Source: a virus
Direction: 5' to 3' (one strand)
Virus record (IMG/VR): IMGVR_UViG_3300028772_000011
Span: 29,275-93,274 of that record
Length of the DNA: 64,000 nt
Position numbers and translations under genes: made by a program. Below the pieces are notes generated by a model. The model saw only the letters and a list, made by a program, of their open reading frames with translations, had not been told where the DNA came from and did not search any database. Shown here one piece after another: positions 1 through 64,000 of the stretch (position 1 is its first letter; each line of letters starts with the position of its first letter).

Positions 1-16
1 ATTAAATAATTAAAAA

Positions 17-391
17 ATGATTGAAATTGAATCAGGACATTATTATTATTTTGACCTAAATAAAATTAACGATTGGATTTTTAACAACCAATCAGATATA
101 AATTTTATTGAAACTAAAGAATATACTTACACAAAAGAAAATGGGGGCATTGGTACAGAAATAAGTCATAATGAAAATAATACATCAAAGCAGATGTATT
201 CAAATACAAGGTTTGAGTTGTTGACTGACATGCTTAATTCACTATTTACCTTAACTTCAGAAAGCGACAACAATGGTGTTAAATTTATACAAAATACAGA
301 AGATTTAGGTATTGGAAATAAAATTATTTTTAATACACTAATAGAAAATGAATTTGTAGTTGATAAATTAGGCTCAAAAAAGAAAAAGTAA
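17..391 (+). CDS. hypothetical protein, 124 aa
   Basis: I do not recognise this protein. It is polar and rich in Asn, Glu and Lys, has no membrane segment or zinc cluster, and ends in a run of lysines. It is the first complete gene in the window and lies 2 nt ahead of the next gene, in a tight same-strand series that continues to 3491. The ATG at 17 follows an A-rich leader without Shine-Dalgarno, which is normal for Bacteroidota phages. The neighbours suggest a late structural or modification operon, but nothing in the protein itself shows this. Confidence 0.6.
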   Translation: MIEIESGHYYYFDLNKINDWIFNNQSDINFIETKEYTYTKENGGIGTEISHNENNTSKQMYSNTRFELLTDMLNSLFTLTSESDNNGVKFIQNTEDLGIGNKIIFNTLIENEFVVDKLGSKKKK

Positions 392-393
392 AT

Positions 394-993
394 ATGGAAG
401 CAGAAGAAATTGAAAGAATATACGGAGAAAAAATATTCACTGAAGTCGAATTTAAGGATTGGAAATCGCCAGAGAATACCAGTTATGAAAATACAGTTGG
501 AATTGTAAAAGCAGAGGCGTCTGACTCTTCACCAGCATTTAAATTTGGGTTTGTTGGTAAGACACCTGAATGGATTTTCAAAAATATTATTGATAATACG
601 AACTCAGTACATAAAAAAATTAATGTTGGTACAGTACAATCAAATCACAAAGAAGACCACATTGATTGGCAAGATAAAAAAACTGGATTCAGCTATATGG
701 ATTTCAATGCTTCAACAAACACATTTATAGTAGCACTTACCGTATGGTATGCATTTTATATTGAAACAGGTTATTCGTATAGAGAAATGCAAAAGTTTTT
801 CGCTGAACAAATGAAATATCATTTTAATATAGTACCAGATAATATTACAATGTTAAGTCATATTATGGATGAAAAGGTTAGGTCATATAAACCAGATAAA
901 ACTAAAGTACTCACAGAAATGGAGAAATTAAGACAGGAACTAAATACAGTAACAGATAAACTAAATAAATTAAGTAATAAATATAATAAATAA
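394..993 (+). CDS. hypothetical protein, 199 aa, C-terminal coiled coil
   Basis: No family recognised. The middle (about 50-150) has a compact mix of aromatic and charged residues, and the last 35 residues form a heptad-like coiled coil (KLRQELNTVTDKLNKL). It has no signal peptide. Its stop overlaps the start of the following glycosyltransferase gene by 1 nt (TAATGG), so translation is probably coupled. A structural or assembly role would fit the operon, but that is inferred only from position. Confidence 0.6.
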   Translation: MEAEEIERIYGEKIFTEVEFKDWKSPENTSYENTVGIVKAEASDSSPAFKFGFVGKTPEWIFKNIIDNTNSVHKKINVGTVQSNHKEDHIDWQDKKTGFSYMDFNASTNTFIVALTVWYAFYIETGYSYREMQKFFAEQMKYHFNIVPDNITMLSHIMDEKVRSYKPDKTKVLTEMEKLRQELNTVTDKLNKLSNKYNK

Positions 994-2261
994 TGGATAA
1001 TAAAGTAAAAGAAATCTCAGAAAAAATAGAAGATGCGATTGGAAAGTTAAAAGATAAAAACTTTACGATCAATTTTTTTATTATTGACACAAAAGGAGTT
1101 CCAAATGGTAATACTCGATACATCTACGAAACAGCAAAAAGTTTGATTGATAATGAATATAAATGTTTCATGCTATATCAACAAGAAAAAGAAACGGTTC
1201 AATTTACAGTCCTCGATGTAGTAGAACCACCTCACAAGAGACAAAACGGTGATTGGGATGTTGTTATCAGAACAAAATTAAATGATGAATTTATTGACAA
1301 ACAGAAAATAGGCAAAGAGATTGACATTAAAAAACATAAAATCGGGTACGTTTGGGAAGAAGAAATTGAAGTACCTTTTATTGGTGTTCGCAGTTGGATG
1401 GGTGATGAATTTGCAGATATTGCTCATGGAAGTATCGGTGGTGATACAATTAAAATTTCAACATCTGATTTTTTAATTATTCCAGAACTGTTTGCAAATG
1501 TAATGAGCCAGACAAGTAAACTACCTTGTAAACGAATTGTTTTGTGTCAAAATTTAAATTATATTACAGAATTTATTTCTCTTGGTAGTTCATGGATGAG
1601 CTATGGTATTAGTGATGTAATAACCACAACTGAAACCCAAGCCGAAGAAATTAAGGGATTATTCCCATATATTAGCACAAAGGTTATTAATCCTTCCATA
1701 CCAAGTTTTTTCAGGAATAATACTGAACCTAAAAAAATTGTAATATCAACCGTAATTAAAGATGCTTCGTTATTAAAAAAATTAGTTAATCAATTTTATT
1801 GGAAATACCCACAATACAGTTGGGTTACTTTCATGGATTTAAGAAGTCTAAGTAGAGAATCATTTGCTAATACACTTAGAGAATCTGCTATTACAGTTTG
1901 GGTAGATGATGAAACATATTTTGGCCATGCGCCAGTAGAAGCAATTAAATCAGGTAGTATTGTTATTGGAAAAATACCAGATACAATACCAGAATGGATG
2001 TATTTGGATGATAAATCGGATATTTCAACAAATGGATTATGGTTTGATAATTTTAGGGATGTACATAAGCTTATTGCTCAAGCGATTAAACTTTGGCTTG
2101 ATGATGAAATACCAGCAATTGTAACAGATGAAATGGTAAAAATGACAGATAAATATTCAGATGAAAGTAAGGAAGTTCAACTTTTAAACGCATTCAGAGA
2201 ATATACTTTAGAACGAATTACAGAATTAACTGAAATTAAAAATAAAATTGAAAATAAATAA
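993..2261 (+). CDS. glycosyltransferase, GT-B (family 1/4-like)
   Basis: Likely transfers a sugar from a nucleotide-sugar donor to a phage or host glycan. The N-terminal half opens with a GT-B-like segment (GVPNGNTRYIYETAKSL, around 35-50). The C-terminal half has the donor-site signature of GT1/GT4 enzymes, FGHAPVEAIKSGSIVIG near residues 310-324, followed by a PE element. At 422 aa it has normal length. It is followed 2 nt later by a GT2-type gene, so the two probably modify the same acceptor, perhaps a virion protein or the cell surface. The acceptor cannot be told from the sequence. Confidence 0.7.
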   Translation: MDNKVKEISEKIEDAIGKLKDKNFTINFFIIDTKGVPNGNTRYIYETAKSLIDNEYKCFMLYQQEKETVQFTVLDVVEPPHKRQNGDWDVVIRTKLNDEFIDKQKIGKEIDIKKHKIGYVWEEEIEVPFIGVRSWMGDEFADIAHGSIGGDTIKISTSDFLIIPELFANVMSQTSKLPCKRIVLCQNLNYITEFISLGSSWMSYGISDVITTTETQAEEIKGLFPYISTKVINPSIPSFFRNNTEPKKIVISTVIKDASLLKKLVNQFYWKYPQYSWVTFMDLRSLSRESFANTLRESAITVWVDDETYFGHAPVEAIKSGSIVIGKIPDTIPEWMYLDDKSDISTNGLWFDNFRDVHKLIAQAIKLWLDDEIPAIVTDEMVKMTDKYSDESKEVQLLNAFREYTLERITELTEIKNKIENK

Positions 2262-2263
2262 AA

Positions 2264-3064
2264 ATGGAAGAACTTACGATTATAATCCCAATTCATGAAT
2301 TTAACGAAACCATTGGGAACTATTTAGCAAGAGCAATTCAAAGTGTTGAAGCGCAAACAGAAAAACCAAGTAGTATCCTAATTGTCGGTCCAAAAGGGGT
2401 ATTGGGTAATATTAAACAGTTGGACGATAATTTGGTTAGTGTGAATTTAGTTGAGAATAAAGGAGAAACAGACTACTGTTCTCAAATAAATTTAGCTGTT
2501 AAATCCGTCGATACAAAGTATTTTTCAATTCTGGAATTTGATGATTATTATCAAAAAAATTGGATTAAGAATGTTAATATATATACAAAATATAAACCAG
2601 ACTTTTCTATATTTTTACCAATTTCAAAATTTGTAGATGTTAAAGATAATGAAGTTTGTTTGTCGAACGAAATAATTTGGTCACTATCGTTTACAGACAC
2701 ACTTGGTGTTATAGAACCAGATATTTTACAGTCATATGGTGACTTTTCAGTACCAGGTGGTGTTTTACGAGTAGATGATTTCATTGAGGTAGGTGGGCTG
2801 AAACCATCAATCAAGTTATCTTTCTGGTATGAATTTTTATTAAGAGCATCAAACAATGGTGTTAAAATATTTGTAATTCCTAAGACTGGGTATGTACATA
2901 CTATAGAACGTAAAAATTCTTTAATGAGTGAGTATATTGAAATGCCTGAAAAGGAAAAATTATTCTGGATTGAATTAGCAAAAAAAGAATATTACTTTGT
3001 TAATGAACGAGTAGACAAAGCAAAATATATCGAAAAGAAAAAACTAACTGAAATAATTAAATAA
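2264..3064 (+). CDS. glycosyltransferase family 2-like
   Basis: Begins with the GT-A strand LTIIIPIHEF and the usual conserved region ARAIQSVEAQT. An acidic metal-binding segment, LEFDDYY (about 87-93), stands where GT2 enzymes carry DxD. A further conserved region around 165-195 (PGGVLRVDDFIEVGGL) matches the acceptor-side part of the fold. Length 266 aa is typical for a single-domain GT2. Paired with the upstream GT-B gene and followed 1 nt after its stop by the next gene. Confidence 0.7.
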   Translation: MEELTIIIPIHEFNETIGNYLARAIQSVEAQTEKPSSILIVGPKGVLGNIKQLDDNLVSVNLVENKGETDYCSQINLAVKSVDTKYFSILEFDDYYQKNWIKNVNIYTKYKPDFSIFLPISKFVDVKDNEVCLSNEIIWSLSFTDTLGVIEPDILQSYGDFSVPGGVLRVDDFIEVGGLKPSIKLSFWYEFLLRASNNGVKIFVIPKTGYVHTIERKNSLMSEYIEMPEKEKLFWIELAKKEYYFVNERVDKAKYIEKKKLTEIIK

Positions 3065-3065
3065 T

Positions 3066-3491
3066 ATGAGTGAAATAGGTAAAATGTCACCAGAAGCTAT
3101 TCGATCATTTAATAAAAAAGATATTAATAAATGCATTAAAAATTGGGCACAACTCGGATTTAACAATGGTCTATCTGAACCACAATTAACAAATGTGTCT
3201 ATTGCATTCGAAACAATGGACAGTATTTTATTAAATTCATTTACTAATCAATACCAAACCGAAATTGGGTTACTTGTATTTCCAATAGCAAGACGCATTT
3301 TTCAAAAAGTAGACCATGAAATTACGATTGGTGTTATAGTTGATAATTCAATTACTCTAATAGATGAACTCTCAAAATCTTACGTAGAAAGCATAACAGA
3401 AGATTTTATTGCTCAAAGTAAAAAATTCAATATCGACTATGAAGCGGAGTTTTGTGCTGTGTTTTCGGAAAAATATAAATTAAACCTTTAA
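3066..3491 (+). CDS. small protein resembling the capsid protein N-arm
   Basis: 141 aa. Residues about 22-80 resemble the N-terminal arm of the major capsid protein encoded at 12559-14364. Both have W-x-x-LGF-x-x-GL, then an FE element about 15 residues on, then (V/L)VFP(I/M)xRR(I/V)F. The remaining 60 residues have no counterpart that I see. It may be a duplicated capsid arm used in head assembly, or a related fold that binds the same partner. It is last in the 17-3491 series and is followed by a strong terminator. Function unknown; the similarity is seen by eye only. Confidence 0.55.
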   Translation: MSEIGKMSPEAIRSFNKKDINKCIKNWAQLGFNNGLSEPQLTNVSIAFETMDSILLNSFTNQYQTEIGLLVFPIARRIFQKVDHEITIGVIVDNSITLIDELSKSYVESITEDFIAQSKKFNIDYEAEFCAVFSEKYKLNL

Positions 3492-3496
3492 ATTAT

Positions 3497-3540
3497 AAAT
3501 GTCAAGTATTCGACACTGTTTACTTGACATTTTATTTCTT
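3497..3540 (+). terminator. rho-independent terminator
   Basis: A perfect 12-bp stem (AAATGTCAAGTA at 3497-3508 with TACTTGACATTT at 3521-3532) and a 12-nt loop, followed by a T-rich tract. It closes the 17-3491 gene series. Confidence 0.85.
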
Positions 3541-3656
3541 ATCAAACTAATAAAGCATCGGCATAAGATGTTCAAAGAACATAGCCAAATAAAGCGTAAT
3601 AACCTTACGGAAATAGATGTTGCAAAAAAAATAATATTTTTTACAACAAGTATAAA

Positions 3657-4391
3657 ATGGCTAAACGAGGAAGACCCCCGAAACCGAAAGAAGAACGCAC
3701 TGGATTCTACTTCTATACCGATGAAGAAAATGCTGTAGTAGCATATATAAAATCAAAGTCCAGAAAAGAAAAGAATGATATATTTAAAACAATATTAGAA
3801 GTTCCATTTACTAAAATGATTGAATCTATTATTAGGAGATACTTCAAAGATAATATAACTCAAGAAGATTTTCAAGTATATTTTAATGATACTATGGGTC
3901 ATGTAATTGAAAAGATGGTATTATATGATAAAAATAGATGTAAAAAAGCATATTCATATATTGGAACAATTGTTAGAAATTACGTATTAAGTAGATTAAT
4001 TGACAATAGAAAGGCATTATTAAGAGATGCTCAATTTGATGATTTATCAGATGAATTAAATGAGGATATTAATTATTCTTATAATATTAGTGATCACCAT
4101 AATTCAGATATGACTGAAATTATAGATTTAACAACTTCAAAGATAAATGAATTATTGATGGATGGTAAACAAAAATTAATTTATAATGAGATGTTAGTTG
4201 GCAAGGCGTTAGTCGAATTAATGTCAAACTGGGATGAGGTATTTACAGACTTAGGTTCAAATAAATTTAATAAAAGTTCCATTTTATTTTATTTAAAGGA
4301 AACGACTAATTTATCAACTAAAGAAGTTAGGAGTTCAATGAGAAAGTTTAAGACGATATATAATAAAACTAAAGAAATTGTTTATGCTTAA
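3657..4391 (+). CDS. putative sigma-like late transcription factor
   Basis: 244 aa. It starts with an AT-hook-like element (RGRPPK, residues 4-9), and the part around 85-125 looks like sigma region 2 of phage late sigma factors (DKNRCKKAYSYIGTIVRNYVL, compare 'FDP..AF.YF..I.RN' in gp55-like proteins). The C-terminal third is charged and helical. No region 4 helix-turn-helix is obvious, as in T4 gp55. It sits directly upstream of the tail genes and could be the factor reading the TATTTATA-type late promoters. The assignment is an inference from one short motif; another DNA-binding role is possible. Confidence 0.45.
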   Translation: MAKRGRPPKPKEERTGFYFYTDEENAVVAYIKSKSRKEKNDIFKTILEVPFTKMIESIIRRYFKDNITQEDFQVYFNDTMGHVIEKMVLYDKNRCKKAYSYIGTIVRNYVLSRLIDNRKALLRDAQFDDLSDELNEDINYSYNISDHHNSDMTEIIDLTTSKINELLMDGKQKLIYNEMLVGKALVELMSNWDEVFTDLGSNKFNKSSILFYLKETTNLSTKEVRSSMRKFKTIYNKTKEIVYA

Positions 4392-4406
4392 AAAAATATA
4401 AATATT

Positions 4407-4424
4407 ATATTTATTATAAAAAAA
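4407..4424 (+). promoter_or_regulatory. late-type promoter motif
   Basis: TATTTATTATAAAA-type sequence ending about 5 nt before the ATG at 4429. It matches the motif found upstream of the other virion-type genes, with one inserted base. The leader would be very short. Confidence 0.45.
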
Positions 4425-4428
4425 CATT

Positions 4429-4857
4429 ATGGGGACCTTTAAATTAAAACTAAATTCCGTTGAAAAGACGGAATCGTTATTACAAGAAATATATGACGAT
4501 TCTCTCAGGCAACAGAATCTACTTCAAACATTAATAAATGAACTTCGAGAATCTACAACTTTAATTGATGAACCACTTGATTCAAAAACTAAATTTGCAA
4601 AAGCTTTAAATGACTTCTCTGTAACAAAAGATAAAGCTATAGGTAGAAAATTGGATGTAGCAAAGGTTATGGCTGAGATATTAAAATATAGTGGTAACAT
4701 TGAAAAAGTGCTTGTAGAAGCTGAAATATTTAATAAATTGGACTTAGGTGACGAATTTAAGAAAGTTCGAGAGCAGGTAATTGAACCAATCTCCAATAAT
4801 GAAAAACCAAAAGCAGAGGAATATATTACGAATTCACAAAAACCAAGATTTCAATAA
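4429..4857 (+). CDS. hypothetical protein, 142 aa, helical
   Basis: Not recognised. Almost entirely predicted helix, with a coiled-coil-like start (KTESLLQEIYDDSLRQQNLLQ) and a proline- and lysine-rich tail. It precedes the tail/baseplate genes with a 2-nt gap, so it is probably a virion or assembly component. The ATG start at 4429 is the only reasonable one and follows a late-type promoter motif. Confidence 0.6.
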   Translation: MGTFKLKLNSVEKTESLLQEIYDDSLRQQNLLQTLINELRESTTLIDEPLDSKTKFAKALNDFSVTKDKAIGRKLDVAKVMAEILKYSGNIEKVLVEAEIFNKLDLGDEFKKVREQVIEPISNNEKPKAEEYITNSQKPRFQ

Positions 4858-4859
4858 TA

Positions 4860-6305
4860 ATGGTATCAATTTCTAAACAGAAAAATAGTATATTTGGTGG
4901 TATTGCAGCATTAAAAACGATATCGGAACAATCACTAATTAAGTTAAATGGTAAAAAAAATTCTACCATCGGGGAAGCAAATAATATTATGTCTTCTCTT
5001 TTAGAAATTTTTAATCAACTTGGTGGATATAATGACTTAATACAAACAATTGAGAATATTTTAATTAAAAGACTTAGTGATATTGAAAACACAATTAAGG
5101 GGTCTATTAAAACTTCTATTAAACAAATAATATCTTGTGGTATAGAACCCACAATCACACCAGAATTAGTTTCCACTGGTGTAACATTCAACTTAAAAAA
5201 TATAGATCCACTTTCATTATTAACTATAAATCCAAAATCTGATAATGGTGAATTAGTTTATTTTGATAATGATCAAGGTCTTAATTCAAGAGATTTTAAT
5301 GTATTTTTATATTCTATTATTTCGGATGGAATCAATAATCAATACAGTACTGGTCATACATGGTACTCATCTAATGCATTGGACAAACAACCACTGATAA
5401 CAGTGTCATTTCAAGAGTTTGATCAAACAAACCATAGTTTAAATAATCTAACAATAAAAATAGATAGTTTTTACCAGGGTAAGAAACTAAGTGCGTTTAT
5501 AAGTGACTATTTAGATAGTATTAACTTATTTAATAATACTCAGCTACTGTCATCGATATTTGATGATATTATGGGTACAAAAATATTTTCTATTAATAAA
5601 ACATCAGAGCAAATTGCCGCTGAAAAAATAATTGAGAATTTGTGTAATAATATATTAAATAATGTTGATGAATCAGATGTTATAGACGATAGTTTTTATA
5701 TATTTTCAAATGATACATATAATAGCATATTAGAAGAGGCCGAAAATAAAAAAAATGGTGTATTCACATATAACGGGGACACAAATTTAGTATTATCTGT
5801 TGACCAAACATCTTTAATGAACTCACTATTAAATTTAAAAAATACAGATTCAAATAAGATAACCGACCAAACAAACATAATAAAAGAGGCTATTGATAAT
5901 TTAACTACTGATATTCTAAAAAACTCAACTATTGCCGAGAAAGATAAGTTCTCATTAAAACTAAATTTAATTCAAAATATTATCAAAAAATTAATGTCAA
6001 CTATAACAATGTTTATATTTTCACCTAAAATTATTTATTTATTTATAATGACAAGTAAGTTATTAGGTGTAGAAGATACGGGTGATATAGTACAATTTGT
6101 TAAAAAAAATATTAACGTATATAAATTAATAATAATTGCAATTAGAGATATTATAGTCTCAGAAATAACAAAGGAAATTGAAAAACTATTAGCACCATTA
6201 ATATCACAAGTTGTGGTTATACTTACAAAAGAAAAATTTTCTATATATAAAACGCAAATTGATGGGATACTCGCGCTGGCGACATCGATTACATCTTTAA
6301 TTTAA
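4860..6305 (+). CDS. putative tail/baseplate structural protein, 481 aa
   Basis: No family recognised. The first ~110 residues are helical, the middle (110-240) is beta-rich and Asn/Ser-rich, and the last 120 residues hold hydrophobic helices (TMFIFSPKIIYLFIM; INVYKLIIIAI; a very apolar C-terminus). This could be a baseplate or tape-measure-type protein that meets a membrane. Context supports a tail role: it is followed within 8 nt by a small glycine-rich protein, the tail-tube-like protein and the OB-fold hub. Confidence 0.55.
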   Translation: MVSISKQKNSIFGGIAALKTISEQSLIKLNGKKNSTIGEANNIMSSLLEIFNQLGGYNDLIQTIENILIKRLSDIENTIKGSIKTSIKQIISCGIEPTITPELVSTGVTFNLKNIDPLSLLTINPKSDNGELVYFDNDQGLNSRDFNVFLYSIISDGINNQYSTGHTWYSSNALDKQPLITVSFQEFDQTNHSLNNLTIKIDSFYQGKKLSAFISDYLDSINLFNNTQLLSSIFDDIMGTKIFSINKTSEQIAAEKIIENLCNNILNNVDESDVIDDSFYIFSNDTYNSILEEAENKKNGVFTYNGDTNLVLSVDQTSLMNSLLNLKNTDSNKITDQTNIIKEAIDNLTTDILKNSTIAEKDKFSLKLNLIQNIIKKLMSTITMFIFSPKIIYLFIMTSKLLGVEDTGDIVQFVKKNINVYKLIIIAIRDIIVSEITKEIEKLLAPLISQVVVILTKEKFSIYKTQIDGILALATSITSLI

Positions 6306-6313
6306 TAAAAACA

Positions 6314-6706
6314 ATGGCAAATATAAGTAATATTTTTAGTTTGATAACCAATATGTTAAATGCATATAGGACACCACCACCAGAAATACCATCGTTATTA
6401 TTATTAACAGGTGCAAAACTTAGACCTGGACTATCCCCAACACTTATAGCCGCAAAAATAATAAGTAGACAACACGAAGCGGGAGCTCCTACAGGAGTAT
6501 TACCATCTGGTGGAAAGAATATTATGGAAGCAATGGAAGTTATCCGTATTCAAGAAATAATAAGCGCTCTCCAAGTAGATGCAAGGATTGATGTAGCTAT
6601 CAATATGGGAATACCTGTTCAAGCCAATGGAGCTAATGGTGGAGGACCAGTGGTAGTAGCTGGTATGACAATAGGTATTGGTTCGGGAACTGGTATAATA
6701 AGATAA
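6314..6706 (+). CDS. small glycine-rich putative baseplate protein
   Basis: 130 aa. The N-terminal half is helical, and the C-terminal 40 residues are a glycine-rich tail (GANGGGPVVVAGMTIGIGSGTG). Not recognised. It lies between the 481-aa protein and the tail-tube-like gene, so a baseplate or tail role is likely. The repeating small-residue end might form a beta structure on the hub, but that is a guess. Confidence 0.5.
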   Translation: MANISNIFSLITNMLNAYRTPPPEIPSLLLLTGAKLRPGLSPTLIAAKIISRQHEAGAPTGVLPSGGKNIMEAMEVIRIQEIISALQVDARIDVAINMGIPVQANGANGGGPVVVAGMTIGIGSGTGIIR

Positions 6707-6725
6707 ATAAATAAATAAAAATATT

Positions 6726-7199
6726 ATGGAAAATAAAAAAAAATTAGAAATGGATTTATTAAATGCAACAGTTTATTTAAAAAGTTCAGAAGATTTAGTT
6801 GGAATTCACACTCAGCCACTTATTTACGAACCAATTAGAAATAATAGATTTGTAGTTAAATTTCCAAGTGAAATTGGAATTCAAAGCTGGACAGTAGATT
6901 CTATTTCTACACCCAATATTATTAACGGAAAATGGAATAATACAAATGTAAACATAATGAATTTAATAAGTGAAAATACACCAATACGCGTACTTGATAA
7001 TTTATTAAAAAAGAAAAATTTTGATGTAACATTTGAATTTCTCGATCCGACAGGCGTTTCAATTCAAAAATGGATAATAAATATTAAAAAAGTTATATCA
7101 ATTGATTTTGGAGGACTAATTGAGTATGGAAATGATAAAATAAACATTATTAGTATTGTAATGGAAACCAAAAAGTGTAATTTATCCTTTGGTGTATGA
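6726..7199 (+). CDS. tail tube / gp19-like protein
   Basis: 157 aa, close to the length of T4 gp19 and related tube or tube-initiator proteins (gp48/gp54 N-terminus). The N-terminal pattern EPIRNNRFVVKFP followed by GIQSWTVDSISTPNI is the one seen in phage tail tube beta-barrels, in which the first strand pair is followed by a W-x-V and a P-x-I. The C-terminal half alternates beta strands. Its stop overlaps the next ATG by 4 nt. It could be the tube protein or a baseplate tube paralogue; the sheath gene is not here, which favours the latter. Confidence 0.6.
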   Translation: MENKKKLEMDLLNATVYLKSSEDLVGIHTQPLIYEPIRNNRFVVKFPSEIGIQSWTVDSISTPNIINGKWNNTNVNIMNLISENTPIRVLDNLLKKKNFDVTFEFLDPTGVSIQKWIINIKKVISIDFGGLIEYGNDKINIISIVMETKKCNLSFGV

Positions 7200-7387
7200 A
7201 AATAGATTGGGAAGAATACTCTAATTCTGAAATAGAGACAAAATTAAAAACAATGAGTTTTGATTATGAAAAATTAACAAATGAAATAAATGAAAAGGGT
7301 TATTTATTAAGCGAGTTGAATAAAAGTTATAGAAAAGGTAAGAATATACTTGAAAAAAGATTAAACCCTGGAAAAAAAATTAATTAA
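7196..7387 (+). CDS. small hypothetical protein, 63 aa
   Basis: A charged, helical 63-residue protein. It overlaps the tail-tube-like gene by 4 nt (ATGA) and is followed 2 nt later by the hub gene. Probably a small baseplate component or chaperone, from position only. Confidence 0.55.
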   Translation: MKIDWEEYSNSEIETKLKTMSFDYEKLTNEINEKGYLLSELNKSYRKGKNILEKRLNPGKKIN

Positions 7388-7389
7388 TT

Positions 7390-8208
7390 ATGGATTATGC
7401 ATTTAAATTTGGTATAGTTGTATCCGTCACTGATATTGAAGATGGTGATAGGATACGTGTATACATTAAAGGGGAAGATCCAGCAAACTATAATATTAAA
7501 GATATACCATACGCTTTTCCTATGATGCCTAAGCATTTATTCATTAAGCCACAGATAGGTGAAATGGTATTGGTGTTTAGACAAGGGGATCGTTCTTCAG
7601 ATGATAGATTTTATATAGGCCCAATAATATCCCAACCAGATAAATTAGGACGAGATACCGTAGCACCAGATGCTTTTTTAAGAAGTGGAATTATCGCTCC
7701 AAGTATCGCTCCATCAACTATACCAGAGAATAGGGGATTACAACCAGATAGTTCTGATATAGCAATATTCGGTAGGGGAAGTACCGATATAATACATAAA
7801 AAAGATGAAATACAAATACGAGCTGGTAAATCAGTAGACTTAAAAAAATTTAATAGAAATAATTTAACATATATACAAGTAAAAAATGACCCATCAAATG
7901 GAAAAGGCCAAATCAATATAGTTTCTGATAACATTAATTTTTTAAGTCATAGCAGTGCAACAAAATTTAATTTATGTGATCCAGAAAAACTTGTAACAGA
8001 CGAAGAGTTTCAGAAAATATTAAATGAAGCTCAACAAATACCATTAGGTAATAAACTAATAGAATTTTTATTATTACAACAAAAAGCATTTGCATCACAC
8101 GTACACGCATATCCAGGGTTACCACCAGATGCAACACAGGCTGAGGTAAAAAATTATTTAGACTTCGATTTAACGAAATTATTATCACAAAATTTTAGAT
8201 GTAATTAA
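7390..8208 (+). CDS. baseplate hub OB-fold protein (gp5-like)
   Basis: 272 aa. The first ~90 residues form the OB domain seen in T4 gp5 and VgrG/spike proteins: GIVVSVTDIEDGDRIRVYI, then IGEMVLVFR and a hydrophobic strand leading to GPIIS. The middle resembles the beta-helical spike entry (IIHKKDEIQIRAGKS). Near the C-terminus, FASHVHAYPGLPP matches the conserved H-x-H-xxxG element of phage hub proteins. No lysozyme domain is present, unlike T4 gp5. It probably forms the central spike or hub of the tail. Confidence 0.75.
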   Translation: MDYAFKFGIVVSVTDIEDGDRIRVYIKGEDPANYNIKDIPYAFPMMPKHLFIKPQIGEMVLVFRQGDRSSDDRFYIGPIISQPDKLGRDTVAPDAFLRSGIIAPSIAPSTIPENRGLQPDSSDIAIFGRGSTDIIHKKDEIQIRAGKSVDLKKFNRNNLTYIQVKNDPSNGKGQINIVSDNINFLSHSSATKFNLCDPEKLVTDEEFQKILNEAQQIPLGNKLIEFLLLQQKAFASHVHAYPGLPPDATQAEVKNYLDFDLTKLLSQNFRCN

Positions 8209-8222
8209 ATATCGAAATAAAC

Positions 8223-8256
8223 AAAAGTCAATCTAAACCATTGACTTTTTATTTTT
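8223..8256 (+). terminator. rho-independent terminator
   Basis: 9-bp stem (AAAAGTCAA, 8223-8231, with TTGACTTTT, 8241-8249) and T-rich tail, directly after the hub gene. Confidence 0.8.
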
Positions 8257-8260
8257 TAAA

Positions 8261-8276
8261 CTATTTATAGTAAAAT
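8261..8276 (+). promoter_or_regulatory. late-type promoter motif
   Basis: CTATTTATAGTAAAAT, one of the closest matches to the shared (G)TATTTATAnTAAAA motif, 9 nt upstream of the ATG at 8285 and right behind a terminator. Confidence 0.6.
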
Positions 8277-8284
8277 AAATCCAA

Positions 8285-9649
8285 ATGAATATAAAAACGT
8301 ATTTAGATAAAACGAATACAATTGTCTATAACTCACTTGTAAACACTGGTCAAAACCCAGTATGTGAATTATATTATGGGGATGGATTCACTCGTGTATT
8401 ACTACATTTTGATACCAGTAAAATTAGCGCATTAATAGACGATAAAACATTTGCTGATACAACCAAATTAAAACACATATTAAAATTAAAAAATTGTTGG
8501 GGTTTACAAACAATTGACAGTAGAAGCGTATTTAATTCTGGTAAAGACACAGTTAAAGAAAGAACATCATCTTTTGATTTATATTTAATTAGAATACCAG
8601 AGTTATGGGATGCAGGTGTTGGTAATGAGTTTACCAAAGATGGATTTATTACAAAACAACCAAGTCTTTCGTATAATGCATCTAACTGGTTTAATTCTGG
8701 AACAGAGAAACCGTGGTATAATGGAAATGGTGTATTATCTGAAATATCATCAACTGATATAATAGCAATTCAGCATTTTGATATTGGTAATGAGGACATA
8801 GAAATTGATTTAACAGATGAAATAAATAATATTTTATCTGGAAACACAGATAATAATGGGTTTATGTTAAAATTTGTTGATCAACTCGAACAAACTACAA
8901 TGAACAAAGCACAATACGTTGGGTTTTTTACACAAAATAGTAACACATTTTTCAAACCTTTTATTGAATCGACTTATGATGATGTTATTTCAGATGATAG
9001 AAATGACTTTTATCTGGATAAGGATAATAAATTATATTTCTATTCTATCATAGGGGGTCATTTAACGAACTTAGACCAATTACCGACCTGTTCTATCAGC
9101 GAAGAAGAGAAAGTTGTTTATCAAGCCTCAAAAGGGGTTTATTACATTGAATTAAACTTATCATCACAAGCAGTCCAAGAAAATGAGATGATATATGATA
9201 TTTGGTCAAATATAATATTCAATCATATTACGTTTAATGATGTTGAACTTGACTTTGTAACTAAAACCAGTTCTAATTATTTTGATTTTGGAAATTCAAA
9301 AATAGAAACAAAAAAATATACGACTAATATATTCGGTATTAATAATGATCAAAAAGTTGATAGGGGTCAAAGAATTAAGATAGGGGTACAGGCTAGAGAA
9401 GAATTTACGATCAACAAATCGATAAATTCAAATAATATGGAAATTAGAATATACGTAAAAGAAGTTGATAAACAATTTGATGTAATCTCATGGGATAAAA
9501 TCGAAAAAGGCTCAACTGAAAATTATTATATGTTAGATACAGATAGTTTACTACCAAACAAATATTATATAGATATTAAAATGAATGTGAATAACGAAAT
9601 AAAAATACACAAGGAATTACTTGTTTTTAATATAGTTAATCAAATTTAA
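8285..9649 (+). CDS. putative tail/baseplate beta-sandwich protein, 454 aa
   Basis: The first ~220 residues look like a DNRLRE/CBM-type beta sandwich (TRVLLHFDTSKI, then long strands, IIAIQHFDIGNEDIEIDLT, GFMLKFV). The C-terminal 200 residues are further beta-rich domains. Such proteins are common as baseplate or fibre parts that bind surface glycans. It has its own terminator-promoter boundary, so it is a separate late transcript. The exact role is unknown. Confidence 0.5.
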   Translation: MNIKTYLDKTNTIVYNSLVNTGQNPVCELYYGDGFTRVLLHFDTSKISALIDDKTFADTTKLKHILKLKNCWGLQTIDSRSVFNSGKDTVKERTSSFDLYLIRIPELWDAGVGNEFTKDGFITKQPSLSYNASNWFNSGTEKPWYNGNGVLSEISSTDIIAIQHFDIGNEDIEIDLTDEINNILSGNTDNNGFMLKFVDQLEQTTMNKAQYVGFFTQNSNTFFKPFIESTYDDVISDDRNDFYLDKDNKLYFYSIIGGHLTNLDQLPTCSISEEEKVVYQASKGVYYIELNLSSQAVQENEMIYDIWSNIIFNHITFNDVELDFVTKTSSNYFDFGNSKIETKKYTTNIFGINNDQKVDRGQRIKIGVQAREEFTINKSINSNNMEIRIYVKEVDKQFDVISWDKIEKGSTENYYMLDTDSLLPNKYYIDIKMNVNNEIKIHKELLVFNIVNQI

Positions 9650-9742
9650 AAATAAATATATAAGTCACTTGTTTATTAAATAAATTAATATAATTATAAT
9701 AAAATACTTTAAAATAAAAACGACTTATTGTGAAATATTTAA

Positions 9743-9758
9743 TACTTATATTAAAATA
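9743..9758 (+). promoter_or_regulatory. late-type promoter motif before candidate sRNA
   Basis: TACTTATATTAAAATA differs by one base from the shared late motif. No gene starts nearby; a terminator lies about 75 nt downstream. Confidence 0.45.
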
Positions 9759-9764
9759 ATAGCA

Positions 9765-9866
9765 CGAGTTGCTGGAAAACATTAAATATGGAGCTTAAAC
9801 GAGCGAATAAATATTACAAAGATTGATTGAATGGGTGTACATCTAAATGTACGCCCATTTTTGTTT
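9765..9866 (+). ncRNA. candidate small RNA of about 100 nt
   Basis: The 258-nt gap between the 454-aa protein and PhoH contains a late-type promoter motif (9743-9758) and a strong terminator (9830-9866) with no sizeable gene between them. The transcript would carry small local stems (AGCA/TGCT at 9761-9773) and then the terminator hairpin. A 12-codon ORF starts at 9788, so a leader peptide cannot be excluded. No known RNA family was recognised. Confidence 0.4.
9830..9866 (+). terminator. rho-independent terminator
   Basis: 13-position stem (AATGGGTGTACAT at 9830-9842 with ATGTACGCCCATT at 9847-9859, one G-T pair), CTAA loop, then TTTTGTTTT. Confidence 0.9.
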
Positions 9867-9907
9867 TATATAAGTAGCTAATAAATAACAAATTAAATAA
9901 AAACAGT

Positions 9908-10753
9908 ATGGGTATTAGAAAAGGTAGTGCTTCAATAAATGCGGGAACGACGAAGCAAGCAAGAGGCAACACTGGTGCCGAAAAGAAAACCAGAGAAAAG
10001 AAACCGAAGATGTCGACTCAGGATATAGAGAATAAATATGGAGTTAGAAGTAAATCTTTAAATTATAAAATAAATTTCAAACCACTAACCGATACACAAG
10101 ACATATATTATCGAATGCTCAAAGAAAAACAAATTACTTTTTGTACTGGAGTTCCTGGAAGTGGAAAATCATTCGTTTGTTTGTCTGCCGCATTAAAGTT
10201 ACTTGCTGAAGATAATGAATATAAAAGAATATTAATAGTTAGCCCAACAGTAGAAGCTGGCAACATGGAACTCGGCTATTTAAAGGGATCAAAGGATGAA
10301 AAAATCGCTCCTTATTTAGAGGCCGATTTCCAAACTATTACAGATATTTTACAATTAAATGGGAATATGTCTGAAACAATTTTAAAAGACTTAATTGAAA
10401 CAAAACATATTCAAGGTGATTGCGTTAATTTTATGCGCGGAAAAACAATTAAAAATACTATTTGCATCATTACAGAAGCAGAAAATTTCAACAAACAAGA
10501 ACTGTGGTTATTACTATCGCGCGTATCACCATCTTCAAAATATTTTATTAATGGAGATAATAGACAGCAAGACAGAAAAGATATTAAAGGCAGCCAGCAA
10601 AATGGGCTAAAATTTGCTATGGATACATTAAAAAATAAAATTGATAAAATCGGGTTCTGTCACTTCACAAAAAAAGATATCGTTCGAGATCCGATAATTG
10701 AGGAGATAATGAATTTATGGTTTGAAGGTGAAAATTTAAATGATGAGTATTAA
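9908..10753 (+). CDS. PhoH-like ATPase
   Basis: 281 aa. A basic, disordered N-terminus (1-50) is followed by the PhoH/SF1-like core: Walker A GVPGSGKS (81-88), a following SPTVEAG element, and a segment where Walker B should lie. That segment reads CIITEAEN, with Thr where PhoH proteins normally have Asp (DEAQN), while the Glu and Asn are kept. It ends with an FINGDN-type sensor. PhoH ATPases are common in T4-like phages of many hosts; the role is uncertain (RNA- or DNA-linked ATPase). It ends at a bidirectional terminator. Confidence 0.85.
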   Translation: MGIRKGSASINAGTTKQARGNTGAEKKTREKKPKMSTQDIENKYGVRSKSLNYKINFKPLTDTQDIYYRMLKEKQITFCTGVPGSGKSFVCLSAALKLLAEDNEYKRILIVSPTVEAGNMELGYLKGSKDEKIAPYLEADFQTITDILQLNGNMSETILKDLIETKHIQGDCVNFMRGKTIKNTICIITEAENFNKQELWLLLSRVSPSSKYFINGDNRQQDRKDIKGSQQNGLKFAMDTLKNKIDKIGFCHFTKKDIVRDPIIEEIMNLWFEGENLNDEY

Positions 10754-10760
10754 TATAATA

Positions 10761-10791
10761 ATAAATGGGGAACTAATTATTCCCCATTTAT
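10761..10791. terminator. bidirectional terminator
   Basis: Perfect 12-bp stem (ATAAATGGGGAA at 10761-10772 with TTCCCCATTTAT at 10780-10791) between the convergent PhoH and glycosyltransferase genes, with T-rich tails on both sides. Confidence 0.9.
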
Positions 10792-10792
10792 T

Positions 10793-11575
10793 TTACAATC
10801 GAATCATATTATTTGTATAAATATCCTCATAAGAGTCTACATATCCATCACAAAACCATTTTTTTGGTGCTACTACTATTTTATCTTTATTTTTATTTAG
10901 ATAGCTACCCCACCACGAAAATGTTGAGTTAGAAATAATATTATGATTGCACATTGACATTAAATATAGTTGTTCATAATCCGCAAGATTAAAAGAATTA
11001 TCAATAAAAATTATATCATTACTTTGGGGTATGTTTTCTTTACACCACACTATATCATCCGAAAAAACCAAAACAGTTTTACCGACAAATAGCTTTAAAG
11101 AGTTTACAATATAATCCAACCCAATAAATCTATGCGTGTCTTTGTTTTTTAAATAGTCCCCCCGCCGAACGTGTAATGAAACAACTTCCTTATTATTTCT
11201 TATTTTTTTCAAAACGCAATTAAGTTTATTAACCATCTTAATAGTCGGTGAAAATAGTCCAATAATATAGTCTTTATTATTAAAGAAATATTTTTCACTT
11301 TGGAAAAAACCAATTAATTTAATATCTTTTTGATAAGTTATCTCACTAAAACTAAAATTTGGCTCTATATATTTCCAAATACAATTTATTTTACGATCAA
11401 GAACACTTGATAAAATATTGTCTTTATAAATATTTGATAAATAACCTTGCCCGCATTGCTGATGATCAGAAATATCAAAACAAGTCAAATCATTATTATC
11501 CAAAGCCAGAGATACAGCCGCTGCGATTTGAAACATTAGATTACCAATACCGCATTTTAATTCCGAGGTTACCAT
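10793..11575 (-). CDS. glycosyltransferase family 11 (fucosyltransferase-like)
   Basis: 260 aa. Carries GT11 landmarks: an N-terminal CGIGNLMFQIAAAVSLA (Gly-rich start of the GDP-sugar site), SLHVRRGDYL (the HxRRGDY motif that binds the donor phosphate) and the C-terminal ISNSTFSWWGSYL motif. Family members transfer fucose in alpha-1,2 linkage to galactose. Slightly shorter than the usual ~290 aa. Transcribed after the GT gene at 11577 with a 1-nt gap, from an early promoter at 12449-12479. The target may be host lipopolysaccharide or a virion glycan. Confidence 0.85.
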   Translation of the reverse strand: MVTSELKCGIGNLMFQIAAAVSLALDNNDLTCFDISDHQQCGQGYLSNIYKDNILSSVLDRKINCIWKYIEPNFSFSEITYQKDIKLIGFFQSEKYFFNNKDYIIGLFSPTIKMVNKLNCVLKKIRNNKEVVSLHVRRGDYLKNKDTHRFIGLDYIVNSLKLFVGKTVLVFSDDIVWCKENIPQSNDIIFIDNSFNLADYEQLYLMSMCNHNIISNSTFSWWGSYLNKNKDKIVVAPKKWFCDGYVDSYEDIYTNNMIRL

Positions 11576-11576
11576 A

Positions 11577-12338
11577 TTATTTAATTTCGTTATTTATTTT
11601 AATACAAGTTTTAATTGTTTCATTAAATAATGTTATTGTTTTTTGATCCTCAAAACTATATTGAATCCCATGGCCCAATTTTTTATTTATAGAAGATAAT
11701 CTTTCCCTATACATTTTATATCTTTCCAAGACATATTCGATTGATAGATGTTTGTAATGGAATAAGAATATCTTTTCACCATCGTAATATTTAACATACC
11801 CAACTGGATTACACGAATGAGCACCAGGAGTATAATTAATTTCACTTATTTTATTTGGATTAAAAATAATTCTTTTACCGAACGACCCATACTTAACCCC
11901 AGTAGTAATTATTTCATGTAATAACTTATTTTCTTCATATACTGGGAATTTTTCTGAATACATATCAAAAATAGTCGGAAAACATATTGTCTGTTCATTA
12001 GCCAACATATATTGAAGTTCTTCTGTGATTGAAACTGAAAATAAAGCTTCATCAAAATCGCATACAACAACAAAATCGCATTTACCAATGCTACGTTTCC
12101 AAGCATTATTTTTTAATTCTAAATATATTGAGTCGTTCAATTCGTTATTTGATTCATAAGATATAATTTCAACGTTAAATCTATTTTCCTGAGATAACAT
12201 CTGTACACTGTTATCCGTGGAATTATTATCAAGTACATAAACATTTGTTGCAAATTTAGCCCAATAATCAAGCATAAAAGGTACTAACATTTCCTCATTA
12301 TAACACAACACATAAACGTCAACTTTAACTTTATCCAT
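11577..12338 (-). CDS. glycosyltransferase, GT2_4/GT92-like
   Basis: 253 aa. Starts with VDVYVLCYNEEMLVPFMLDYW and VYVLDNNSTDNS, the two conserved segments of the 'CYNE' GT-A family. CDFVVVCDFDEAL (about 92-104) supplies the DxD metal site. A late AHSCNPVGYVKYYDGEKIFLFHYKHLS segment is typical of the same family. It is first in the two-gene early unit with the GT11 gene. Confidence 0.8.
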   Translation of the reverse strand: MDKVKVDVYVLCYNEEMLVPFMLDYWAKFATNVYVLDNNSTDNSVQMLSQENRFNVEIISYESNNELNDSIYLELKNNAWKRSIGKCDFVVVCDFDEALFSVSITEELQYMLANEQTICFPTIFDMYSEKFPVYEENKLLHEIITTGVKYGSFGKRIIFNPNKISEINYTPGAHSCNPVGYVKYYDGEKIFLFHYKHLSIEYVLERYKMYRERLSSINKKLGHGIQYSFEDQKTITLFNETIKTCIKINNEIK

Positions 12339-12448
12339 CCAATATTAATTTAATTCCAATTTATACATAAATAATCCTTTCTAAACCCAAATTTATGAAA
12401 TATTTTATATCTATCTACTTACTATTAAATATTCTAATTATGTTTCAA

Positions 12449-12479
12449 CAAATATACTAATAAAATATTAAAAAAACAA
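12449..12479 (-). promoter_or_regulatory. early promoter, TTG-N20-TATATTTG
   Basis: On the minus strand, TTG (12479-12477), 20 nt, then TATATTTG (12456-12449). Matches the Bacteroidota -33/-7 consensus and the other early promoters here. It reads into the two glycosyltransferase genes. Confidence 0.75.
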
Positions 12480-12503
12480 GTTCAAATAAATTATTTAATA
12501 AAA

Positions 12504-12537
12504 ATAAGGTGTAACCTTTTTAAAGATTACACCTTAT
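12504..12537 (-). terminator. terminator of the capsid operon
   Basis: Perfect 11-bp stem (ATAAGGTGTAA, 12504-12514, with TTACACCTTAT, 12527-12537). On the minus strand it is followed by a T-rich run, 22 nt after the capsid stop. Confidence 0.85.
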
Positions 12538-12558
12538 AAAATTATATTAAATCAACAA

Positions 12559-14364
12559 TTAACGGAATTCGTTAGTTGACCATTTTTGTAAACCATCAAC
12601 ATGAACCTGACCATAGAACTTGTTATTAACCACTTTCTTAGCGTAACGAGTCATAATGTATTTAATCGGTGCTCCACCGTTAAATGGGTTGTACATCAGT
12701 GGAGAAAGTGTTAATGGAATATATGGTGCATAAATGTAACCAGTATCCATCAAACTCTTACCGTGGTGACCAATTATAATAGAATCAGAAGGAGAATATG
12801 GGTCAACATATACTTGGTAACGGTTTTGTAACGAACCGATACGTTCAATTCCTAAATTGTATTGATCAGATTCTGCAGAAGCATCAGATACGTGGAAATA
12901 CTCCAAGTTATTGAATACGGCAGAAATTTCAGTACTTACAACTACGAAGTTAGCTGCACCTTGAAGAGTTGATTTTTGGATTTGACCAGAAATCTGGTTA
13001 ATCTTAGTAAACAATTCTTGGTTCCAGTCTTTTTGTGTATAGTTAGTTGAAAAACCAGTGATTTTTCTCCATCCGTTTACATCAAATTTCAATTGCCAAG
13101 GAGCAACAACACGAAGTTCACGAAGAATTTCACGGTCAATTTCAGCAGCAACTTGTTGAGAAAGTACAGCTGTCAATTCAGCTTCAGCATCAATGTTCTG
13201 GAAAACAGCAACATCCTGAGCCATTTCTGGTGACCAAGTAGCGCGCAATTTACGTTCTTCAACAGAAATAGTCAAAGAATCTAAAGTTACACCAACTTCA
13301 CCAATCTCAGTATCCAATTCAAGGGTGTCATAAGTAGCCCAACCAATTTTAAATGTGCTTGCATCAACAGTATTTCCAGAAGCAACTCCTGCATAACCAT
13401 CAACTAAATTACTTGCACTTGGTTTAGTTAAATCAACTTCCAAATAAATAGCACCAGTAGCATCACAAACGTTGTTACGTTCAACAATACCCTTACCATA
13501 TTTCTGAGTCATTACGCGATAAAGAACAGGTTCACCAGCAGCAAACGAAGTTGCACCAGTCAAAGTTTTTCCGTCCCCCATTACAACTTTTAAAGAAGCC
13601 AAGAAGCTTTCAGTATCCATTTCATTACCATCAGCACCAGTTAATTTACCAGCTCCGTAGCTATTAAATCCAGTTACTTTTAAAACAACGTGACGAAGAG
13701 TACCATCAGTTGCAAGAACGTTTGTAACGTTAGTTGCACCAGTTACATAATTTCCATCAACATAAGAAACAGGAGCAGCAGTACCCATTTGTAAATGTAC
13801 TTTACCCTTAGAGTTATCATACAAGAAATCATCATAGAACAAGTCATATAAAGATTTTGCATAATTAGTAGTAATACCAGAAGCATCAATCTGAACTCCA
13901 GGAACATAACCACGAACTAAATCAGCACCAGAAGCATTACGGTCACGTAAATTTGCACCCATCATACCTTTATGAGATCCAGTCAAACCACTAAGAATTC
14001 CTTGTCCATCACCTTCCCAAGTTCTTTCGGAAGTAACAGGACGTAAGAAGAATACTTTACCAATTGACATATTCATTGCCTGTACAGATACGATATCATT
14101 AGCCAGCAATTTACTGAACACACGACGTATCATAGGGAATACAACTGTTTCAAATGAACCACTATTACTAGAGTCAGTTGTTTCTTTCATTATTTGTCTA
14201 GCCGTGTTTTCAAACAGCGTCGAAATGGTTTCTTTCTTATGTCCCTCAAGACCTTCTGTAAAACCAAGCGCATCCCAACGTTTCGATACTTCTTCACGTA
14301 AACGACGTTCTTTATCCAATTCGATATTACCAACTTTACCGCTGGCCAAAAATTCTCTAATCAT
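12559..14364 (-). CDS. major capsid protein (gp23-like)
   Basis: 601 aa, longer than T4 gp23 (521). The T4 fold signature is clear: LRATWSPEMAQDVAVFQNID-type segment around 380-400, then DAEAELTAVLS and EIDREILREL. The C-terminal RYQVYVDPY, GYIYAPYIPLTL and MTRYAKK elements match gp23. The N-arm (1-60) is helical with possible gp21-type cleavage after LFE52 or MKE61. The extra length lies mostly in residues ~130-370, an Ala/Gly/Thr-rich part likely to be a surface insertion. It lies downstream of the scaffold gene and is probably read from the scaffold promoters. The codon and base mix is richer in GC than its neighbours, as expected for a very highly expressed gene. Confidence 0.95.
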   Translation of the reverse strand: MIREFLASGKVGNIELDKERRLREEVSKRWDALGFTEGLEGHKKETISTLFENTARQIMKETTDSSNSGSFETVVFPMIRRVFSKLLANDIVSVQAMNMSIGKVFFLRPVTSERTWEGDGQGILSGLTGSHKGMMGANLRDRNASGADLVRGYVPGVQIDASGITTNYAKSLYDLFYDDFLYDNSKGKVHLQMGTAAPVSYVDGNYVTGATNVTNVLATDGTLRHVVLKVTGFNSYGAGKLTGADGNEMDTESFLASLKVVMGDGKTLTGATSFAAGEPVLYRVMTQKYGKGIVERNNVCDATGAIYLEVDLTKPSASNLVDGYAGVASGNTVDASTFKIGWATYDTLELDTEIGEVGVTLDSLTISVEERKLRATWSPEMAQDVAVFQNIDAEAELTAVLSQQVAAEIDREILRELRVVAPWQLKFDVNGWRKITGFSTNYTQKDWNQELFTKINQISGQIQKSTLQGAANFVVVSTEISAVFNNLEYFHVSDASAESDQYNLGIERIGSLQNRYQVYVDPYSPSDSIIIGHHGKSLMDTGYIYAPYIPLTLSPLMYNPFNGGAPIKYIMTRYAKKVVNNKFYGQVHVDGLQKWSTNEFR

Positions 14365-14410
14365 TTTGTTATTTTTTTATTTTTTATTTTTTTTATTTTC
14401 CGATAGGTTA

Positions 14411-15712
14411 TTAATATTTATCCATTTTTCGCATTAACTCTTGCATCTTAACCATATCAGCATTTTGATATATAACTTTTTCATTGATAACCTTACTACC
14501 TTCTGCGCTAAATTGCTTATCAATTGAACTATTACTAATAACTTTTCCATTTAATTCTCTTTGAATAGTTTCGAAAAGTAAGTTACCAGCTTCAATAGAT
14601 TTAGCCTCACTTGCAAAACGATTTAAAATAACTGCTTTTTCATCTTTAGTTGTAGAATTTTCGAGAATTAACTTTACGAATTTTCCAAGACTATTATTTA
14701 GTACTGCATTTTCTTTTAATTGTCCAACAAATTGACCAAGCGCACTTTTCAATTGAACCATTTCGTTTTCAGTTGATTTCTTAAACGACTCATGTTGTTC
14801 AGTCAAGCTATTAATTTTTTTAGTGTATGCGATTTTAAGAGCTTTTACTTCTTTACTTTCACCAACTAATTGACCACCGTTTCTTTTATTAGCACCAGGA
14901 GCATTTGCAGCCCTTGTTTGCGATAAAACACCAGCACGTCTATTAACACTATATGATTGAGTTATATTTTTTTCATCAACTAATCCTTCGCCAGCGGCAT
15001 CTGGACCAACCTCAGGTTCGTTTTCTTCCGATAATTCGGTTTCATTCCCCTCATAACTATGATGCATCCCTTCGGATACAACGGGTTCATCATCTAAGTC
15101 AATTTCAATTTCTGGGTCTAAATCAGCATCAATACTAGGATCTACATCCGCACCAGCCGATGGGGTAGTATCAATCATATATTCTGCGCCAGTCTCATTG
15201 TCATTGAGTTCGATCTTTCCATCACCCAAATCTGTAATGCTTACTGAATCATTTCCATCAATGCGTTTAAACACTTTGATTAATTGACTAGTATCTGCAC
15301 CTGTAAGGTCATACTCACCATCATCCGATTTAAATTGATCAATGTCAAAATCTTCTTCTTCGCCTGATTCCAAATCTGAATCCACATCAGCGCCATCTAC
15401 ATCTACGTCAACATCTACGTCAGCGTTATCAGTTTCTGGTTCTTCTACTTCTACATTATCCAATCCGCTTTCGGTTGAATCGGTATCTTCCACACCTTCA
15501 ATATCTATATTATCACCATTCACGTCATCCGTTTCAGCATCCTTATCTGGATCTTCTTCTTCAAATGCTTCGGTCATATAATTTTTAAGTCCTTTTTTAA
15601 CAGCGTTTTCAAAAATAGTATTCACTGTATCTTCACTTGTTTCTTTTAAAAAGGTTTTCATTTTTTGTAGATCCAGAAGTGCTTCTTTCACGCTATCATT
15701 TTTTTCACTCAT
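14411..15712 (-). CDS. prohead scaffold core protein (gp22-like)
   Basis: 433 aa. A helical N-terminus (about 1-50) leads into a long acidic low-complexity part (60-250, with repeated DVDVDVDGADVD-type stretches), then helical segments (280-345, KALKIAYTKKINSLTEQHE) and a conserved C-terminus. The order protease, scaffold, capsid and the acidic helical make-up are typical of T4-like core proteins. In T4 the core is degraded by the gp21 protease. Preceded by two late-type promoter motifs. Confidence 0.8.
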   Translation of the reverse strand: MSEKNDSVKEALLDLQKMKTFLKETSEDTVNTIFENAVKKGLKNYMTEAFEEEDPDKDAETDDVNGDNIDIEGVEDTDSTESGLDNVEVEEPETDNADVDVDVDVDGADVDSDLESGEEEDFDIDQFKSDDGEYDLTGADTSQLIKVFKRIDGNDSVSITDLGDGKIELNDNETGAEYMIDTTPSAGADVDPSIDADLDPEIEIDLDDEPVVSEGMHHSYEGNETELSEENEPEVGPDAAGEGLVDEKNITQSYSVNRRAGVLSQTRAANAPGANKRNGGQLVGESKEVKALKIAYTKKINSLTEQHESFKKSTENEMVQLKSALGQFVGQLKENAVLNNSLGKFVKLILENSTTKDEKAVILNRFASEAKSIEAGNLLFETIQRELNGKVISNSSIDKQFSAEGSKVINEKVIYQNADMVKMQELMRKMDKY

Positions 15713-15735
15713 TGTAATTGATAATTAATTTAATT

Positions 15736-15751
15736 ATTTTAATATAAATAT
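15736..15751 (-). promoter_or_regulatory. late-type promoter motif (scaffold/capsid)
   Basis: On the minus strand TATTTATATTAAAAT, about 24 nt before the scaffold ATG at 15712. Part of a shared motif found before most virion genes. Confidence 0.65.
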
Positions 15752-15846
15752 ATATTATTTTGAAAAAAAACATTTATTTTTAAATTTATTTTTAATTATA
15801 TTAAGTTATTTATATAATTTCAACTATTTTAATAGTATTTTTGATT

Positions 15847-15862
15847 ATTTTAATATAAATAC
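15847..15862 (-). promoter_or_regulatory. second late-type promoter motif upstream of scaffold
   Basis: GTATTTATATTAAAAT on the minus strand, 135 nt before the scaffold start. Two tandem late promoters would suit the strongest operon. The 190-nt gap here holds nothing else but AT-rich DNA. Confidence 0.6.
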
Positions 15863-15902
15863 TTTTTATTTGTTAAAAATCAAACACTTTATTAAATTAT
15901 TT

Positions 15903-16541
15903 TTATTTATTTATTAAATTATAGTAATATTGTGTTTTTTTAATTCTATCTTCTAATCCATTTGGTATTACACTTGAATTAACATTACCTACATTTATAG
16001 CTTTTGATAATAACGTAATCGATTTTTCATCTACCCCTTTAGCATATTTCCAAAGGTTATTTGTATCAAAGAAAAATTTTGCTGATTCAAATGGATATTT
16101 TGTTGCTATTAAACTTGGATTGTTTTTTACTTCTGGGTCTTTAATGTATGTCGCAAATGCAACATGATTAATTTTTCCAGTTAATTGAATTGGGCCAACA
16201 CCTTTGTGTAGCCAACCATCACCACTTGCTTCGTTACCATTACCCATTCTATTACAATAGACGTGGTTTGCTATCTTTTCTGGCTGCCTTTGAAATTCAT
16301 TAGCAGATTGAGTTGTAAAATACTTATGGAAGGTTGATAATAATGCGGCTGCTGAATAATTCAAGTTTTCATACAGTGATATAAATGAATTACTCTCGTG
16401 ATCACATTGACCCATAAAATTAGCCAGCTCTTCATTCGACGATATTTTATTAATCTCTTTTATTTTTAATAGTGTTATTTTACCTATTATTCCATCAGCA
16501 TCTAATCCATATTTTTTTTGAAAATCTAATATCATTCCCAT
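15903..16541 (-). CDS. endolysin, GH19 chitinase/lysozyme-like
   Basis: 212 aa. A short N-terminal peptidoglycan-binding-like remnant (LDFQKKYGLDADGIIGKIT, 4-22) is followed by a GH19 catalytic domain: LANFMGQCDHESNSFISLYENLNY (catalytic Glu in HES, about residue 53), NHVYCNRMGNG, and GPIQLTGKINHVAFA. GH19 phage enzymes cleave the glycan strands of peptidoglycan at lysis. No signal peptide, so a holin would be needed. The N-terminal binding domain is shorter than usual. Confidence 0.85.
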   Translation of the reverse strand: MGMILDFQKKYGLDADGIIGKITLLKIKEINKISSNEELANFMGQCDHESNSFISLYENLNYSAAALLSTFHKYFTTQSANEFQRQPEKIANHVYCNRMGNGNEASGDGWLHKGVGPIQLTGKINHVAFATYIKDPEVKNNPSLIATKYPFESAKFFFDTNNLWKYAKGVDEKSITLLSKAINVGNVNSSVIPNGLEDRIKKTQYYYNLINK

Positions 16542-16558
16542 AACTTTCTATGTGTTTT

Positions 16559-17563
16559 TTAAAATAAATTTATTGTATAATCTATATTATCTAAATCCTT
16601 TAATACCGAAGCTGCTTTTTCAACTTCGTTAACAAACAGATCAACATTCTTTGATAGCTCAGAAATACTATTTTCAACCTGAATAAAATGTTCATCATTC
16701 TGGTCGTATGCATATTCTGGTAGCCCCCAAATTGAATTAAGTGTTTTTCTTTTAATTAAATCAAAGCCTCTATTAGCCTCATCCGTTTCAACCATTATAT
16801 TATAGAAATTAGGATAAGACAATGTTTGGGTGTTAAAAAAAGCATTATATTTATTCTGTAATTCCAAGAACTTTTTACTATACTGTTGTAAAAACAAAGT
16901 ATTAATTTGAGGGACATCTTCATTGATAACCCTTCTAACGACATTTTCAATCAATGATTTTATATTTATATTTTCCATAATGAGGTCATTTTCTATTGCT
17001 AATTCTTTAATTTCTGTTTTATCGCTAGAATCGATTGAATCAGATGATAATAATGCTGACACAACTTCTTTCGTTACCAAACCACTCCTAAGTATTTCTT
17101 TAAATTTTTCAATATTATTTTCCACTAATATTATATTGTCAGAATCTGACTTAGCTAATGTTGCATTTTTAAATTTCGGATAAAAATATGGTATGTTATT
17201 GGTTTTTTTAAAATCATATATTTGACCGCATTTTATTTGAATAATATTTTCAATTGGAATTGATCTTGCAGCCCCTTGTATTCCATTAACATCGTATTGA
17301 GAATTATCTCTAATGAATAGTAAATCAAGATCACTCATTTTAACATCACGACTATTATTACTCTGACTTCTTTTGAGCATTGTATCAACATTCATTGTAG
17401 CATGAGTAATATTCCGCAATTCTCCTGTTGTTCTCTTCACAAACAATACAGAAAAATGTTGTTTTCCGTTAGCAATTTTATTCCATAATTCAACTGGGAA
17501 TATATGCCTGGAAAATGCTTCCGTTAAAGGTAATATGTCATTATTTTTTGCTGCGAGGATCAT
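16559..17563 (-). CDS. SH3-barrel-like virion-associated protein, 334 aa
   Basis: Residues 36-112 read FSVLFVKRTTGELRNIT ... LDLLFIRD ... ARSIPIENIIQIK. This is the pattern of the small phage 'SH3 beta-barrel fold' proteins (F-V-x-F-x-K-x-x-G-x-x-R ... YRSIxLxxI). Residues 201-216 (IKSLIENVVRRVINED) carry the short amphipathic helix ending in an (I/L)xE site that is shared with other late genes here. The rest is helical. It overlaps the upstream nuclease gene by 4 nt. Probably packaged in or bound to the head; not certain. Confidence 0.5.
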   Translation of the reverse strand: MILAAKNNDILPLTEAFSRHIFPVELWNKIANGKQHFSVLFVKRTTGELRNITHATMNVDTMLKRSQSNNSRDVKMSDLDLLFIRDNSQYDVNGIQGAARSIPIENIIQIKCGQIYDFKKTNNIPYFYPKFKNATLAKSDSDNIILVENNIEKFKEILRSGLVTKEVVSALLSSDSIDSSDKTEIKELAIENDLIMENINIKSLIENVVRRVINEDVPQINTLFLQQYSKKFLELQNKYNAFFNTQTLSYPNFYNIMVETDEANRGFDLIKRKTLNSIWGLPEYAYDQNDEHFIQVENSISELSKNVDLFVNEVEKAASVLKDLDNIDYTINLF

Positions 17564-18366
17564 TTAAGAATTTGTTTTAATAATAACTCTGGTATATTTT
17601 CATTAGTTGTACATATAGTATTCTTTTCATTATATATATTTTCAAACATTGGGGTTATCATCATATATTTTGTAAACTCAATTTTGTTTGTTACATATAT
17701 TAAATCAACCTTATTATCTTTACATAGTTTATTCTTTTTAATATCTCTACCAACATTTTTTATAAATCCAGTTTTTCCACCAAAATGTTCCATATGTGAT
17801 TCAAAATGTTGTTCTCCTTGGCACTCTATAGCTATTTTATAATCGGGTAAATAAAAATCTAAGGATTGTCGTCCAAGCCATCTAAATTTTTTCTGTTCAA
17901 TATATTCAATTTTATTATCCGTTAAAATTTTACCTATAAATACCTCTATTTTACTTTTTATTTTGCTACATTCTGGGCATCCGTGCTTCTCATTTGTATG
18001 CTTATTAGGCATTTGCCAGAATTCTCCGTGTATTGGACATATTATACATACAGGTAATTTGCTATGGGTATATTCAACTTTAGAATAATCATATTTATCT
18101 CCATGAACTAATATTGCATTTTCAATAAATTTATCTCTGGTTAATCTAATTGTGTTACCTCTTCTTTCGTTATAACACATTTGACAATCATTTATTTCGT
18201 TTTTACAAACTAACCAATTTGGTTTTGACTCCCAAGTATAATTGTGTATTGTACATTTAGCTGTTATGTATTTTTTATTTCCATTATATTGAGAAAGTAC
18301 TACCAAATGCGGCTTTATTATTTTAAGTTGTTCAACAAATTGTTCATGTGTAATTTTTGGCGGCAT
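17560..18366 (-). CDS. zinc-repeat nuclease with 2 repeats and a Vsr-like domain
   Basis: 268 aa. The first repeat (8-68) is degenerate but keeps two CxxC-type pairs. The second (72-130) is canonical: FIENAILVHGDKYDYSKVEY ... CIICPIHGEFWQMPNKH ... GCPEC. The C-terminal domain (137-245) has DFYLPDYKIAIECQGEQHF with the acidic and Gln/His residues of Vsr/PD-(D/E)xK nucleases, then GGKTGF and a KNKLCKDN helix. It sits alone between the protease and SH3-like genes, the usual place of a free-standing homing endonuclease. One of four family members in the window. Confidence 0.75.
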   Translation of the reverse strand: MPPKITHEQFVEQLKIIKPHLVVLSQYNGNKKYITAKCTIHNYTWESKPNWLVCKNEINDCQMCYNERRGNTIRLTRDKFIENAILVHGDKYDYSKVEYTHSKLPVCIICPIHGEFWQMPNKHTNEKHGCPECSKIKSKIEVFIGKILTDNKIEYIEQKKFRWLGRQSLDFYLPDYKIAIECQGEQHFESHMEHFGGKTGFIKNVGRDIKKNKLCKDNKVDLIYVTNKIEFTKYMMITPMFENIYNEKNTICTTNENIPELLLKQILK

Positions 18367-18401
18367 TAATTTAAATTTAAACTTTTATTTAGTAATATCA
18401 T

Positions 18402-19124
18402 TTATAAAATACTTTTAGTTCCAAGAAAATAATTTAAACCCTCCAATATTTTTCCTTTATTATTTTGTTTTGATTCTACGTATTGTTTTAAATCATCCTG
18501 ATTATCAGCCAAATATGCACCTGGGGTCGATGGCGAACAAACAAAATCCCAACAGGTTATTTCAAAATCATCCTGTACAATATATTTACCAGTGAACTTA
18601 TCTTGTTCCACTGAACCAAGGCCTCTTGAAGAAATACCAAGTTTCCACCCAAGTCTTAAATAATTAGCAATTTGATCACCTTTGCAGGAAATAATTCCAT
18701 AGTTAATAAATCCTGGTGATAATATTAATTCAAGCTCACCAAATAATGTTTTATTTTCCCACCATAACTTATTGATACCGAATGCTAAACGGTCAAGATC
18801 TAAATTTATAGATTCTGGATGATTTGATTCGCCATACGACATCCTTTCATCAATCATTTTTTGATAAAGTTCAACTTGCTTCATTAATACGGATTTCGGA
18901 TATATCCTTCCGTTAGCATTTTCACAATTATACTTCTGTAGAATTGCATATACTTTCAATCTATCAACGATTTTAACTCCAGGTTCTTTACTACCAATCT
19001 TATTCAATTCAGTCCTTGCGTCCGAATTTCTTTCATCTCCTAAGTCGATGAAACCCCCATCTCTCTCGATTAAAATCCCGTATCCTTGATTGTTTTTCTT
19101 TATTTCGAATAGTTCTGAAGCCAT
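18402..19124 (-). CDS. prohead core protease (gp21-like)
   Basis: 240 aa, similar to T4 gp21 (212). The serine-protease signatures of this family are visible: NANGRIYP near 67-74, the His in GESNHPE (about 97-103), the catalytic Ser in LGISSRGLGSV (about 160-170), and the WDFVCSPSTPGAYL element (about 190-203). It should cut scaffold, capsid and internal proteins after (L/I)xE during head maturation. Preceded by a late-type promoter. Confidence 0.9.
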   Translation of the reverse strand: MASELFEIKKNNQGYGILIERDGGFIDLGDERNSDARTELNKIGSKEPGVKIVDRLKVYAILQKYNCENANGRIYPKSVLMKQVELYQKMIDERMSYGESNHPESINLDLDRLAFGINKLWWENKTLFGELELILSPGFINYGIISCKGDQIANYLRLGWKLGISSRGLGSVEQDKFTGKYIVQDDFEITCWDFVCSPSTPGAYLADNQDDLKQYVESKQNNKGKILEGLNYFLGTKSIL

Positions 19125-19132
19125 TTTAACTT

Positions 19133-19149
19133 ATTTTTCATATAAATAG
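19133..19149 (-). promoter_or_regulatory. late-type promoter motif (protease)
   Basis: CTATTTATATGAAAAAT on the minus strand, about 10 nt before the ATG at 19124; one base differs from the TTAAAA core. Confidence 0.5.
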
Positions 19150-19199
19150 ATTTAATTTGATAAATAACTGTATTTTTTAAAAATAATTTACTTAAGTAC

Positions 19200-19230
19200 T
19201 TGTTTTTTTAATATATTTTTAGTATATTTG
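19200..19230 (+). promoter_or_regulatory. early promoter, TTG-N20-TATATTTG
   Basis: TTG at 19200-19202 and TATATTTG at 19223-19230. It reads into the gene at 19246 and lies back-to-back with the late protease promoter. Confidence 0.8.
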
Positions 19231-19245
19231 TATAAAATATTAGGG

Positions 19246-19704
19246 ATGGTTGAGATTAAAAACACTAAAACAAAAAGAAATTCTCGCGAAATCAAATTAG
19301 ACTTAGAATCAGATAATTTCAAAGGAATTTTTGGGTCTACAAATAAATATGAACCGAATGTTATTTACATAAAATTAACTACTTGGATGAACCACACGGA
19401 ACCGATATATAATTATCCGTCGAATATGGAACAACTAAATAAAAAAATAAAAATAAAATTTGGGGAATACGTTAAAGATACAAATTCATTTGTTAGTAAG
19501 GTATTTTATAATTTAGATACAAAAACCGTATTAGTAAAAGAAGACGATTGTTTTCATGGGTCATTTGAATTTACAATAAAACAAGTTGAACCAACCGAAG
19601 TAGATATGGAAAAAATAAAACCAGTTATTGAAAAACTTTGTAATAAAATTATTAACTCAATGGAAATATCGTCTAATTTCAGTTTTAGATTGACAAAAAA
19701 ATAG
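19246..19704 (+). CDS. hypothetical protein, 152 aa
   Basis: Not recognised. Mixed alpha/beta, lysine-rich. A TTG at 19228 would extend it, but that codon lies inside the -7 promoter box, so translation must start at the ATG at 19246 (MVEIKN). It is a lone early gene between two late minus-strand blocks, ended by a bidirectional terminator. Confidence 0.65.
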   Translation: MVEIKNTKTKRNSREIKLDLESDNFKGIFGSTNKYEPNVIYIKLTTWMNHTEPIYNYPSNMEQLNKKIKIKFGEYVKDTNSFVSKVFYNLDTKTVLVKEDDCFHGSFEFTIKQVEPTEVDMEKIKPVIEKLCNKIINSMEISSNFSFRLTKK

Positions 19705-19733
19705 CAACCGTATTTATTTGATTGCTATTATTT
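19700..19733. terminator. bidirectional terminator
   Basis: 8-bp stem (AATAGCAA, 19700-19707, with TTGCTATT, 19722-19729) between convergent genes, T-rich on the plus side and A-rich before it. Confidence 0.65.
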
Positions 19734-19739
19734 ATTTAT

Positions 19740-22010
19740 TTATACTATTTCAAGAAATGAACCATCTGGTACAACCGCGGATACACTATCAAAATCTTCC
19801 CATATATTAGTATAATAATATCCTTGTTTTGCATTACCTTGTTTTAATTTACGACCCATCATTTCATTGGCCATTTCATCGCTACAAGGATCTTCGTATG
19901 TATTTGACATATCACCGATTATAACAACCTGAAAAATAGTTGGAACTGAATCAAATGGGATTAAATCTTTACTTGAAAAATAAACAGCTCTTTTCTTTCT
20001 TTGTTCTGGGTAATAATCATCATCTGGAACATCTTCTGTTGCATTAAAATTCATTATTGGGTCATACCCTATTATGTAATTCTTCCTTTCAAGTGTTTTT
20101 TTTCCAGCTAATAATGTTTTACCATATTCTCTTTTTCCATCCCATTCACCGACAGCTGGAACACCAATTTTTGCTTGTAATGCTTGTGTTGCAGCCATTT
20201 TTGTACCTATATGTATTCCACTTTTTCCGTTTAAAGATCTATCAGTAGTTCCGTGGTAAAACAAAGGGTGTCCATCTTTTAGTATAAGTTGTTCACGTAA
20301 GAAGTTTTTTTTTACTATATTTGATGTTTCTTCATTAATCACTAAACCTCTATCATCCAATTCTACAATATATAATTCATTTTCTTTTGCTAATGTTAAT
20401 ATATGATTTAATAATTTTTGTTTTGAATCATCAAATATACCATTCTCTGGAGATGGACCATAACACAATTTAAATTCGTGATTATTTAAAGGGGTTGATC
20501 CATTAACTTTATAAATATTTGGAAACCATTTAATAATATCTTTTTGTTTTTCCTTATCAAAATCAACTGATTGAGTACTAAAATTGATTTTATATATATT
20601 ACCACCATATATTAAACTACCATTTCTCCAGTCAACCAATTTAGAATTGATATTATTTTCTCTAATATTCCATTTTGCCTGACCATTTTTAATCATATCC
20701 TTATGATTCAAGCTTTCCTTATCACCGAATGCTGGCATATCAAACGCAATATCACCAATATTTCCCAAGGCGACTGCTTCATCGTTAATGATTCCACCAA
20801 GTTCATCGATTGAAAAATAACCATCTCTATCAACACCTAAATTGAAATCCTCAGCCTCAAAATATTCATCATCTTTATTATTATTATTATTTCCACCATT
20901 TAGCATACTATCAATAGAAGAAAAATCATTTTCTCTTTCAATTTGACGCTCTAAGCGATCTATAAACGACTTACCTTTTCTGGTACCAGCGAAAATTTCT
21001 TTTACTCTAACATTAAATTCATTTACTTCCAACGATATTAATTCAACGAATATTTCAGGTATCAGTTTTTTATTCTTAACACCATTAATAATTAAATCAT
21101 ATAATCCAACACCAAATCTTTTATCCCAGTTTTCAGCCAATAAAAAATCGGCCTTACCAATTACATATTCTGCATCTCGTATATTTTTTGGTAGTCCGTG
21201 AGAAGACATTAATTCCATCACACCTTTAATAGTTTCAAACACGAGTACTGGAAATATGATTGCCTCTGATACTATAGATGGTTCGGTAGATGACAAATTA
21301 ACTGAAACATACCCACCAAGGTTATTAGTTTCTGGTTTAATTTCCTTTACAAACGTTAGGTAATCATTTAACGCAATGATATTATAATATAATTCTGGTA
21401 GTTTAGGATTAAGTTCATAAATCTTGTTTAAAATAGTTGAGTAATCAGATGACAATCTCACAGACGCCCCTTGTATCAATGAATCTATTATTCGACGTTT
21501 ATATATTTCTTTTCCCAAATCATCCATTTCAGAAACCTCACCAAAATCCGTATCATCCAAAATAAGTGGTTCCAAATTCTGTTCCTTATCAGGTGTGATT
21601 ATATCCTTTAAAGAACACTCAATATCCAATTCACCAGGTTCTAAATTAAATTGTTCACAAACATATTCATAACATATTTTTTCAAGATCTTCACGTATGT
21701 TAATTTCAATTGATTTTGCTTTTGATATATATTCCGTTAACTTAGTAATTAAATAATTTTTATCATATTGTTCTAAGTCGTTTATTTTACCAACAGCTCT
21801 ACCAACTTCATTAAACCGTTTTAAAAGTAGTTTATATTCAAACGAACTCTCATCTCCTGGTGGGAAAGTAGGGTGATCACCTAACGAAGTCTTATGCTGT
21901 TTTATCGAATTACTTATGAATTTAGGTAAAGTAAGTTTATCCAACTGTTTTTCTTCAATTAGCTTCATTCTTAGTTCTTTCAATTGTGATTCCGTTATTA
22001 AAATATTCAT
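19740..22010 (-). CDS. putative packaged protein with ADP-ribosyltransferase-like C-terminus
   Basis: 756 aa. Residues 1-20 carry the shared late-gene peptide (ITESQLKELRMKLIEE) ending in an LIE site like those cut by gp21-type proteases. Residues ~150-330 form a helical domain. A low-complexity Asn linker (373-379) precedes a C-terminal domain with FYHGTTDR (584-591) and GIHIGT followed by A-T-x-A (598-610), then a KRAVYFS strand and a final YYYTNIWEDF. The HGT...GxHxGT...A pattern is typical of ART-fold toxins and tRNA-type ADP-ribosyltransferases. T4 Alt, an injected ART, also has a cleaved targeting peptide. The enzymatic role is an inference; catalytic Glu not assigned. Confidence 0.5.
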   Translation of the reverse strand: MNILITESQLKELRMKLIEEKQLDKLTLPKFISNSIKQHKTSLGDHPTFPPGDESSFEYKLLLKRFNEVGRAVGKINDLEQYDKNYLITKLTEYISKAKSIEINIREDLEKICYEYVCEQFNLEPGELDIECSLKDIITPDKEQNLEPLILDDTDFGEVSEMDDLGKEIYKRRIIDSLIQGASVRLSSDYSTILNKIYELNPKLPELYYNIIALNDYLTFVKEIKPETNNLGGYVSVNLSSTEPSIVSEAIIFPVLVFETIKGVMELMSSHGLPKNIRDAEYVIGKADFLLAENWDKRFGVGLYDLIINGVKNKKLIPEIFVELISLEVNEFNVRVKEIFAGTRKGKSFIDRLERQIERENDFSSIDSMLNGGNNNNNKDDEYFEAEDFNLGVDRDGYFSIDELGGIINDEAVALGNIGDIAFDMPAFGDKESLNHKDMIKNGQAKWNIRENNINSKLVDWRNGSLIYGGNIYKINFSTQSVDFDKEKQKDIIKWFPNIYKVNGSTPLNNHEFKLCYGPSPENGIFDDSKQKLLNHILTLAKENELYIVELDDRGLVINEETSNIVKKNFLREQLILKDGHPLFYHGTTDRSLNGKSGIHIGTKMAATQALQAKIGVPAVGEWDGKREYGKTLLAGKKTLERKNYIIGYDPIMNFNATEDVPDDDYYPEQRKKRAVYFSSKDLIPFDSVPTIFQVVIIGDMSNTYEDPCSDEMANEMMGRKLKQGNAKQGYYYTNIWEDFDSVSAVVPDGSFLEIV

Positions 22011-22012
22011 AA

Positions 22013-23302
22013 TTATTTTTTTGTTAACATTTCAATCAATTCATTTTTTGTAAATGATTTCCTATCATATTTTTTATTGTTCTTATGCGCTTTATCTTTT
22101 GATTTGAAACCAGGTCCTTTATCATCCATCTCCATCTCCCTATCAGCCTTTTTAATTGCCTTTACATAATCACCATTCTTATCGCGAACAGCTTTTGCTT
22201 CGACCATCATACCAATAATTTGATTCTTTGTCACAATTATTTTTGATTCATTTGTATTACCAATTTCAATCTTATCAGTGTCTTTATTATATAATGTTGA
22301 ATCATTTTGCAATTTAGCCGTCTTTGCTTGTAATTGAGGATCATTAGCATCTAATTCATAGGTTGATTCTTCAATTGGTTGTTCTTTAATCCTGTGTTTT
22401 GGGTTTATTTGGTCCGTATATATAAAAGGTTCATTATCTTCTTTAATTAATGTATTTGCTATTTTTTGAAGCATCTCTGTTAATTCTCCTTTAGTCAATT
22501 TCATTGTGTTTTCTTTTACTTTGTTGTTATTATTTTTTTCATCCCAAAACTTATATAATGCTTTTTGTAATCTATTTTTAACGTTATCCGATAAAAGATT
22601 GTACCCACTAAATGTTTGTTTAAAAGTTTTTAATATCTGGTCAAAACTTCCACCCATATATCTTTTTGTTGCGAATTCAGAAAATCTTGCCCAATATTCG
22701 TGTGGCAAGGTTAAATATATTTGACGTGTTTTATCATCCATCACCGCACCTGGACTAAGAGGCTTATAATTTAAATTTTTATAGTAGTTTTTTGATTTTT
22801 TGTCATTTGCATAATTACCATTACTTCTAAAATCATCATAAGCGTGTTGTAGTTCATGTATCAAGATATTACGAATAGCCGACCCAAGTGAAATTCGCAA
22901 TAATTGAGCTGCTTTTTCTACCGACCAGTCAGTTTTTAATTTATAAAATTCAACACCATAACCTATTTCAGCAACAAATTCATTAAAATTTTCAATTTTT
23001 AACCATATTTCCCCACCGCTTTTCTTACCGTTTGGTATAAATACACCTGAAGAACTAAAATTATTTATGAAACGTATATTAATATCAGTTTTATCAATAA
23101 AATCTTTTAATAATGGATATATTGATTTATCATAGATTATATCACATAAAAACCCATATTCAAAATTAAAATATTCCTCAGAATCCAAACCGTTTATTAT
23201 TCTTTTAATAAAATCCGTATTCTTATCTGCGAAAAATTGAACTATCTGAATGGATAATTTTTCTATCTCAGTTATTTCAGCGTATCCTTCTTTTAATTCC
23301 AT
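22013..23302 (-). CDS. HExxH metalloprotease-like protein with three shared peptides
   Basis: 429 aa. The N-terminal domain (1-250) holds the zinc protease motif HELQHAYD (149-156), with a later PHEYWARFSEFA helix (200-211) that could supply the third ligand or Glu, as in gluzincin-like and minigluzincin phage proteins. The second half contains three copies of the helix shared among late genes: LTKGELTEMLQKIANTLIKE (269-288), IIVTKNQIIGMMVEAK (355-370) and SFTKNELIEML (416-426). Met267 precedes the first copy exactly like an N-terminus, so an internal start at 22504 or a gene fusion is possible. Starts 2 nt from the ART-like gene's ATG region in the same operon. Confidence 0.55.
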   Translation of the reverse strand: MELKEGYAEITEIEKLSIQIVQFFADKNTDFIKRIINGLDSEEYFNFEYGFLCDIIYDKSIYPLLKDFIDKTDINIRFINNFSSSGVFIPNGKKSGGEIWLKIENFNEFVAEIGYGVEFYKLKTDWSVEKAAQLLRISLGSAIRNILIHELQHAYDDFRSNGNYANDKKSKNYYKNLNYKPLSPGAVMDDKTRQIYLTLPHEYWARFSEFATKRYMGGSFDQILKTFKQTFSGYNLLSDNVKNRLQKALYKFWDEKNNNNKVKENTMKLTKGELTEMLQKIANTLIKEDNEPFIYTDQINPKHRIKEQPIEESTYELDANDPQLQAKTAKLQNDSTLYNKDTDKIEIGNTNESKIIVTKNQIIGMMVEAKAVRDKNGDYVKAIKKADREMEMDDKGPGFKSKDKAHKNNKKYDRKSFTKNELIEMLTKK

Positions 23303-24117
23303 TTTTTACCTGTTTTAATATCAGATATTACACTAGGTCCAACCCCATACAACACAGCGATATCTTTTTGCTTCATCGTATGTGATTTTAATAGTTCCTT
23401 TATTTCCATTACTATTTCAGGTTTTAATTTAAAATGAAAGTTTCCAGAACTAAAATTCTTTTTTGAATTTATTTTATGAGTAACCCACTCAAGATTTTCC
23501 ACTCTATTATCTGTTTTAACATTGTTAATATGATTAACTTCGCAACCTTTTTTATATTCACAAAATGCCATTGCAACTAATCTATGTACACGAAGCGTTT
23601 TTCTGACTCCCTTATCATTATTTAATGCAATGAAACAATATTTATCACTCGATAGATTTTGTTTTAAAATAAATGAATCTACTTTCTTTATTCTACCTAA
23701 ATTAGAAACAAGGTATTTTTTAAAACCAATTATTTCTTTCCATTCCTCATCTTTTAAATCTTTAATTTCAATGTTTTTATAAATTTGCCTTGCTGAATTA
23801 CGATAATCTTGTTCAATTCTCGCTTGTTTTATATCCTCATATTCAACATTAATCTCCATAATAGGAATAAATCCATCAATATTAACATTAATTACATCAC
23901 CATAGTATTTAATGGTTTCAATATATGGCTGAGTAAATTGGTAATTAATAAATATAAAATTATCTCCGTTCCATTGTGCAACTCTTGTATTTCTACATGT
24001 TCCAGTATAATAAAATCCTTTTTTTAATTCACTTTTTAGTATCAAAATATGTAGGTTATAAATATATTTATTTTTATTAAATTTAGAATACAAAATCTTT
24101 CGAATCAGTTCCTTCAA
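23293..24117 (-). CDS. NUMOD4-HNH homing endonuclease fused to a phage domain
   Basis: 274 aa. Residues ~33-110 (KKGFYYTGTCRNTRVAQWNGDNF ... FIPIMEI) resemble a small phage protein family that otherwise occurs alone. Then NUMOD4 (EEWKEIIGFKKYLVSNLGRIK, about 126-146), HNH (RVHRLVAMAF, CEVNHINNVKTDNRVENLEWVT, about 176-213), and a C-terminal helix-turn-helix of the NUMOD type (MKQKDIAVLYGVGPSVISDI). Overlaps the metalloprotease gene by 10 nt and the upstream gene by 35 nt. It looks like an endonuclease that invaded or captured a resident gene. Confidence 0.8.
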   Translation of the reverse strand: MKELIRKILYSKFNKNKYIYNLHILILKSELKKGFYYTGTCRNTRVAQWNGDNFIFINYQFTQPYIETIKYYGDVINVNIDGFIPIMEINVEYEDIKQARIEQDYRNSARQIYKNIEIKDLKDEEWKEIIGFKKYLVSNLGRIKKVDSFILKQNLSSDKYCFIALNNDKGVRKTLRVHRLVAMAFCEYKKGCEVNHINNVKTDNRVENLEWVTHKINSKKNFSSGNFHFKLKPEIVMEIKELLKSHTMKQKDIAVLYGVGPSVISDIKTGKKWN

Positions 24118-24499
24118 ATACCATATTTCTTTTTGCTAAAGTGATTTCTATTTCAGAAATAACCAAACCAAATGGAAACACTATTCTACCTTCCTCTGGA
24201 TAACTTTCATACCCATCAATATTTTCCCACAGCAAACTGAGTATTAAATCCTTACAATCCATAAAACTGTGGCTGCTAGAATCTTTTGCTAAATCAAACT
24301 TTATTTTTGTTTTAAGTATTTTAATAGTATCATATACACTTTTTTCTGGAACTCCTAAATTACATATACTTGCAGGTTTCGTATCAGCATCGGTAATCCA
24401 AAAATATTCTGGGTCATCCGTAAAATAAAATTCATAGGTATAATTGTCTTCGGAATTTTTGCCTAATTTATTAACGTATACTAATTTCTGGTCACTCAT
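24083..24499 (-). CDS. hypothetical protein, 138 aa
   Basis: Not recognised. Mixed alpha/beta with two Cys (CNLG, MDCKD) and no motif. Its 3' end overlaps the HNH gene by 35 nt, so the insertion of that gene may have changed its C-terminus. It lies in the late 12.6-24.8 kb block and is probably a virion or head-packaged protein. Confidence 0.55.
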   Translation of the reverse strand: MSDQKLVYVNKLGKNSEDNYTYEFYFTDDPEYFWITDADTKPASICNLGVPEKSVYDTIKILKTKIKFDLAKDSSSHSFMDCKDLILSLLWENIDGYESYPEEGRIVFPFGLVISEIEITLAKRNMVFEGTDSKDFVF

Positions 24500-24505
24500 A
24501 ATTTT

Positions 24506-24796
24506 TTACATCATTGGTCTTATTTGATCTTTTTCACTTGCTTTAATCGTGTTAATAATTTCATATCTAACTATGTTATTAAACTCTTTATCCAGCCTTT
24601 GTTTAATGAAGCTATCCATATTTTTAGCCGCATCATTCTCATCTTTAAACACAAGTGAAAACGATAAATCACATTCATCAAAACCAGCAAATAACACCCT
24701 AGTATGGATTTTATATGTAACCATTGACCAAGGGTCTGTGTATTCTAATATAACTTTTTTAATTACATTTTTTAGGTTGCTTTCGTTTAAAACCAT
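24506..24796 (-). CDS. small late protein with shared N-terminal peptide, 96 aa
   Basis: Residues 3-18 (LNESNLKNVIKKVILE) match the amphipathic helix found at the N-termini of other late genes, ending in ILE followed by Tyr-Thr. The rest is a small alpha/beta domain (ARVLFAGFDECDLSFSLVF-like strands). It is the first gene after the late promoter at 24811-24826. A candidate head-packaged protein. Confidence 0.55.
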   Translation of the reverse strand: MVLNESNLKNVIKKVILEYTDPWSMVTYKIHTRVLFAGFDECDLSFSLVFKDENDAAKNMDSFIKQRLDKEFNNIVRYEIINTIKASEKDQIRPMM

Positions 24797-24810
24797 ATGA
24801 TTGACATTTT

Positions 24811-24826
24811 ATTTTAATATAAATAC
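24811..24826 (-). promoter_or_regulatory. late-type promoter motif
   Basis: GTATTTATATTAAAAT on the minus strand, 15 nt before the ATG at 24796. A full match to the shared motif. Confidence 0.7.
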
Positions 24827-24856
24827 TTCAAATAGACAAAAAAGTTAGTATTCAAC

Positions 24857-24887
24857 TTGTTTATTTCATATTTTAAACGTACATTTG
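24857..24887 (+). promoter_or_regulatory. early promoter, TTG-N20-TACATTTG
   Basis: TTG at 24857-24859 and TACATTTG at 24880-24887, reading into the primase gene. Confidence 0.85.
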
Positions 24888-24914
24888 TGGAAACTAAATA
24901 AAAATTAAAAGAAA

Positions 24915-25937
24915 TTGCAAAGATTAATTAACATATTATCTTCATTTTTAGGTGAACCAGACGATTCATCCAACACAAGCGGAGTTAATATTGGGTTTAA
25001 TTGCCCTGTATGCGGGAATACTAACCATAAGCTGATTGTCTCACCACGAATAAATGCGTATAAATGCTGGATTTGCTCAGAAACGAACCAAACCCACGGT
25101 CCAATTTCAAAATTAATTAAGGAATATGGGACCCCTGAAATATTACAACAATATAAAAATGTAATAAAAGAAATAAAAGCCAGTCGCGAGTATGAGTTGG
25201 ATTTATTTAGTGGTAATGGGATAGCTTTTAGTGAAGATGAGGATGATAAGATCAGGTTCGTGGATCATACGTATGATTTTCAATTTGGGGGGCTTAAACA
25301 AGAGGAAAATGCGTTAAACTATCTACTTCAACGTGGGTTTGATGAAAATCAAATTAGAAAATATGGCTTAAAATATACTACTTACGATTGTAAGGATAAA
25401 AGATGGTGGAATAGAATTATAATTCCATCATATAACAAATATAATGAACTTGATTATTACACTGGTCGAGATTACATTGGTAATTCTAAACAAAAATATT
25501 TAAATTGTGATTATGAAAGACGTGATATTATTTTTAACGAAAGTTTAATAAATTTTGATGGAGACATTTGTCTTTTAGAGGGGCCGCTTGATTCTACGAG
25601 TGTACCTAACTCAATTCCATTAATGGGTAAATCTTTAAATCCAGGTTGTTATCTTTTTGATTGTTTATTAAAATTTTCAACCGCTGATATAATCGTTTTT
25701 TTGGATAATGATGCAACTGAAGACTGTAAAAGTATATGTAGAAAATTATGTGATGCTGGATTAGGTGATAGACTAAAATTCGTACCAACAGAAGAATTAA
25801 GATTAAAGTTATATCCAATATATTTGAAAAAAGGGATTGATTTAAAGAAATTAGATCCAAGCAAACTTTTTGAACTGGGAGGTTATAAATCTATATGCTG
25901 GGCGTTACGCAACATCAAGAATTTCGAGTGTATTTAA
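24915..25937 (+). CDS. DNA primase, CHC2 zinc finger and Toprim
   Basis: 340 aa. Zinc-binding N-terminus with CPVC (30-33) and CWIC (51-54), then a linker, and a Toprim-like domain with DICLLEGPLDST (catalytic Glu, about 221) and IIVFLDNDATEDC (the DxD). Makes RNA primers for lagging-strand synthesis, like T4 gp61 with the gp41 helicase, which is not in this window. The start is a TTG at 24915: no ATG exists between the promoter and the zinc finger. Stands alone on the plus strand under its own early promoter. Confidence 0.85.
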   Translation: MQRLINILSSFLGEPDDSSNTSGVNIGFNCPVCGNTNHKLIVSPRINAYKCWICSETNQTHGPISKLIKEYGTPEILQQYKNVIKEIKASREYELDLFSGNGIAFSEDEDDKIRFVDHTYDFQFGGLKQEENALNYLLQRGFDENQIRKYGLKYTTYDCKDKRWWNRIIIPSYNKYNELDYYTGRDYIGNSKQKYLNCDYERRDIIFNESLINFDGDICLLEGPLDSTSVPNSIPLMGKSLNPGCYLFDCLLKFSTADIIVFLDNDATEDCKSICRKLCDAGLGDRLKFVPTEELRLKLYPIYLKKGIDLKKLDPSKLFELGGYKSICWALRNIKNFECI

Positions 25938-25946
25938 TTTACATTA

Positions 25947-26042
25947 TATCGGTAATTTTATGTTATCGGTAAAATAACCGATAAAAGCTATTTATCGGTA
26001 AAAAGACTTATAAACACCATTTATAAGCTAAAACGCTTATAA
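25947..26042. repeat. TATCGGTAA repeats and two perfect hairpins
   Basis: Three direct copies of TATCGGTAA (25947, 25964, 25993) and one inverted near-copy (25975-25983). The second copy and the inverted copy form an 8-bp hairpin (25963-25970 with 25977-25984). A second perfect 8-bp hairpin, TTATAAGC/GCTTATAA, lies at 26021-26042. It runs directly into the terminator that follows. It could be a protein-binding or RNA element; no function is evident. Confidence 0.6.
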
Positions 26043-26075
26043 AAAATGCTGAGATTAATTTCCCAGCATTTTTTT
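26041..26075. terminator. bidirectional terminator
   Basis: AAAATGCTG paired with CAGCATTTT, plus GA/TC beyond one mismatch, flanked by A and T runs. Lies between the convergent primase and 84-aa genes. Confidence 0.85.
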
Positions 26076-26077
26076 GT

Positions 26078-26332
26078 TTATCTTAAACCGTTAATCTTAA
26101 AACCTTGTAATGAACAAATAGATTTTCCAGAGTCACTTATATAAAAAATATCTTCTAAACTCCCAACTTCAATAGCAAAACCAGTAGATTTTTCTTTGAT
26201 TAATTTTTTATCTTCCAGCCACTTCATAATCCCATTACGCTTTAATTTAGCCGTGAAGCAAACTTCGAATGAGGAATATCCATCATCTATTAGTTTTTGT
26301 AAAACTGTCTTTTCAATTTTTTTCTTTTTCAT
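26078..26332 (-). CDS. hypothetical protein, 84 aa, winged-helix-like
   Basis: Not recognised. Lys-rich N-terminus, then a possible small helix-turn-helix (VLQKLIDDGYSSFEVCFTAKLKRNGIMKWLEDKKLI). Its start overlaps the methyltransferase gene by 20 nt, so it is last in the early unit that includes the methyltransferase and gp47-like genes. Confidence 0.55.
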   Translation of the reverse strand: MKKKKIEKTVLQKLIDDGYSSFEVCFTAKLKRNGIMKWLEDKKLIKEKSTGFAIEVGSLEDIFYISDSGKSICSLQGFKINGLR

Positions 26333-27068
26333 TTTCTAATCTTTCTTTTATTCTTATAATTGATTTATCATAATATTCAGTTTCTTTCTCCATCATTATC
26401 CAATCCCTGCCCGTATTAATCGATGCAATGGCCGTAGTTGAACTTCCAGCACAGCTATCAAGAACTAAGTCACCCTCATTAGAGAATGTCTTAATAATCT
26501 CCTCAATCAATAATATAGGTTTCTGTGTTGGGTGTAGTGCAGATTTTTGTTTATCAGTTACAAATGTCCAAACACTTTTTGGATAACGTTCGGTACTATC
26601 ATAAGATGTTAATCCATATTCACCATAATTTGTAGTTTGTTTACTATTTCTTTTATGTTTAGCGGTTGATACTTTCCTTTCGTGTCCAAATGTTTTTTGA
26701 GGATTATAAGTTGGTGGTTTTTTATAAAATACACAAATATCCTCGTGTGACCTTAATGGCATTTTTTTAGCATTTAAATGACCAGTAGCTGTTGTTTTTT
26801 GCCAAATAATATTGTATCTCCACATCTTCTCATTGGATAACATCATTTTTGCGGTAAACATTCCATTTGCGAATAAAACTATAGCCCCATCATCCTTGAT
26901 AATTCGTTCGTATTGTTCCCATAAAAGTTCAAATGGAATTATAATATCCCATTTGTTTCGAGTAGATCCGTAAGGGTGGTCTGTACATATTAAATCAATG
27001 CTTTTATCATCAATAGATTTCATCAACTCAAGGCAATCACCTTGATATATATTATTTTTTTCTAACAT
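26313..27068 (-). CDS. DNA methyltransferase, beta class (N4/N6)
   Basis: 251 aa. Motif order IV first, then X/I, gives the beta class: the catalytic motif appears as DHPY (30-33), where N6/N4 enzymes have DPPY or SPPY. The target region follows, then HPTQKPILLIEEII, and the SAM site DSCAGSSTT (about 205-213) with GRDWIMMEKE. The His in place of the first Pro is unusual but the aromatic is kept. Probably protects phage DNA from restriction or marks its own DNA. No cognate restriction gene is next to it. Confidence 0.85.
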   Translation of the reverse strand: MLEKNNIYQGDCLELMKSIDDKSIDLICTDHPYGSTRNKWDIIIPFELLWEQYERIIKDDGAIVLFANGMFTAKMMLSNEKMWRYNIIWQKTTATGHLNAKKMPLRSHEDICVFYKKPPTYNPQKTFGHERKVSTAKHKRNSKQTTNYGEYGLTSYDSTERYPKSVWTFVTDKQKSALHPTQKPILLIEEIIKTFSNEGDLVLDSCAGSSTTAIASINTGRDWIMMEKETEYYDKSIIRIKERLENEKEKN

Positions 27069-27069
27069 C

Positions 27070-27912
27070 TCAAAAATTTACAAATTCTTCAACATTTTCA
27101 TTTAAATCTTCCAAAGAATTGATACGGAACTTATAATACCCATAATCTGAGGATATATCGTGTTCTTCATATGTAATGTCTGTTGTATCAAATAAATCCC
27201 AAATAAGAAACCCGTGCCCACTGTTAACCGTTTCACCAAAATTTTGTTGAATTAGCGAACCAGGTTGAACGATTTTAATTCCATTATAATCTTGTTCTTG
27301 ACGTAAATGTACATCTCCACATAATACAGCATCTGAACCATCAAACATTTCAAGACTTTTGCCGTGTTCAAACATAAATCCACTTTCATTTTTAAGTCCA
27401 ATTGTCATACCATGAAATAAGGATAGAAATATTTTATCTGAGTATTCTATTTTTTTTAATTTTATATCAATTGGTGTATGATTATCAAATACAGAAAATA
27501 AAGACCACATAATATTTTCATCTTCATAAAATCCACCTTTATAACCCAATTCCATATCTAAATATATAATATTAGGTAACTCAAGCATTTGAACAATAGG
27601 AGTTAGGCTATCTACGCGATCTTTATTATTTTCTAAAAAATCATGATTACCACTAATGATAATTGTTTTACATATTTTATCACACTCCCTAAGAAACCAA
27701 CTAAGTAGTTGATTCTGTTCATTTGACACGGTAATCTTAGAATGGACTAAATCTCCAACGATACAAATTCGAGTAGATTCTTTTCCGTTTTCATCAACAA
27801 TTTCTTTTGCTTGTTTTAAAAATTCTGTTATTACTTCCTTATATTCTTGGTGACGTTGAAAATTTCTAATATGTATATCAGCCAAATGAATTACCTTAGT
27901 TATTTTTTGCAT
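27070..27912 (-). CDS. recombination endonuclease subunit (gp47/SbcD-like)
   Basis: 280 aa calcineurin-like phosphoesterase: LADIHIRN near the start, GDLVHSK, SGNHD, LFHG and CGDVHLRQ supply the five metal-binding motifs of the Mre11/SbcD family. T4 gp47 acts with the gp46 ATPase (not in the window) to resect DNA ends for recombination-dependent replication. Shorter than T4 gp47 (339 aa). Its 5' end overlaps the 7-repeat nuclease gene by 17 nt. Confidence 0.85.
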   Translation of the reverse strand: MQKITKVIHLADIHIRNFQRHQEYKEVITEFLKQAKEIVDENGKESTRICIVGDLVHSKITVSNEQNQLLSWFLRECDKICKTIIISGNHDFLENNKDRVDSLTPIVQMLELPNIIYLDMELGYKGGFYEDENIMWSLFSVFDNHTPIDIKLKKIEYSDKIFLSLFHGMTIGLKNESGFMFEHGKSLEMFDGSDAVLCGDVHLRQEQDYNGIKIVQPGSLIQQNFGETVNSGHGFLIWDLFDTTDITYEEHDISSDYGYYKFRINSLEDLNENVEEFVNF

Positions 27913-29614
27913 TTTCTTTTAATTTTATTATATCGTTAATTTTATTAATTAATTCTTGTTCATCAATATATACTTTATCTATATAGTCAATTATATATTT
28001 TGGGTTTTCATATGTAAAATATAATAAATTGACATTATTCTTCTTACATAAATTATTTTTTCTAATATCTCTTTCTCTTACTTCTGAAAATCCTTTAGCT
28101 CCACCCCAACAATTATTTTCATCAAAATGTTGCCTTCCATGATATTCAATAGCTATATCATATTCTGTTAAATACATATCAATACTTTGAGCCCTTAACC
28201 ATTTATCTCTAAATTGGTATACTAAATTATAGTTTTGAAAATTATCTCTAATAATAGATAATAATTTTTGTTCAGATATATCATTTTTTGAAGCACACTC
28301 TGGACAATTAGATCCTCTCAAATGACTACTTGGTATTTGCCAGAATTCTCCGTGGATTTGGCATATAATACATATTTTAGTTGATGAGTTAACGTAATTT
28401 ACTTTTGAATAATCATATTTTTCCCAACGCGCATTTTTTAGCTTTTTAACGTATTCAGTAGTTTCCATTTTATTACACTCTGAACACCCACAGCCTTTAA
28501 GGTGAACTTCTGGTGTTTGTGTAAAATCTCCGTGTTTTAAGCAAGTTATTATAACAGTGGTGTGTCTGTCAACATATTCTACTTTTGAATAGTCATATTT
28601 ATTTCCATGAATCAATTTTGCTTTTGTTATAAATTTTTCATTTGTAAATCTTAAAGCATTTCCAACTATTTCACCTGCACATTTAGGGCAACCTCCACCT
28701 CGCAAATGGCTATTTGGTAGTTGCCAAAATTCACCATGAACTGGGCAAATAATATATACTTTTAAATTCCAATTAATATATTCTGTTTTTGAGTATATAT
28801 ATTTTTCACCATGAATTAATCTTGATTGTTCTATAAACTCATCACTTGTCTTACTATTTTTACATTTTATACACCCCAAGCCATCTAAATGTTTCTTAGG
28901 CTTCTGTTTAAAATCACCATGTATAGGACAATTGATTATTACTGGCGTTTTGTTGTCAACATATATTACTTTAGAATAATCATATTTATTTCCATATATT
29001 ATTTTGGATTTTAAAATGAATGATTCTGTTGTTAAAACCCCATTTGCGCATTTAGGGCAGCCATGTCCAAATGAATGATTTGCAGGTAATTGCCAAAATT
29101 CCCCATGTTCAGGACATATTATACAAATTTCAGTAGTTGAATTAATATATGTAACTTTTGAATAGTCATATTTATTATTATGTATTTTAATTGATTTTTC
29201 TATAAATTCATTAAAATTTAAAGCTAAAGAATTTGTTTTAGTACAATTAGGACATCCGAAACCCTTTAAATGGTCTTCTGGTTTTTGCAAAAACTCACCG
29301 TGTTCTGAACATATTATAATTACAGGGGTATTTTTATCTACATATTTAACCTTTGAATAATCATATTTATTTTTATGTATCTCATTAGCTTTATCCGAAA
29401 ACATTTCAGTAGTTGGTACATTGTGGCCGCATTTAGTACAATTATTACCGTTTAAATGATTGTTTGGTAATTGGTAAAATTCACCGTGTATTTTACATAT
29501 AATACAAACATGTTTTTTACTATTAACATAAACTACTTTTGAATAATCATATCTATCTCCATGAATCAGTATAGCTTTTTCGATAAATTCCTCTCTTGTT
29601 AATTTTTTAGGCAT
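27896..29614 (-). CDS. zinc-repeat nuclease with 7 tandem repeats
   Basis: 572 aa. Seven copies of a ~62-residue repeat cover residues 7-450: (E/D)xFIxKAxxIHGxKYDYSKVxY, then IxCxxHGxFxQxPxxHLxGxGCPxC. Each has the HG and two Cys pairs that could bind zinc. A Vsr-like nuclease domain follows (455-560): SIDMYLTEYDIAIEYHGRQHF, GGAKGF, and an RKNNLCKKNNVNLLYF helix-strand. Members elsewhere in the window have 2, 3 and 4 repeats. Probably a free-standing homing-type endonuclease that binds a long DNA site with its repeat array. Overlaps both neighbours (17 nt and 8 nt). Confidence 0.8.
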   Translation of the reverse strand: MPKKLTREEFIEKAILIHGDRYDYSKVVYVNSKKHVCIICKIHGEFYQLPNNHLNGNNCTKCGHNVPTTEMFSDKANEIHKNKYDYSKVKYVDKNTPVIIICSEHGEFLQKPEDHLKGFGCPNCTKTNSLALNFNEFIEKSIKIHNNKYDYSKVTYINSTTEICIICPEHGEFWQLPANHSFGHGCPKCANGVLTTESFILKSKIIYGNKYDYSKVIYVDNKTPVIINCPIHGDFKQKPKKHLDGLGCIKCKNSKTSDEFIEQSRLIHGEKYIYSKTEYINWNLKVYIICPVHGEFWQLPNSHLRGGGCPKCAGEIVGNALRFTNEKFITKAKLIHGNKYDYSKVEYVDRHTTVIITCLKHGDFTQTPEVHLKGCGCSECNKMETTEYVKKLKNARWEKYDYSKVNYVNSSTKICIICQIHGEFWQIPSSHLRGSNCPECASKNDISEQKLLSIIRDNFQNYNLVYQFRDKWLRAQSIDMYLTEYDIAIEYHGRQHFDENNCWGGAKGFSEVRERDIRKNNLCKKNNVNLLYFTYENPKYIIDYIDKVYIDEQELINKINDIIKLKENAKNN

Positions 29615-29756
29615 TTTTAATATATTCCTTTAATAATTTATTTATCAAGGAAGAAGTATTAATACATTGACCCTTTAAATAATCAACCACTTCTGGTGAT
29701 ACAGAAATAGATATTTTTACTTTTCTTTCTTCGTCTCCGATCTTTGTTCTTCCCAT
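29607..29756 (-). CDS. ribbon-helix-helix regulator, 49 aa
   Basis: A short gene in what would otherwise be a 200-nt gap. The protein reads MGRTKIGDEERKVK, then ISISVSPEVVDYLKGQ and SSLINKLLKEYIKNA: the beta strand, helix A and helix B of an RHH (CopG/Arc/MetJ-type) DNA-binding protein. Its stop overlaps the start of the 7-repeat nuclease by 8 nt, so the two are translated together. It might repress its own promoter and the nuclease. Confidence 0.75.
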   Translation of the reverse strand: MGRTKIGDEERKVKISISVSPEVVDYLKGQCINTSSLINKLLKEYIKNA

Positions 29757-29813
29757 CCTATATAAATATTAAAAAAATTATTATTTTACTATAATTCATA
29801 CTTTTATTTTTAA

Positions 29814-30002
29814 TTATTTTTGTTTTGCAATGTCCACATTACAATTATCGTTATTTTCTTTTAATTTTTTATTCATATTCATATAATTTCGAACAATGGT
29901 TTCAAATGCAATTATCTGCTTCCAATCAGAAACAGGAAGTGATCTAAACATTTCACCCCTACGTTTAAGTGAAGCTTCAACTTCTTTTGAAAATGTTATC
30001 AT
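29814..30002 (-). CDS. hypothetical protein, 62 aa
   Basis: Charged, helical, no motif: short basic N-terminus (EVEASLKRRGEMFRSLPVSDWKQ) and an Asn/Lys-rich tail. Part of the early minus-strand series; 6 nt downstream of the next gene upstream. Function unknown. Confidence 0.55.
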   Translation of the reverse strand: MITFSKEVEASLKRRGEMFRSLPVSDWKQIIAFETIVRNYMNMNKKLKENNDNCNVDIAKQK

Positions 30003-30008
30003 ATTTAT

Positions 30009-30368
30009 TTATTCAGTCTTAATATTAATAGGTTTAGCACTATATTTCATTAATTCTTCATTATCCTTTTGATATTTCTCAACCATATCAATCAACTGTT
30101 CAATAATTTCATATCTATTAGCCCCAGCCATTAACGATTGAAATATGTTATTAAACAAAGGTGAACGTAACATCTTTTTCTCAGCATCTTTTGAAAAATA
30201 GCTTAGTAATTCATCTGGCGAAATCATTCTCGATTCCCTTTCAAATACTTCTTTTGAATATTTACTCAAACAACTAACATAACCTATTGGTTGATCCGAT
30301 GAATGTAAAATACTATTAGTATTTTCCGCCATTATATGTGTGTAATTTTCTTCTGTTATTTTATTCAT
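30009..30368 (-). CDS. hypothetical protein, 119 aa
   Basis: Helical, no recognised family or membrane segment. Overlaps the preceding gene by 4 nt (ATGA type), so it is translated with it. Early operon member; function unknown. Confidence 0.55.
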   Translation of the reverse strand: MNKITEENYTHIMAENTNSILHSSDQPIGYVSCLSKYSKEVFERESRMISPDELLSYFSKDAEKKMLRSPLFNNIFQSLMAGANRYEIIEQLIDMVEKYQKDNEELMKYSAKPINIKTE

Positions 30369-30559
30369 TTTTTAGTTATTGTTATTTCAAATTTACTATC
30401 ATACCACACACCATTTTTTGTAGTTACAAATTTACCTTTATAATCATATTCTGATTCTTTTCCAAGAACGAATAAAATAGTGTCATTAGATATTTCACCA
30501 GCAAAGGTTATTATTTGTTCACCAGATTTCATAGCCTTAATTTGTTCTTCTGTTACCAT
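30365..30559 (-). CDS. hypothetical protein, 64 aa, beta-rich
   Basis: Short strands (EQIITFAGEISNDTILFVLG; KFVTTKNGVWYDSKFEITI) suggest a small beta barrel. Directly follows the UVR-motif gene with no gap and overlaps the next gene by 4 nt. Function unknown. Confidence 0.55.
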   Translation of the reverse strand: MVTEEQIKAMKSGEQIITFAGEISNDTILFVLGKESEYDYKGKFVTTKNGVWYDSKFEITITKK

Positions 30560-30865
30560 TTAGTTTATAAATTTTAATTTATCTCTTAATTTAGCTGCCA
30601 ATTCATAATTTTCAGATTCTAATGCTTGTTTTAACCTATATTCAAGTGTGTGTTTGGTATTATAATCAGTCAATACCTTATTGGTAAGTATTTTTATTTC
30701 GTCTTTATTTGATTTTATTTTTGATATTATAATCTGAATATCAATAGGGTTATCAATTAGTTCATCAATTAAATCGTCTCTAAATGCATACAATGACCCT
30801 ATCATATTACGATCTGTTTCACATAATAATTTTATTCTATTCAAATCTGGTATTTCATTTTCCAT
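30560..30865 (-). CDS. UVR-motif protein, 101 aa
   Basis: The C-terminal 25 residues (LKQALESENYELAAKLRDKL) form a UVR motif, the helical hairpin through which UvrB and UvrC bind. The rest is helical and not recognised. A second gene at 31057 ends in almost the same motif, so the two are likely paralogues or partners. It may bind host UvrB/UvrC-like or Clp-type proteins, but this is inferred from the motif alone. Confidence 0.65.
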   Translation of the reverse strand: MENEIPDLNRIKLLCETDRNMIGSLYAFRDDLIDELIDNPIDIQIIISKIKSNKDEIKILTNKVLTDYNTKHTLEYRLKQALESENYELAAKLRDKLKFIN

Positions 30866-30877
30866 AATTTACAATTT

Positions 30878-31060
30878 TTAATTTATATTTGCAATCAACC
30901 GACCCATTAGTATATTAATCATTTCATGAACTTCATCTCTAATTTTTAAAGTTTGTTCTTCTTCTGAAATTGGCTCCTTAGAAATATCACGACATTTATC
31001 AAAATGGTTTTTCATAATTTCATCATCTTGATAATTACAAGTTAATTTTTCTTTTTTCAT
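30878..31060 (-). CDS. hypothetical protein, 60 aa
   Basis: Small acidic protein lying between the two UVR-motif genes; it overlaps the upstream one by 4 nt. An MNILMGRLI helix ends the protein. No family recognised. Confidence 0.5.
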   Translation of the reverse strand: MKKEKLTCNYQDDEIMKNHFDKCRDISKEPISEEEQTLKIRDEVHEMINILMGRLIANIN

Positions 31061-31461
31061 AAGTTTAATTTATCTCTTAAATTAGCAGCTAATTCATAAT
31101 TTTCAGACTCTAATGCTTCACTAAGTTGTTCCTCAATAGATTTTTTTGTGAGATTTTCTTTGTCCTCAATATCTTTTGATGCATCAAGTAATAAACTTTT
31201 TAAATAATCTGGATCTTCTAATGATTTGTTAATATCTGATTTCATTTTTTCCCATTTTTCGTTGACTCTCGATACACTTTCTGGGTTAGACTTTTTTAAA
31301 ACAGATATTCTATTTTCATTCAATTTTATTTTTTCGAGCAAACGGATGTTTAAAGTTTCCAATACATCTATTTCATTGTTAACAATAGAATCACAAGCCT
31401 CAATAATTAACTTATCGTTATCTTTTATTAATTTAATTATTTCATTCATTTCCGTTTCCAT
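31057..31461 (-). CDS. UVR-motif protein, 134 aa
   Basis: Long helical protein ending in LSEALESENYELAANLRDKL, a UVR motif nearly identical to that of the gene at 30560. A TTG at 31488 would lengthen it, but that codon is part of the promoter's -7 box; the ATG at 31461 (or at 31449) is the real start. First gene of the unit read from the promoter at 31486-31516. Confidence 0.65.
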   Translation of the reverse strand: METEMNEIIKLIKDNDKLIIEACDSIVNNEIDVLETLNIRLLEKIKLNENRISVLKKSNPESVSRVNEKWEKMKSDINKSLEDPDYLKSLLLDASKDIEDKENLTKKSIEEQLSEALESENYELAANLRDKLNL

Positions 31462-31485
31462 ATAAATTTTAATTTTTATTTTAAA

Positions 31486-31516
31486 CAAATGTACGTATAA
31501 TTTTTATATAAAACAA
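31486..31516 (-). promoter_or_regulatory. early promoter, TTG-N20-TACATTTG
   Basis: TTG (31516-31514), 20 nt, TACATTTG (31493-31486) on the minus strand, between the 4-repeat nuclease and the UVR-motif gene. Confidence 0.8.
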
Positions 31517-31518
31517 GT

Positions 31519-32643
31519 TTAATTTTGAGAAATATTTAATTCTTTATTTAATATTTCTTCTATATTATAAAATTCCGTATATGGGATTCTAATTAATTTA
31601 ATACCATTATCAAGACAATATTGTGTTTTAATTTCATCTCTTTTTTTATTAAGTATAAAAGATATTTCTCCTCCCCAATGATTAACTGGTTGAAAATGCT
31701 GTTTACCATCGAATTCTATACATATATTAAGCGATGGTATGTAAAAATCAAAAGGTAATGGTTTTATATTCTTGCATTCATTAAATCTATGTTGGTTGAT
31801 ATTAATAATATTTTTCTTATTTAATATTTTCATAATTAAGCTTTCGCCTTTACTTTCTATACAAATAGGACACCCTTTACCTTGTAAATGATTGGTAGGG
31901 CTACACGAAAATTGACCATGTTTTTTACAAATAATATTAACCTTTTTATGTGCAGTTTCATATTTCACTAACGAATAATCAAATTTATCACCATGAATAA
32001 GTTTTGCGCTTAAAATAAACTCATTAGTTGTTGGTTTAATTTTATTACTACATTTAGCACATCCATCGCCTCGTAAATGATGCTCAACAGTTTGCTTGAT
32101 AATATTACCACAATCCTTACAATAAAAAATAATATAATCGGTTAATTTAATAAAAACAACATCTGAATAATCAAATTTATTTTTATGTTTAATATTTGCC
32201 TTTTTTATAAATTCTTCTTTTGATAGATAATAATTTCCTAAACATTTTTTACAACCATTACCTTTAGATATTAATAATGATCCAGCTTGAACATAAAAAT
32301 TATTTCCACATTTTTTACATATTACGTTAACTTTTCCTTTATCGTTAATATAATTAATATTTGATAGGTCATAACTATCTCCGTGCTTTTTATATAACTC
32401 TAATAAATATTGCTCTTGCGTTTTTGTTCTTTTTAACGTACCCTTTTTTATACTGCATTTTGGGCATCCACTGCCTAATAAATGTGATCCAGCTTCTTGT
32501 TCAAAAAATTCTTTATGAATATTACAAAATATTTTTAATTTAGAGTGTCTTCCACTATATATTGTTTCAGAATAATTATATCTATCTCCGTGAATTAATC
32601 TTGCTTTAATTATAAATTCTTCTGTTGTAAGTTTTTTACTCAT
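31519..32643 (-). CDS. zinc-repeat nuclease with 4 repeats
   Basis: 374 aa. Four tandem zinc-knuckle repeats (7-245), more divergent from one another than those of the 7-repeat protein; two have CKKC/CKDC pairs in place of C-x-x-H. They are followed by a nuclease domain with DFYIPSLNICIEFDGKQHF (about 293-311), GGEISF and a final KLIRIPY strand. Free-standing and directly upstream of an early promoter. Likely a homing-type nuclease with its own DNA target. Confidence 0.75.
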   Translation of the reverse strand: MSKKLTTEEFIIKARLIHGDRYNYSETIYSGRHSKLKIFCNIHKEFFEQEAGSHLLGSGCPKCSIKKGTLKRTKTQEQYLLELYKKHGDSYDLSNINYINDKGKVNVICKKCGNNFYVQAGSLLISKGNGCKKCLGNYYLSKEEFIKKANIKHKNKFDYSDVVFIKLTDYIIFYCKDCGNIIKQTVEHHLRGDGCAKCSNKIKPTTNEFILSAKLIHGDKFDYSLVKYETAHKKVNIICKKHGQFSCSPTNHLQGKGCPICIESKGESLIMKILNKKNIININQHRFNECKNIKPLPFDFYIPSLNICIEFDGKQHFQPVNHWGGEISFILNKKRDEIKTQYCLDNGIKLIRIPYTEFYNIEEILNKELNISQN

Positions 32644-32723
32644 TATTTTGTTTTAAAATTATTTTGTCAGCGGAAAGGTTGACATATAATATATAAATAA
32701 CACTAACGTTATCTCATGTATTT

Positions 32724-32855
32724 ATGAAAAATAAAAGTTTTTTACTAAGGAAAGAATTATTAACCATTCTTTCAAAACTGGTCTGGGCAATACTTACCCA
32801 TTTAATATCTAAAATCGATATTAATTATATTTTATTAACATTTTTTTGGAGTTAA
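32724..32855 (+). CDS. possible small plus-strand ORF, 43 aa
   Basis: In a 261-nt gap between minus-strand genes, an ATG at 32724 opens a 43-codon frame (MKNKSFLLRKELLTILS...) with an apolar, amphipathic make-up, followed by a terminator at 32870-32901. No clear promoter precedes it. It may be a small membrane-active peptide, or chance in AT-rich DNA. Confidence 0.25.
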   Translation: MKNKSFLLRKELLTILSKLVWAILTHLISKIDINYILLTFFWS

Positions 32856-32869
32856 TTTGTGGGTGGAAA

Positions 32870-32901
32870 AATAAAAGGTGTGGATTAACGCACCTTTTAT
32901 T
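32870..32901. terminator. rho-independent terminator
   Basis: Perfect 11-bp stem (AATAAAAGGTG, 32870-32880, with CACCTTTTATT, 32891-32901) just after the stop of the zinc-ribbon membrane protein on the minus strand. It would also act on the plus strand. Confidence 0.85.
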
Positions 32902-32904
32902 TGA

Positions 32905-33330
32905 TTATCCAATTGCGGATGTTATGCAAAAAATTACGCCACATAACAGTCCATATAGAGCAAGCGTTCCAGCAATTGAAAAATTACCAGTTATAAGTAA
33001 TAAGAATGCAAGTAAGAAAAGAATCAATGCAATTACAGCGGAAACAATTCCAATTTTCATAGAAATAGAAGACTCTTTATTAAAATCTATGGATGCATAT
33101 AATTTTTCTTTTTTTGATAGTTCACCATCTTTAAGGCCTTCACCAGGATTAAATTTATTACCACAATCTAAACAAGTAATTTTTACTTTACCACTACCAA
33201 TAAATCCAGCTGCTAATCCTATTCCTCCAGTTAAAATTACTCCACTAATTCCCTTAGCAGCGCTATAACCATTTTTATTTGTAGTTAATTGAGTTGAACC
33301 ACAATTAGGGCATTTAATTTCATTTTTCAT
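32905..33330 (-). CDS. zinc-ribbon membrane protein, 141 aa
   Basis: N-terminal CPNCGSTQL (8-16) and CLDCGNKF (about 54-61) make a zinc ribbon split by a glycine-rich hydrophobic stretch (GVILTGGIGLAAGFIGSG), a known layout in small phage and bacterial proteins. Two more membrane segments fill the last 50 residues (GIVSAVIALILFLLAFLLLI; LALYGLLCGVIFC). Probably sits in the host inner membrane; function unknown. Confidence 0.65.
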   Translation of the reverse strand: MKNEIKCPNCGSTQLTTNKNGYSAAKGISGVILTGGIGLAAGFIGSGKVKITCLDCGNKFNPGEGLKDGELSKKEKLYASIDFNKESSISMKIGIVSAVIALILFLLAFLLLITGNFSIAGTLALYGLLCGVIFCITSAIG

Positions 33331-33335
33331 CGTTT

Positions 33336-33527
33336 TTATTTATTTCGATAAATTCTAAATTCATATATTGGTCTCATTTTAGTTCGTTCAATTTCTATAT
33401 ATTTAGAGGTATATTTACCATCTGGAACTAATAATAACCTTTTAGCTGCCTTAGTAAGCATAGCAGGAAGAAAATCACAAGCATAATCATCAATTTCTAA
33501 TTTTTCGATTTCTTTTTTTGTAAACAT
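33336..33527 (-). CDS. hypothetical protein, 63 aa
   Basis: Small alpha/beta protein, no motif (IDDYACDFLPAMLTKAAKRLL). 8 nt after the 121-aa gene in the same early unit. Function unknown. Confidence 0.5.
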   Translation of the reverse strand: MFTKKEIEKLEIDDYACDFLPAMLTKAAKRLLLVPDGKYTSKYIEIERTKMRPIYEFRIYRNK

Positions 33528-33535
33528 ATTTTTAT

Positions 33536-33901
33536 TTAATAAGCTGCGTTTCTATTTGTGTCAAAATATTCTTTAACATCACTTGAAAGGTTGTCTTTGA
33601 TTAAGTAGTTATATTTTACAATGATATCAAGAATACAATCTCTTAACTCCTCAGTCATTTGAGGTAGATTATCCAATTTTTCAGCTAAAGTAGCTTTTCG
33701 ATGTCTACGCATTTTATCGAATGTCCCAAATGATTCAATGATTTCTCTTGCTTTTTTCTTTGGGAGTCCGTTGATATTTTTATGTAAGTTTAAAATACCA
33801 TAATTTTCTCCCATCATACAAATTTCTATTCCTCTTCTCATAATTTTAAATCTTTTTATTTCCCCTACTCTGTTGTATGTTGGTTTTTCAGGATGTACCA
33901 T
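33536..33901 (-). CDS. hypothetical protein, 121 aa
   Basis: Basic N-terminal half and helical C-terminus (LTEELRDCILDIIVKYNYLI-like). A GLPKKKAREIIESFGTFDKM segment is reminiscent of a helix-hairpin-helix DNA-binding element, but I would not rely on this. Overlaps the upstream gene by 14 nt. Confidence 0.5.
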   Translation of the reverse strand: MVHPEKPTYNRVGEIKRFKIMRRGIEICMMGENYGILNLHKNINGLPKKKAREIIESFGTFDKMRRHRKATLAEKLDNLPQMTEELRDCILDIIVKYNYLIKDNLSSDVKEYFDTNRNAAY

Positions 33902-34487
33902 CGCTATTATTTTTTTTATAAATATCTATATGTTCTTCGTATTCAATTAATGAACTTTCAGTAAAATATTTTGGATTTACATACGCAACTAAACTATTAT
34001 TAAACCCATATGAAAGAATAGGATATAGTATAAGGTTTTGTTCTTTATAATGATCCATTATTTCATAGCCACTAAGATATTTTTTCGTACTCCAAACATG
34101 AAGTTGTTTAATTATATTTTTATCAATCAAATTTGATTTAAATAAATTTAAAATTAGATTAACATATTCGTTGGATGATTCTTCAGCACAGTATTGTATC
34201 TCTTGAAAATGTACTAAAGGGTTAAGATCTCTCCAACTTCGTTCAAATTGTATGTAGTTATCTCTATTCCAAACAAACATTTTACCACAACCCAGATTTT
34301 CAAATTCATCAACTTCAATATCATACCACAATTTAGGGTATTTTTCTTTATATTTATCTATATTATTAACCCATTTATCAAAATCTTCTCCGTATAGGAT
34401 AACTTTTGTTCCCTCATCTGAATCGTATTTGATTTCCCCCTCAACCCTAAATACATTCTCCGATACTTTAACTAATGTTGTGTTCAT
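33888..34487 (-). CDS. hypothetical protein, 199 aa
   Basis: Acidic, aromatic-rich protein without a recognised family. It is the first gene behind the early promoter at 34520-34550, so it is likely made early and strongly. No membrane segment. Confidence 0.55.
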   Translation of the reverse strand: MNTTLVKVSENVFRVEGEIKYDSDEGTKVILYGEDFDKWVNNIDKYKEKYPKLWYDIEVDEFENLGCGKMFVWNRDNYIQFERSWRDLNPLVHFQEIQYCAEESSNEYVNLILNLFKSNLIDKNIIKQLHVWSTKKYLSGYEIMDHYKEQNLILYPILSYGFNNSLVAYVNPKYFTESSLIEYEEHIDIYKKNNSDGTS

Positions 34488-34519
34488 AAAACTATTTTAT
34501 TTTTTAAATTGATTCGAAG

Positions 34520-34550
34520 CAAATATACCAATAAAATTCAAGAAAAACAA
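34520..34550 (-). promoter_or_regulatory. early promoter, TTG-N20-TATATTTG
   Basis: TTG (34550-34548), 20 nt, TATATTTG (34527-34520) on the minus strand, reading into the 199-aa gene. Confidence 0.8.
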
Positions 34551-34560
34551 GTTCCAAATA

Positions 34561-34585
34561 AAAACCGAGCATTTTTAAATACTCG
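34561..34585 (-). terminator. weak terminator hairpin
   Basis: CGAG-ATTT paired with AAAT-CTCG with one mismatch, followed on the minus strand by a GGTTTTTATTT run. It ends the upstream unit just before the next early promoter. Confidence 0.6.
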
Positions 34586-34597
34586 ACTCCTAATATT

Positions 34598-34897
34598 TTA
34601 AAATAATTTAATTTCGATAATTTGAATTCCATTATTATTAATACAATTATCAGGATATTTAAATTCAAAATCATATCCAGACATATCCAATGCTGAAATT
34701 TGCTGCTCATTTAAATTTTCCAATACAATTGATGTTTTATCTTCAATTAAGCCACTTTTAATCTCAACGTATAGTTGATAAATCGGTCCACACCCAAAGG
34801 TACCTTTTCCCTCTAATATAGAAGATTTAATTTCTTCTAACGTCATTAAGTTTTCCATATCTGGAATTCCCAATACTTCATTAATTTCTTTAATCAT
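34598..34897 (-). CDS. hypothetical protein, 99 aa
   Basis: Small alpha/beta protein without a recognised family; the glycine element GKGTFGCGPIYQLY is the only feature. Last gene before the terminator at 34561. Function unknown. Confidence 0.5.
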   Translation of the reverse strand: MIKEINEVLGIPDMENLMTLEEIKSSILEGKGTFGCGPIYQLYVEIKSGLIEDKTSIVLENLNEQQISALDMSGYDFEFKYPDNCINNNGIQIIEIKLF

Positions 34898-34919
34898 TGT
34901 TTTTTATTTAATTTGTTAT

Positions 34920-35723
34920 TTAAAATATTAATTCTCCTATTTCTCTTTCAGAAAGCATTGTATTTCCAACAATTTTTCCAATTTCGGTTACAGTTGGGAT
35001 ATATTCAATAACTTCTTCTTCCATTATAGAATAGTCATCATCATACCATTCACTATCTACATATCTCTTGTACCAATTAATATTGTATTTAAGTGTTGAT
35101 TCATTGAATTCAAAATACCCTATTCCGTGAATGTTTTTTTCGTGTTGATGGAATTCAAAAATATCAATATCAGCAAAAATTTTATTATTTTTCACATCTA
35201 ATTTTCCAGTAAATTGACCAATACGTGAATCATATTCTGTTTCTATTGGAACTAAAAGATTATTATCAAATATTAATTCTCCTTCATCATTATATTCAAA
35301 ATTATCAAAAGCTGAAATAAAAGATCTTCCATTGGAAATTATTAAATTACCTTCAAGCCATATTTCAAGATCATTTACGTAGCATTTAAATAGGGTATTA
35401 TTGAATAGTCTGGAACAATACTCGTTTTTAAAATTTCTTAAATTCGAATTTGCGGTTTCAAGACATTTTTCAAATGCATCATCTTCTTTATCATCATCTT
35501 CGTATTTTGTATCTTCACAATCATCATCAACATTATCATTTACGTTACGTCTTATTTTACTTTCATCAGATTCTATTATTTCCCATTCTGAAGAAGTATT
35601 TTCATTTAACCAAGCTTTAAAACGTTTCTGTATTTGTTTGTCGATATCTTTGGTTTCATCAATTTTGAATATTAAATCCTCGTCAGTACTGTCACACTCA
35701 AAATGCACTTTAATTTTCTTCAT
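34920..35723 (-). CDS. hypothetical acidic protein, 267 aa
   Basis: Highly acidic, with a low-complexity stretch near 65-85 (DDDCEDTKYEDDDKEDD). The rest is beta-rich with repeated aromatic strands. No family recognised. Acidic early phage proteins often mimic DNA or bind host DNA-binding proteins, but that is only a thought here. Confidence 0.5.
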   Translation of the reverse strand: MKKIKVHFECDSTDEDLIFKIDETKDIDKQIQKRFKAWLNENTSSEWEIIESDESKIRRNVNDNVDDDCEDTKYEDDDKEDDAFEKCLETANSNLRNFKNEYCSRLFNNTLFKCYVNDLEIWLEGNLIISNGRSFISAFDNFEYNDEGELIFDNNLLVPIETEYDSRIGQFTGKLDVKNNKIFADIDIFEFHQHEKNIHGIGYFEFNESTLKYNINWYKRYVDSEWYDDDYSIMEEEVIEYIPTVTEIGKIVGNTMLSEREIGELIF

Positions 35724-35740
35724 AAAACTATTTTTTAAAT

Positions 35741-35926
35741 TTATTTTTCTTCTTCAATTAATTCATCCAAATACGTTAGCGTTCCGCAATTTTCACAGGT
35801 GATGACAACTTTATCCTCATTTTCCCAGGTATCATCATTTATTTCTTTTATAAGGTGATATTTAAATTCGTGATTGCAACCACATAGGCCACATATAATG
35901 TGTATTGGGGGATTTGCTATTGCCAT
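35741..35926 (-). CDS. small zinc-ribbon protein, 61 aa
   Basis: Cys pairs CGLCGC (13-18) and CENCG (about 44-48) give a typical rubredoxin-like zinc ribbon of 61 residues. Sits between the acidic protein and the MazG-like gene. Probably a small DNA-, RNA- or protein-binding factor. Confidence 0.6.
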   Translation of the reverse strand: MAIANPPIHIICGLCGCNHEFKYHLIKEINDDTWENEDKVVITCENCGTLTYLDELIEEEK

Positions 35927-35931
35927 AATAT

Positions 35932-36177
35932 TTATTTCCTTACACCCTCTTCGAAGGCTGATTTTGTTTTATTTGAAAATTTTAGTAGATCTTCGATTGA
36001 TAATTTGAATTGACTTTCTGAAAATGCTTCTATAGCACCAAGTAAGTCTGTTAATTCACATATCTGTAAAACTTTATCCGTTTGTTCATATGCATCAAAT
36101 AGTTCTGTAAACTCTTCCTGTACTTTAGAAAATTCCCCAAGTACTCCTTTCTTAATTTCTCTCTTATGATATCCCAT
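35932..36177 (-). CDS. MazG-like nucleotide pyrophosphohydrolase, 81 aa
   Basis: Contains the EExxE ... ExxD pattern of all-alpha NTP pyrophosphatases: KVQEEFTELFDAYEQ and, about 12 residues on, ICELTDLLGAIEAF. Length 81 aa is short for MazG but usual for phage MazG-like proteins. Likely adjusts dNTP/NTP or (p)ppGpp pools during infection. Lies 8 nt before the aminoacyl-tRNA-synthetase-like gene. Confidence 0.65.
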   Translation of the reverse strand: MGYHKREIKKGVLGEFSKVQEEFTELFDAYEQTDKVLQICELTDLLGAIEAFSESQFKLSIEDLLKFSNKTKSAFEEGVRK

Positions 36178-36185
36178 ATTAAATT

Positions 36186-36731
36186 TTATTTATATTTCTT
36201 TATTAGAGTTGATAATCTTGGTTCGGCACATCCAGTACCATAAATCCATTTTAAAAATTCACATTCACGTATTCCGTATGATCCTAATTCTTCACCACAT
36301 ATTGTGATATCATAACCGATATCTGTCTTAATTACGTCAAGTATATTGTGTTTAAAATATTGTTGAAAAAAATCACATGACATATTTAATATTTTGTGAA
36401 CTTCATTATCATTTACGATATCCGTTTTAATTAATTCATTTTTCATGAAATACTGCATATGTAAATAATCTACTGATTCGTTTCTAAAGCAAGGAGTGAT
36501 CCCCATAAACTGCCCCTTGGTGATATAATCTTTCAAATATAAATATAAAAATGATTGTTCACCGCTTGCAACCAAACGTTTGTTATTGATATTTAATTGG
36601 AACGGTGTTTTATTTACTGGTCGTGTAATATCATCGATATATGGTGAAACCGTCCAAGGCAACTCAATTCGTTGAAACCCATTTTCACTATAATAATTTA
36701 CCGAATCGTCTAATAATTTATAGTCTATCAT
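36186..36731 (-). CDS. class II aminoacyl-tRNA synthetase-like catalytic core, 181 aa
   Basis: Contains what look like class II motifs: an ASGEQSFLYLYL segment (55-66), motif 2 as ITPCFRNE (78-85, with R83 and E85) and a motif-3-like GTGCAEPR (165-172) following a GSYGIRECEFLKW strand. There is no anticodon-binding domain, so it is a stand-alone core, like HisZ-, AsnA- or PoxA-type paralogues. Its start overlaps the 52-aa gene (ATGA). Could aminoacylate or modify a small molecule, tRNA or protein; the substrate is unknown. Confidence 0.6.
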   Translation of the reverse strand: MIDYKLLDDSVNYYSENGFQRIELPWTVSPYIDDITRPVNKTPFQLNINNKRLVASGEQSFLYLYLKDYITKGQFMGITPCFRNESVDYLHMQYFMKNELIKTDIVNDNEVHKILNMSCDFFQQYFKHNILDVIKTDIGYDITICGEELGSYGIRECEFLKWIYGTGCAEPRLSTLIKKYK

Positions 36732-36886
36732 TTATATTTATTATTAAAATTTTTGAACCTAAAGTTATTGAATTTATTATTAATTGATTGGTTAAATCGT
36801 CGATAGTGGTAATTTTCAAATACTTTATAATGCTCAACATATTCAAGTATTCCAATCAAGTTTGTTCCGATGCAATATTTAATCAT
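36728..36886 (-). CDS. small basic protein, 52 aa
   Basis: Lies in what would otherwise be a 190-nt gap. The 52-residue frame (MIKYCIGTNLIGILEYVEHYK...) ends in TGA overlapping the ATG of the synthetase-like gene, which is the usual translational coupling in this operon. The C-terminal half is Asn/Lys/Phe-rich. No family recognised. Confidence 0.5.
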   Translation of the reverse strand: MIKYCIGTNLIGILEYVEHYKVFENYHYRRFNQSINNKFNNFRFKNFNNKYK

Positions 36887-36920
36887 AATATTATTAGTTT
36901 ATCGTATTGCGCTTATTTCT

Positions 36921-37163
36921 TTATATATTATCTAATAACGCTCTCATTCTATAATAAACCCTTTCGTTTAGGTTACTTTTTGTTGGGTATATATCTTCAT
37001 AGCTCAAACCTAAAAATTTATATTTATCACTATATAGGTCAATTAATTTATAACAAGAACTGAGTTGCATAACCTTATCACAACTGTCAATTACATTAAT
37101 TATCCAACAGAAATCCTTACACATTTCTATAAGCTCCGAGCTATTTAATCTTTTCTTTTTCAT
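36921..37163 (-). CDS. hypothetical protein, 80 aa
   Basis: Helical, Cys-containing small protein; no motif recognised. Overlaps the upstream gene by 4 nt. Early operon member. Confidence 0.5.
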   Translation of the reverse strand: MKKKRLNSSELIEMCKDFCWIINVIDSCDKVMQLSSCYKLIDLYSDKYKFLGLSYEDIYPTKSNLNERVYYRMRALLDNI

Positions 37164-37384
37164 TTAATAAGTTTTTCTACTAACTGCCCACATTTCATAT
37201 CCAAACATCGGTTAACCAAATCTATTAACATTTCAAAATCATCAACGCTAAGTGAGATTTCCATACCAGCACTTTCAATAACGAGCCATTCAGCCACGGA
37301 ATTATAACTACATTTTTGGGTGATAGTTGTATTTCCATAATCCTCCGATCTATCAAAGGTTTGTTCTTTATAAATTTGTCCCAT
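37160..37384 (-). CDS. hypothetical protein, 74 aa
   Basis: Small beta-rich N-terminus and helical end (VDDFEMLIDLVNRCLDM). Overlaps the Dam-like gene by 17 nt, so it is translated with it. Function unknown. Confidence 0.5.
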   Translation of the reverse strand: MGQIYKEQTFDRSEDYGNTTITQKCSYNSVAEWLVIESAGMEISLSVDDFEMLIDLVNRCLDMKCGQLVEKLIK

Positions 37385-38090
37385 TATATTTAAATAGTTT
37401 TTCTATTGGTTTAGTTGTGTTTGTTGTATGCATTGAATTGGTAACTTCCTTACTCCATATACAATCAAAATCTTTTGGTGCATTATATTCTGATATAAAA
37501 ACCTGATGTCCATTAAGTGTCATATCCCTACACCATTGCCAAAAATCAGTATGGATAAAATTTTTAGATGTAGAATATTGCTTTGTATTTTCATACGGTG
37601 GATCACAATATATAATTGAATTTGATGGGACAATTAAATCGTAGTAATTCATAGAACAAAAATGAATACCATTTAATTTATCAGCTTGTTTTAATGTATT
37701 TCGAATTTGTTCGTTAACATAATCCCTTGTTAATGTTTTACCAGAGTATCCCCCATCAAAAAACCTACCGTTAAAAGAACCCATAAAACCAATCCAGCCA
37801 ATTTCGAAATCATTAAAGCCAATATTGGTTCCATTATTAAATTCAGTTCTTGCCCTTGAATAAAGTTCTTTTGGAATCTCCATTGGTTTCCAAAGATTAT
37901 GTTGTAACCCCCACCACATTGCTATAAGATATTTATTTTTATCATTTGTAATTCTATTACCATCAACCTTATCTAATGTACCTAACCCACCACAAAACGG
38001 TTCAACATACCATTGATTCTCAGTTCTATCTTTTAAAATTATTGGTAGAATGTCATTTGCAATTCTACTCTTAGACCCCATAAACTTCAT
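37368..38090 (-). CDS. DNA adenine methylase (Dam-like, alpha class)
   Basis: 240 aa. SAM site near the start (MKFMGSKSRIANDILP and EPFCGGLGT), target-recognition middle, and the catalytic DPPY in IIYCDPPYENT (about 165-175). This order (SAM site before DPPY) is the alpha class to which T4 Dam belongs. Likely methylates N6 of adenine in phage DNA, possibly guarding it against host restriction. First gene of an early unit; promoter at 38118-38148. Confidence 0.85.
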   Translation of the reverse strand: MKFMGSKSRIANDILPIILKDRTENQWYVEPFCGGLGTLDKVDGNRITNDKNKYLIAMWWGLQHNLWKPMEIPKELYSRARTEFNNGTNIGFNDFEIGWIGFMGSFNGRFFDGGYSGKTLTRDYVNEQIRNTLKQADKLNGIHFCSMNYYDLIVPSNSIIYCDPPYENTKQYSTSKNFIHTDFWQWCRDMTLNGHQVFISEYNAPKDFDCIWSKEVTNSMHTTNTTKPIEKLFKYNGTNL

Positions 38091-38117
38091 TACCTATCTT
38101 ATTTTTCTGATTTTGAA

Positions 38118-38148
38118 CAAATGTACTGATAAAAAATGTAAAAAACAA
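38118..38148 (-). promoter_or_regulatory. early promoter, TTG-N20-TACATTTG
   Basis: TTG (38148-38146), 20 nt, TACATTTG (38125-38118) on the minus strand, 28 nt before the Dam-like ATG. Confidence 0.85.
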
Positions 38149-38220
38149 GTTCAAGTATGAAATTTATTTATTTAAACACAAAATATAAAGTATATAATAT
38201 TATTAAAATCAATAAAGTAA

Positions 38221-38871
38221 ATGGAAGAAAATAAATCTAAATTAATACTTGGGTTAGATGTATCAACTACAACTATTGGGTGTACACTAATGCAAGTTGA
38301 TGGTAATAAACGAGAAATTATTAAAGCGACAGCAGTAAGCCCCAAAATCAATAAAAATATTAAAGGATTAGAGGCACTATTTTTAAAAAAGAAAATTTTT
38401 GAAAATGAATTTTTAAAACAATATGTTGATTTTCAAATTGATGAAGTCATTATAGAGGAGCCGTTAGCGCGATCTAACAATGTTGGGACAGTACTAATAT
38501 TAGCACGTTTCAATATTCTGATAGCTGAATCCGTATATGATTTACTTAAAATAGTTCCAAAATTTATTTCAGTTTACGATGCTCGTTCAAATGCATTTCC
38601 AGAATTGGTTGGTATTCGTACTATCAATAAAAAAGGCGAACCTGTCTCACTTGCAAAGCAAAAAGCATCTAAACCAGCACTCTTTTCAGCATACAGTCCA
38701 GATATCGATAAAAAACAGATCATATTAGAAAAGGTACTGGAGTTATATCCAGATTTGGTGTTCACTTATGATAAGAAAGGTAATCTTGATAAATCAAACT
38801 TTGATGTCACAGACAGCATAACGGTGGTGATTGGTTGGCTTAATGAACAAGAAAATTTAAAATTACTTTAA
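38221..38871 (+). CDS. RuvC-like Holliday junction resolvase
   Basis: 216 aa. RNase H-fold landmarks: ILGLDVSTTTIG (first catalytic Asp, 13) and EVIIEEPLARSN (Glu, about 79-80), with a final acidic helix DVTDSITVVIGWL. Matches the RuvC-like family found in many Bacteroidota and other large phages, which replace T4 endonuclease VII. Would cut recombination junctions before packaging. Stands alone; its own promoter is not clear. Ends at a bidirectional terminator. Confidence 0.8.
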   Translation: MEENKSKLILGLDVSTTTIGCTLMQVDGNKREIIKATAVSPKINKNIKGLEALFLKKKIFENEFLKQYVDFQIDEVIIEEPLARSNNVGTVLILARFNILIAESVYDLLKIVPKFISVYDARSNAFPELVGIRTINKKGEPVSLAKQKASKPALFSAYSPDIDKKQIILEKVLELYPDLVFTYDKKGNLDKSNFDVTDSITVVIGWLNEQENLKLL

Positions 38872-38875
38872 GAAT

Positions 38876-38910
38876 AAAAATCCCGTTAGATTAATTTCAA
38901 CGGGATTTTT
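38876..38910. terminator. bidirectional terminator
   Basis: Perfect 12-bp stem (AAAAATCCCGTT, 38876-38887, with AACGGGATTTTT, 38899-38910) between convergent genes. Confidence 0.9.
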
Positions 38911-38917
38911 TATATTA

Positions 38918-39931
38918 CTATTTAAATTCAGGTGCTTTAAAAATGTTTTTCTTTCCAGAGGGCTTTCTATTAGACATTTCTGAATCATCACCCCTTAACA
39001 TTCGATCAATTAATTCATCAATAGTTTCGCTTTCTTTGACAAGCTTTTTCTTATTCTTATTATTAATTCCTTTACTTTCCATTTTAGGTGGTGCTTGTTG
39101 TAAATCATCCCCTCCTTCTATTGGTGCTTCACTTGGCATTCCTTGTTCTGGTGGTACATCACTTGTTTGTCCAATAGATGCACTATCTGTAACATCACCA
39201 CCATCTACTTTACCAATATTATCTTGAACTTTTTTAATTACGTCCTGAGCGTCTTCTGGACTCATATTTGGTATTGAGGCACTTATGATGCTATTAGTGG
39301 CGAATTTATTAAGGTCTCCGTCTTTTGTTGTTTCATTATAAGCCCTTAAACTTTGAGCTAACTTGCCCGATAATTGTTGTATAAATAATTTCGGATCTGT
39401 TGCTTCATCAGCTTCAACGCCAGCATCAAATTTCTCATTTCCAAATGGGTTTTCATTCTGTTGTGGTTCACCCATTGGCGGTTGACTTACACCCATATCA
39501 GGAGCTTCTTGAGACATTTCAGGTTGAACTTGTGATTGTGGAACAGGTAGTTTTAATTTCACCTGTTGTCCACCGTTCACATCTATTTCAGTGAGTTTTT
39601 TTTTAGACTCGTCCATTTCATAAGGTTGGTCTTCATCATCAACAAAGTCAGATTGTCCATAGAATTGTTCAATGGTTTCATTCGAACCCGTTAATTCTTT
39701 AAATTTTTCAAAAGCAATGTCTGTATTTCTAAATGGTTTTGCTTTTTTTAATTGTCCTAAATTATCATATAATATAATTGTAGATCCTTCATTTGCATTT
39801 TTTGACCTTAATTCTACCTTACCATCCTTTGACGCTCTAATGAGATTACCATATTCACTTTCAACACTATAATCACCAAATTCATCTGATTGTTCTGGCC
39901 CATTCAACATATCACGTTGCATATTTAGCAA
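38918..39931 (-). CDS. late protein, Pro/Gln-rich, 337 aa; possible frameshift product end
   Basis: Low-complexity Pro/Gln/Glu-rich centre (about 125-175 and 255-285) between a small N-terminal beta domain and a charged C-terminus (KKLVKESETIDELIDRML). The first start codons, TTG at 39931 and ATG at 39922, are poor. The frame stays open upstream into the end of the preceding gene, where an A10 run could allow a -1 shift. It may therefore be the C-terminal part of an ~880-aa protein or a separately started gene. Probably a virion or scaffold-like protein. Confidence 0.5.
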   Translation of the reverse strand: MLNMQRDMLNGPEQSDEFGDYSVESEYGNLIRASKDGKVELRSKNANEGSTIILYDNLGQLKKAKPFRNTDIAFEKFKELTGSNETIEQFYGQSDFVDDEDQPYEMDESKKKLTEIDVNGGQQVKLKLPVPQSQVQPEMSQEAPDMGVSQPPMGEPQQNENPFGNEKFDAGVEADEATDPKLFIQQLSGKLAQSLRAYNETTKDGDLNKFATNSIISASIPNMSPEDAQDVIKKVQDNIGKVDGGDVTDSASIGQTSDVPPEQGMPSEAPIEGGDDLQQAPPKMESKGINNKNKKKLVKESETIDELIDRMLRGDDSEMSNRKPSGKKNIFKAPEFK

Positions 39932-39957
39932 GTGGTTTTCATCATCATAACCCTCTT

Positions 39958-41577
39958 TTATTTTACTTTTTTTTTTAAATCCCTGATAATGCTTTCAGCC
40001 AATTTATCCATATAACCTTTGGTCTTTTCAATATCATCTTTTGGTTTCATTTCAGTTTTTGCATCCTTTGGTTCAGCAACCAATTCAGCTTCTGCTTTTT
40101 CTGGTGTAACCAATGTTCCATCTGCCTTAGGTTTTTGGATTGCATATTGCCTTGTTCCACCACCTGGCATTGTCATAGGTTCTTTACCAAATGAATCAAC
40201 TTTTCCAAATACATTCAAAATAGCCTCAGTCAATTCATCTTCATCTATTTCATACATTTTTTCTTCTTCGAAAGGCTGTGTTCCATCCAAATCAACTGAT
40301 TCAACATCATCTTCAAATCCAGCGTTGTCATTGTATTCTTGTGGTTCAATATCTAAATTGTCTTCATCATTACCATTTGGGTCTCTTGTTACTTCTTGGT
40401 AAATAGGATTACGATCTAAAATAACATAAAGATTATCCTCCAGATTTTCCAAATCAACTTTTGTATTATTTGTTGGGTCATATCTAAAACCCTTATCAGC
40501 CTTATAATCTTGTCGAATAGTACCAATCAGATCAATTAAATCTTCCATATAAAGATATTCATCATAATCAGCCATTCTATCTGGCATTTTATATACTTTA
40601 TCTTTAATCAAATTTAATGTTCTACTTACCTCTGGATTATTACTAGATAATTTATCAACATCAAATTTCATTTTACGAGTGTTGATATCCTGGCCTTCAG
40701 TTACAACTTCGGCTTTGGTTCCTGGTGTTAAATCAGCTTGGTGAGCTACTGGTGGTACTGCTGGCGCATTTGGGTCTACTGGTGGTTTAGCTGGTGTTAC
40801 AATTGCTGGAACAACAGGTGTAGTTGATGTGGTTGTAGAAACTGCTTGAATAGCTTCCTCGGCCAATTTAGCTTTAACATTTTTCAATTGAAGTCCAGTA
40901 ATTTTAAATTTCTTACCTGCTTTCGAAGGATCGGCTTCCATATCTGGTTTAACTTCATCATTGAAAGGAATTCCGACCTTAGTTGGTTCCACATTTCCCT
41001 TACTTGGTACTTCAGTTCCTTTTGGTTCAGTTACTTTATCGGTAAATGGTTCGGCTTTTTTATCAGCATCTGTAGATGTAATCTTCAAAACTGGTTTATA
41101 TCCAAGGTCTTCTTTCAATATACCAGATGTTTTGAACATGATCTCACGTTGACGAGCAAGTTCTTTACTCATTTCAACGCGTTCTTCTGCTATAATTGTT
41201 TCTTTTGTATCTGGATTAAATGAATCAACAATGCGACCTTTCTGATTTTTAGCTTCGTTAATTGAACGCAATTTAAACTCAAGGTTTTTAACAGCCAAAG
41301 CATACGAATTATTTTCACACATTGATTTATATCCAATTCCACCAACATAGTCGAAATCTTGTTTCAATGGATTTTCCGTTTTTCCAGAAACTTTAATATA
41401 GTATTTATTGCTTTCACGTACAATACCATAGCATTTACCGTCAGCTGCTATTTTTTTATACTCAACGATTTCAGATGAATAGTTTTTATTGTCAGATTCA
41501 GCAAATACACTGAAATTCATTAATCGTTTCATCTCATTTAACTTATTATCAAATGAATTATCGGTGGTTTTAGCCAT
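39958..41577 (-). CDS. late protein, 539 aa, putative virion/prohead component
   Basis: N-terminal helix LNEMKRLMNFSVFAES (13-28) resembles the short head-targeting-type helices of other late genes. A beta domain (30-100) precedes an Ala/Pro/Thr-rich linker (245-290), an acidic stretch near 405-445 (DEDNLDIEPQEYNDNAGFEDD) and a lysine-rich C-terminus. No enzymatic motif. First gene of the 38.9-41.6 kb late unit behind the late promoter at 41600-41614; may extend by frameshift into the next gene. Confidence 0.55.
   Translation of the reverse strand: MAKTTDNSFDNKLNEMKRLMNFSVFAESDNKNYSSEIVEYKKIAADGKCYGIVRESNKYYIKVSGKTENPLKQDFDYVGGIGYKSMCENNSYALAVKNLEFKLRSINEAKNQKGRIVDSFNPDTKETIIAEERVEMSKELARQREIMFKTSGILKEDLGYKPVLKITSTDADKKAEPFTDKVTEPKGTEVPSKGNVEPTKVGIPFNDEVKPDMEADPSKAGKKFKITGLQLKNVKAKLAEEAIQAVSTTTSTTPVVPAIVTPAKPPVDPNAPAVPPVAHQADLTPGTKAEVVTEGQDINTRKMKFDVDKLSSNNPEVSRTLNLIKDKVYKMPDRMADYDEYLYMEDLIDLIGTIRQDYKADKGFRYDPTNNTKVDLENLEDNLYVILDRNPIYQEVTRDPNGNDEDNLDIEPQEYNDNAGFEDDVESVDLDGTQPFEEEKMYEIDEDELTEAILNVFGKVDSFGKEPMTMPGGGTRQYAIQKPKADGTLVTPEKAEAELVAEPKDAKTEMKPKDDIEKTKGYMDKLAESIIRDLKKKVK
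39967..39976 (-). other. A10 slippery run, candidate -1 frameshift site
   Basis: On the minus strand the end of the 539-aa gene reads TT-A-AAA-AAA-AAA-GTA-AAA-TAA. A-AAA-AAA is a classic -1 slippery heptamer in the right phase. The -1 frame leads without a stop into the 337-aa frame. Confidence 0.45.
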
Positions 41578-41599
41578 TTTTTTAATTATTTATTTAATT

Positions 41600-41614
41600 A
41601 TTTTAATATAAATA
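41600..41614 (-). promoter_or_regulatory. late-type promoter motif
   Basis: TATTTATATTAAAAT on the minus strand, 23 nt before the ATG at 41577. Confidence 0.65.
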
Positions 41615-41655
41615 TATTTTTTTTTGAAAAAGTACTGATTTTCTGTAAATTATTT

Positions 41656-43737
41656 TCATTTAATTGAATTAATTTTATCGTAGGTCACAAGTTTCAAATC
41701 AATTAATTTTTCGAAGTATCCATTACGTCTTAAAACTTTAAAAACTATATTACCTATTGAGAGTTCACCATCTTCAGATTCCAATCCTTGTTTCCTTAGT
41801 TTCTTGATTTTATCGTAAAGTTTTTTTGTTTTATTCGATATTACTGTAAGCTCAGTGAAATTAGGTTTTGATTTATAATCTTTTAATAAATTTTCAATGC
41901 TTGTCATAATAGTTGAGGCCTTTTCTTTAATTTTTTTCTTATCAAAATCAGCATCATTTATTATTTCTGGTTTACTTAACCATTTATTTTTTTCCAATGA
42001 AAATTGACCAACAGATGCGTTTTCTTGTTTTATATCCTGTACATACAACTCAATAGGAAATCCAAATATCTTTAGATTTTCATGATCTTCGTTCCATAAT
42101 CTTCTCTTTGAATCAAAATACTCTGTAACTAATTCAATATTTTTATTTATTTTACTAAAATCTACAATCAAATGTAAATCAACATCTGAATAGCTTGACC
42201 AATTGAAATTAGCCATACTTCCAAGGAAAACTATGTCATTAACCTTTTTAATATCAATTGTTAAGTATTCAATAAAATCATCCGCTATTTTAAGTAAACG
42301 TTTCCTTACGATTGGTTTTAACTTACCAGATTCATCCCAAAACTTAGTATTTAATTCTTTTTTAGGTTTAAAAGAACTAAGATTTACGTCTTCAATTGTT
42401 GCTTCGGTTAATTTATTGTTATTAATTTGTTTACAATAATCCCAAACAGATGGTGATATAATTATTTCTGACTTATTATGATTACTATTTGTCCATATCA
42501 TATTATTAGTTGTTGTAATATTTTTAGTTAAATCTAACAATCCACCCCTACTATTTACAACCCTCAAAAAAAACCTATCACCGTTTTTAATCAAACTATT
42601 AATTACACCTCTATCTTTAAAATTGTATATTCGTTTACCATCCCTACGACCACCATAAGAACCATAAAGACCTATAGTTTTACCAACTAAATATTCACAA
42701 TCAATATTTTCTGGATTATTTCCTATTCTTAATTCGACTTCTTCAATTTTTTTTGGAATCCTAAACGTTGCGGCTTTTTTGCCATTAATAGTAGGCATAC
42801 CAAAATCATCCTCGCCAATAGTCTTTATAACAACTTTCTTATTTTTAAACTTACCCATCATTATAGTATCACCAACTTTAACTGGTAATTTAATTTCCTC
42901 TTCCAGATGTTTATTGATTTCATTTAATTGTTCTTTTGTAATCAATATTGTTTTTCCTTCTCCCATTCCATAACGTTTATAATGATTATATTCAGCCTGA
43001 GTTACATTCCCCAACTTATCTCCGATATTTTTATATTTTGCATCTAAAGAGGCTTTCATTTGTGGTGTTTTCATTTTCTCAGCGGATGATAATGTGTGAA
43101 TATTTTGCATTTCACTTGCTGATGAATCATTTGACCCCATGAAATTCTTTACAGGGATTAAATTTCCAATTTTACTATTGGTTTCCCATTCGTAATCTGG
43201 TTCATAGTCCTCATCATCAGCATCTAAATCGGCCTGATACTCATTTGTCTTAATTTCAATCCTATAATTCGAGAAATCTACTTTCAAGCCATAAATGTGC
43301 TCAATTTCAGTTGAAAGTTCTTTTAATAGACTTGGCATTTTATTTTTATCTGGATACTGCCAAAATGATATAACTTTACTATTAGTCCACAATCTTCCAG
43401 GGTGTTCAAAACTACTCCTATCCGATCCAATTCCATTATCACCATATAATACACCATAAAAGTCAGATATACCACGATGCATTTGCATCTTTTCAACAGA
43501 TTTCCAGGCCGTATGATCAATTTCATATTTTTTATCCTGAGATATCTTATTTGACTCAAAAAATAATGTATTATTATATCCAACAAAAGCTCTCCCATTT
43601 AAGAAACCAAAAGCTATCGCATCATCATTTGACCAATGAGCTATCAGATCATCATAACTATTCAATACTTTATCTGGGCTCTCATTTAAATGATTCCTAA
43701 CCTCTTCTAATTGAGCTTTTGTTATTTTAATATTCAT
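41656..43737 (-). CDS. putative packaged protein with nucleotidyltransferase domain, 693 aa
   Basis: Two copies of the late-gene peptide: residues 3-19 (IKITKAQLEEVRNHLNE) and 264-280 (ILITKEQLNEINKHLEE), each starting a module. Residues 20-200 form one domain, 285-440 a beta-rich domain, and 480-600 a Pol-beta-type nucleotidyltransferase: FLGSMANFNWSSYSDVDLHL (505-523, metal Asp 518 and 520). A helical end follows. The order suggests two separate cargo genes fused into one. Could add a nucleotide to tRNA or to a host protein after injection (inferred). Confidence 0.6.
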   Translation of the reverse strand: MNIKITKAQLEEVRNHLNESPDKVLNSYDDLIAHWSNDDAIAFGFLNGRAFVGYNNTLFFESNKISQDKKYEIDHTAWKSVEKMQMHRGISDFYGVLYGDNGIGSDRSSFEHPGRLWTNSKVISFWQYPDKNKMPSLLKELSTEIEHIYGLKVDFSNYRIEIKTNEYQADLDADDEDYEPDYEWETNSKIGNLIPVKNFMGSNDSSASEMQNIHTLSSAEKMKTPQMKASLDAKYKNIGDKLGNVTQAEYNHYKRYGMGEGKTILITKEQLNEINKHLEEEIKLPVKVGDTIMMGKFKNKKVVIKTIGEDDFGMPTINGKKAATFRIPKKIEEVELRIGNNPENIDCEYLVGKTIGLYGSYGGRRDGKRIYNFKDRGVINSLIKNGDRFFLRVVNSRGGLLDLTKNITTTNNMIWTNSNHNKSEIIISPSVWDYCKQINNNKLTEATIEDVNLSSFKPKKELNTKFWDESGKLKPIVRKRLLKIADDFIEYLTIDIKKVNDIVFLGSMANFNWSSYSDVDLHLIVDFSKINKNIELVTEYFDSKRRLWNEDHENLKIFGFPIELYVQDIKQENASVGQFSLEKNKWLSKPEIINDADFDKKKIKEKASTIMTSIENLLKDYKSKPNFTELTVISNKTKKLYDKIKKLRKQGLESEDGELSIGNIVFKVLRRNGYFEKLIDLKLVTYDKINSIK

Positions 43738-43750
43738 TTAGTTGTTGGGT

Positions 43751-43766
43751 ATTTTAATATAAATAC
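43751..43766 (-). promoter_or_regulatory. late-type promoter motif
   Basis: GTATTTATATTAAAAT on the minus strand, 14 nt before the ATG at 43737. A perfect consensus copy. Confidence 0.7.
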
Positions 43767-43816
43767 ATTCAAATCAGCAAATTTAGGTAATTTTTAGTTT
43801 TTATTTTTAAGGTAAC

Positions 43817-43847
43817 TTGTTTTATTCATTTATTATTGGTACATTTG
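43817..43847 (+). promoter_or_regulatory. early promoter, TTG-N20-TACATTTG
   Basis: TTG at 43817-43819 and TACATTTG at 43840-43847, reading into the 109-aa gene and the long plus-strand series. Confidence 0.85.
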
Positions 43848-43864
43848 CTCAAAACCAAAGTTAA

Positions 43865-44194
43865 ATGAGGAAAGTATCAACACAAGTCAGAATTAGTAAT
43901 GAATTATTAGGTAGTTTTCAGTATGACGTTAAAAATGATATAATCGAATATGATATTATAAATTCTTTATCTAAACATATCGTTAGTGAAAAACTGGTTG
44001 ATATAAAAAAAGAAAAAATCGACATGATAGATGGCGATACATATTCAACAGAGTTTTATATTTTGAAACCAGAAGAAATTAGAGAGATAATTGTTTGTTT
44101 GAAAGATATTAAAAGAAATTCAATCATTAATGATAGAATATATAATAGAGCATCTGAAATACAATCTGTTTTAATTCCAGATGATGAGAAATAA
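43865..44194 (+). CDS. hypothetical protein, 109 aa
   Basis: Small alpha/beta protein, not recognised. First gene after the early promoter. Lacks membrane segments or Cys clusters. Probably an early host-takeover or regulatory protein. Confidence 0.55.
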   Translation: MRKVSTQVRISNELLGSFQYDVKNDIIEYDIINSLSKHIVSEKLVDIKKEKIDMIDGDTYSTEFYILKPEEIREIIVCLKDIKRNSIINDRIYNRASEIQSVLIPDDEK

Positions 44195-44232
44195 TTTTTG
44201 TTAATAAATTTCCGTAAGTTAAACATAATTCA

Positions 44233-44240
44233 TATCTTTG
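44233..44240 (+). promoter_or_regulatory. possible early promoter -7 box
   Basis: TATCTTTG, 33 nt upstream of the ATG at 44273. At the right distance the -33 box is only TTC/TTT, so this is a weak candidate. Confidence 0.35.
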
Positions 44241-44272
44241 TGGTTCAAATAAATAAAACCAAAACTTAGAAT

Positions 44273-44473
44273 ATGAATAAAAAAATTAAACTTATGAAAA
44301 AATCTGGTGGAGACTTAATAGCAGATGAAGTTTGGGACATGTTACCAAATACTTGTAAAGCAATTATGGAAGATGTAAAAGTATCTTTCAAAGAAAGTAT
44401 TAAAGCTGATGTTAATCAAATGATCATAACAAAAGCCAAATCAATGGTGTCAATTATAACAAGATTAAATTAA
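44273..44473 (+). CDS. hypothetical protein, 66 aa
   Basis: Small basic helical protein, Lys- and Met-rich, with no family recognised. Possible own promoter just upstream. Function unknown. Confidence 0.5.
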   Translation: MNKKIKLMKKSGGDLIADEVWDMLPNTCKAIMEDVKVSFKESIKADVNQMIITKAKSMVSIITRLN

Positions 44474-44478
44474 AAAAT

Positions 44479-44709
44479 ATGTGTAAATTTATAAAAAAGT
44501 TATTCAATCGAATTAATAAAAATCTTCTCGATGAACTCGGCCCACTTGGTGTCATATATGGTGAGGACGCAAAGGTGTTTATTAAAAAAATGGAAGCAAA
44601 CAATAAAATATACTCAGCTGAAGAAACACCAAAAAAATCACAGTTAACATTATCGGAAAGGATAATTGAGAAAAGTAAAAAAGAACCTTTTATAAATAAA
44701 AATCATTAA
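44479..44709 (+). CDS. hypothetical protein, 76 aa
   Basis: Basic, helical, with a Lys-rich C-terminus. Its stop overlaps the ATP-grasp start by 1 nt. Not recognised. Confidence 0.5.
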   Translation: MCKFIKKLFNRINKNLLDELGPLGVIYGEDAKVFIKKMEANNKIYSAEETPKKSQLTLSERIIEKSKKEPFINKNH

Positions 44710-45563
44710 TGAAAATTTACACGAATAATATACCATCAATACTTTCAAATCAATTTGATTTTACTACCAGTCCATATGATAAAGACATTAAATTAGCATT
44801 TCAAAATGAATCAGCTTTTTATGGTAACATTAAAAGTCATTTAGATGTATTTAATATACCAATAATAGGTGGGGAAAGATTAAATAAGATTCAACAATAT
44901 ATTATTTTAAAACAATACGATATTAGAACCCCTAACACCTATTTCAACAATAAAGAATATACAGCATTTCGTAGCATAGGCGAATTTGATTCGTTCTGTG
45001 AGTTAAATAAGTTTGTAGTCAAACCAATTTGTGGGGCAAGAGGTCTTGGTGTAAAAATTATAGATAGAAAACAATTTAAGGACATGTTGGAAAATCCATA
45101 TGATAATGTTCCTACTATTTACTCCAAGGAAATTAATTGCCAAAAATTATGCGAACCAGATATTAACCATTCATATGTTGAAGATCAATTTTCTGATAAA
45201 CAAATGATTGTTCAAGAAATAATAGAAGTTAAAAATGAGTTTAGGTTAATTTGTTTTCCAGAAGACTCGTTAATATATGAACGGAAAAAAGAAGAAGGTC
45301 AATTTCTTGGTAATTTATCACACGGATCAACACCTATAATGGTTGATGAAGACACTATAAATAAAATAGATTCGAAATTAATTTATAAAATTAGATGCAT
45401 AATGAAAAGATTTTCTTATCCTTGGTTATCTGTTGATTTATATGTTAATGATGAAGGAAATATTGGTGTATTTGAGTTCCAAATGGAATTTGCTTATGAG
45501 GGATTTAACCCTATAGATATAAGAAACAGAATGGAAACTGCAATTAAATCATTTATAAAATAA
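44709..45563 (+). CDS. ATP-grasp ligase-like protein
   Basis: 284 aa. ATP-grasp elements in order: KFVVKPICGARGLGVKII (98-115, the glycine-rich loop with the first Lys), MIVQEIIEVKNEFRLI (the hinge and second Lys region) and VDLYVNDEGNIGVFEFQMEF (the metal-binding Glu/Asp strand). Resembles RimK/glutathione-synthetase-type ligases that join an amino acid or small molecule to a carboxylate. The substrate is unknown; the short helical neighbour (44479) or the next gene might be its partner. Confidence 0.7.
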   Translation: MKIYTNNIPSILSNQFDFTTSPYDKDIKLAFQNESAFYGNIKSHLDVFNIPIIGGERLNKIQQYIILKQYDIRTPNTYFNNKEYTAFRSIGEFDSFCELNKFVVKPICGARGLGVKIIDRKQFKDMLENPYDNVPTIYSKEINCQKLCEPDINHSYVEDQFSDKQMIVQEIIEVKNEFRLICFPEDSLIYERKKEEGQFLGNLSHGSTPIMVDEDTINKIDSKLIYKIRCIMKRFSYPWLSVDLYVNDEGNIGVFEFQMEFAYEGFNPIDIRNRMETAIKSFIK

Positions 45564-45566
45564 TTG

Positions 45567-45836
45567 ATGATAAAGGTCAGATTAAAAACAATGTGGATGA
45601 TTGATCGTGAATTCGAATCAAACGTACCAGAAAAATATATGATTTCACACGGGCTATGGATTACAAATGGGTTAGAGGTTATTAATAGTGATTTAAATGT
45701 TTTTACATTAGTGTGTATATCATCCAATCACAAAGATATAAGTATAGGTGATATTAGAAGATTACCAGAAATACAGTTAATTTCAATGTGTCATGAAGTT
45801 AAATTAGTGTATTTACCAAAATTAATTATAGAATGA
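45567..45836 (+). CDS. hypothetical protein, 89 aa
   Basis: Small mixed protein, no family recognised (WMIDREFESNVPEKYMIS). The ATG at 45567 is preferred over a TTG at 45564. Overlaps the following zinc protein by 4 nt. Translated with the ATP-grasp gene. Confidence 0.5.
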   Translation: MIKVRLKTMWMIDREFESNVPEKYMISHGLWITNGLEVINSDLNVFTLVCISSNHKDISIGDIRRLPEIQLISMCHEVKLVYLPKLIIE

Positions 45837-46036
45837 TAATATATAATACAGATGGAATATTAGGTATTGATAGTTGCCCATTTTGTGGATCAGAATGCAA
45901 TATAGAAAATACAACTTTTGGTGATTCAATGTTTAAATATTATAGAGTTAGATGCACTGGTGAAGATGAACACGCAATAGATAGTTGGCAAGATACACCA
46001 GAAGAAGCAATTAAATTTTGGAACAAACGAAAATAA
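45833..46036 (+). CDS. Lar-like zinc protein, 67 aa
   Basis: CPFCGSECNIEN at the start, a second Cys in VRCTG, and the closing AIDSWQDTPEEAIKFWNKR: the layout of the restriction-alleviation (Lar) / small phage zinc-ribbon family, whose members end in 'eeAi..WN.R'. Lar of the Rac prophage stimulates host modification; here the role is only suggested. Confidence 0.65.
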   Translation: MIIYNTDGILGIDSCPFCGSECNIENTTFGDSMFKYYRVRCTGEDEHAIDSWQDTPEEAIKFWNKRK

Positions 46037-46041
46037 AAATA

Positions 46042-46428
46042 ATGAAATATTTTCCAATCCACATTAACACAAAAGAAGAAGCGTTACATTGCATTACTAC
46101 AGCTCGAAACTGGAATTCAAAAAGATATGATGAATTAAAAAATTTAACCGATAAAGAATTTAATTCAATAGAAGAGGAAATAGTAATTAAAAGCGGTATT
46201 AATGCGCTTGCTGGTGGGAAAGGTATTATATTACATCAAGCAAATGGAATGCCTAAAATGGTATTAGCCGAACGTATCAAACGCGAATTTATAATGTTTC
46301 AAGTAGATCAATTAATTGATCACTTAACTAATAAATATCAAATAATAGAAGAATTAGATGAGCGTAGGATTATGCATACGGATAAATATACTATTAAAAT
46401 TAGAAATATAAACGATATAGAATTATAG
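46042..46428 (+). CDS. hypothetical protein, 128 aa
   Basis: Start chosen at the ATG at 46042, just after the stop of the Lar-like gene (46036). Helical with charged surfaces; no family recognised. Followed 9 nt later by the helicase gene. Confidence 0.5.
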   Translation: MKYFPIHINTKEEALHCITTARNWNSKRYDELKNLTDKEFNSIEEEIVIKSGINALAGGKGIILHQANGMPKMVLAERIKREFIMFQVDQLIDHLTNKYQIIEELDERRIMHTDKYTIKIRNINDIEL

Positions 46429-46437
46429 TAATAAAAG

Positions 46438-48036
46438 ATGAGTGAATTTATTCCAAGTGTATATCAACAAGAGGTTTTTGATTTCATAAAATACGGTCAC
46501 GGAAACGCTGTTGTAGAGGCAGTTGCTGGGTCAGGTAAATCAAAAACTATCATCGAATGTTTAAAATACATTAAAGGAGATAAGAGGGTTTTATTTTTAG
46601 CGTTCAATAATGCTATTGTTGAAAGTTTAAAAGGTAAGATTAATAGAGAAAAAACAGATGTAAAAACATTACATTCTTTAGGTTATTCAATTCTAAAATA
46701 TAATTTTAAAGACATTGATATAAAGATTGACGAACTTAAATATAAAAAGAAACTTAATGTTTGGTTTAATCATAATGAGATTGATGGCGCAAGTGATGAC
46801 CTATTTGAAGGTATAAGCGATGGTGTAAATGTAAAAAATGTAAAGAAATATAAATCCAACATATTAAAACTAACTGACCTTGGTAGATACTATCTAACAA
46901 AAAATAAAAAACAATTGGAAGTAATATCAATTAAACACAATATTGTATTAGTTGATAATGAAATTGACATTGCACTTGCATTACTTGCGTGGGCTAAGAA
47001 TAGTTTAGAAGAAACTAATTCAATTGATTTCGGTGATATGCTCTATCTTCCAAATATCCTACCAATCAGAACATTTAAATATGATTTTATTATCATTGAT
47101 GAAGCACAAGATTTATCATATTCACAATTACAATTATTTTTGAAATGCTTCAAACAAGGTGGCCGTTTCATAGCCGTAGGAGACAAAAATCAGTCCATCT
47201 ATGGTTTCTCTGGATCTGATACTGAGTCATTTAATAAAATTAAATCACTTCCAAGTACAATATTACTTCCGTTATCAATTTGCTACAGGTGTCCAACAAA
47301 GGTAATTGAGTTAGCAAAGAAATTTGTTCCAGAAATTGAAGCTCGTGAAAATGCGATAGAGGGTTATATCAATTATAAGGCCTCTATTGACGATATCATC
47401 GATGGGGACATGATTATATGTCGAAACACCTTACCACTCGTTAAATTGTACTTAAAATTGATTTCAGAAGATAAAAAAGCATTTATTAAAGGAAAAGATA
47501 TTGGGGTTAATTTAATTGATTTAATTAAAGATATTAATGTAGATGATTTAAACACAGATTTAAATGAAATTGGTGTTTTTAGTGAACTATATTCATCATT
47601 ACTTGGCTTTATTGAACAAACTAAAAGTCTACTTGAAATAAGCGAAAGTGAAGTATTCGAAACACAGGAATTCAATAATTTACTTGATAGTATCGAATGC
47701 TTGGAAATTGTTGCTAACGGATTAGAAACAAAACTTGAATTAATCAATAAGCTTACGTTAATTTTTAAAGACAACAACGGGGAAGGAATTTGTTTATCAA
47801 CAATACATAAAGCTAAAGGACTGGAAGCGGACAACGTGTATATATTGAATAAGAATTTAATGCCAAGTAAGTTTGTAAAACAAGATTGGGAAAAAGAACA
47901 AGAGAGAAATTTAGAATATGTTGCATACACTCGTCCAAAGAAAATGCTTGGATTCATATATTCAAAGGATGAAATAAACTTTAAAACAACACCAGAAAAA
48001 ATAGCTGAAATAAAATATTTAATAGAAAAACTTTAA
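46438..48036 (+). CDS. superfamily 1 DNA helicase (UvrD/Dda-like)
   Basis: 532 aa. Motif I AGSGKSKT (30-37), motif Ia, motif II DFIIIDEAQDLS (about 217-228), motif III GDKNQSIYGFSGSD, motif V STIHKAKGLEADNVY, motif VI EYVAYTRPKKML. An insert (about 300-440) is helical. Likely 3'-5' or 5'-3' translocase in replication or recombination; phage Dda functions in origin melting and strand exchange. The preceding short genes may be co-transcribed. Confidence 0.85.
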   Translation: MSEFIPSVYQQEVFDFIKYGHGNAVVEAVAGSGKSKTIIECLKYIKGDKRVLFLAFNNAIVESLKGKINREKTDVKTLHSLGYSILKYNFKDIDIKIDELKYKKKLNVWFNHNEIDGASDDLFEGISDGVNVKNVKKYKSNILKLTDLGRYYLTKNKKQLEVISIKHNIVLVDNEIDIALALLAWAKNSLEETNSIDFGDMLYLPNILPIRTFKYDFIIIDEAQDLSYSQLQLFLKCFKQGGRFIAVGDKNQSIYGFSGSDTESFNKIKSLPSTILLPLSICYRCPTKVIELAKKFVPEIEARENAIEGYINYKASIDDIIDGDMIICRNTLPLVKLYLKLISEDKKAFIKGKDIGVNLIDLIKDINVDDLNTDLNEIGVFSELYSSLLGFIEQTKSLLEISESEVFETQEFNNLLDSIECLEIVANGLETKLELINKLTLIFKDNNGEGICLSTIHKAKGLEADNVYILNKNLMPSKFVKQDWEKEQERNLEYVAYTRPKKMLGFIYSKDEINFKTTPEKIAEIKYLIEKL

Positions 48037-48076
48037 TTAAATAACATTTTTCATGTTACAATAACAGCTTTTTCAA

Positions 48077-48115
48077 TTTTTCATGTATTTATATATAAAA
48101 TAAATACATGAAAAA
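48077..48115 (+). promoter_or_regulatory. 15-bp hairpin over start codon with internal late promoter
   Basis: TTTTTCATGTATTTA (48077-48091) and TAAATACATGAAAAA (48101-48115) pair perfectly with a 9-nt loop. The ATG of the nuclease gene (48108-48110) is inside the right arm. The late-type motif GTATTTATATATAAAATAA (48085-48103) lies within the hairpin. A long early transcript would hide the start codon; a transcript starting within the hairpin would not. T4 uses this design for I-TevI and gene e. Confidence 0.65.
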
Positions 48116-49034
48116 GTTAACTAATGAAGAATTTATTAATAAATGCCAAGCAATTTACGATAATTATGATTATTCTAAAACGTTATATGATGGGTGCGGG
48201 AAAAAAGTAATAATTATTTGTGAAGAGCACGGAGAATTCGAACAAACACCAACTCACCTATTGAGTGGTCACGGTTGTCAAAAATGTGGTATAGCGAGAA
48301 GAGGATTAATTAGGAGTTCTAATACTACTGAATTTATTGACAAAGCTATTAAAGTTCATGATAATAAATACACATATGAAAAATCAATTTATAAAACCTC
48401 AAATTCAAAAATTATTATAACATGTCAAGATCACGGATATTTCACTCAAACCCCATCTAGCCATTTGAAAGGAAGATGTTGCCCTAAATGTTCAAAGCAA
48501 TCATATAAAGATACTAAAGAGAGTTTTATTGAAAAAGCAAAATTAGTTCACGGAGATAGATACGATTATAGTAATGTGGTGTATATAAACTGTTTTACTA
48601 AAATAGATATTATTTGTAAAAAACACGGGGTTTTTAATCAAACCCCAATTGATCATTTACAAAGATGTGGTTGCAAGCAATGTAAAGAAAGTAAATTAGA
48701 AACAGAAGTCCGAAATATATTAAAAACTAACGAAATAAGTTTTAAATACGATGTAAGAAATGTAGATTGGCTAAAGCCATTGACTCTTGATTTTTATATT
48801 GAAAATAAAAAAATAGGCATTGAATGTCAAGGAGAACAACATTTTAGATCAATAAAATATTTTGGTGGTGATGTTGATTTTGAGAAAAGAGTTATAAATG
48901 ATAATTTAAAAAGTAAATTATGTTTTGAAAATGGAATAAAATTATTATATTATAGTAATCACGAATATAACGATACAATAATAACAGATATTAACTACTT
49001 GATAGATGAAATTAATAATTCACCAACATTATAA
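48108..49034 (+). CDS. zinc-repeat nuclease with 3 repeats
   Basis: 308 aa. Three tandem zinc-knuckle repeats (4-188), each with the FIxKA...YDYS...CxxHGxFxQTP...CxxC layout, then a nuclease domain with LTLDFYIENKKIGIECQGEQHF (about 225-246), FGGDVDF and KLLYYSNH. The domain order and catalytic residues match the 2-, 4- and 7-repeat members on the minus strand. Its start codon is held in a hairpin that includes a late promoter. Free-standing after the helicase gene, with no obvious link to it. Confidence 0.8.
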   Translation: MKKLTNEEFINKCQAIYDNYDYSKTLYDGCGKKVIIICEEHGEFEQTPTHLLSGHGCQKCGIARRGLIRSSNTTEFIDKAIKVHDNKYTYEKSIYKTSNSKIIITCQDHGYFTQTPSSHLKGRCCPKCSKQSYKDTKESFIEKAKLVHGDRYDYSNVVYINCFTKIDIICKKHGVFNQTPIDHLQRCGCKQCKESKLETEVRNILKTNEISFKYDVRNVDWLKPLTLDFYIENKKIGIECQGEQHFRSIKYFGGDVDFEKRVINDNLKSKLCFENGIKLLYYSNHEYNDTIITDINYLIDEINNSPTL

Positions 49035-49070
49035 CAAATTAATTATTTTATATAAGATATGTTAACCAAC

Positions 49071-49101
49071 TTGTTTTTATAAAACAATTATGGTACATTT
49101 G
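49071..49101 (+). promoter_or_regulatory. early promoter, TTG-N20-TACATTTG
   Basis: TTG at 49071-49073 and TACATTTG at 49094-49101, reading into the 42-aa gene and several small genes. Confidence 0.85.
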
Positions 49102-49139
49102 TACAGAATTAAAAAAATAAACTAATAATAAATTATAAT

Positions 49140-49268
49140 ATGGATTCAGATGCTTTAGATGGTTGTTCTACAGTCTCAGACTGGGAAATTAAAAATGGAA
49201 GAGGGTTCTGGGGAAATGCAACCACTGGTTACATTAATGATTCAGATATGGATGAAAAAACTAATTAA
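49140..49268 (+). CDS. small protein, 42 aa
   Basis: A short gene right behind an early promoter: MDSDALDGCSTVSDWEIK, then NGRGFWGNATTGYI and an acidic end. The Gly/Trp core suggests a compact beta hairpin or a binding peptide. Not recognised. First position after the promoter and before the 111-aa gene argues that it is real. Confidence 0.55.
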   Translation: MDSDALDGCSTVSDWEIKNGRGFWGNATTGYINDSDMDEKTN

Positions 49269-49281
49269 ATTAAAAATAAAT

Positions 49282-49617
49282 ATGACAAAAGATACGGTTA
49301 TTTTGGACGTTGTTGAATACAACAAGTTGAGGGATTTTAAAAACGAAATCGAAAAGGGTAATATTTTAAAGAAATATTCAAATTATAGTGGGTATACTTT
49401 TATTTGCGGGTTAGATGTAGATGAAGCTATTATATTATTAGCTAATGAAAATGATGAATTAAAAGAAAGAATCATTAATAAAGATAAGATTATACAAGAA
49501 TTAAAATATAAATGTTCAGATATAGAAAAGCCGACTGAATCAAAAGAAAAAACAATTGAAGAGATTCGAAACATGTCTTATTTTGAATTTCGCCGCTGGT
49601 CAAAAAAGAAAAAATAA
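49282..49617 (+). CDS. hypothetical coiled-coil protein, 111 aa
   Basis: Starts at the ATG at 49282 (MTKDTVILDVVEYNKLRDF); a longer frame from 49159 overlaps the small gene and lacks a sensible N-terminus. Heptad-rich helix in the middle (LLANENDELKERIINKDKIIQELK). Function unknown. Confidence 0.5.
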   Translation: MTKDTVILDVVEYNKLRDFKNEIEKGNILKKYSNYSGYTFICGLDVDEAIILLANENDELKERIINKDKIIQELKYKCSDIEKPTESKEKTIEEIRNMSYFEFRRWSKKKK

Positions 49618-49618
49618 T

Positions 49619-49831
49619 ATGGAATATCTAAAAGTTAAAGATCTAATTGGTATATTACAAGATTTCAACGATGAACTACCAGTTATTATAACTCACAATG
49701 GTAAAGATCATCAATATGGTGTTACAGACGATGGTATTTTTTTAACTAAATCGGCTTATTTTGGTAATGACCCAGAGGCAGATGAAGCTTATGGTGATTG
49801 TAAACTTTATTTAAACATAGGTAATATTTAA
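49619..49831 (+). CDS. hypothetical protein, 70 aa
   Basis: Small protein with the KVKDLIGILQDFNDELPVIIT opening. This opening resembles that of the protein at 60580-61032 (VGDLLKKLKGMDIPDDVPVVY) and of many phage proteins of unknown role. Start at 49619, 1 nt after the previous stop. Confidence 0.55.
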   Translation: MEYLKVKDLIGILQDFNDELPVIITHNGKDHQYGVTDDGIFLTKSAYFGNDPEADEAYGDCKLYLNIGNI

Positions 49832-49842
49832 ATTGAAATAAA

Positions 49843-50124
49843 ATGAAAGATTTAATAGAAATATCATTAGTTGAGGATTATTTTAATAAAGTTAATAAAG
49901 AAATTGATTGGGAAGAAATGAATTATTCAGATCTAATACCAATGGCTCAAGCTAATTTATTGCAGAACATATTGACAACTGAAGTATCCATTTATCTATT
50001 AAGACGTAATATTGGTTTTTGTGGTAGTCTTGTTGATGATATGGTTGGCATTCGTAGAAATTTTATTAATCAATACGAGGAAAATTTTGGTGAAAAATAT
50101 ATTGAATATAATGACTTTTATTGA
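49843..50124 (+). CDS. hypothetical protein, 93 aa
   Basis: Helical, acidic, no family recognised. Ends just before the next gene, whose TTG overlaps its stop. Function unknown. Confidence 0.5.
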   Translation: MKDLIEISLVEDYFNKVNKEIDWEEMNYSDLIPMAQANLLQNILTTEVSIYLLRRNIGFCGSLVDDMVGIRRNFINQYEENFGEKYIEYNDFY

Positions 50125-50138
50125 ATAAATGGTATAAA

Positions 50139-50375
50139 ATGAAATCAGATATAATTTCAAAAATTCTTAAAGAAACACCACTTGAAATACGTTTGAATGT
50201 GGATAATGAATTCGCATTTATTAATCTAATAACTGAATTAGGGTTCAGAGAAGATAAAATGTGGGAAGATTGTGAAGATCCAATGTTACGTAAGTTAATT
50301 ATGTTAGCTAACGAGTTAACAAAAAGACAAATCAAAACAATCGAACGATGGGAAAAAGATGGTAAACCAATTTAA
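50139..50375 (+). CDS. hypothetical protein, 78 aa
   Basis: Start taken at the ATG at 50139 (MKSDIISKIL); a TTG at 50121 overlaps the previous stop. Helical, rich in Glu/Lys/Leu, no motif recognised. Confidence 0.5.
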   Translation: MKSDIISKILKETPLEIRLNVDNEFAFINLITELGFREDKMWEDCEDPMLRKLIMLANELTKRQIKTIERWEKDGKPI

Positions 50376-50389
50376 TCAGAATAATATTC

Positions 50390-50761
50390 ATGAGAACAAA
50401 AACTTTTGCACAAATTCCAGTAACAATAGAAATAGCAAGAAAATTATATCAATCAGGTGATGATGAATTAAAAGAAAAAGCGCTTGAATTTTTCGATGAG
50501 GTTGAATTGGTTACACAAGAAACTCTTATCTCAACATTTATTCATGAAGCTCGTGGCGATTTTGCTTTAAATGTGGTTAAAATTGATGAAAACGCAATAG
50601 AAGAGTTAAAAAAAATAACTCCAGTCAAGCTTTGGTCCGAGGCATTATACCCGTTAATTAAATCACACGAAAGGTCATTGAGATTCGCAAATATGTTTAT
50701 TGAATACTATGAAAATATTGATAAAAGAATTATATTAAATAATTTTAAAATAAAATATTAA
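50390..50761 (+). CDS. hypothetical protein, 123 aa
   Basis: Alpha-helical, no membrane segment or zinc cluster. Ends immediately before the next gene's ATG. Function unknown. Confidence 0.5.
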   Translation: MRTKTFAQIPVTIEIARKLYQSGDDELKEKALEFFDEVELVTQETLISTFIHEARGDFALNVVKIDENAIEELKKITPVKLWSEALYPLIKSHERSLRFANMFIEYYENIDKRIILNNFKIKY

Positions 50762-50959
50762 ATGAAACAACCAAAAACTCTTAAATCGTATTTAAAATTA
50801 TTACTTATTTTAGCGGATACATCACCATACCATTTAAAAGGTATTACAGTACCAGAAGCTAATCTACTTAGTTATATTAGTGCAAATATTCAAACTGAGT
50901 TAGGTGAAGATGAAATAGAATCACTTCTTAAAAAATGTGGATTAATATATAAAGGTTGA
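50762..50959 (+). CDS. hypothetical protein, 65 aa
   Basis: Helical small protein; starts directly after the previous stop. No family recognised. Confidence 0.5.
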   Translation: MKQPKTLKSYLKLLLILADTSPYHLKGITVPEANLLSYISANIQTELGEDEIESLLKKCGLIYKG

Positions 50960-50964
50960 TTAAT

Positions 50965-51516
50965 ATGGACTTATTAAAATATTTTATTGAAATAGATCTT
51001 GATTCGATTAATGTGAATGCCAATGCTGGTAATACAATTACACATATCCCAACAACAATAGAAGTAAAATTTGATTTTATTGGTGATTATGAAAATTTTA
51101 ACTTATTAAAAGAATTTGAAAAAGATAAAACGTGCGTAATAACCGAAATAACTTATTTTGAATCGAATGATAAAATAATTAAATGCAATGGAATATTATA
51201 TAATCCAAATAAAATAAGTGAGTTTAAATCGATAGAATATGTAAATATCGAATACAACAAAAACTATGTTATACTAAACCACTTTCCTATTCCAAAATAT
51301 TCATTCAAATACATAGATTCCGAAGTTGGGTGTTCCGAATGTGGATCAAAATTCAATTTCAGTGAATTAGAAGCTGAAGAATATGATTTTGATGGTGAGG
51401 ATTATTATGATACAACAACTAAATGTCCTAAATGTAACACTTGGGATTGTTGTGAAATTGAATATGAAACAATTAAAAATGCTTTAATCAGATTAAATAC
51501 TAATATAATTAAATGA
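50965..51516 (+). CDS. zinc-ribbon protein, 183 aa
   Basis: The N-terminal 120 residues are beta-rich. The C-terminus has CSECGSKF and CPKCNTWDCC (around 119-155), a zinc ribbon split by an acidic DFDGEDYYDT loop. ATG at 50965 preferred over TTG at 50956, which overlaps the previous stop. Function unknown; possibly nucleic-acid binding. Confidence 0.55.
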   Translation: MDLLKYFIEIDLDSINVNANAGNTITHIPTTIEVKFDFIGDYENFNLLKEFEKDKTCVITEITYFESNDKIIKCNGILYNPNKISEFKSIEYVNIEYNKNYVILNHFPIPKYSFKYIDSEVGCSECGSKFNFSELEAEEYDFDGEDYYDTTTKCPKCNTWDCCEIEYETIKNALIRLNTNIIK

Positions 51517-51740
51517 AAAACACTCTCGTTGGAACAAAAATAGTCAAACAAGTTACCTACCAAATTGAGATAATGAGTTTAAGTAAAGAAGTACCGAATG
51601 AAACCATTCCTGATTTTATTGATTGGTTACAATCACAAGCAATTGAAAATGGTATTGGTAAGCATCATGATTATTATTATGGTGATAGTGAATATTGGTA
51701 CGACAACATTGCAGCAACTTTTAACGTTAAGACTATTTAG
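51513..51740 (+). CDS. hypothetical protein, 75 aa
   Basis: Small protein with a His/Tyr-rich GKHHDYYYGDSEYWYDN segment. Overlaps the previous gene by 4 nt (ATGA). Not recognised. Confidence 0.5.
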   Translation: MKNTLVGTKIVKQVTYQIEIMSLSKEVPNETIPDFIDWLQSQAIENGIGKHHDYYYGDSEYWYDNIAATFNVKTI

Positions 51741-51822
51741 CAAAACGCTTTAATATTAGGTAAAAGCGATAAATTATTGTGCCAAATAAAAAACTTACAT
51801 AATTCACTCATAAAACTTGTTA

Positions 51823-51842
51823 ATTGAACACTATTGTTCAAT
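51823..51842 (+). promoter_or_regulatory. inverted repeat, candidate operator
   Basis: ATTGAACA-CTAT-TGTTCAAT, a perfect 8-bp inverted repeat located between the -33-like TTG (51817) and the -7 box (51852) of the sigma-factor promoter. The symmetric form and place suggest a binding site for a repressor or activator. Confidence 0.5.
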
Positions 51843-51851
51843 ATTTTCACC

Positions 51852-51859
51852 TATCTTTG
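51852..51859 (+). promoter_or_regulatory. -7 box before the sigma gene
   Basis: TATCTTTG matches the TAnnTTTG consensus 48 nt before the sigma ATG. The distance to the nearest TTG boxes is 15 or 32 nt, not the usual 20, so the promoter may depend on an activator. Confidence 0.5.
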
Positions 51860-51906
51860 TACTCAGGAAATAAAACTTAAATTAATAATTTTAAAAATTA
51901 AAACTT

Positions 51907-52791
51907 ATGCTCAAACGATTTAATTCAAATGCTTCAAAGTCTTACTACACACCAAATGTGGGTGTTTTAAATAGTTTTTTATTAGAAATTTCAAAGTTTA
52001 AAATAATAGATGAAAAGGAAATAAGAGTATTAATTAAATTATCAAAAAAAGGGGATAAGATTGCTACTGATAAAATTGTTAAGTCATATCAACGATTCAT
52101 TGTTACAGTAGCTAAGAGATATAGTGCTGGAAATTATGAATTATTATGTGATTTAATAAATGAAGCGAATATTGGTCTGTTAAAAGCCATCGAAACATTT
52201 GATATGAAATTCGACAATAAATTACTCACCCACGCAATTTCACATATTCAAAAAATGATATTTGAATATTTAACATTCACAGCAGACCAAATTAAGATTT
52301 CAAATAAAAATAAAACGATAAATGTGAAGCATATATCCAACAGATTTTTACTTGAAAATGGAAGACTACCAGCAACAGCCGAAATTATAGATATATTAGA
52401 GGAAACAAAAGGTATAAGCATATTAAATGAATCTGATATTTATAATATTGATATGTTTTCAATGAGTAATATAGTTGAATTTGATGGATCAAGTGATTTA
52501 GGAAGCGAAATAGAATTTAATAATACAGATAAGATGTCATCTGTTAATGAATATGAAGCAAAATGTGATGGTGAGCACTTTAAAACGATAATTGATAGTG
52601 TTATTGGAACTTTAACACCAAAAGAACAAAAAGTAATGAAATTATTATATGGTATAGATGAATATAAACAATTTGAAATACAGGAAGTCGCCGAAGTTAT
52701 TGGAGTAACAAGCGAAGCAGTTAGATTAATTAATAAGAGAGCGTTAAGTAAATTAAAACAAGAAATTAATATCATTAAAGAAAGAGTATAA
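51907..52791 (+). CDS. sigma-70-like RNA polymerase sigma factor
   Basis: 294 aa. Region 2 is recognisable (KSYQRFIVTVAKRYSAGNYELLCDLINEANIGLLKAIETFD, about 57-97) and region 4 is good (LTPKEQKVMKLLYGIDEYKQFEIQEVAEVIGVTSEAVRLINKRALSKLK, about 237-285). In region 2.3/2.4 the Trp residues used for promoter melting in host sigma factors are absent. A group of acidic residues (200-225) replaces part of region 3. It likely redirects host RNA polymerase to phage promoters. Divergent specificity region suggests it reads a non-host promoter. Confidence 0.85.
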   Translation: MLKRFNSNASKSYYTPNVGVLNSFLLEISKFKIIDEKEIRVLIKLSKKGDKIATDKIVKSYQRFIVTVAKRYSAGNYELLCDLINEANIGLLKAIETFDMKFDNKLLTHAISHIQKMIFEYLTFTADQIKISNKNKTINVKHISNRFLLENGRLPATAEIIDILEETKGISILNESDIYNIDMFSMSNIVEFDGSSDLGSEIEFNNTDKMSSVNEYEAKCDGEHFKTIIDSVIGTLTPKEQKVMKLLYGIDEYKQFEIQEVAEVIGVTSEAVRLINKRALSKLKQEINIIKERV

Positions 52792-52797
52792 AATATT

Positions 52798-53874
52798 ATG
52801 GTAGTTGATAAAAAATATTACGACATTCTGGGGGTTAAAGAGAATGCAACACAAGAAGAAATAAAGAAAAATTATCGAAAAAAAGCTAAGTCACACCATC
52901 CAGATAAGCAAAGTGGTAAAAGTGAAGAAGAAATAAAAAAAGCCAATGAAGAGTTTCAAACAATTGGACAGGCATATGAAGTTCTATCTGATCCAAATAA
53001 AAGAGAACTTTATAATCAATATGGTGAAGACCTTGGTAAAAATAGACAACAAAGCGGTGGGTTTAATGATGTTGACCTTGGTGATTTAATAAATAAAATG
53101 CGAGGTGGTTTCGGTGGCGGATTCCAACAAGATCCAAGAGAACAAGGGAATTTAAGAATTACAGTTCCAGTTACCTTGTTAGAATGCTTCGACGGGACAA
53201 AGAAGAAATTTAAATATAAAAGACAAATAATATGTGATTCTTGCAATGGTACAAAGCACGAAACAGGTGGTTCCGTTAATATTTGTCAAGCTTGTGGTGG
53301 TTCTGGTATGAGTTCTTTCCAACAAGGTCGTATGATTTTCCAACAAACTTGTCAAGCCTGTAGTGGGCAGGGATTCACAATAATTAAACCTTGTAAAAAA
53401 TGTAATGCGTCTGGTGTTATATCAAAGGATGAAGTTATTGAAATAGATTTACCTGTTGGTGTTCAGAATGGTATGAATATCCAAATAAATAATAGTGGTA
53501 ATGAATTTTTATTAAATGGTAAAAAAAACGTTGGTGATTTAATTGTTCAAATAAGAGAATTACAAGATGAAAAATACCAGCGTCAAAATAATGATCTTCA
53601 CGTAGCGCTTAACGTAAAAATTTTAGATGCTATTGTTGGCTCAGAGACAATAATTGAATGTATCGATGGGAAAGAACAAAAATTTAAATTGAGTATAGGA
53701 ACTAAACAAGATCAAGTTTATAGATTAAGTGGCCTTGGTATGAAACTATATGGTAATCCATTTAGTAGGGGCTCTTTATTTGTACACGTAAATTTAATTT
53801 TACCAAAAGAATTAAATGAAAAAGAGCTTGAATTAATTACTAATTTAAAAAATGAGGAACATTTTAAAAATTAA
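52798..53874 (+). CDS. DnaJ-type co-chaperone
   Basis: 358 aa. J domain with HPD (34-36), a Gly/Phe-rich linker (around 87-110), and four CxxCxG(x)G-type repeats: [31 protein letters not shown], then two beta domains. A full type-A DnaJ, only slightly shorter than host versions (~375 aa). It would stimulate host DnaK and may help folding of capsid or replication proteins. The neighbours are the sigma-70-like gene and an early gene. Unusual in phages. Confidence 0.9.
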
Positions 53875-53876
53875 AC

Positions 53877-53907
53877 TTGTTTTTCTCGCATTTTATTAGT
53901 ACATTTG
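53877..53907 (+). promoter_or_regulatory. early promoter, TTG-N20-TACATTTG
   Basis: TTG at 53877-53879 and TACATTTG at 53900-53907, directly after the DnaJ stop, reading into the 280-aa membrane protein. Confidence 0.85.
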
Positions 53908-53936
53908 TTTAAATAAAAAAAATAATAAAATAAATT

Positions 53937-54779
53937 ATGGTAATATTAACAGGTATTTTAAATTTTTTCAAGGCAGCATTTAGTGCTAAATACATCGCAG
54001 TTACATTTGCGGTTATAATCGTTGGGTTATTTATTTGGAACATACAAACATCGAAATCGTTAACGAAGAAAATTTCTATTTTAGAACAAAACAGTTTACT
54101 TGATAAAAACAATCGAGAAGCTTTAATGGATACAATATCTAACAGAGTTGATAAAAAGGTTAATAAATCAATCGGTGAAAAGATGGGATATGTTGTAACT
54201 TCAGTTGGTGATTTACAAAATTACAATAAAAATTTATATTCTGAGTTCAAGTCAATGGGTAATACGGTTTCAGGAATTCAATCTCAATTATCTATAAATT
54301 TACCAACGATTATATCAGCCGTTAGTAAACCAATTACTGATCCAAAAGATAGCACGAAGATGTTGATTCCTTGGAATTTTAGCCATAGTGATCCTGGGTT
54401 GAGTCAAGTACTTGTTGGTAAAACACAATTTAGATTATTAAACAACCGTATTTTATCACCAATAATTTCAACATTAGATACAAATAAGATTAGTATTAGT
54501 TTAAATTATGGTTTTATTGAAAAAGATGGTAAATATATTGTACAAGCAAATTCACCATCTAAACTAATTTCGTTTACAGAATTAAACGGAGCACTCGTTC
54601 TTGATAAGTTTCCACAAACTACAGTTACAAATCAAAATCCTTGGTCATTTGGTCCATATATGGGTGTAGGTTTAAATACAGATTTAACAGGCCAAAATTC
54701 AAGATTCGGTTGGTCAATAGGCATCGGGGCATCCTACAATTTTTTTAGTAAAATCAAAGGTGGTAAATTATTCAAGTAA
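53937..54779 (+). CDS. membrane-anchored protein with beta-rich C-terminus (DUF6808-like)
   Basis: 280 aa. One membrane helix (YIAVTFAVIIVGLFIWNI, about 19-36) follows a short cytoplasmic start. A helical section (40-125) and a beta-rich C-terminal part ending in FGWSIGIGASYNFF, an outer-membrane-barrel-like terminus, follow. The layout resembles proteins common in Bacteroidota phages and prophages. Likely envelope-directed; the exact function is unknown. Confidence 0.55.
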   Translation: MVILTGILNFFKAAFSAKYIAVTFAVIIVGLFIWNIQTSKSLTKKISILEQNSLLDKNNREALMDTISNRVDKKVNKSIGEKMGYVVTSVGDLQNYNKNLYSEFKSMGNTVSGIQSQLSINLPTIISAVSKPITDPKDSTKMLIPWNFSHSDPGLSQVLVGKTQFRLLNNRILSPIISTLDTNKISISLNYGFIEKDGKYIVQANSPSKLISFTELNGALVLDKFPQTTVTNQNPWSFGPYMGVGLNTDLTGQNSRFGWSIGIGASYNFFSKIKGGKLFK

Positions 54780-54799
54780 AAATAAATATATAAATAAAA

Positions 54800-55882
54800 A
54801 TGATAGAAGCAGTAAGTTATAAATTAATTAAGAAATTACCAAATTCCAATACAGAGGTTGGTACGGTTGAGTCATATTTTGGTGGAACTAATTCAACACC
54901 AACTTGGAGAGGGACAATATATTATAATTCAAATTCTGAATATTGGCAAAAAGTTGATTTAGATAAAGAATATGAAATTATTAACTATATCATTACAGAT
55001 GGTGTTTTTAAAGAATCAATGACAGATAATATTAACAACTGTGGTTTACTCGGTCACGAATTCAAAGTAAGTTCAGTAAAACGACTTTCCGATAATGAAA
55101 TATTTACAATTGGGGAAGAAGTTGAAATATATAATTCTTTTGGTGGTACATTTAAAATAAATGGGTTTCACTTATCTAAGGGTGATGATTTAGTTGTAGA
55201 TCATAATGATGGAAATACTTTTTTATATAATATTAAAAAGAAAATTGAATACCCTATAATTAAGAGTTTTATTGACACCAAAATCCCAGCAAATATTTAT
55301 TTTGAGAAAAATGGTCTTTATGGTTTTGGTAATGAATTTTGTTTATCATTAGAAAGTTTTCTTCATGATATGCGTTGTGTTGATAGTGGTGATTTTTATA
55401 TTGATGAAGTAATTATTTCCGAAACTGAAACATTAAAAATTGGGGATAAAGTTGAATATATTGGAAATCCATCGGTTAAAAATTCAGTACCATTTTTTAT
55501 TATTGATAATTTTTATTACAGGTGTGATGGAATGATAGTTTGTAGATCAAAAGGTAACTTAAATGTTGAAGATGTTATGACAGTTAAAATAGTAGTTGAA
55601 GAGAAACGAAAATTAATATTTGTTACCGAAGATGACGTTGATATTTTTGAAGATGATGTTACTTATTGGATATCAAGAAGTAGTGGTGAGTGGAAATATT
55701 TATATGATCTAAAAATCAATGAATTACATAAATCAATATTATTTAAAAATTCAAATTTTAAGATATTCTCATCAAAATATTTAGCAGAGTTATTCATTTT
55801 AAAAGAAAATATGTTGTCATCATTTAAAACGTGGAATGAAGATGTTTCAAAATACGAAAATAAATTAAAAGAAGGTAAATGA
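54800..55882 (+). CDS. hypothetical protein, 360 aa, with repeated LSDNxxFxIG domain
   Basis: Two related beta domains: around 74-105 (KRLSDNEIFTIGEEVEI) and around 205-225 (SETETLKIGDKVEYI), each of the form x-LSDxxxFxIGDxV. The same element occurs once in the protein at 59861-60583 (KRLSDNQFFKIGDKIKL). A charged C-terminus overlaps the kinase gene by 4 nt. Role unknown. Confidence 0.55.
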   Translation: MIEAVSYKLIKKLPNSNTEVGTVESYFGGTNSTPTWRGTIYYNSNSEYWQKVDLDKEYEIINYIITDGVFKESMTDNINNCGLLGHEFKVSSVKRLSDNEIFTIGEEVEIYNSFGGTFKINGFHLSKGDDLVVDHNDGNTFLYNIKKKIEYPIIKSFIDTKIPANIYFEKNGLYGFGNEFCLSLESFLHDMRCVDSGDFYIDEVIISETETLKIGDKVEYIGNPSVKNSVPFFIIDNFYYRCDGMIVCRSKGNLNVEDVMTVKIVVEEKRKLIFVTEDDVDIFEDDVTYWISRSSGEWKYLYDLKINELHKSILFKNSNFKIFSSKYLAELFILKENMLSSFKTWNEDVSKYENKLKEGK

Positions 55883-56430
55883 TTTTAAATATCCTTGGTA
55901 AAAGTTGTGCTGGTAAAGACGTGACAGCCAGAATTTTAGAGAAAGAACACGGGTTTGATTTTGTAGTTAGTACAACAAGCCGTCCAATTAGAGATGGGGA
56001 ATCAGAACGCAACCCTTATAATTTTGTTTCAAATTCAACGTTTGAAGAACTTATTAAAAACGATGGCTTAATTGAATATCGCGAATACAATACGTTGGTT
56101 AACAATATTCCAGCTGTTTGGTACTATGGGGTTGAAAACAAGGAAGTGGATTCAAATAAAGATACTGTAGTAGTCCTAGATACAGTTGGTTTAGATGGAT
56201 TTATTGAAAGATTTGGTGATAAAGTTACTTCTTTCTATCTTGATGTTAATTTAGAGACAAGAAAACAAAGATGTATTGATAGGGGCGATTACGATGAATT
56301 TGAGTTTAATAGAAGAGCCGAAGATGATGAGATTAGATTTTCAAAAGAAGTAATCCAAAACAAGGTTGATTATGTAATTACATCAACCGACAGATACAAA
56401 ATAGTTGAAGAAATATTAAATAAAATTTAA
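55879..56430 (+). CDS. guanylate kinase-like nucleoside monophosphate kinase
   Basis: 183 aa. P-loop GKSCAGKD (7-14) at the very start and the GMP-binding STTSRPIRDGE (31-41), with an SRE-like EYREYNT element near 72-78. Length and motifs fit guanylate/dNMP kinases (T4 gp1 plays this role). Likely phosphorylates (d)GMP for phage DNA synthesis. The lid Asp/Arg pattern at 135-150 (RKQRCIDRGDYDEFEFNRR) is usual. Confidence 0.75.
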   Translation: MILNILGKSCAGKDVTARILEKEHGFDFVVSTTSRPIRDGESERNPYNFVSNSTFEELIKNDGLIEYREYNTLVNNIPAVWYYGVENKEVDSNKDTVVVLDTVGLDGFIERFGDKVTSFYLDVNLETRKQRCIDRGDYDEFEFNRRAEDDEIRFSKEVIQNKVDYVITSTDRYKIVEEILNKI

Positions 56431-56435
56431 AATAA

Positions 56436-57305
56436 ATGATATTAAACAAAAAAGTTTTTTCAGAATTAGATTCAACTATTAAATATGTTTTTGTTAATGA
56501 TGATAATTTCACATTAGAATTCTCATATATTAATAAAAATGATGGTAAAGACATTATATGTGCTCCAAGCCAAACTATGTGTAATATGGCTTGTAAATTT
56601 TGTCATTGTACAGACCACATTGGTAAAATTAAATCTGAAAATTTAAAACGCCCAGATCTAATTGATGGTATTCAATATATTATCGATGATTTAAAATTAA
56701 CAGATGATAAAATGTTGCTAATTAGCTTCATGGGAATAGGTGAACCAATATTGAACTGGAGTAACATTCTATGTGTGATGATGCATTTTTATAATAAAAG
56801 GGATAAAAATAATATTAGATTTGCTATTGCGACTGCTATATCACATTTTGCTTGGGTTGACTTTTTTAATTTTACAAATGTAGTTGAAAAGATGAAAATA
56901 CCAGTGAAATTACATTTATCATTACATTATACCGATGACATAACAAGAAAAGAATGGATGCCATCTTCTTTAGGTATTTATAGTTCAATAGCCGCTGTTA
57001 ATTTTTATAGGCATATAACTGGAAATAAAGTTGAAATACATTACGCTTTGATTGATGGTTTAAATGATTCGGAACAAGATGCAATTTATTTATCTCAATT
57101 ATTAGAAGATAAAGATATGGATGTTAAATTTTTATTTTTTAATGAAAAAGAATCATTAGATTACCATCGTTCAAATAAAGATAAATTAGATGTCTTTAAA
57201 AAATATTTTGGTCAATGGGATATAAATTTTGAATATTATATTCCTCCAGGATTAGATATCGGCGCAAGCTGTGGCCAATTCCTTATGGATAATTATATTA
57301 ATTAA
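56436..57305 (+). CDS. radical SAM methyltransferase, RlmN/Cfr-like
   Basis: 289 aa. [4Fe-4S] motif C49-x3-C53-x2-C56 (MCNMACKFCHC) and the SAM-binding GIGEP (101-105). At the C-terminus, GLDIGASCGQF holds Cys279 at the place where RlmN and Cfr carry the methyl-carrying cysteine (GxDIxAACGQL). The N-terminal accessory domain of RlmN is missing (core is ~289 vs ~345 aa). Likely methylates an adenine in rRNA or tRNA. A phage-borne copy might change antibiotic response or translation. Confidence 0.7.
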   Translation: MILNKKVFSELDSTIKYVFVNDDNFTLEFSYINKNDGKDIICAPSQTMCNMACKFCHCTDHIGKIKSENLKRPDLIDGIQYIIDDLKLTDDKMLLISFMGIGEPILNWSNILCVMMHFYNKRDKNNIRFAIATAISHFAWVDFFNFTNVVEKMKIPVKLHLSLHYTDDITRKEWMPSSLGIYSSIAAVNFYRHITGNKVEIHYALIDGLNDSEQDAIYLSQLLEDKDMDVKFLFFNEKESLDYHRSNKDKLDVFKKYFGQWDINFEYYIPPGLDIGASCGQFLMDNYIN

Positions 57306-57317
57306 AATATTTAATAA

Positions 57318-57791
57318 GTGAAAAAAGTATACCAACAACTAATCGATAACAACAAAGGTGATTGTATGCAAGCCGCAGTTGCGAGTTTATTTGATTTAGA
57401 ATTAGATGAGGTACCAAAATTCATCGAATTAAATGAACCATTTCATCATTTTATGCAATTTGCTTTGGATAGTGGTTATGAAATAAAAGGGACTTTATAT
57501 AATTACTCACATGTTAATGGTGGTAAATACTCCTCAATACACAGGCTACAAACCAAAGGCTATAATGGAATAAAAGGTTACTTTTTTGCAAGTGTATTTT
57601 CACCAAAATACTATGATTATTCTAAATCAATTAATGAATACCAAGTAACTCATGCTGTATTAATTGATAAAGACTATAACATAGTGTTTGATCCAAATCC
57701 AAATAATGATGGATTGACAACCTACCCTATGAACGATATACTTGGATATAATGGCATTAAAGATATAATTGTAATAGAAGAAAAAAATTAA
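57318..57791 (+). CDS. papain/C39-like cysteine-protease-fold protein
   Basis: 157 aa. GDCMQAAVASLF (14-25) with the catalytic-type Cys, then THAVLIDKDYNIVFDPNPNNDG (His and Asp). This C...H...D layout is common to a widespread family of phage proteins with a C39-peptidase-like fold. The start is a GTG at 57318. It may be a peptidase or an inactive binding protein. Confidence 0.6.
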   Translation: MKKVYQQLIDNNKGDCMQAAVASLFDLELDEVPKFIELNEPFHHFMQFALDSGYEIKGTLYNYSHVNGGKYSSIHRLQTKGYNGIKGYFFASVFSPKYYDYSKSINEYQVTHAVLIDKDYNIVFDPNPNNDGLTTYPMNDILGYNGIKDIIVIEEKN

Positions 57792-57794
57792 TTA

Positions 57795-57983
57795 ATGAAA
57801 AAAATACTTGAATCAGAATATCTGAACGCAAAATCTATTGTTGAGCAATACAATAAACAGATAAAATGTGAATGTAAAAATACTATACACAGGGTATTTC
57901 ATGATACTCACCCATACGGGCAAAGTATATCATATGATGAATGTCAAGAATGTGGTGAATGGAAAAATTTTACGACTTTTTGA
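57795..57983 (+). CDS. small zinc-ribbon protein, 62 aa
   Basis: CECKNTIHRVFHDTHP and CQECGEW provide two Cys pairs and nearby His residues for one zinc. Follows the cysteine-protease-like gene by 3 nt. Function unknown. Confidence 0.55.
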   Translation: MKKILESEYLNAKSIVEQYNKQIKCECKNTIHRVFHDTHPYGQSISYDECQECGEWKNFTTF

Positions 57984-57985
57984 GT

Positions 57986-58186
57986 ATGAAGAAAAAAGAA
58001 TATAGAATCGATGAAATAATGGAGACTATTTTGGCTCGTGAAATTAGAAATGTAATGAATGATGAGATAATAAATAGTATCAAGGAGAACCGTAAACCAA
58101 ACTTGAAACCAATGATTTTTAATTCTATTGAAGATAAAGAACAGTATAAAAAGAACTTTGATAAAATTATTAATCGAGACATTTAA
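57986..58186 (+). CDS. hypothetical protein, 66 aa
   Basis: Start at the ATG at 57986 (MKKKEYRIDEIM) right after the previous stop. Charged helical protein with no recognised family. Confidence 0.5.
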   Translation: MKKKEYRIDEIMETILAREIRNVMNDEIINSIKENRKPNLKPMIFNSIEDKEQYKKNFDKIINRDI

Positions 58187-58187
58187 T

Positions 58188-58745
58188 ATGGGAAGAAAGA
58201 AAATAGGAATTGATTTAGACACCACATTAAATAATTTAATGGAACATTGGTTAGATTGTTACAACAAAGATTACAATGACAATTTAAAACAATGGGATAC
58301 CTGGGCAGTCGATAAGCACGTTAAACCTGAATGTGGTGTAAAAATATTTGATTATCTAACTAAACCAAGTTTTTTTTATAATTTAGACATAAAACAAAAT
58401 GCTGTTGAGGTAATTGATTTTTTAATGTTACATTTCGATGTTTATATTGTTACTGCATATCTACCAGAAACATGTTTGGATAAAGCCAATTGGGTTAAAA
58501 AATCCATCCCTAATTTAAAGTCAGAAAATATAATATTCATTAATAACAAAAGCTTACTTGATTTAGATTTTCTAATAGATGATGGTCCTCATAATATAGA
58601 ATCATTTAGTCCACTCAAGGAAGCTATTATCTACGATATGCCTTACAACCGTTATTTGGATTATGATGCTTTCCAAGTGTGGGATAGGGTACATAATTGG
58701 AATGAAATAAAACAATTATTCATCGATAAATACATTAAACAATAA
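58188..58745 (+). CDS. 5'(3')-deoxyribonucleotidase, HAD-like
   Basis: 185 aa from the ATG at 58188. HAD motif I GIDLDTTLNNL (D9, D11), motif II-like VYIVTAY, and the FLIDDGPHNIESF element (motif IV). Matches the phage/bacterial 5'-nucleotidase C family (dCMP/dTMP phosphatase type). Likely balances dNTP pools with the GMP-kinase-like and ThyX-like enzymes. Confidence 0.8.
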   Translation: MGRKKIGIDLDTTLNNLMEHWLDCYNKDYNDNLKQWDTWAVDKHVKPECGVKIFDYLTKPSFFYNLDIKQNAVEVIDFLMLHFDVYIVTAYLPETCLDKANWVKKSIPNLKSENIIFINNKSLLDLDFLIDDGPHNIESFSPLKEAIIYDMPYNRYLDYDAFQVWDRVHNWNEIKQLFIDKYIKQ

Positions 58746-58749
58746 GATA

Positions 58750-58986
58750 ATGAAAACAATAATATCTTTATTAAAAACGAGCTTTATACTATTAATAAAG
58801 CTGGATAAGACTATTTATCTTTTATGGTTTATAGCATTCATATCTTTATGCTTCTCATATCCAAATACATTTCTTTTGAAACTCCTTTTAATTAGTGGTT
58901 TATTGTCAATTGGATTTGTTTTATTCGTAGTTATAATCGCGGTAATATGTTACAGTGTAGAAAACAAAAATAAAGATGGAAAATAA
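58750..58986 (+). CDS. small membrane protein, 78 aa
   Basis: Two membrane segments (TIYLLWFIAFISLCFSY and LLISGLLSIGFVLFVVIIA) with short charged ends. Overlaps the next gene by 11 nt. Could alter the host membrane; a holin-like role is conceivable but not shown. Confidence 0.55.
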   Translation: MKTIISLLKTSFILLIKLDKTIYLLWFIAFISLCFSYPNTFLLKLLLISGLLSIGFVLFVVIIAVICYSVENKNKDGK

Positions 58987-59209
58987 AGCATTAAGGGTTT
59001 ATTTACAAGATGAGAAGAAATCTAAAGTATTAGCGTTAAGGAAAAATGACCATTTTGAAATGAAATTTGATTATTCTAAAATGGTTGAATTGAGAAATAA
59101 TGGTTGGTTTATATATGCAATAAATGAAGAAGGTGTGTTTTTATTCTTAGCTAATTGTGATTTTGATGGTAATGATTGGTGTAAAATAACAATTAAAGAT
59201 TTTAAATAA
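58976..59209 (+). CDS. hypothetical protein, 77 aa
   Basis: Small beta-rich protein (RVYLQDEKKSKVLAL; FIYAINEEGVFLFLANC). Not recognised. Followed 1 nt later by the Cys-rich gene. Confidence 0.5.
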   Translation: MENKALRVYLQDEKKSKVLALRKNDHFEMKFDYSKMVELRNNGWFIYAINEEGVFLFLANCDFDGNDWCKITIKDFK

Positions 59210-59210
59210 G

Positions 59211-59591
59211 ATGGAAATAGAGGTAAAAAATTGCAATAATTGTCCTTTTAAGGTAGTGGACTATGATAGTGAGTGTGTCGGTTTTGATACTGTTGAAAAA
59301 TGTAATTTAAGCTCATTTGTAGATCAAAAATATGAAGCAATTGCAGTATATGATAGCTTCCGTGACGAATGTTCGGATGCCGATGAATGTGATTATTGTA
59401 AAAATTATTGGAATGAATACCATCAAAACATAAAATTGAATCTACCAGAACCAACATTTGATGAATCAAAATGCGAGTGTGATAGATTAAGACAAGAATA
59501 TATTGATAACTTACCAGTAGTGGAATTTAAATCTCCTGATTGGTGTCCACTAATTGAATTAAAAGAAATAAATATTAAATTAAAAAATTAA
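59211..59591 (+). CDS. cysteine-rich protein, 126 aa
   Basis: Twelve or so cysteines in pairs (NCNNCPFK, CNLSS, CSDADECDYCKN, CECDRL), suggesting one or two zinc sites. Acidic outside the Cys clusters. Not recognised. Confidence 0.55.
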   Translation: MEIEVKNCNNCPFKVVDYDSECVGFDTVEKCNLSSFVDQKYEAIAVYDSFRDECSDADECDYCKNYWNEYHQNIKLNLPEPTFDESKCECDRLRQEYIDNLPVVEFKSPDWCPLIELKEINIKLKN

Positions 59592-59596
59592 ATTAT

Positions 59597-59836
59597 ATGC
59601 TTGATAGAATAATAGAATGTTATGATGATGAAGAACTTTTAGCCCCATGCGGTTTTGATGATGCTGTCATTGGTATTGACGAGAATTCAATGAGATTAAT
59701 ATATTCCGTATCAAAGTGTGTTAAAATATTAATGAAAGACATGAACTATGAAGATGCACTTGAACATTTTAGTAACAACATTAGTGGTGGTTATGTCGGT
59801 GAAAAAACACCTATTTGGTGTGAAGACATTTTTTAA
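59597..59836 (+). CDS. hypothetical protein, 79 aa
   Basis: Small acidic alpha/beta protein with a YEDALEHFSNNISGGYVGEKTPI end that is seen in other phage hypotheticals. Not recognised further. Confidence 0.5.
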   Translation: MLDRIIECYDDEELLAPCGFDDAVIGIDENSMRLIYSVSKCVKILMKDMNYEDALEHFSNNISGGYVGEKTPIWCEDIF

Positions 59837-59860
59837 ATAAAAAACTAAAAAACTAAAAAT

Positions 59861-60583
59861 ATGAGAACATTCAAATTAATAGAAGAATATTATGGCTCAC
59901 CAGTATTGGGTACAGTTATTAGAGAAGATACAAACTATCAATTGGTTTCAGAACAAGTTGAAATATTCCAAATGTATAAGGTATTAAAGTATCCAAAACA
60001 TTGGAAAGAATTTGCCGAAGTTGATTATACAGGTGTTAAATTTAAGTGTAATAATAGTGATATCATATATGATATTATTGAAAAAACATTTAATGTGTAC
60101 ACTATAACGTGGGAAAATGAAACAGTACAAGAAAAATTTAAAATATTCAATGTAAACGAATGTTTCGAAAGTGGCGAATGGACTAAAATAGATGAAACCC
60201 CAAAATATTTTGTTGATATTGATCCAGCAACTGGTATAGATAGTGATTTTGTCACGTTCAGACTTTTATTCGGTAAAATGGAACAAATATTTCCAGATAA
60301 AAAACCAGGATTTGAATTATTAAGTTATATAGTTGAAAAACCAAAAATGAATGGTCCAATCACTGGAAAATTTGAAGAAATTAAGATTTATAAAATCAAA
60401 AGGTTATCAGATAATCAATTTTTTAAAATTGGTGATAAAATAAAATTACCTATTGGGGATACTGTATATGAAATAACAAAATTTAATTATAAACTAACGA
60501 AATATGAAGAATTAATGGTTGGTCTTGGTGATAATATTTGTGAGGTTGCATTATCAAACCTATCAAACCTAATAAAAATATGA
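59861..60583 (+). CDS. hypothetical protein, 240 aa, LSDNxxFxIG family
   Basis: The C-terminal part contains KRLSDNQFFKIGDKIKL (around 179-195), the element also present in the 54800-55882 protein, so the two are distant paralogues. N-terminal half is beta-rich and aromatic. Overlaps the next gene by 4 nt. Role unknown. Confidence 0.55.
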   Translation: MRTFKLIEEYYGSPVLGTVIREDTNYQLVSEQVEIFQMYKVLKYPKHWKEFAEVDYTGVKFKCNNSDIIYDIIEKTFNVYTITWENETVQEKFKIFNVNECFESGEWTKIDETPKYFVDIDPATGIDSDFVTFRLLFGKMEQIFPDKKPGFELLSYIVEKPKMNGPITGKFEEIKIYKIKRLSDNQFFKIGDKIKLPIGDTVYEITKFNYKLTKYEELMVGLGDNICEVALSNLSNLIKI

Positions 60584-61032
60584 AAAACTTTTACATGAAC
60601 GTAGGTGATCTACTAAAAAAATTAAAAGGAATGGATATTCCAGATGATGTCCCTGTGGTTTATCAACGAATTGAAGATAGATATTTTGATGGTAATGATA
60701 TCAGTGGAATGCGCGGGTCAGCATCAAGTGGAGCAATTGATGGGGTATTCCCTCCAGGAACAAAATCAAAAGGTTGGGATACAGTAAAGATTAAAGGTGA
60801 TTTATATTATCAAATGGTTCACCATAACGAACAATTAGACAGAGGTAAACTTGTCAATGAAGGTAAATTAGACGAAGATGAGGTTGGTAGATACTATTGG
60901 TCAGATGAATATAAAGATGTTCGAGAATATTATGATCTTAATGATGAAAAATTACTTGATGAATATGTTGGAGTGTTTGATTGTTTCTATGACGAAGAAA
61001 AAAACGTACTTTGTATAACAGCACATTATTAG
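60580..61032 (+). CDS. hypothetical protein, 150 aa
   Basis: Opens with VGDLLKKLKGMDIPDDVPVVY, the same start as the 70-aa protein at 49619 and many phage proteins. The acidic C-terminus is rich in Tyr/Glu. Translated with the preceding gene. Confidence 0.55.
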   Translation: MKNFYMNVGDLLKKLKGMDIPDDVPVVYQRIEDRYFDGNDISGMRGSASSGAIDGVFPPGTKSKGWDTVKIKGDLYYQMVHHNEQLDRGKLVNEGKLDEDEVGRYYWSDEYKDVREYYDLNDEKLLDEYVGVFDCFYDEEKNVLCITAHY

Positions 61033-61035
61033 ACT

Positions 61036-61419
61036 ATGATTAATAATATATTAAAATGCTGGAATCACATTCCATATACGATTAAACATTATATTGCCTT
61101 TTTAAAACTCCAAAAGAAATTACTTGGTTATTCCAAATATAAATTTCATGACTTGGATAAAATATTTATGTATATATTAATTCCGTTTATTGGTACTAAA
61201 AGAATAAAAAAAATCCATAAAGCTATTAATAGACACCATATTATTGATACAAAGCGTAGAAGTTGTAACTACGAGGAAGCAATTATTGATTGGGAATGTT
61301 CTCGATCAACAAAACCAGATAAACCATATACGGCCAGAGACGTTGCAAATTTTCCCAAATTTAAAAATACAAAACATTATCCTGAGTTAATTAAACAACT
61401 TAATAAGTTTAATCTTTAA
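61036..61419 (+). CDS. HD-like protein (DUF5662-like), 127 aa
   Basis: Contains KFHDLDKIFMYILIP (around 36-50) and INRHHII (around 68-74): a conserved H-D ... H-H pattern of a small phage family of unknown role, distantly like HD phosphohydrolases. Metal binding is plausible. Ends before a late promoter. Confidence 0.5.
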   Translation: MINNILKCWNHIPYTIKHYIAFLKLQKKLLGYSKYKFHDLDKIFMYILIPFIGTKRIKKIHKAINRHHIIDTKRRSCNYEEAIIDWECSRSTKPDKPYTARDVANFPKFKNTKHYPELIKQLNKFNL

Positions 61420-61488
61420 TAATAAAAGATAAGTGTGAATATTGTAACTTATAATAAAAAATACTTTAAAATTATTAAAATTATTATT

Positions 61489-61505
61489 GTATTTATATAA
61501 AAACA
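61489..61505 (+). promoter_or_regulatory. late-type promoter motif
   Basis: GTATTTATATAAAAAC, 7 nt upstream of the ATG at 61512; the TTAAAA part is reduced to AAAA. Confidence 0.5.
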
Positions 61506-61511
61506 AATATC

Positions 61512-61904
61512 ATGATTATATTAATAATACTTTCTATCTTATTAGCGTTGCTTTCTGGTATAGCTAAAGCAGTTTGTGATACATCATCGATAAATGGCTC
61601 GAGTGATAAACTTTCTTCTTTAAAACAAAGCTATTGGCGTAAATCAATTAGCTCTGTAAACAAGTGGAAAAATAACGACCCAAAACAAGGTGAAAAATTC
61701 TGGGGTAGTTCCACTGTTTTAGTATCACTAACAGACGCTTGGCATTTATTTGATGTCATACGAGATTTTAGTTTTATATTCTGTGGAATAACCTTGGTTT
61801 TTATATTTAATGTTAATGGTATATCTCTTTGGTATATATTATTACTTTATCCAATAAAACAATCGATATTTGAAATATTTTATCGCTGGCTTAGAAAGCC
61901 ATAA
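61512..61904 (+). CDS. membrane protein, 130 aa
   Basis: Three membrane segments (IILIILSILLALLSGIAK at the start; FSFIFCGITLVFIFNV; SLWYILLLYPI) and a basic loop with WxKxxS elements. Sits alone behind a late-type promoter and ahead of a terminator. Late membrane proteins with this size can be holins, but the sequence does not prove it. Confidence 0.55.
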   Translation: MIILIILSILLALLSGIAKAVCDTSSINGSSDKLSSLKQSYWRKSISSVNKWKNNDPKQGEKFWGSSTVLVSLTDAWHLFDVIRDFSFIFCGITLVFIFNVNGISLWYILLLYPIKQSIFEIFYRWLRKP

Positions 61905-61907
61905 AAA

Positions 61908-61948
61908 GGAAAACCCATCAGGTAGCGATACTCGATGGGTTTATTTTT
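61908..61948 (+). terminator. rho-independent terminator
   Basis: AAACCCATC (61911-61919) pairs with GATGGGTTT (61934-61942), followed by a T-rich tail. Confidence 0.85.
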
Positions 61949-61984
61949 CGCCGAAACGAAACAACGGTCCTAAACGTTATGATT

Positions 61985-62650
61985 CTACCTATTTGGAAAA
62001 GTTTCTTTTTTATTTGCTGTTCTGGAAAGATTCTGTAAAAATTTTGCTAATTTTTGACCCTTATCACCCAATTTACCCTGTTGAAGAGCATTCATGACTT
62101 CTGAAATACCAGCACTTGCTAAGAAAACACCAACGGTACCAGCAGCAACAGGTATTAATTCTTCAAAACCCTCATTAATAGTAGATTCATCTATATCAGG
62201 ATTAACATTAGAATATTTATCCTTGTTTTTAATAGCCTTTTTGAACATTCTACTAATCAATTGTAATGTAGGTATGCCATCATATTCCATATCACGGCTT
62301 CTAATTATATCAACATTTGGTTTACCTTGGTTGGAATGAGGTGAATAACTAACAATTTTCAAAGCACCATTTCTATAAATAATTGGATCATAAGTATATG
62401 GTTCTTCCCAAGTACTATTAGGTTCAATTACACCAATTTTATCGCCATCTGAATCGACCGCCTGGGCTATTAATTCATTAATTTGATTTACATATTTTTC
62501 AATTTTTGGGATATTACGAGCAACACCTTCTTTTATTTGATTTTTCGAAATAGTTATTTTTTTTGATTCACCCAATAGAATCGTTTGGTTTTCTATAGTT
62601 TCACTTACCATAGAACGTAATACGCTTTCTTTAACCTTTATTTTTGTCAT
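61985..62650 (-). CDS. late protein with shared peptides, 221 aa
   Basis: Two copies of the late-gene helix: residues 3-20 (KIKVKESVLRSMVSETIE) and about 31-46 (KITISKNQIKEGVARN). A helical part (50-130) and a small apolar stretch (EELIPVAAGTVGVFLASAG, about 168-186) follow, with a basic end. Probably head-packaged or capsid-linked. In a two-gene late unit with the gene at 62673. Confidence 0.55.
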   Translation of the reverse strand: MTKIKVKESVLRSMVSETIENQTILLGESKKITISKNQIKEGVARNIPKIEKYVNQINELIAQAVDSDGDKIGVIEPNSTWEEPYTYDPIIYRNGALKIVSYSPHSNQGKPNVDIIRSRDMEYDGIPTLQLISRMFKKAIKNKDKYSNVNPDIDESTINEGFEELIPVAAGTVGVFLASAGISEVMNALQQGKLGDKGQKLAKFLQNLSRTANKKETFPNR

Positions 62651-62672
62651 TTTATATTTATTTTAATTGTAT

Positions 62673-63008
62673 TTATGATATATAAAAATTTAATTCGTAA
62701 TTATTCCCCCTACCAAAATTTAACCCCATATTATATACTTGTATACTGAGAGTTTTTCGAGTTAATTTTTCATCTTTCCACAATCCAATATTTGCTTTTG
62801 TAGTTTGACCATCCCTTGGTTTACCCTGACCAACATTAATCTGATTAAACCAATCATCTTCATCCACCACATAACCTTTGGATTCAGCTATTGACCTTGC
62901 ATATTGGACCGCACCTGAAAATGTAGACCAATATACGTTTTCAGACACGGCTTCTTTTATGAATTTTTTAATTAAAGTTTTTAATTTAATAGTATCTTGA
63001 TCGTTCAT
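62673..63008 (-). CDS. late conserved protein, 111 aa
   Basis: Residues 6-23 (IKLKTLIKKFIKEAVSEN) form the shared N-terminal helix with an acidic end. The rest, VYWSTFSGAVQYARSIAE ... YVVDEDDWFNQINVGQGKP ... LSIQVYNMG ... YELNFYI, is a recognisable conserved family in marine and Bacteroidota phages, of unknown function. First gene behind a late promoter. Confidence 0.6.
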   Translation of the reverse strand: MNDQDTIKLKTLIKKFIKEAVSENVYWSTFSGAVQYARSIAESKGYVVDEDDWFNQINVGQGKPRDGQTTKANIGLWKDEKLTRKTLSIQVYNMGLNFGRGNNYELNFYIS

Positions 63009-63016
63009 TATTTTTT

Positions 63017-63032
63017 ATTTTAATATAAATAC
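63017..63032 (-). promoter_or_regulatory. late-type promoter motif
   Basis: GTATTTATATTAAAAT on the minus strand, 9 nt before the ATG at 63008. Exact consensus. Confidence 0.7.
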
Positions 63033-63083
63033 AACTGACTATTAAAATAGTAGCATTTTATTTAAATTATTTCAACTCAAAAG

Positions 63084-63114
63084 TTGTTTTTTTAATATTT
63101 TATACGTATATTTG
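63084..63114 (+). promoter_or_regulatory. early promoter, TTG-N20-TATATTTG
   Basis: TTG at 63084-63086 and TATATTTG at 63107-63114, reading into the 62-aa gene and the ThyX-like gene. Confidence 0.8.
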
Positions 63115-63135
63115 TTTTGAAATTAAAAATCAAAC

Positions 63136-63324
63136 ATGGAAGAAGTAAAAATGTATTGTGATAGTAACGGGCAGATAACAAAAGAAGGTCTTGAAAAATT
63201 CCTTGATTACGAAATTAATGATTTTAAAGTTGAACCAGTAATATACCAAGGCAAAGAAGTAGGGTTAAGTATTATGGTACATACAAAACAACAAATTGAA
63301 CATATCAATATTGATTTTAAATAA
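63136..63324 (+). CDS. hypothetical protein, 62 aa
   Basis: Small acidic protein (YCDSNGQITKEGLEKFLDYE), no family recognised. Co-transcribed with the ThyX-like gene from the early promoter. Confidence 0.5.
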   Translation: MEEVKMYCDSNGQITKEGLEKFLDYEINDFKVEPVIYQGKEVGLSIMVHTKQQIEHINIDFK

Positions 63325-63330
63325 TTGAGG

Positions 63331-63882
63331 ATGAAAGTAAGTAGAATTGAAAGTATTGGTTCATGGGTAAGAGCAATAGATAAAGCGCGTAGGACAATTG
63401 GAAAAGAACCAAATGGAAAAGAACCAACTGATAGTTGGAAATCAAAAATGTTATTGGCTGAACATTCACCAATACGGATGGTTGAATATGATTGGACATG
63501 GGTTGATATAAAACAATATGTAACCGCACACCTTGTTAGACATCATATAGGTACAGAAAAGTTTGTTAGAACGCAACGAACTGATAGAACAAATATTAAT
63601 AGGGATGAATTAAAGCAATCTACATTAAACGATATGGATATGACCGCAAATGCTCAGGCTCTAATCAACATATCAAGAAAAAGATTATGTAATTGTGCAT
63701 CAAAGGAAACTCGTGAAGCATGGAAAGCAGTAATTGATGAAATAAACTTAATTGATCCAATCATGGCAAGTAAGTGTGTACCCGAATGTTTATATCGGGG
63801 TTTTTGTCCAGAATTCATGAATCCATGTGGATATAGTAAAACGGAAAAATATATAACTGATTTAGAGGTATATCGAAAATAG
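63331..63882 (+). CDS. FAD-dependent thymidylate synthase-like (ThyX-like)
   Basis: 183 aa from the ATG at 63331. LVRHHIGTEKFVRTQRTDR (68-86) corresponds to the ThyX signature RHRxxSxNExSxRY, with changes (RHH, Thr/Gln for Asn/Ser). C-terminal Cys elements (CVPECLYRGFCPEF) are typical of this shorter phage subgroup. Would methylate dUMP with folate and flavin. The changes to the signature leave some doubt about activity. Adjacent to an early promoter; the nucleotide enzymes at 55-59 kb would act with it. Confidence 0.65.
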   Translation: MKVSRIESIGSWVRAIDKARRTIGKEPNGKEPTDSWKSKMLLAEHSPIRMVEYDWTWVDIKQYVTAHLVRHHIGTEKFVRTQRTDRTNINRDELKQSTLNDMDMTANAQALINISRKRLCNCASKETREAWKAVIDEINLIDPIMASKCVPECLYRGFCPEFMNPCGYSKTEKYITDLEVYRK

Positions 63883-63948
63883 TTCAATAAAGGTTATATA
63901 ATTCTGTTATAAACTTGTAAGATTCTTAGTTAAATAAAGCCAACGAAC

Positions 63949-63979
63949 TTGTAATTTAAAAAAAATAGTGGTACATTTG
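63949..63979 (+). promoter_or_regulatory. early promoter, TTG-N20-TACATTTG
   Basis: TTG at 63949-63951 and TACATTTG at 63972-63979; reads past the window end. Confidence 0.85.
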
Positions 63980-63991
63980 TATAAAATTAAT

Positions 63992-64000
63992 ATGGTGGTA
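63992..64000 (+). CDS. start of a gene cut by the window end
   Basis: An ATG at 63992, 13 nt after the early -7 box, opens a frame of which only three codons (M-V-V) are in the window. Confidence 0.4.

Follow-up and report, generated by a model that had tools for sequence, protein, structure and literature searches.

A shared helix ending in (L/I/V)xE as a probable capsid-targeting leader in a large group of uncultured phages

The window analyzed here is a stretch of 64,000 nucleotides (positions 29,275 to 93,274 of IMG/VR record IMGVR_UViG_3300028772_000011) from a 93-kb viral contig. It carries head genes of T4 type and a set of proteins with a short helix in common, which we call a leader when it stands at the N-terminus. 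Genes are named by their lower coordinate in the window, negative coordinates lie beyond it, and a slash marks a predicted cut.

12559..14364, minus strand: T4 gp23-like major capsid protein (phrog_138, E 9.6e-64)
14411..15712, minus strand: scaffold (gp22 position), from gene order and from homologues that adjoin capsid and protease genes in relatives
15735..15750, minus strand: promoter-like 16-bp element TATTTATATTAAAATA before the scaffold gene, exact match
15846, 24810, 41599, 43750 and 63016, minus strand: further exact copies of this element
16919..16966, minus strand: internal copy NIKSLIENVVRRVINE/D in 16559, from the sequence
18402..19124, minus strand: gp21-type prohead protease (Peptidase_S77; PF03420, phrog_207), presumed to cut the leaders
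19740..22010, minus strand: leader protein adjoining the protease, 26 orthologues aligned
21951..22010, minus strand: leader MNILITESQLKELRMKLIEE at the N-terminus of 19740, E20 nearly invariant across orthologues whose own leaders are unrelated
22016..22066, minus strand: third copy in 22013, at the extreme C-terminus with no LxE after it, aligned copy
22199..22246, minus strand: second copy in 22013, SKIIVTKNQIIGMMVE/A, aligned copy
22439..22507, minus strand: first copy in 22013, TMKLTKGELTEMLQKIANTLIKE/D, aligned copy
24743..24796, minus strand: N-terminal leader MVLNESNLKNVIKKVILE of 24506, aligned copy
40858..40914, minus strand: internal copy KKFKITGLQLKNVKAKLAE in 39958, aligned copy
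41497..41577, minus strand: N-terminus of 39958, a different leader type ending FSVFAE/S, cut predicted
42403..42444, minus strand: predicted second junction of 41656, NNKLTE/ATIED, before the nucleotidyltransferase module
42895..42954, minus strand: internal copy KTILITKEQLNEINKHLEEE of 41656, preceding the GDT(I/V)MMGKFKNK module
43681..43737, minus strand: N-terminal leader MNIKITKAQLEEVRNHLNE of 41656, leave-one-out score 25.5
62528..62563, minus strand: second copy in 61985, KKITISKNQIKE, after LLGE/S, aligned copy
62600..62650, minus strand: N-terminal leader MTKIKVKESVLRSMVSE of 61985, aligned copy
62952..63008, minus strand: leader MNDQDTIKLKTLIKKFIKE/A at the N-terminus of 62673, the helix half alone, from the sequence

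The initial annotation had placed a gp21-type protease at 18402, and profile searches agree (Pfam PF03420, Peptidase_S77, E 1e-21 and 77.8 bits against a cut-off of 27; phrog_207, E 6.5e-35). The scaffold holds several (L/I/V/M)xE sites. In the capsid protein, a cut is predicted after residue 61 (IMKE/TTDS, nt 14182), and the site that lines up with the cleavage position of T4 gp23 reads (L/I/V/M)xE in 98 of 98 capsid proteins.

Every ORF that had been listed as a carrier exists and carries the helix, but the consensus given for it, (K/N)xxIT(K/E)xQLxExxxxLxE, is satisfied only by 19740 and both copies of 41656; the copies in 24506, 61985, 62673 and 16559 are looser variants, alike chiefly in the helix and in the (L/I/V)xE at its end. 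The window phage has about 13 copies, including one overlooked at first (aa 222-240 of 39958) and three outside the window, which are N-terminal in -7644 and in -23917, two genes after the portal, and C-terminal in -7320. Homologues of the other leader type, at the N-terminus of 39958, end in VNE or LNE. The seed alignment of the window copies was made by hand; when each of the 13 aligned copies of the contig is scored with itself left out, 9 reach at least 14.9, while shuffled proteomes give 1.6 matches per proteome even at a laxer threshold of 9. Two observations were counted against a capsid-targeting function: three copies in this phage have no LxE after them (the third of 22013, and those of -7644 and -7320), and the window's own copies are divergent, none being matched at E<=0.1 by the 26-residue model from the jumbo relatives described below.

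Internal copies had been read as cut points in polyprotein-like cargos, which fits 41656, where module boundaries fall at (L/I/V)xE, but not the copies at C-termini. The modules of 41656, alone or recombined elsewhere, begin right after LxE: the GDT(I/V)MMGKFKNK module comes directly behind (L/I/V)xE in differently built polyproteins of T4-like marine phages, and stand-alone homologues of the nucleotidyltransferase module (phrog_36119, E 1.2e-40) start about where the second junction predicts. A DUF6267 module is found in three contexts, leaderless, behind a short T4-like leader, and inside a long polyprotein. These sequence comparisons support 41656 as a polyprotein-like cargo with predicted cuts at its internal LxE sites.

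Late-type promoters on the minus strand had been proposed before all carriers. The T4 late promoter TATAAATA showed no enrichment over a reversed control, and we took TATTTATATTAAAATA instead. Its 6 exact copies in the window are all on the minus strand and precede the scaffold gene (twice), 24506 (by 14 bp), 39958, 41656 and 62673 (by 8 bp); allowing up to 2 mismatches there are 11 matches against 3.2 expected, a count reached in 0 of 100 shuffles. Four of the five first genes behind the element are carriers (p 2e-4). The proposal is partly right, 22013, 19740 and 61985 being only downstream of starts of this type, with no element of their own. In each of the jumbo relatives, a further element, TATTTATA, is over-represented upstream of carriers (p 0.007 and 9e-5).

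A profile built from the window copies was expected to find further carriers, and it does: across 104 related loci it gives 48 matches against 8 in shuffled sequences, and 32 against 2 at protein N-termini. The iterated model yields 77 matches, 53 of them N-terminal, against 0 shuffled, and nearly none in the controls T4, SPO1, crAss001, phi14:2 and Alsa_3. At threshold, the leader models matched no T4 head protein; one N-terminal match, just above threshold, fell in a 64-aa T4 ORF. The Glu of (LIVMF)xE stands at column 19 in 27/73 and at column 23 in 24/73, compared with a background of 2.7%. Two jumbo relatives of ~340 kb have 47 copies (39 N-terminal; 0 shuffled), and a 26-residue version of the leader heads 23 proteins in one and 16 in the other. 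The 23 leaders are 66.5% identical, and information in the jumbo leaders falls from ~2 bits to ~0.3 after the Glu of (L/I/V)xE. A single phage can bear the leader on as many as 28 proteins, and searches of Pfam and PHROGs for the function of the jumbo cargos came back almost empty.

Of the 12 motif contigs longer than 150 kb, 10 have a detected Peptidase_S77 as a raw count, and the figure is 17/34 when fragments are counted. One 317-kb contig with 12 motif copies has no detectable Peptidase_S77; this, too, was counted against a capsid-targeting function. A tblastn search with the 26-residue leader matched no GenBank phage, and the cultured Flavobacterium phage immuto has only weak copies. In the open-access literature, to which our search was confined, we found neither a description of the motif nor a proteome paper on immuto.

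The 19740 protein shows how leaders relate to the bodies behind them. Residues ~28-390 are a conserved head-region protein and 400-756 a window-specific extension, with no Pfam match to either; the structure model has a helix at 7-21, a drop in confidence at 20-22 and a folded domain from ~30. Among its orthologues the leaders differ and the (L/I/V)xE site is kept in 24 of 26, by our own count. In the RYMFFSNLEQ family, the same body is found behind a long or a short leader. A motif alone had suggested an ADP-ribosyltransferase in the C-terminal region of 19740; we rejected this, as Pfam gave no match, that region was not confidently modelled and the model had no fold match.

We believe, with a probability of about 0.85, that the helix serves as a capsid-targeting sequence of T4 type and belongs to a new sequence family, with packaging and cleavage predicted. 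This agrees with the initial annotation, which had proposed a targeting peptide cleaved by gp21, and it is supported by N-terminal enrichment in relatives, conservation that ends with the Glu of (L/I/V)xE, identity of this site with the capsid protein's cut site, leader exchange that keeps the site, unrelated bodies, selection at the protein level and a promoter element in common with the scaffold gene. The leader, with the pattern (K)x(I)xLT(E/K)SxLxxIVxx(xxxV)xxLxE, would consist of a short strand and then an amphipathic helix with a cap, and would dock the protein into the prohead core, with the gp22-like scaffold 14411 as the presumed partner. The protease 18402 would then cut after the Glu that ends the leader, and the freed cargo would remain in the head and pass into the host along with the ejected DNA. 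The same site would also part the modules of fused cargos, 41656 for example.

An unlikely alternative, though the best of those we considered, is that the helix serves to dock proteins at another structure (a membrane, the portal, the tail or a cytoplasmic compartment) and is left uncut by the prohead protease. C-terminal copies and the few without LxE indicate that the helix can occur without a cut site, and the cargos have no recognisable function, but conservation stops exactly at the Glu of a protease-type site, which persists where leaders are exchanged and does not vary in the capsid protein. It is considerably less probable that the carriers are one diverged family in which the N-terminus is merely best conserved: some are true paralogues or orthologues, but among the bodies behind leaders in the two jumbo relatives there is 1 similar pair of 595, and bodies that are alike may have different leaders or lack one. 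We give very little credence to a DNA or RNA element (a recombination, promoter-proximal or translation signal) translated by chance. Leader DNA is indeed 68.5% identical compared with 30.5% over the next 78 nt, and identical residues share a codon more often than expected (0.54 vs 0.39), which also fits recent duplication; however, identity at codon positions 1 and 2 (0.79, 0.76) is far above that at position 3 (0.51), indicating selection at the protein level, the upstream 60 nt reach only 0.39, and the window version has its protein pattern, not its DNA, in common. A chance likeness of common amphipathic helices picked by eye is just as improbable, since even with LxE frequent (2.7% of positions) and a hand-made window seed it is contradicted by the shuffled searches (32 vs 2 at N-termini, 47 vs 0 in the jumbo phages) and by controls without the system, which are nearly empty.

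The same leader stands on passenger genes of transposons of IS1595 type, found both in these phages and on Prevotella chromosomes. The transposons encode a DDE_Tnp_IS1595 transposase (Pfam 5.8e-45) and have the terminal inverted repeats and 8-bp target duplication of IS1595/ISXO2 elements; repeats and duplications were found in L357, L358, L374, L375, L252 and L276, and the transposase zinc ribbon was not detected in L252. Isolated leader genes in bacterial chromosomes without the protease were counted against capsid targeting, and those examined are mostly in transposons. Tentatively, the leader may be a portable label that the proheads of a large group of uncultured phages recognize and that mobile elements exploit, such that transposons moving between phages and Prevotella carry a labelled passenger that rides the virion into the next host along with the transposon. 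Leader exchange before conserved bodies, together with leader-carrying transposons, suggests a route to new phage cargos.

Given that the leader is probably an address label for the head, phage-carried proteins become predictable from sequence alone. In one phage, more than 20 unrelated proteins bear a label readable in this way, and in the collection searched no cultured phage is close to the large clade that carries it. The model offers a listing of the proteins that bacteria of the gut and rumen probably receive by injection from uncultured jumbo phages, and it predicts the exact mature N-termini of these proteins.

To our knowledge, only a few internal proteins of T4 use a targeting peptide. 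Encapsulin cargo-loading peptides are also short tags that load varied cargos into a shell, but they are usually C-terminal and are not removed by a protease. In phiKZ and SPN3US, the prohead protease cuts the N-termini of many packaged proteins, as is predicted here, and the paralogues gp53 and gp54 of this phage type have an identical 15-residue N-terminus (PMC5694885, PMC10052503). Those propeptides, however, are mostly longer than 100 residues, family-specific and cut after A/SxE, by a protease of family S80, whereas that of the window phage is S77. In the cytidylyltransferase-like, GDTVMMGKF and DUF6267 proteins of T4-like marine phages, modules start right after (L/I/V)xE as they do here, but the leaders are of the short T4 MxxFxxFxxE type and not the ITES helix. 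The T4 capsid-targeting sequence ends in L/I-X-E and is found on varied cargos (PMC9026906), and T4 Alt is cut at ITE-6 and LTE-619 (PMC5694885). The likeness lies in a short peptide at the N-terminus of several internal proteins that are unrelated to one another (IPI, IPII, IPIII and Alt in T4; PMC9026906, PMC5694885), in its (L/I)xE end, in a gp21 protease encoded by the phage and, for Alt, in an LxE cut that is also known near the C-terminus. The T4 IP and Alt peptides are not detectably similar to the leader, which was counted against our reading, and we therefore say that the leader works like the T4 peptide, not that it is homologous to it. Compared with the ~10 residues of T4, the leader described here has 18-26 residues, a different sequence and a capped helix, and it occurs in up to 28 copies per genome, with copies inside fused proteins.

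The window covers bases 29275-93274 of a 93,274-base virus contig. On its minus strand lies a T4-like head block, comprising genes 24506, 24083, 22013 and 19740 (named by their window starts) and those for the protease (18402), scaffold (14411) and capsid (12559); portal and terminase are encoded on the same contig beyond the window limits. Against GenBank phages, the capsid protein peaks at ~36-38% identity, so that collection yielded no close cultured relative. The short amphipathic helix ending in (L/I/V)xE, which the initial annotation had proposed as a candidate capsid-targeting leader, was present in all of the proteins it named, some as looser variants, and we also found it in 39958 and three genes beyond the window. 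Other N-termini with an (L/F)xE end follow different patterns (KMFEMFGKLNSDFKIKLNE, KLFENMKMLNPDFTLNE, MNILLEIYNKIFLTE and ...FSVFAE) and are possibly further leader types of this phage.

N-termini of differing leader pattern (window positions; negative values lie outside the window)
-22970 to -22305
-22295 to -21930
-6458 to -5664
39958 to 41577

Endonuclease-like genes interrupt regions that include the head operon; several of these genes contain the repeat KLTxEEFIxKAxxIHGDKYDYSKV.

Endonuclease-like genes (window positions)
17560-18366
23293-24117
27896-29614
31519-32643
48108-49034

When 13 copies from the window phage were aligned by hand and scored leave-one-out, 9 scored at least 14.9, and shuffled proteomes gave 1.6 matches at the laxer score of 9. 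A set of 104 related loci (1.5 Mb, from IMG/VR searches with the protease and capsid) weighs more, because its sequences played no part in defining the motif: the window-trained matrix made 48 matches scoring at least 12 versus 8 in shuffled proteins, and 32 versus 2 at N-termini. An iterated model gave 77 matches across 45 loci, 53 of them N-terminal, with none in shuffled sequence and nearly none in T4, RM378, SPO1, phi14:2, crAss001 and Alsa_3.

Copies number 28 in the jumbo relative G006 (334 kb) and 19 in a second one, G016 (348 kb), against 0 in shuffled sequence, and 39 of these 47 are at N-termini; the usual form in relatives is MKK(I/V)(K/R)LTESDLxxIV(xxSV)KRVLxE. Mean identity among 23 G006 leaders is 66.5%; at the DNA level these leaders are 68.5% identical, against 30.5% over the following 78 bases. 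Across both genomes, the bodies behind the leaders show weak similarity in 1 of 595 pairs. Information per column is ~2 bits as far as the Glu and ~0.3 beyond. Leader identity at codon positions 1, 2 and 3 is 0.79, 0.76 and 0.51, so selection acts on the leader protein. The Glu of (L/I/V/M/F)xE, a motif with a background frequency of 2.7% per position, falls at column 19 in 27 of 73 unique copies and at column 23 in 24, forms that differ by four residues or about one helical turn. A 26-residue leader model found 5-16 copies in each of nine further motif contigs and no copy on the window contig.

The exact 16-mer TATTTATATTAAAATA, a promoter-like element, occurs six times in the window, always on the minus strand: twice upstream of the scaffold gene and once each upstream of 24506, 39958, 41656 and 62673. 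Carriers are 4 of the 5 genes it precedes (p 2e-4). Within 70 bases upstream of carriers, TATTTATA is enriched in G006 (p 0.007) and G016 (p 9e-5).

The T4 gp23 propeptide has 65 residues (PMC9026906). In all 98 capsid proteins whose N-terminus could be read, the site that aligns with the gp23 cut is (L/I/V/M)xE, and the next residue is mostly A, S or T. Gene 19740 lies beside the protease gene. Leaders of its orthologues differ in length and are unrelated in sequence; the Glu opening the conserved part (E20) is nearly invariant, and by our own count (L/I/V/M)xE stands there in 24/26.

Leader/body joints in 19740 orthologues (examples)
MKEKYIQHLINKVINE / APVDYG
MAKYRTIKE / APIDYEG
...KLMTE / SRITYED
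MKTIYITEEQKKVLTE / NILLDK

In the RYMFFSNLEQ... family, the body is preceded either by MKRVIKLKESDLTEIIKRVLSE or by short MDKLDRIIKKVIRE. In the AlphaFold model of 19740, residues 7-21 are helical, confidence falls at 20-22, and a folded domain starts near residue 30. Residues ~400-756 of this protein (window 19740-22010) form a C-terminal extension that is missing from 25/25 aligned orthologues, matches no family and may be an added cargo domain.

Peptidase_S77, the domain of the gp21-type protease, is found in 10/12 motif contigs longer than 150 kb, a count lacking a proper background frequency for comparison, and in 17/34 with fragments included. In several jumbo relatives it is matched as two separated stretches in one frame of 380-609 aa, which suggests an insertion within the protease.

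Split Peptidase_S77 matches (contig:positions)
G006:222089-222991
G015:125480-127138
G016:265878-267536
G018:30848-31858
G021:386439-387356

Internal copies had also been proposed as polyprotein cut points. The sequence fits this in 41656, where modules start after LxE joints; the 22013 copies and the C-terminal copies give no clear fit and may be docking helices only. A small module (LPVKVGDTIMMGKFKNK...) comes after the internal helix copy in 41656 and recurs inside long T4-like marine-phage proteins, where it usually follows (L/I/V)xE directly and is flanked by other domains. A second junction, KLTE/A, leads into a nucleotidyltransferase module whose stand-alone homologues begin at approximately that point. 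The DUF6267 module of T4-like marine phages stands alone and leaderless in S-PM2 and S-WAM1, elsewhere follows a short T4-like leader (MMLDFKNFITE, MYNDLLVE, LINFSKYITE, MMKFTQFLAE), and is also embedded in a polyprotein after LLTE. As sequence patterns, these joints and contexts fit modules exchanged as post-cleavage units.

DUF6267 and cytidylyltransferase-like proteins of T4-like marine phages have short T4-like MxxFxxFxxE leaders, or are polyproteins with LxE at domain joints; cyanophages and pelagiphages, too, probably package them as cargo.

Loci with these marine-phage proteins
L235-L239
L006-L019

A scan of bacterial genomes returned 26 leader loci, mostly in Prevotella and rumen Bacteroidales. 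In eight genomes that were examined, we counted one or two copies each and found no Peptidase_S77. At several loci the leader gene is convergent to an IS1595-type transposase (PF12762), and terminal inverted repeats (GGCAATAACATAGAAGTTGACCCAA) enclose the pair; L357, L358, L374 and L375 also show target duplications of 8 bp. Inverted repeats and duplications also flank a leader gene on viral contigs L252 and L276; in G006 there are inverted repeats around a leader gene and no clear duplication was seen. In its C-terminal half, the L358 passenger shares 80% identity with a phage protein. The transposon setting and phage-like passenger explain the isolated host copies, which by their sequence context are mobile passengers of phage origin, and suggest that transposons use the leader as a label.

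Such leader-passenger transposons measure 1.6-2.7 kb, are bounded by terminal inverted repeats and occur in phages and host chromosomes, most with an IS1595-type transposase and most with 8-bp duplications.

Leader-passenger transposons (locus:positions)
L357:5101-7633, Prevotella or Bacteroidales
L358:5041-7779, Prevotella or Bacteroidales
L374:4923-7559, Prevotella or Bacteroidales
L375:5410-7048, Prevotella or Bacteroidales
L252:7881-9792, phage contig
L276:4874-7572, phage contig
L348:15253-17914, phage contig

Besides a leader protein, contig L370, from a MAG labelled Alphaproteobacteria UBA3650, encodes a 19740 orthologue and a terminase-like product: it is phage sequence that was binned with bacteria.

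The leader would dock cargo, through a presumed partner, onto the prohead core, as in the T4 model (PMC9026906, PMC5694885); the protease would then cut after the leader Glu, and the cut cargo would stay within the head and later be ejected. By analogy, we take the leader to work like the T4 capsid-targeting sequence, a likeness in working rather than one of demonstrated homology to the T4 peptide. What sets the leader system apart is its scale, its predictive use and its link to transposons.

Follow-up and report, generated by a model that had tools for sequence, protein, structure and literature searches.

A hairpin over the start codon of a phage homing-endonuclease-like gene probably ties its translation to an overlapping late promoter

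Does the inverted repeat that encloses the start codon of a phage nuclease gene, and whose left arm is shared with a late-type promoter motif, tie translation of the nuclease to transcription from that promoter? The locus lies in a window of 64,000 nucleotides, the whole stretch of DNA analysed here (bases 29275-93274 of a 93-kb viral record), and the features that matter for the question are the following.

46438-48036, plus strand: UvrD/Dda-like DNA helicase gene (Pfam UvrD-helicase, 3e-29; phrog_1967), the assumed source of read-through
48077-48092, plus strand: left arm of the hairpin, TTTTTCATGTATTTAT, one half of a 16-bp perfect inverted repeat, which would be present only in read-through transcripts
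48086-48093, plus strand: octamer TATTTATA, the core of the predicted late promoter, overlapping the left arm
48086-48103, plus strand: full promoter-like motif TATTTATATATAAAATAA, which matches the motif of the phage group
48093-48099, plus strand: hairpin loop of 7 nt, ATATAAA
48100-48115, plus strand: right arm of the hairpin, ATAAATACATGAAAAA, holding the ATG (48108) with its A-rich leader
48108-49034, plus strand: free-standing homing-endonuclease-like gene of 308 aa, with treble-clef-like repeats and a C-terminal VSR-like (EDxHD-type) nuclease
17560-18366, 27896-29614 and 31519-32643, all minus strand: paralogous VSR-type homing-endonuclease-like genes, without start-codon hairpins

We consider it likely that the hairpin works as an RNA switch that makes translation of the nuclease depend on the gene's own late promoter. 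Computation shows that the hairpin exists, that the promoter motif is present and associated with late genes, that the start codon is open in short transcripts and that the layout is enriched at nucleases; that upstream transcription reads through, where exactly the late transcript begins and how translation responds are the parts of the switch that we infer.

The sequence-only reading of this locus had described a perfect 15-bp hairpin spanning the ATG at 48108. The repeat is indeed perfect, its length is 16 bp rather than 15, and the ATG falls within the right arm, which places the AUG inside a stable 16-bp stem. No other perfect hairpin in the window is as long, the runner-up having 13 bp, and at 90% complementarity the inverted repeat lengthens to 21 nt (48072-48092 with 48100-48120). 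The RNA fold of the 56-nt hairpin stretch has an energy of -14.9 kcal/mol (z = -6.1), a value that none of 200 shuffles equalled. The region has no match in Rfam, and an exact search for the hairpin across viral contigs returned no copy, which argues that the arms at 48077-48115 are not a mobile repeat.

The position of the ATG at 48108 as the true start of the nuclease is supported by the consensus of its homologues, which begins MxKKLTTEEFI. The 308-aa product matches the phage endonuclease families phrog_559 (E=2.6e-66) and phrog_9084 ('homing endonuclease'), and its AlphaFold model, built with 34 homologues, has a pLDDT of 92.9. The best Foldseek match of the model is the VSR endonuclease 1cw0, with a probability of 1.00 but E=0.015, followed by 1vsr with a probability of 0.99 (E = 0.015-0.04 across the two). 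The modelled VSR-like nuclease fold fits the EDxHD/VSR-type homing endonucleases (PMC3943268). D228, E239 and H245, candidate active-site residues, are invariant across the 34 homologues. A PDB sequence search with the nuclease gave no match, I-Bth0305I of the EDxHD family (PMC3943268) included, and the DNA-binding part of the nuclease, compared with that enzyme, consists of treble-clef-like repeats. A relative with an empty site at the locus 48108-49034 was not found. Of the four related nucleases that this phage genome encodes, a single one carries a start-codon hairpin. One of the three paralogues, 27896-29614 (minus strand), lies directly downstream of a small ribbon-helix-helix-like ORF starting near 29757 (minus strand), and in the related contig L005 a ribbon-helix-helix-like gene (2841-2999) stands directly before a nuclease gene (2989-3939); this order behind a TATTTATA promoter in both genomes possibly marks a repressor-nuclease cassette.

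The promoter motif is not peculiar to this locus. In the 93-kb record the TATTTATA octamer, followed by an A-rich stretch, occurs on the sense strand just 5' of many genes (e.g., at window positions 8285, 14411, 18402, 24506, 39958, 41656, 61512 and 62673); the motif is strand-specific and is found 8-40 nt upstream of at least 12 or so genes. The consensus of the phage group is aTATTTATAAtAAAATAAA (also given as aTATTTATAAtAAAATA), with a median spacing of 24 nt between the first base of the octamer and the ATG; at the nuclease gene this distance is 22 nt. In a survey of 120 viral contigs retrieved by the pattern TATTTATANNAAAATN{2,25}ATG, the motif stands before 14 tail sheaths, 7-10 tail tubes, 7 baseplate genes (T4-type) and 3 portals among 150 genes of relatives. 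Judged from these sequence associations, TATTTATA is a genuine late-type promoter motif of the group, in agreement with the earlier claim that a late-type motif lies within the hairpin. Read on the opposite strand, the octamer is the T4 late promoter octamer TATAAATA; searched for as such, TATAAATA was only mildly in excess (35 against 24.5 expected), and it was rejected as the sense motif in favour of TATTTATA. A literature search for TATTTATA as a phage promoter returned nothing relevant. The window also encodes a sigma-70-family factor with regions 2 and 4 (51907-52791, plus strand), a candidate reader of TATTTATA promoters. In five related contigs (L160, L137, L159, L250 and L146), G+C-rich stems followed by a T run lie directly upstream of the octamers of tail genes and are probable terminators isolating late transcription units.

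The capsid protein of the phage matches those of T4-like phages, including Rhodothermus RM378 and Flavobacterium immuto phages, and the best match of the helicase is to Bacteroides phages DAC19 and relatives. A search with the helicase gene found no close relative. Shine-Dalgarno-like leaders precede only 2 of the 89 genes of the genome, whose leaders are 57% A. Together, the capsid and helicase matches and these leaders make a Bacteroidetes host likely. Flavobacterium lacks Shine-Dalgarno sequences, and mRNA structure and A-rich leaders tune initiation there (PMC6847099). The nuclease leader likewise has no Shine-Dalgarno site, and what the hairpin hides is the AUG together with an A-rich leader.

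The helicase gene lies on the same strand and ends 41 nt before the hairpin, and a terminator scan found none on the plus strand between the two. The helicase region is presumably transcribed before the late genes. Transcripts entering from it would contain both arms, would fold and would hide the start codon and its A-rich leader. Those initiated at the TATTTATA promoter would start past the left arm, would not fold and would be translated. The nuclease would then be silent on read-through messages and made only once the late sigma system of the phage fires. The free energy needed to open the AUG with 6 nt on either side, computed for each transcript start, agrees with the claim that long transcripts fold and short ones are open. 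It amounts to 11-14 kcal/mol (about 12) for transcripts starting between 47900 and 48080, drops to 5.5 kcal/mol at 48083 and 1.4 at 48086, and is at most 0.4 from 48089 onward; removal of the left arm thus takes the cost from about 12 to less than 0.5 kcal/mol. The predicted promoter is placed, as far as sequence can tell, such that transcripts starting at 48089 or later leave the AUG open. By analogy with the geometry of T4-type late promoters, transcription would be expected to begin at about 48093-48105, and the spacing usual after a -10 octamer would put the start at about 48098-48103, which would yield an open start codon. The mechanism put forward in the sequence-only reading is, overall, well supported as an inference.

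If the layout serves nucleases in particular, it should be over-represented at their start codons. The extra opening cost, i.e., that of the long minus that of the short transcript, was computed for each TATTTATA-ATG gene, and with 13.7 kcal/mol the nuclease of the window ranks second among 357 promoter-linked genes. In a set assembled blind to hairpins (n=170), eight nucleases have a median of 6.4 kcal/mol, against 0.96 kcal/mol for 162 other genes (Mann-Whitney p=4.5e-8), and the cost exceeds 4.5 in seven of the eight nucleases versus 8% of the others. The 150 lower-ranked genes were labelled from family counts (the 25 commonest families) and homology to a nuclease panel, and a few nucleases may have been missed. 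Swapping left arms between genes weakens the hairpins of nucleases. The native fold beats 95% of swaps in 8 of 40 nucleases, none of which was selected by hairpin pattern, versus 10 of 289 others (Fisher p=4e-4; Mann-Whitney p=6.5e-6). With folding energy in place of opening cost, the VSR-type set alone differs only marginally from the other genes (p=0.045), a weakness attributed to upstream terminators, which inflate the energies of other genes and for which reason the opening cost of the start codon was used instead. Strong start hairpins are also present at a few non-nuclease genes (e.g., L109:8240-8827).

A scan of the relatives for the hairpin frame placed GIY-YIG, NUMOD3-HNH, HNH_3 and NUMOD4-HNH genes at the top by energy (the last three in L031, L042 and L082, respectively), and virion genes with the same promoter have weaker folds than these top nuclease genes. 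The hairpin of the GIY-YIG gene in L115 comprises 21 Watson-Crick and 5 G-U pairs with no mismatch. Among VSR-type relatives chosen by protein only, several start codons lie in large hairpins that have the promoter within or next to one of the arms (L269, with z of -6.9, L254, L281, L275, L290 and L286); 7 of the 25 promoter-bearing ones exceed 5 kcal/mol and 18 have about 5 or less. A scan of GIY-YIG genes covered mostly phages without the TATTTATA promoter, and folds near or over the start were found in L330 (= L082), L388 and L394 but not in L344. In L005 the layout covers the start of the small ribbon-helix-helix-like gene directly before the nuclease gene. The hairpin layout is thus a recurrent option, frequent but not conserved, and not a family trait. 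The sequence-only reading had proposed checking whether homologues keep the arms by paired changes; related phages show the layout on other nucleases, with arms that differ and yet still pair. Octamer and start codon aside, the long arms of different nucleases share no sequence, and for this reason they probably arose separately. The sequence-only reading had spoken of an independent use on a different nuclease family, which holds and understates the case: examples of the layout occur at HNH, NUMOD, GIY-YIG, endo VII-like and VSR-like nucleases. We lean towards the view that, in T4-like and probably Bacteroidetes-infecting phages, the late promoter has repeatedly become a hairpin arm on unrelated mobile nucleases (VSR/EDxHD, HNH, NUMOD, GIY-YIG and endo VII-like), a convergent solution independent of Shine-Dalgarno sites that would silence selfish nucleases on read-through from host genes, early or late.

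A different function for the repeat at 48077-48115 would be that of a DNA operator palindrome, bound by the nuclease or by a phage repressor that shuts the overlapping promoter, as I-TevI does. The promoter lies within the inverted repeat, I-TevI is known to repress the late promoter of its own gene (PMC2988022), and the ribbon-helix-helix-like genes before related nucleases (29757, minus strand; L005) could encode repressors. We nevertheless regard this alternative as improbable. The start codon falls within the long repeats, and the arms of the relatives lack the sequence in common, apart from octamer and start codon, that the operator of one family would have. Moreover, when G-U was counted as a mismatch in arm detection, it occupied 11 of the 16 non-Watson-Crick positions in the five longest nuclease hairpins, and 22 of 73 over all 28 hairpins, with about 17% estimated from base composition; this excess in the long arms fits RNA rather than a DNA palindrome. 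The RNA hairpin may also double as a DNA operator. Less probable still, and rejected here, is a chance coincidence of AT-rich sequence, a T-rich promoter and a ATGAAAAA start. The genome has 28% G+C and many of its genes begin with MKK, but a perfect arm of at least 16 bp occurred anywhere in only 2 of 160 third-order Markov windows, a chance of about 1% per window that does not even require a start codon in the arm, and the left-arm swaps speak against coincidence, as does the nuclease bias. That the hairpin, 41 nt past the stop codon of the helicase gene, terminates the helicase operon is the least credible reading and was rejected, since neither strand has a T run after the stem, the scan finds no plus-strand terminator, and the likely terminators of the group are G+C-rich stems with a T run upstream of the octamer (L160, L137 and L250).

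The preferred reading, an RNA switch, follows a logic that is already known. In T4, I-TevI, I-TevII, I-TevIII and segB, as well as mobE of Aeh1, have a late promoter adjoining a hairpin over the ribosome binding site, and the T4 genes e, soc and 49 are under the same control (PMC2988022, PMC3014915), in agreement with the earlier statement that T4 delays I-TevI and gene e in this way. Like the gene of the window, the three I-Tev genes encode homing endonucleases whose translation start is hidden on early or middle read-through transcripts, and have a late promoter in or next to the 5' arm that gives short open transcripts. Unlike it, they are intron-borne and their hairpins hide a Shine-Dalgarno site, whereas the window gene is free-standing in a genome with such sites in 2 of 89 genes; the I-TevI promoter is TATAAATA, whereas the window gene has TATTTATA and a predicted VSR-type fold. 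The nuclease hairpin is thus a variant of I-TevI-type control without a sequestered Shine-Dalgarno site. Aeh1 mobE and T4 segB resemble the window gene in being free-standing nuclease genes with a hairpin over the initiation region and a late promoter, but they belong to the HNH and GIY-YIG families, come from gamma-proteobacterial T4-like phages and rely on Shine-Dalgarno sequestration.

The settings of the genes can be compared as well. Hairpin nucleases of the relatives follow genes for ribonucleotide reductase (L141), thymidylate synthase (L115), anaerobic ribonucleotide reductase (L228), NAD synthetase (L269), a glycosyltransferase (L249), tail sheath (L055) and major capsid protein (L116). 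The three settings named first correspond to those of T4 I-TevI (td), I-TevII (nrdD) and mobE (PMC2988022), the last of which sits in a ribonucleotide reductase gene. The position of nucleases behind tail sheath and major capsid genes suggests that the device would block any read-through translation, not only early translation. What is new are the nuclease families, the type of promoter, the octamer as part of the arm and a phage group nearly devoid of Shine-Dalgarno sites. The literature searched contained no report of the layout in such phages, which is not proof of absence. If the reading is correct, a control known from a few genes of T-even phages would be a general solution for mobile nucleases in phage operons, a sequence test (promoter octamer, start codon and complementary arm) would detect such elements in uncultured phages, and a natural system would be at hand for start-codon control by structure only in bacteria without Shine-Dalgarno pairing.

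The T4 e, soc and 49 leaders share with the window gene the logic of folded long and open short transcripts. They belong to ordinary late genes, whereas the layout described here is found mainly at nucleases, a gene in L109 being one of the exceptions. That gene (8240-8827, minus strand) encodes a membrane-like, non-nuclease protein, and its strong start hairpin spans the TATTTATA promoter with an extra opening cost of 12 kcal/mol; it could be a lysis-type gene, controlled like T4 e.
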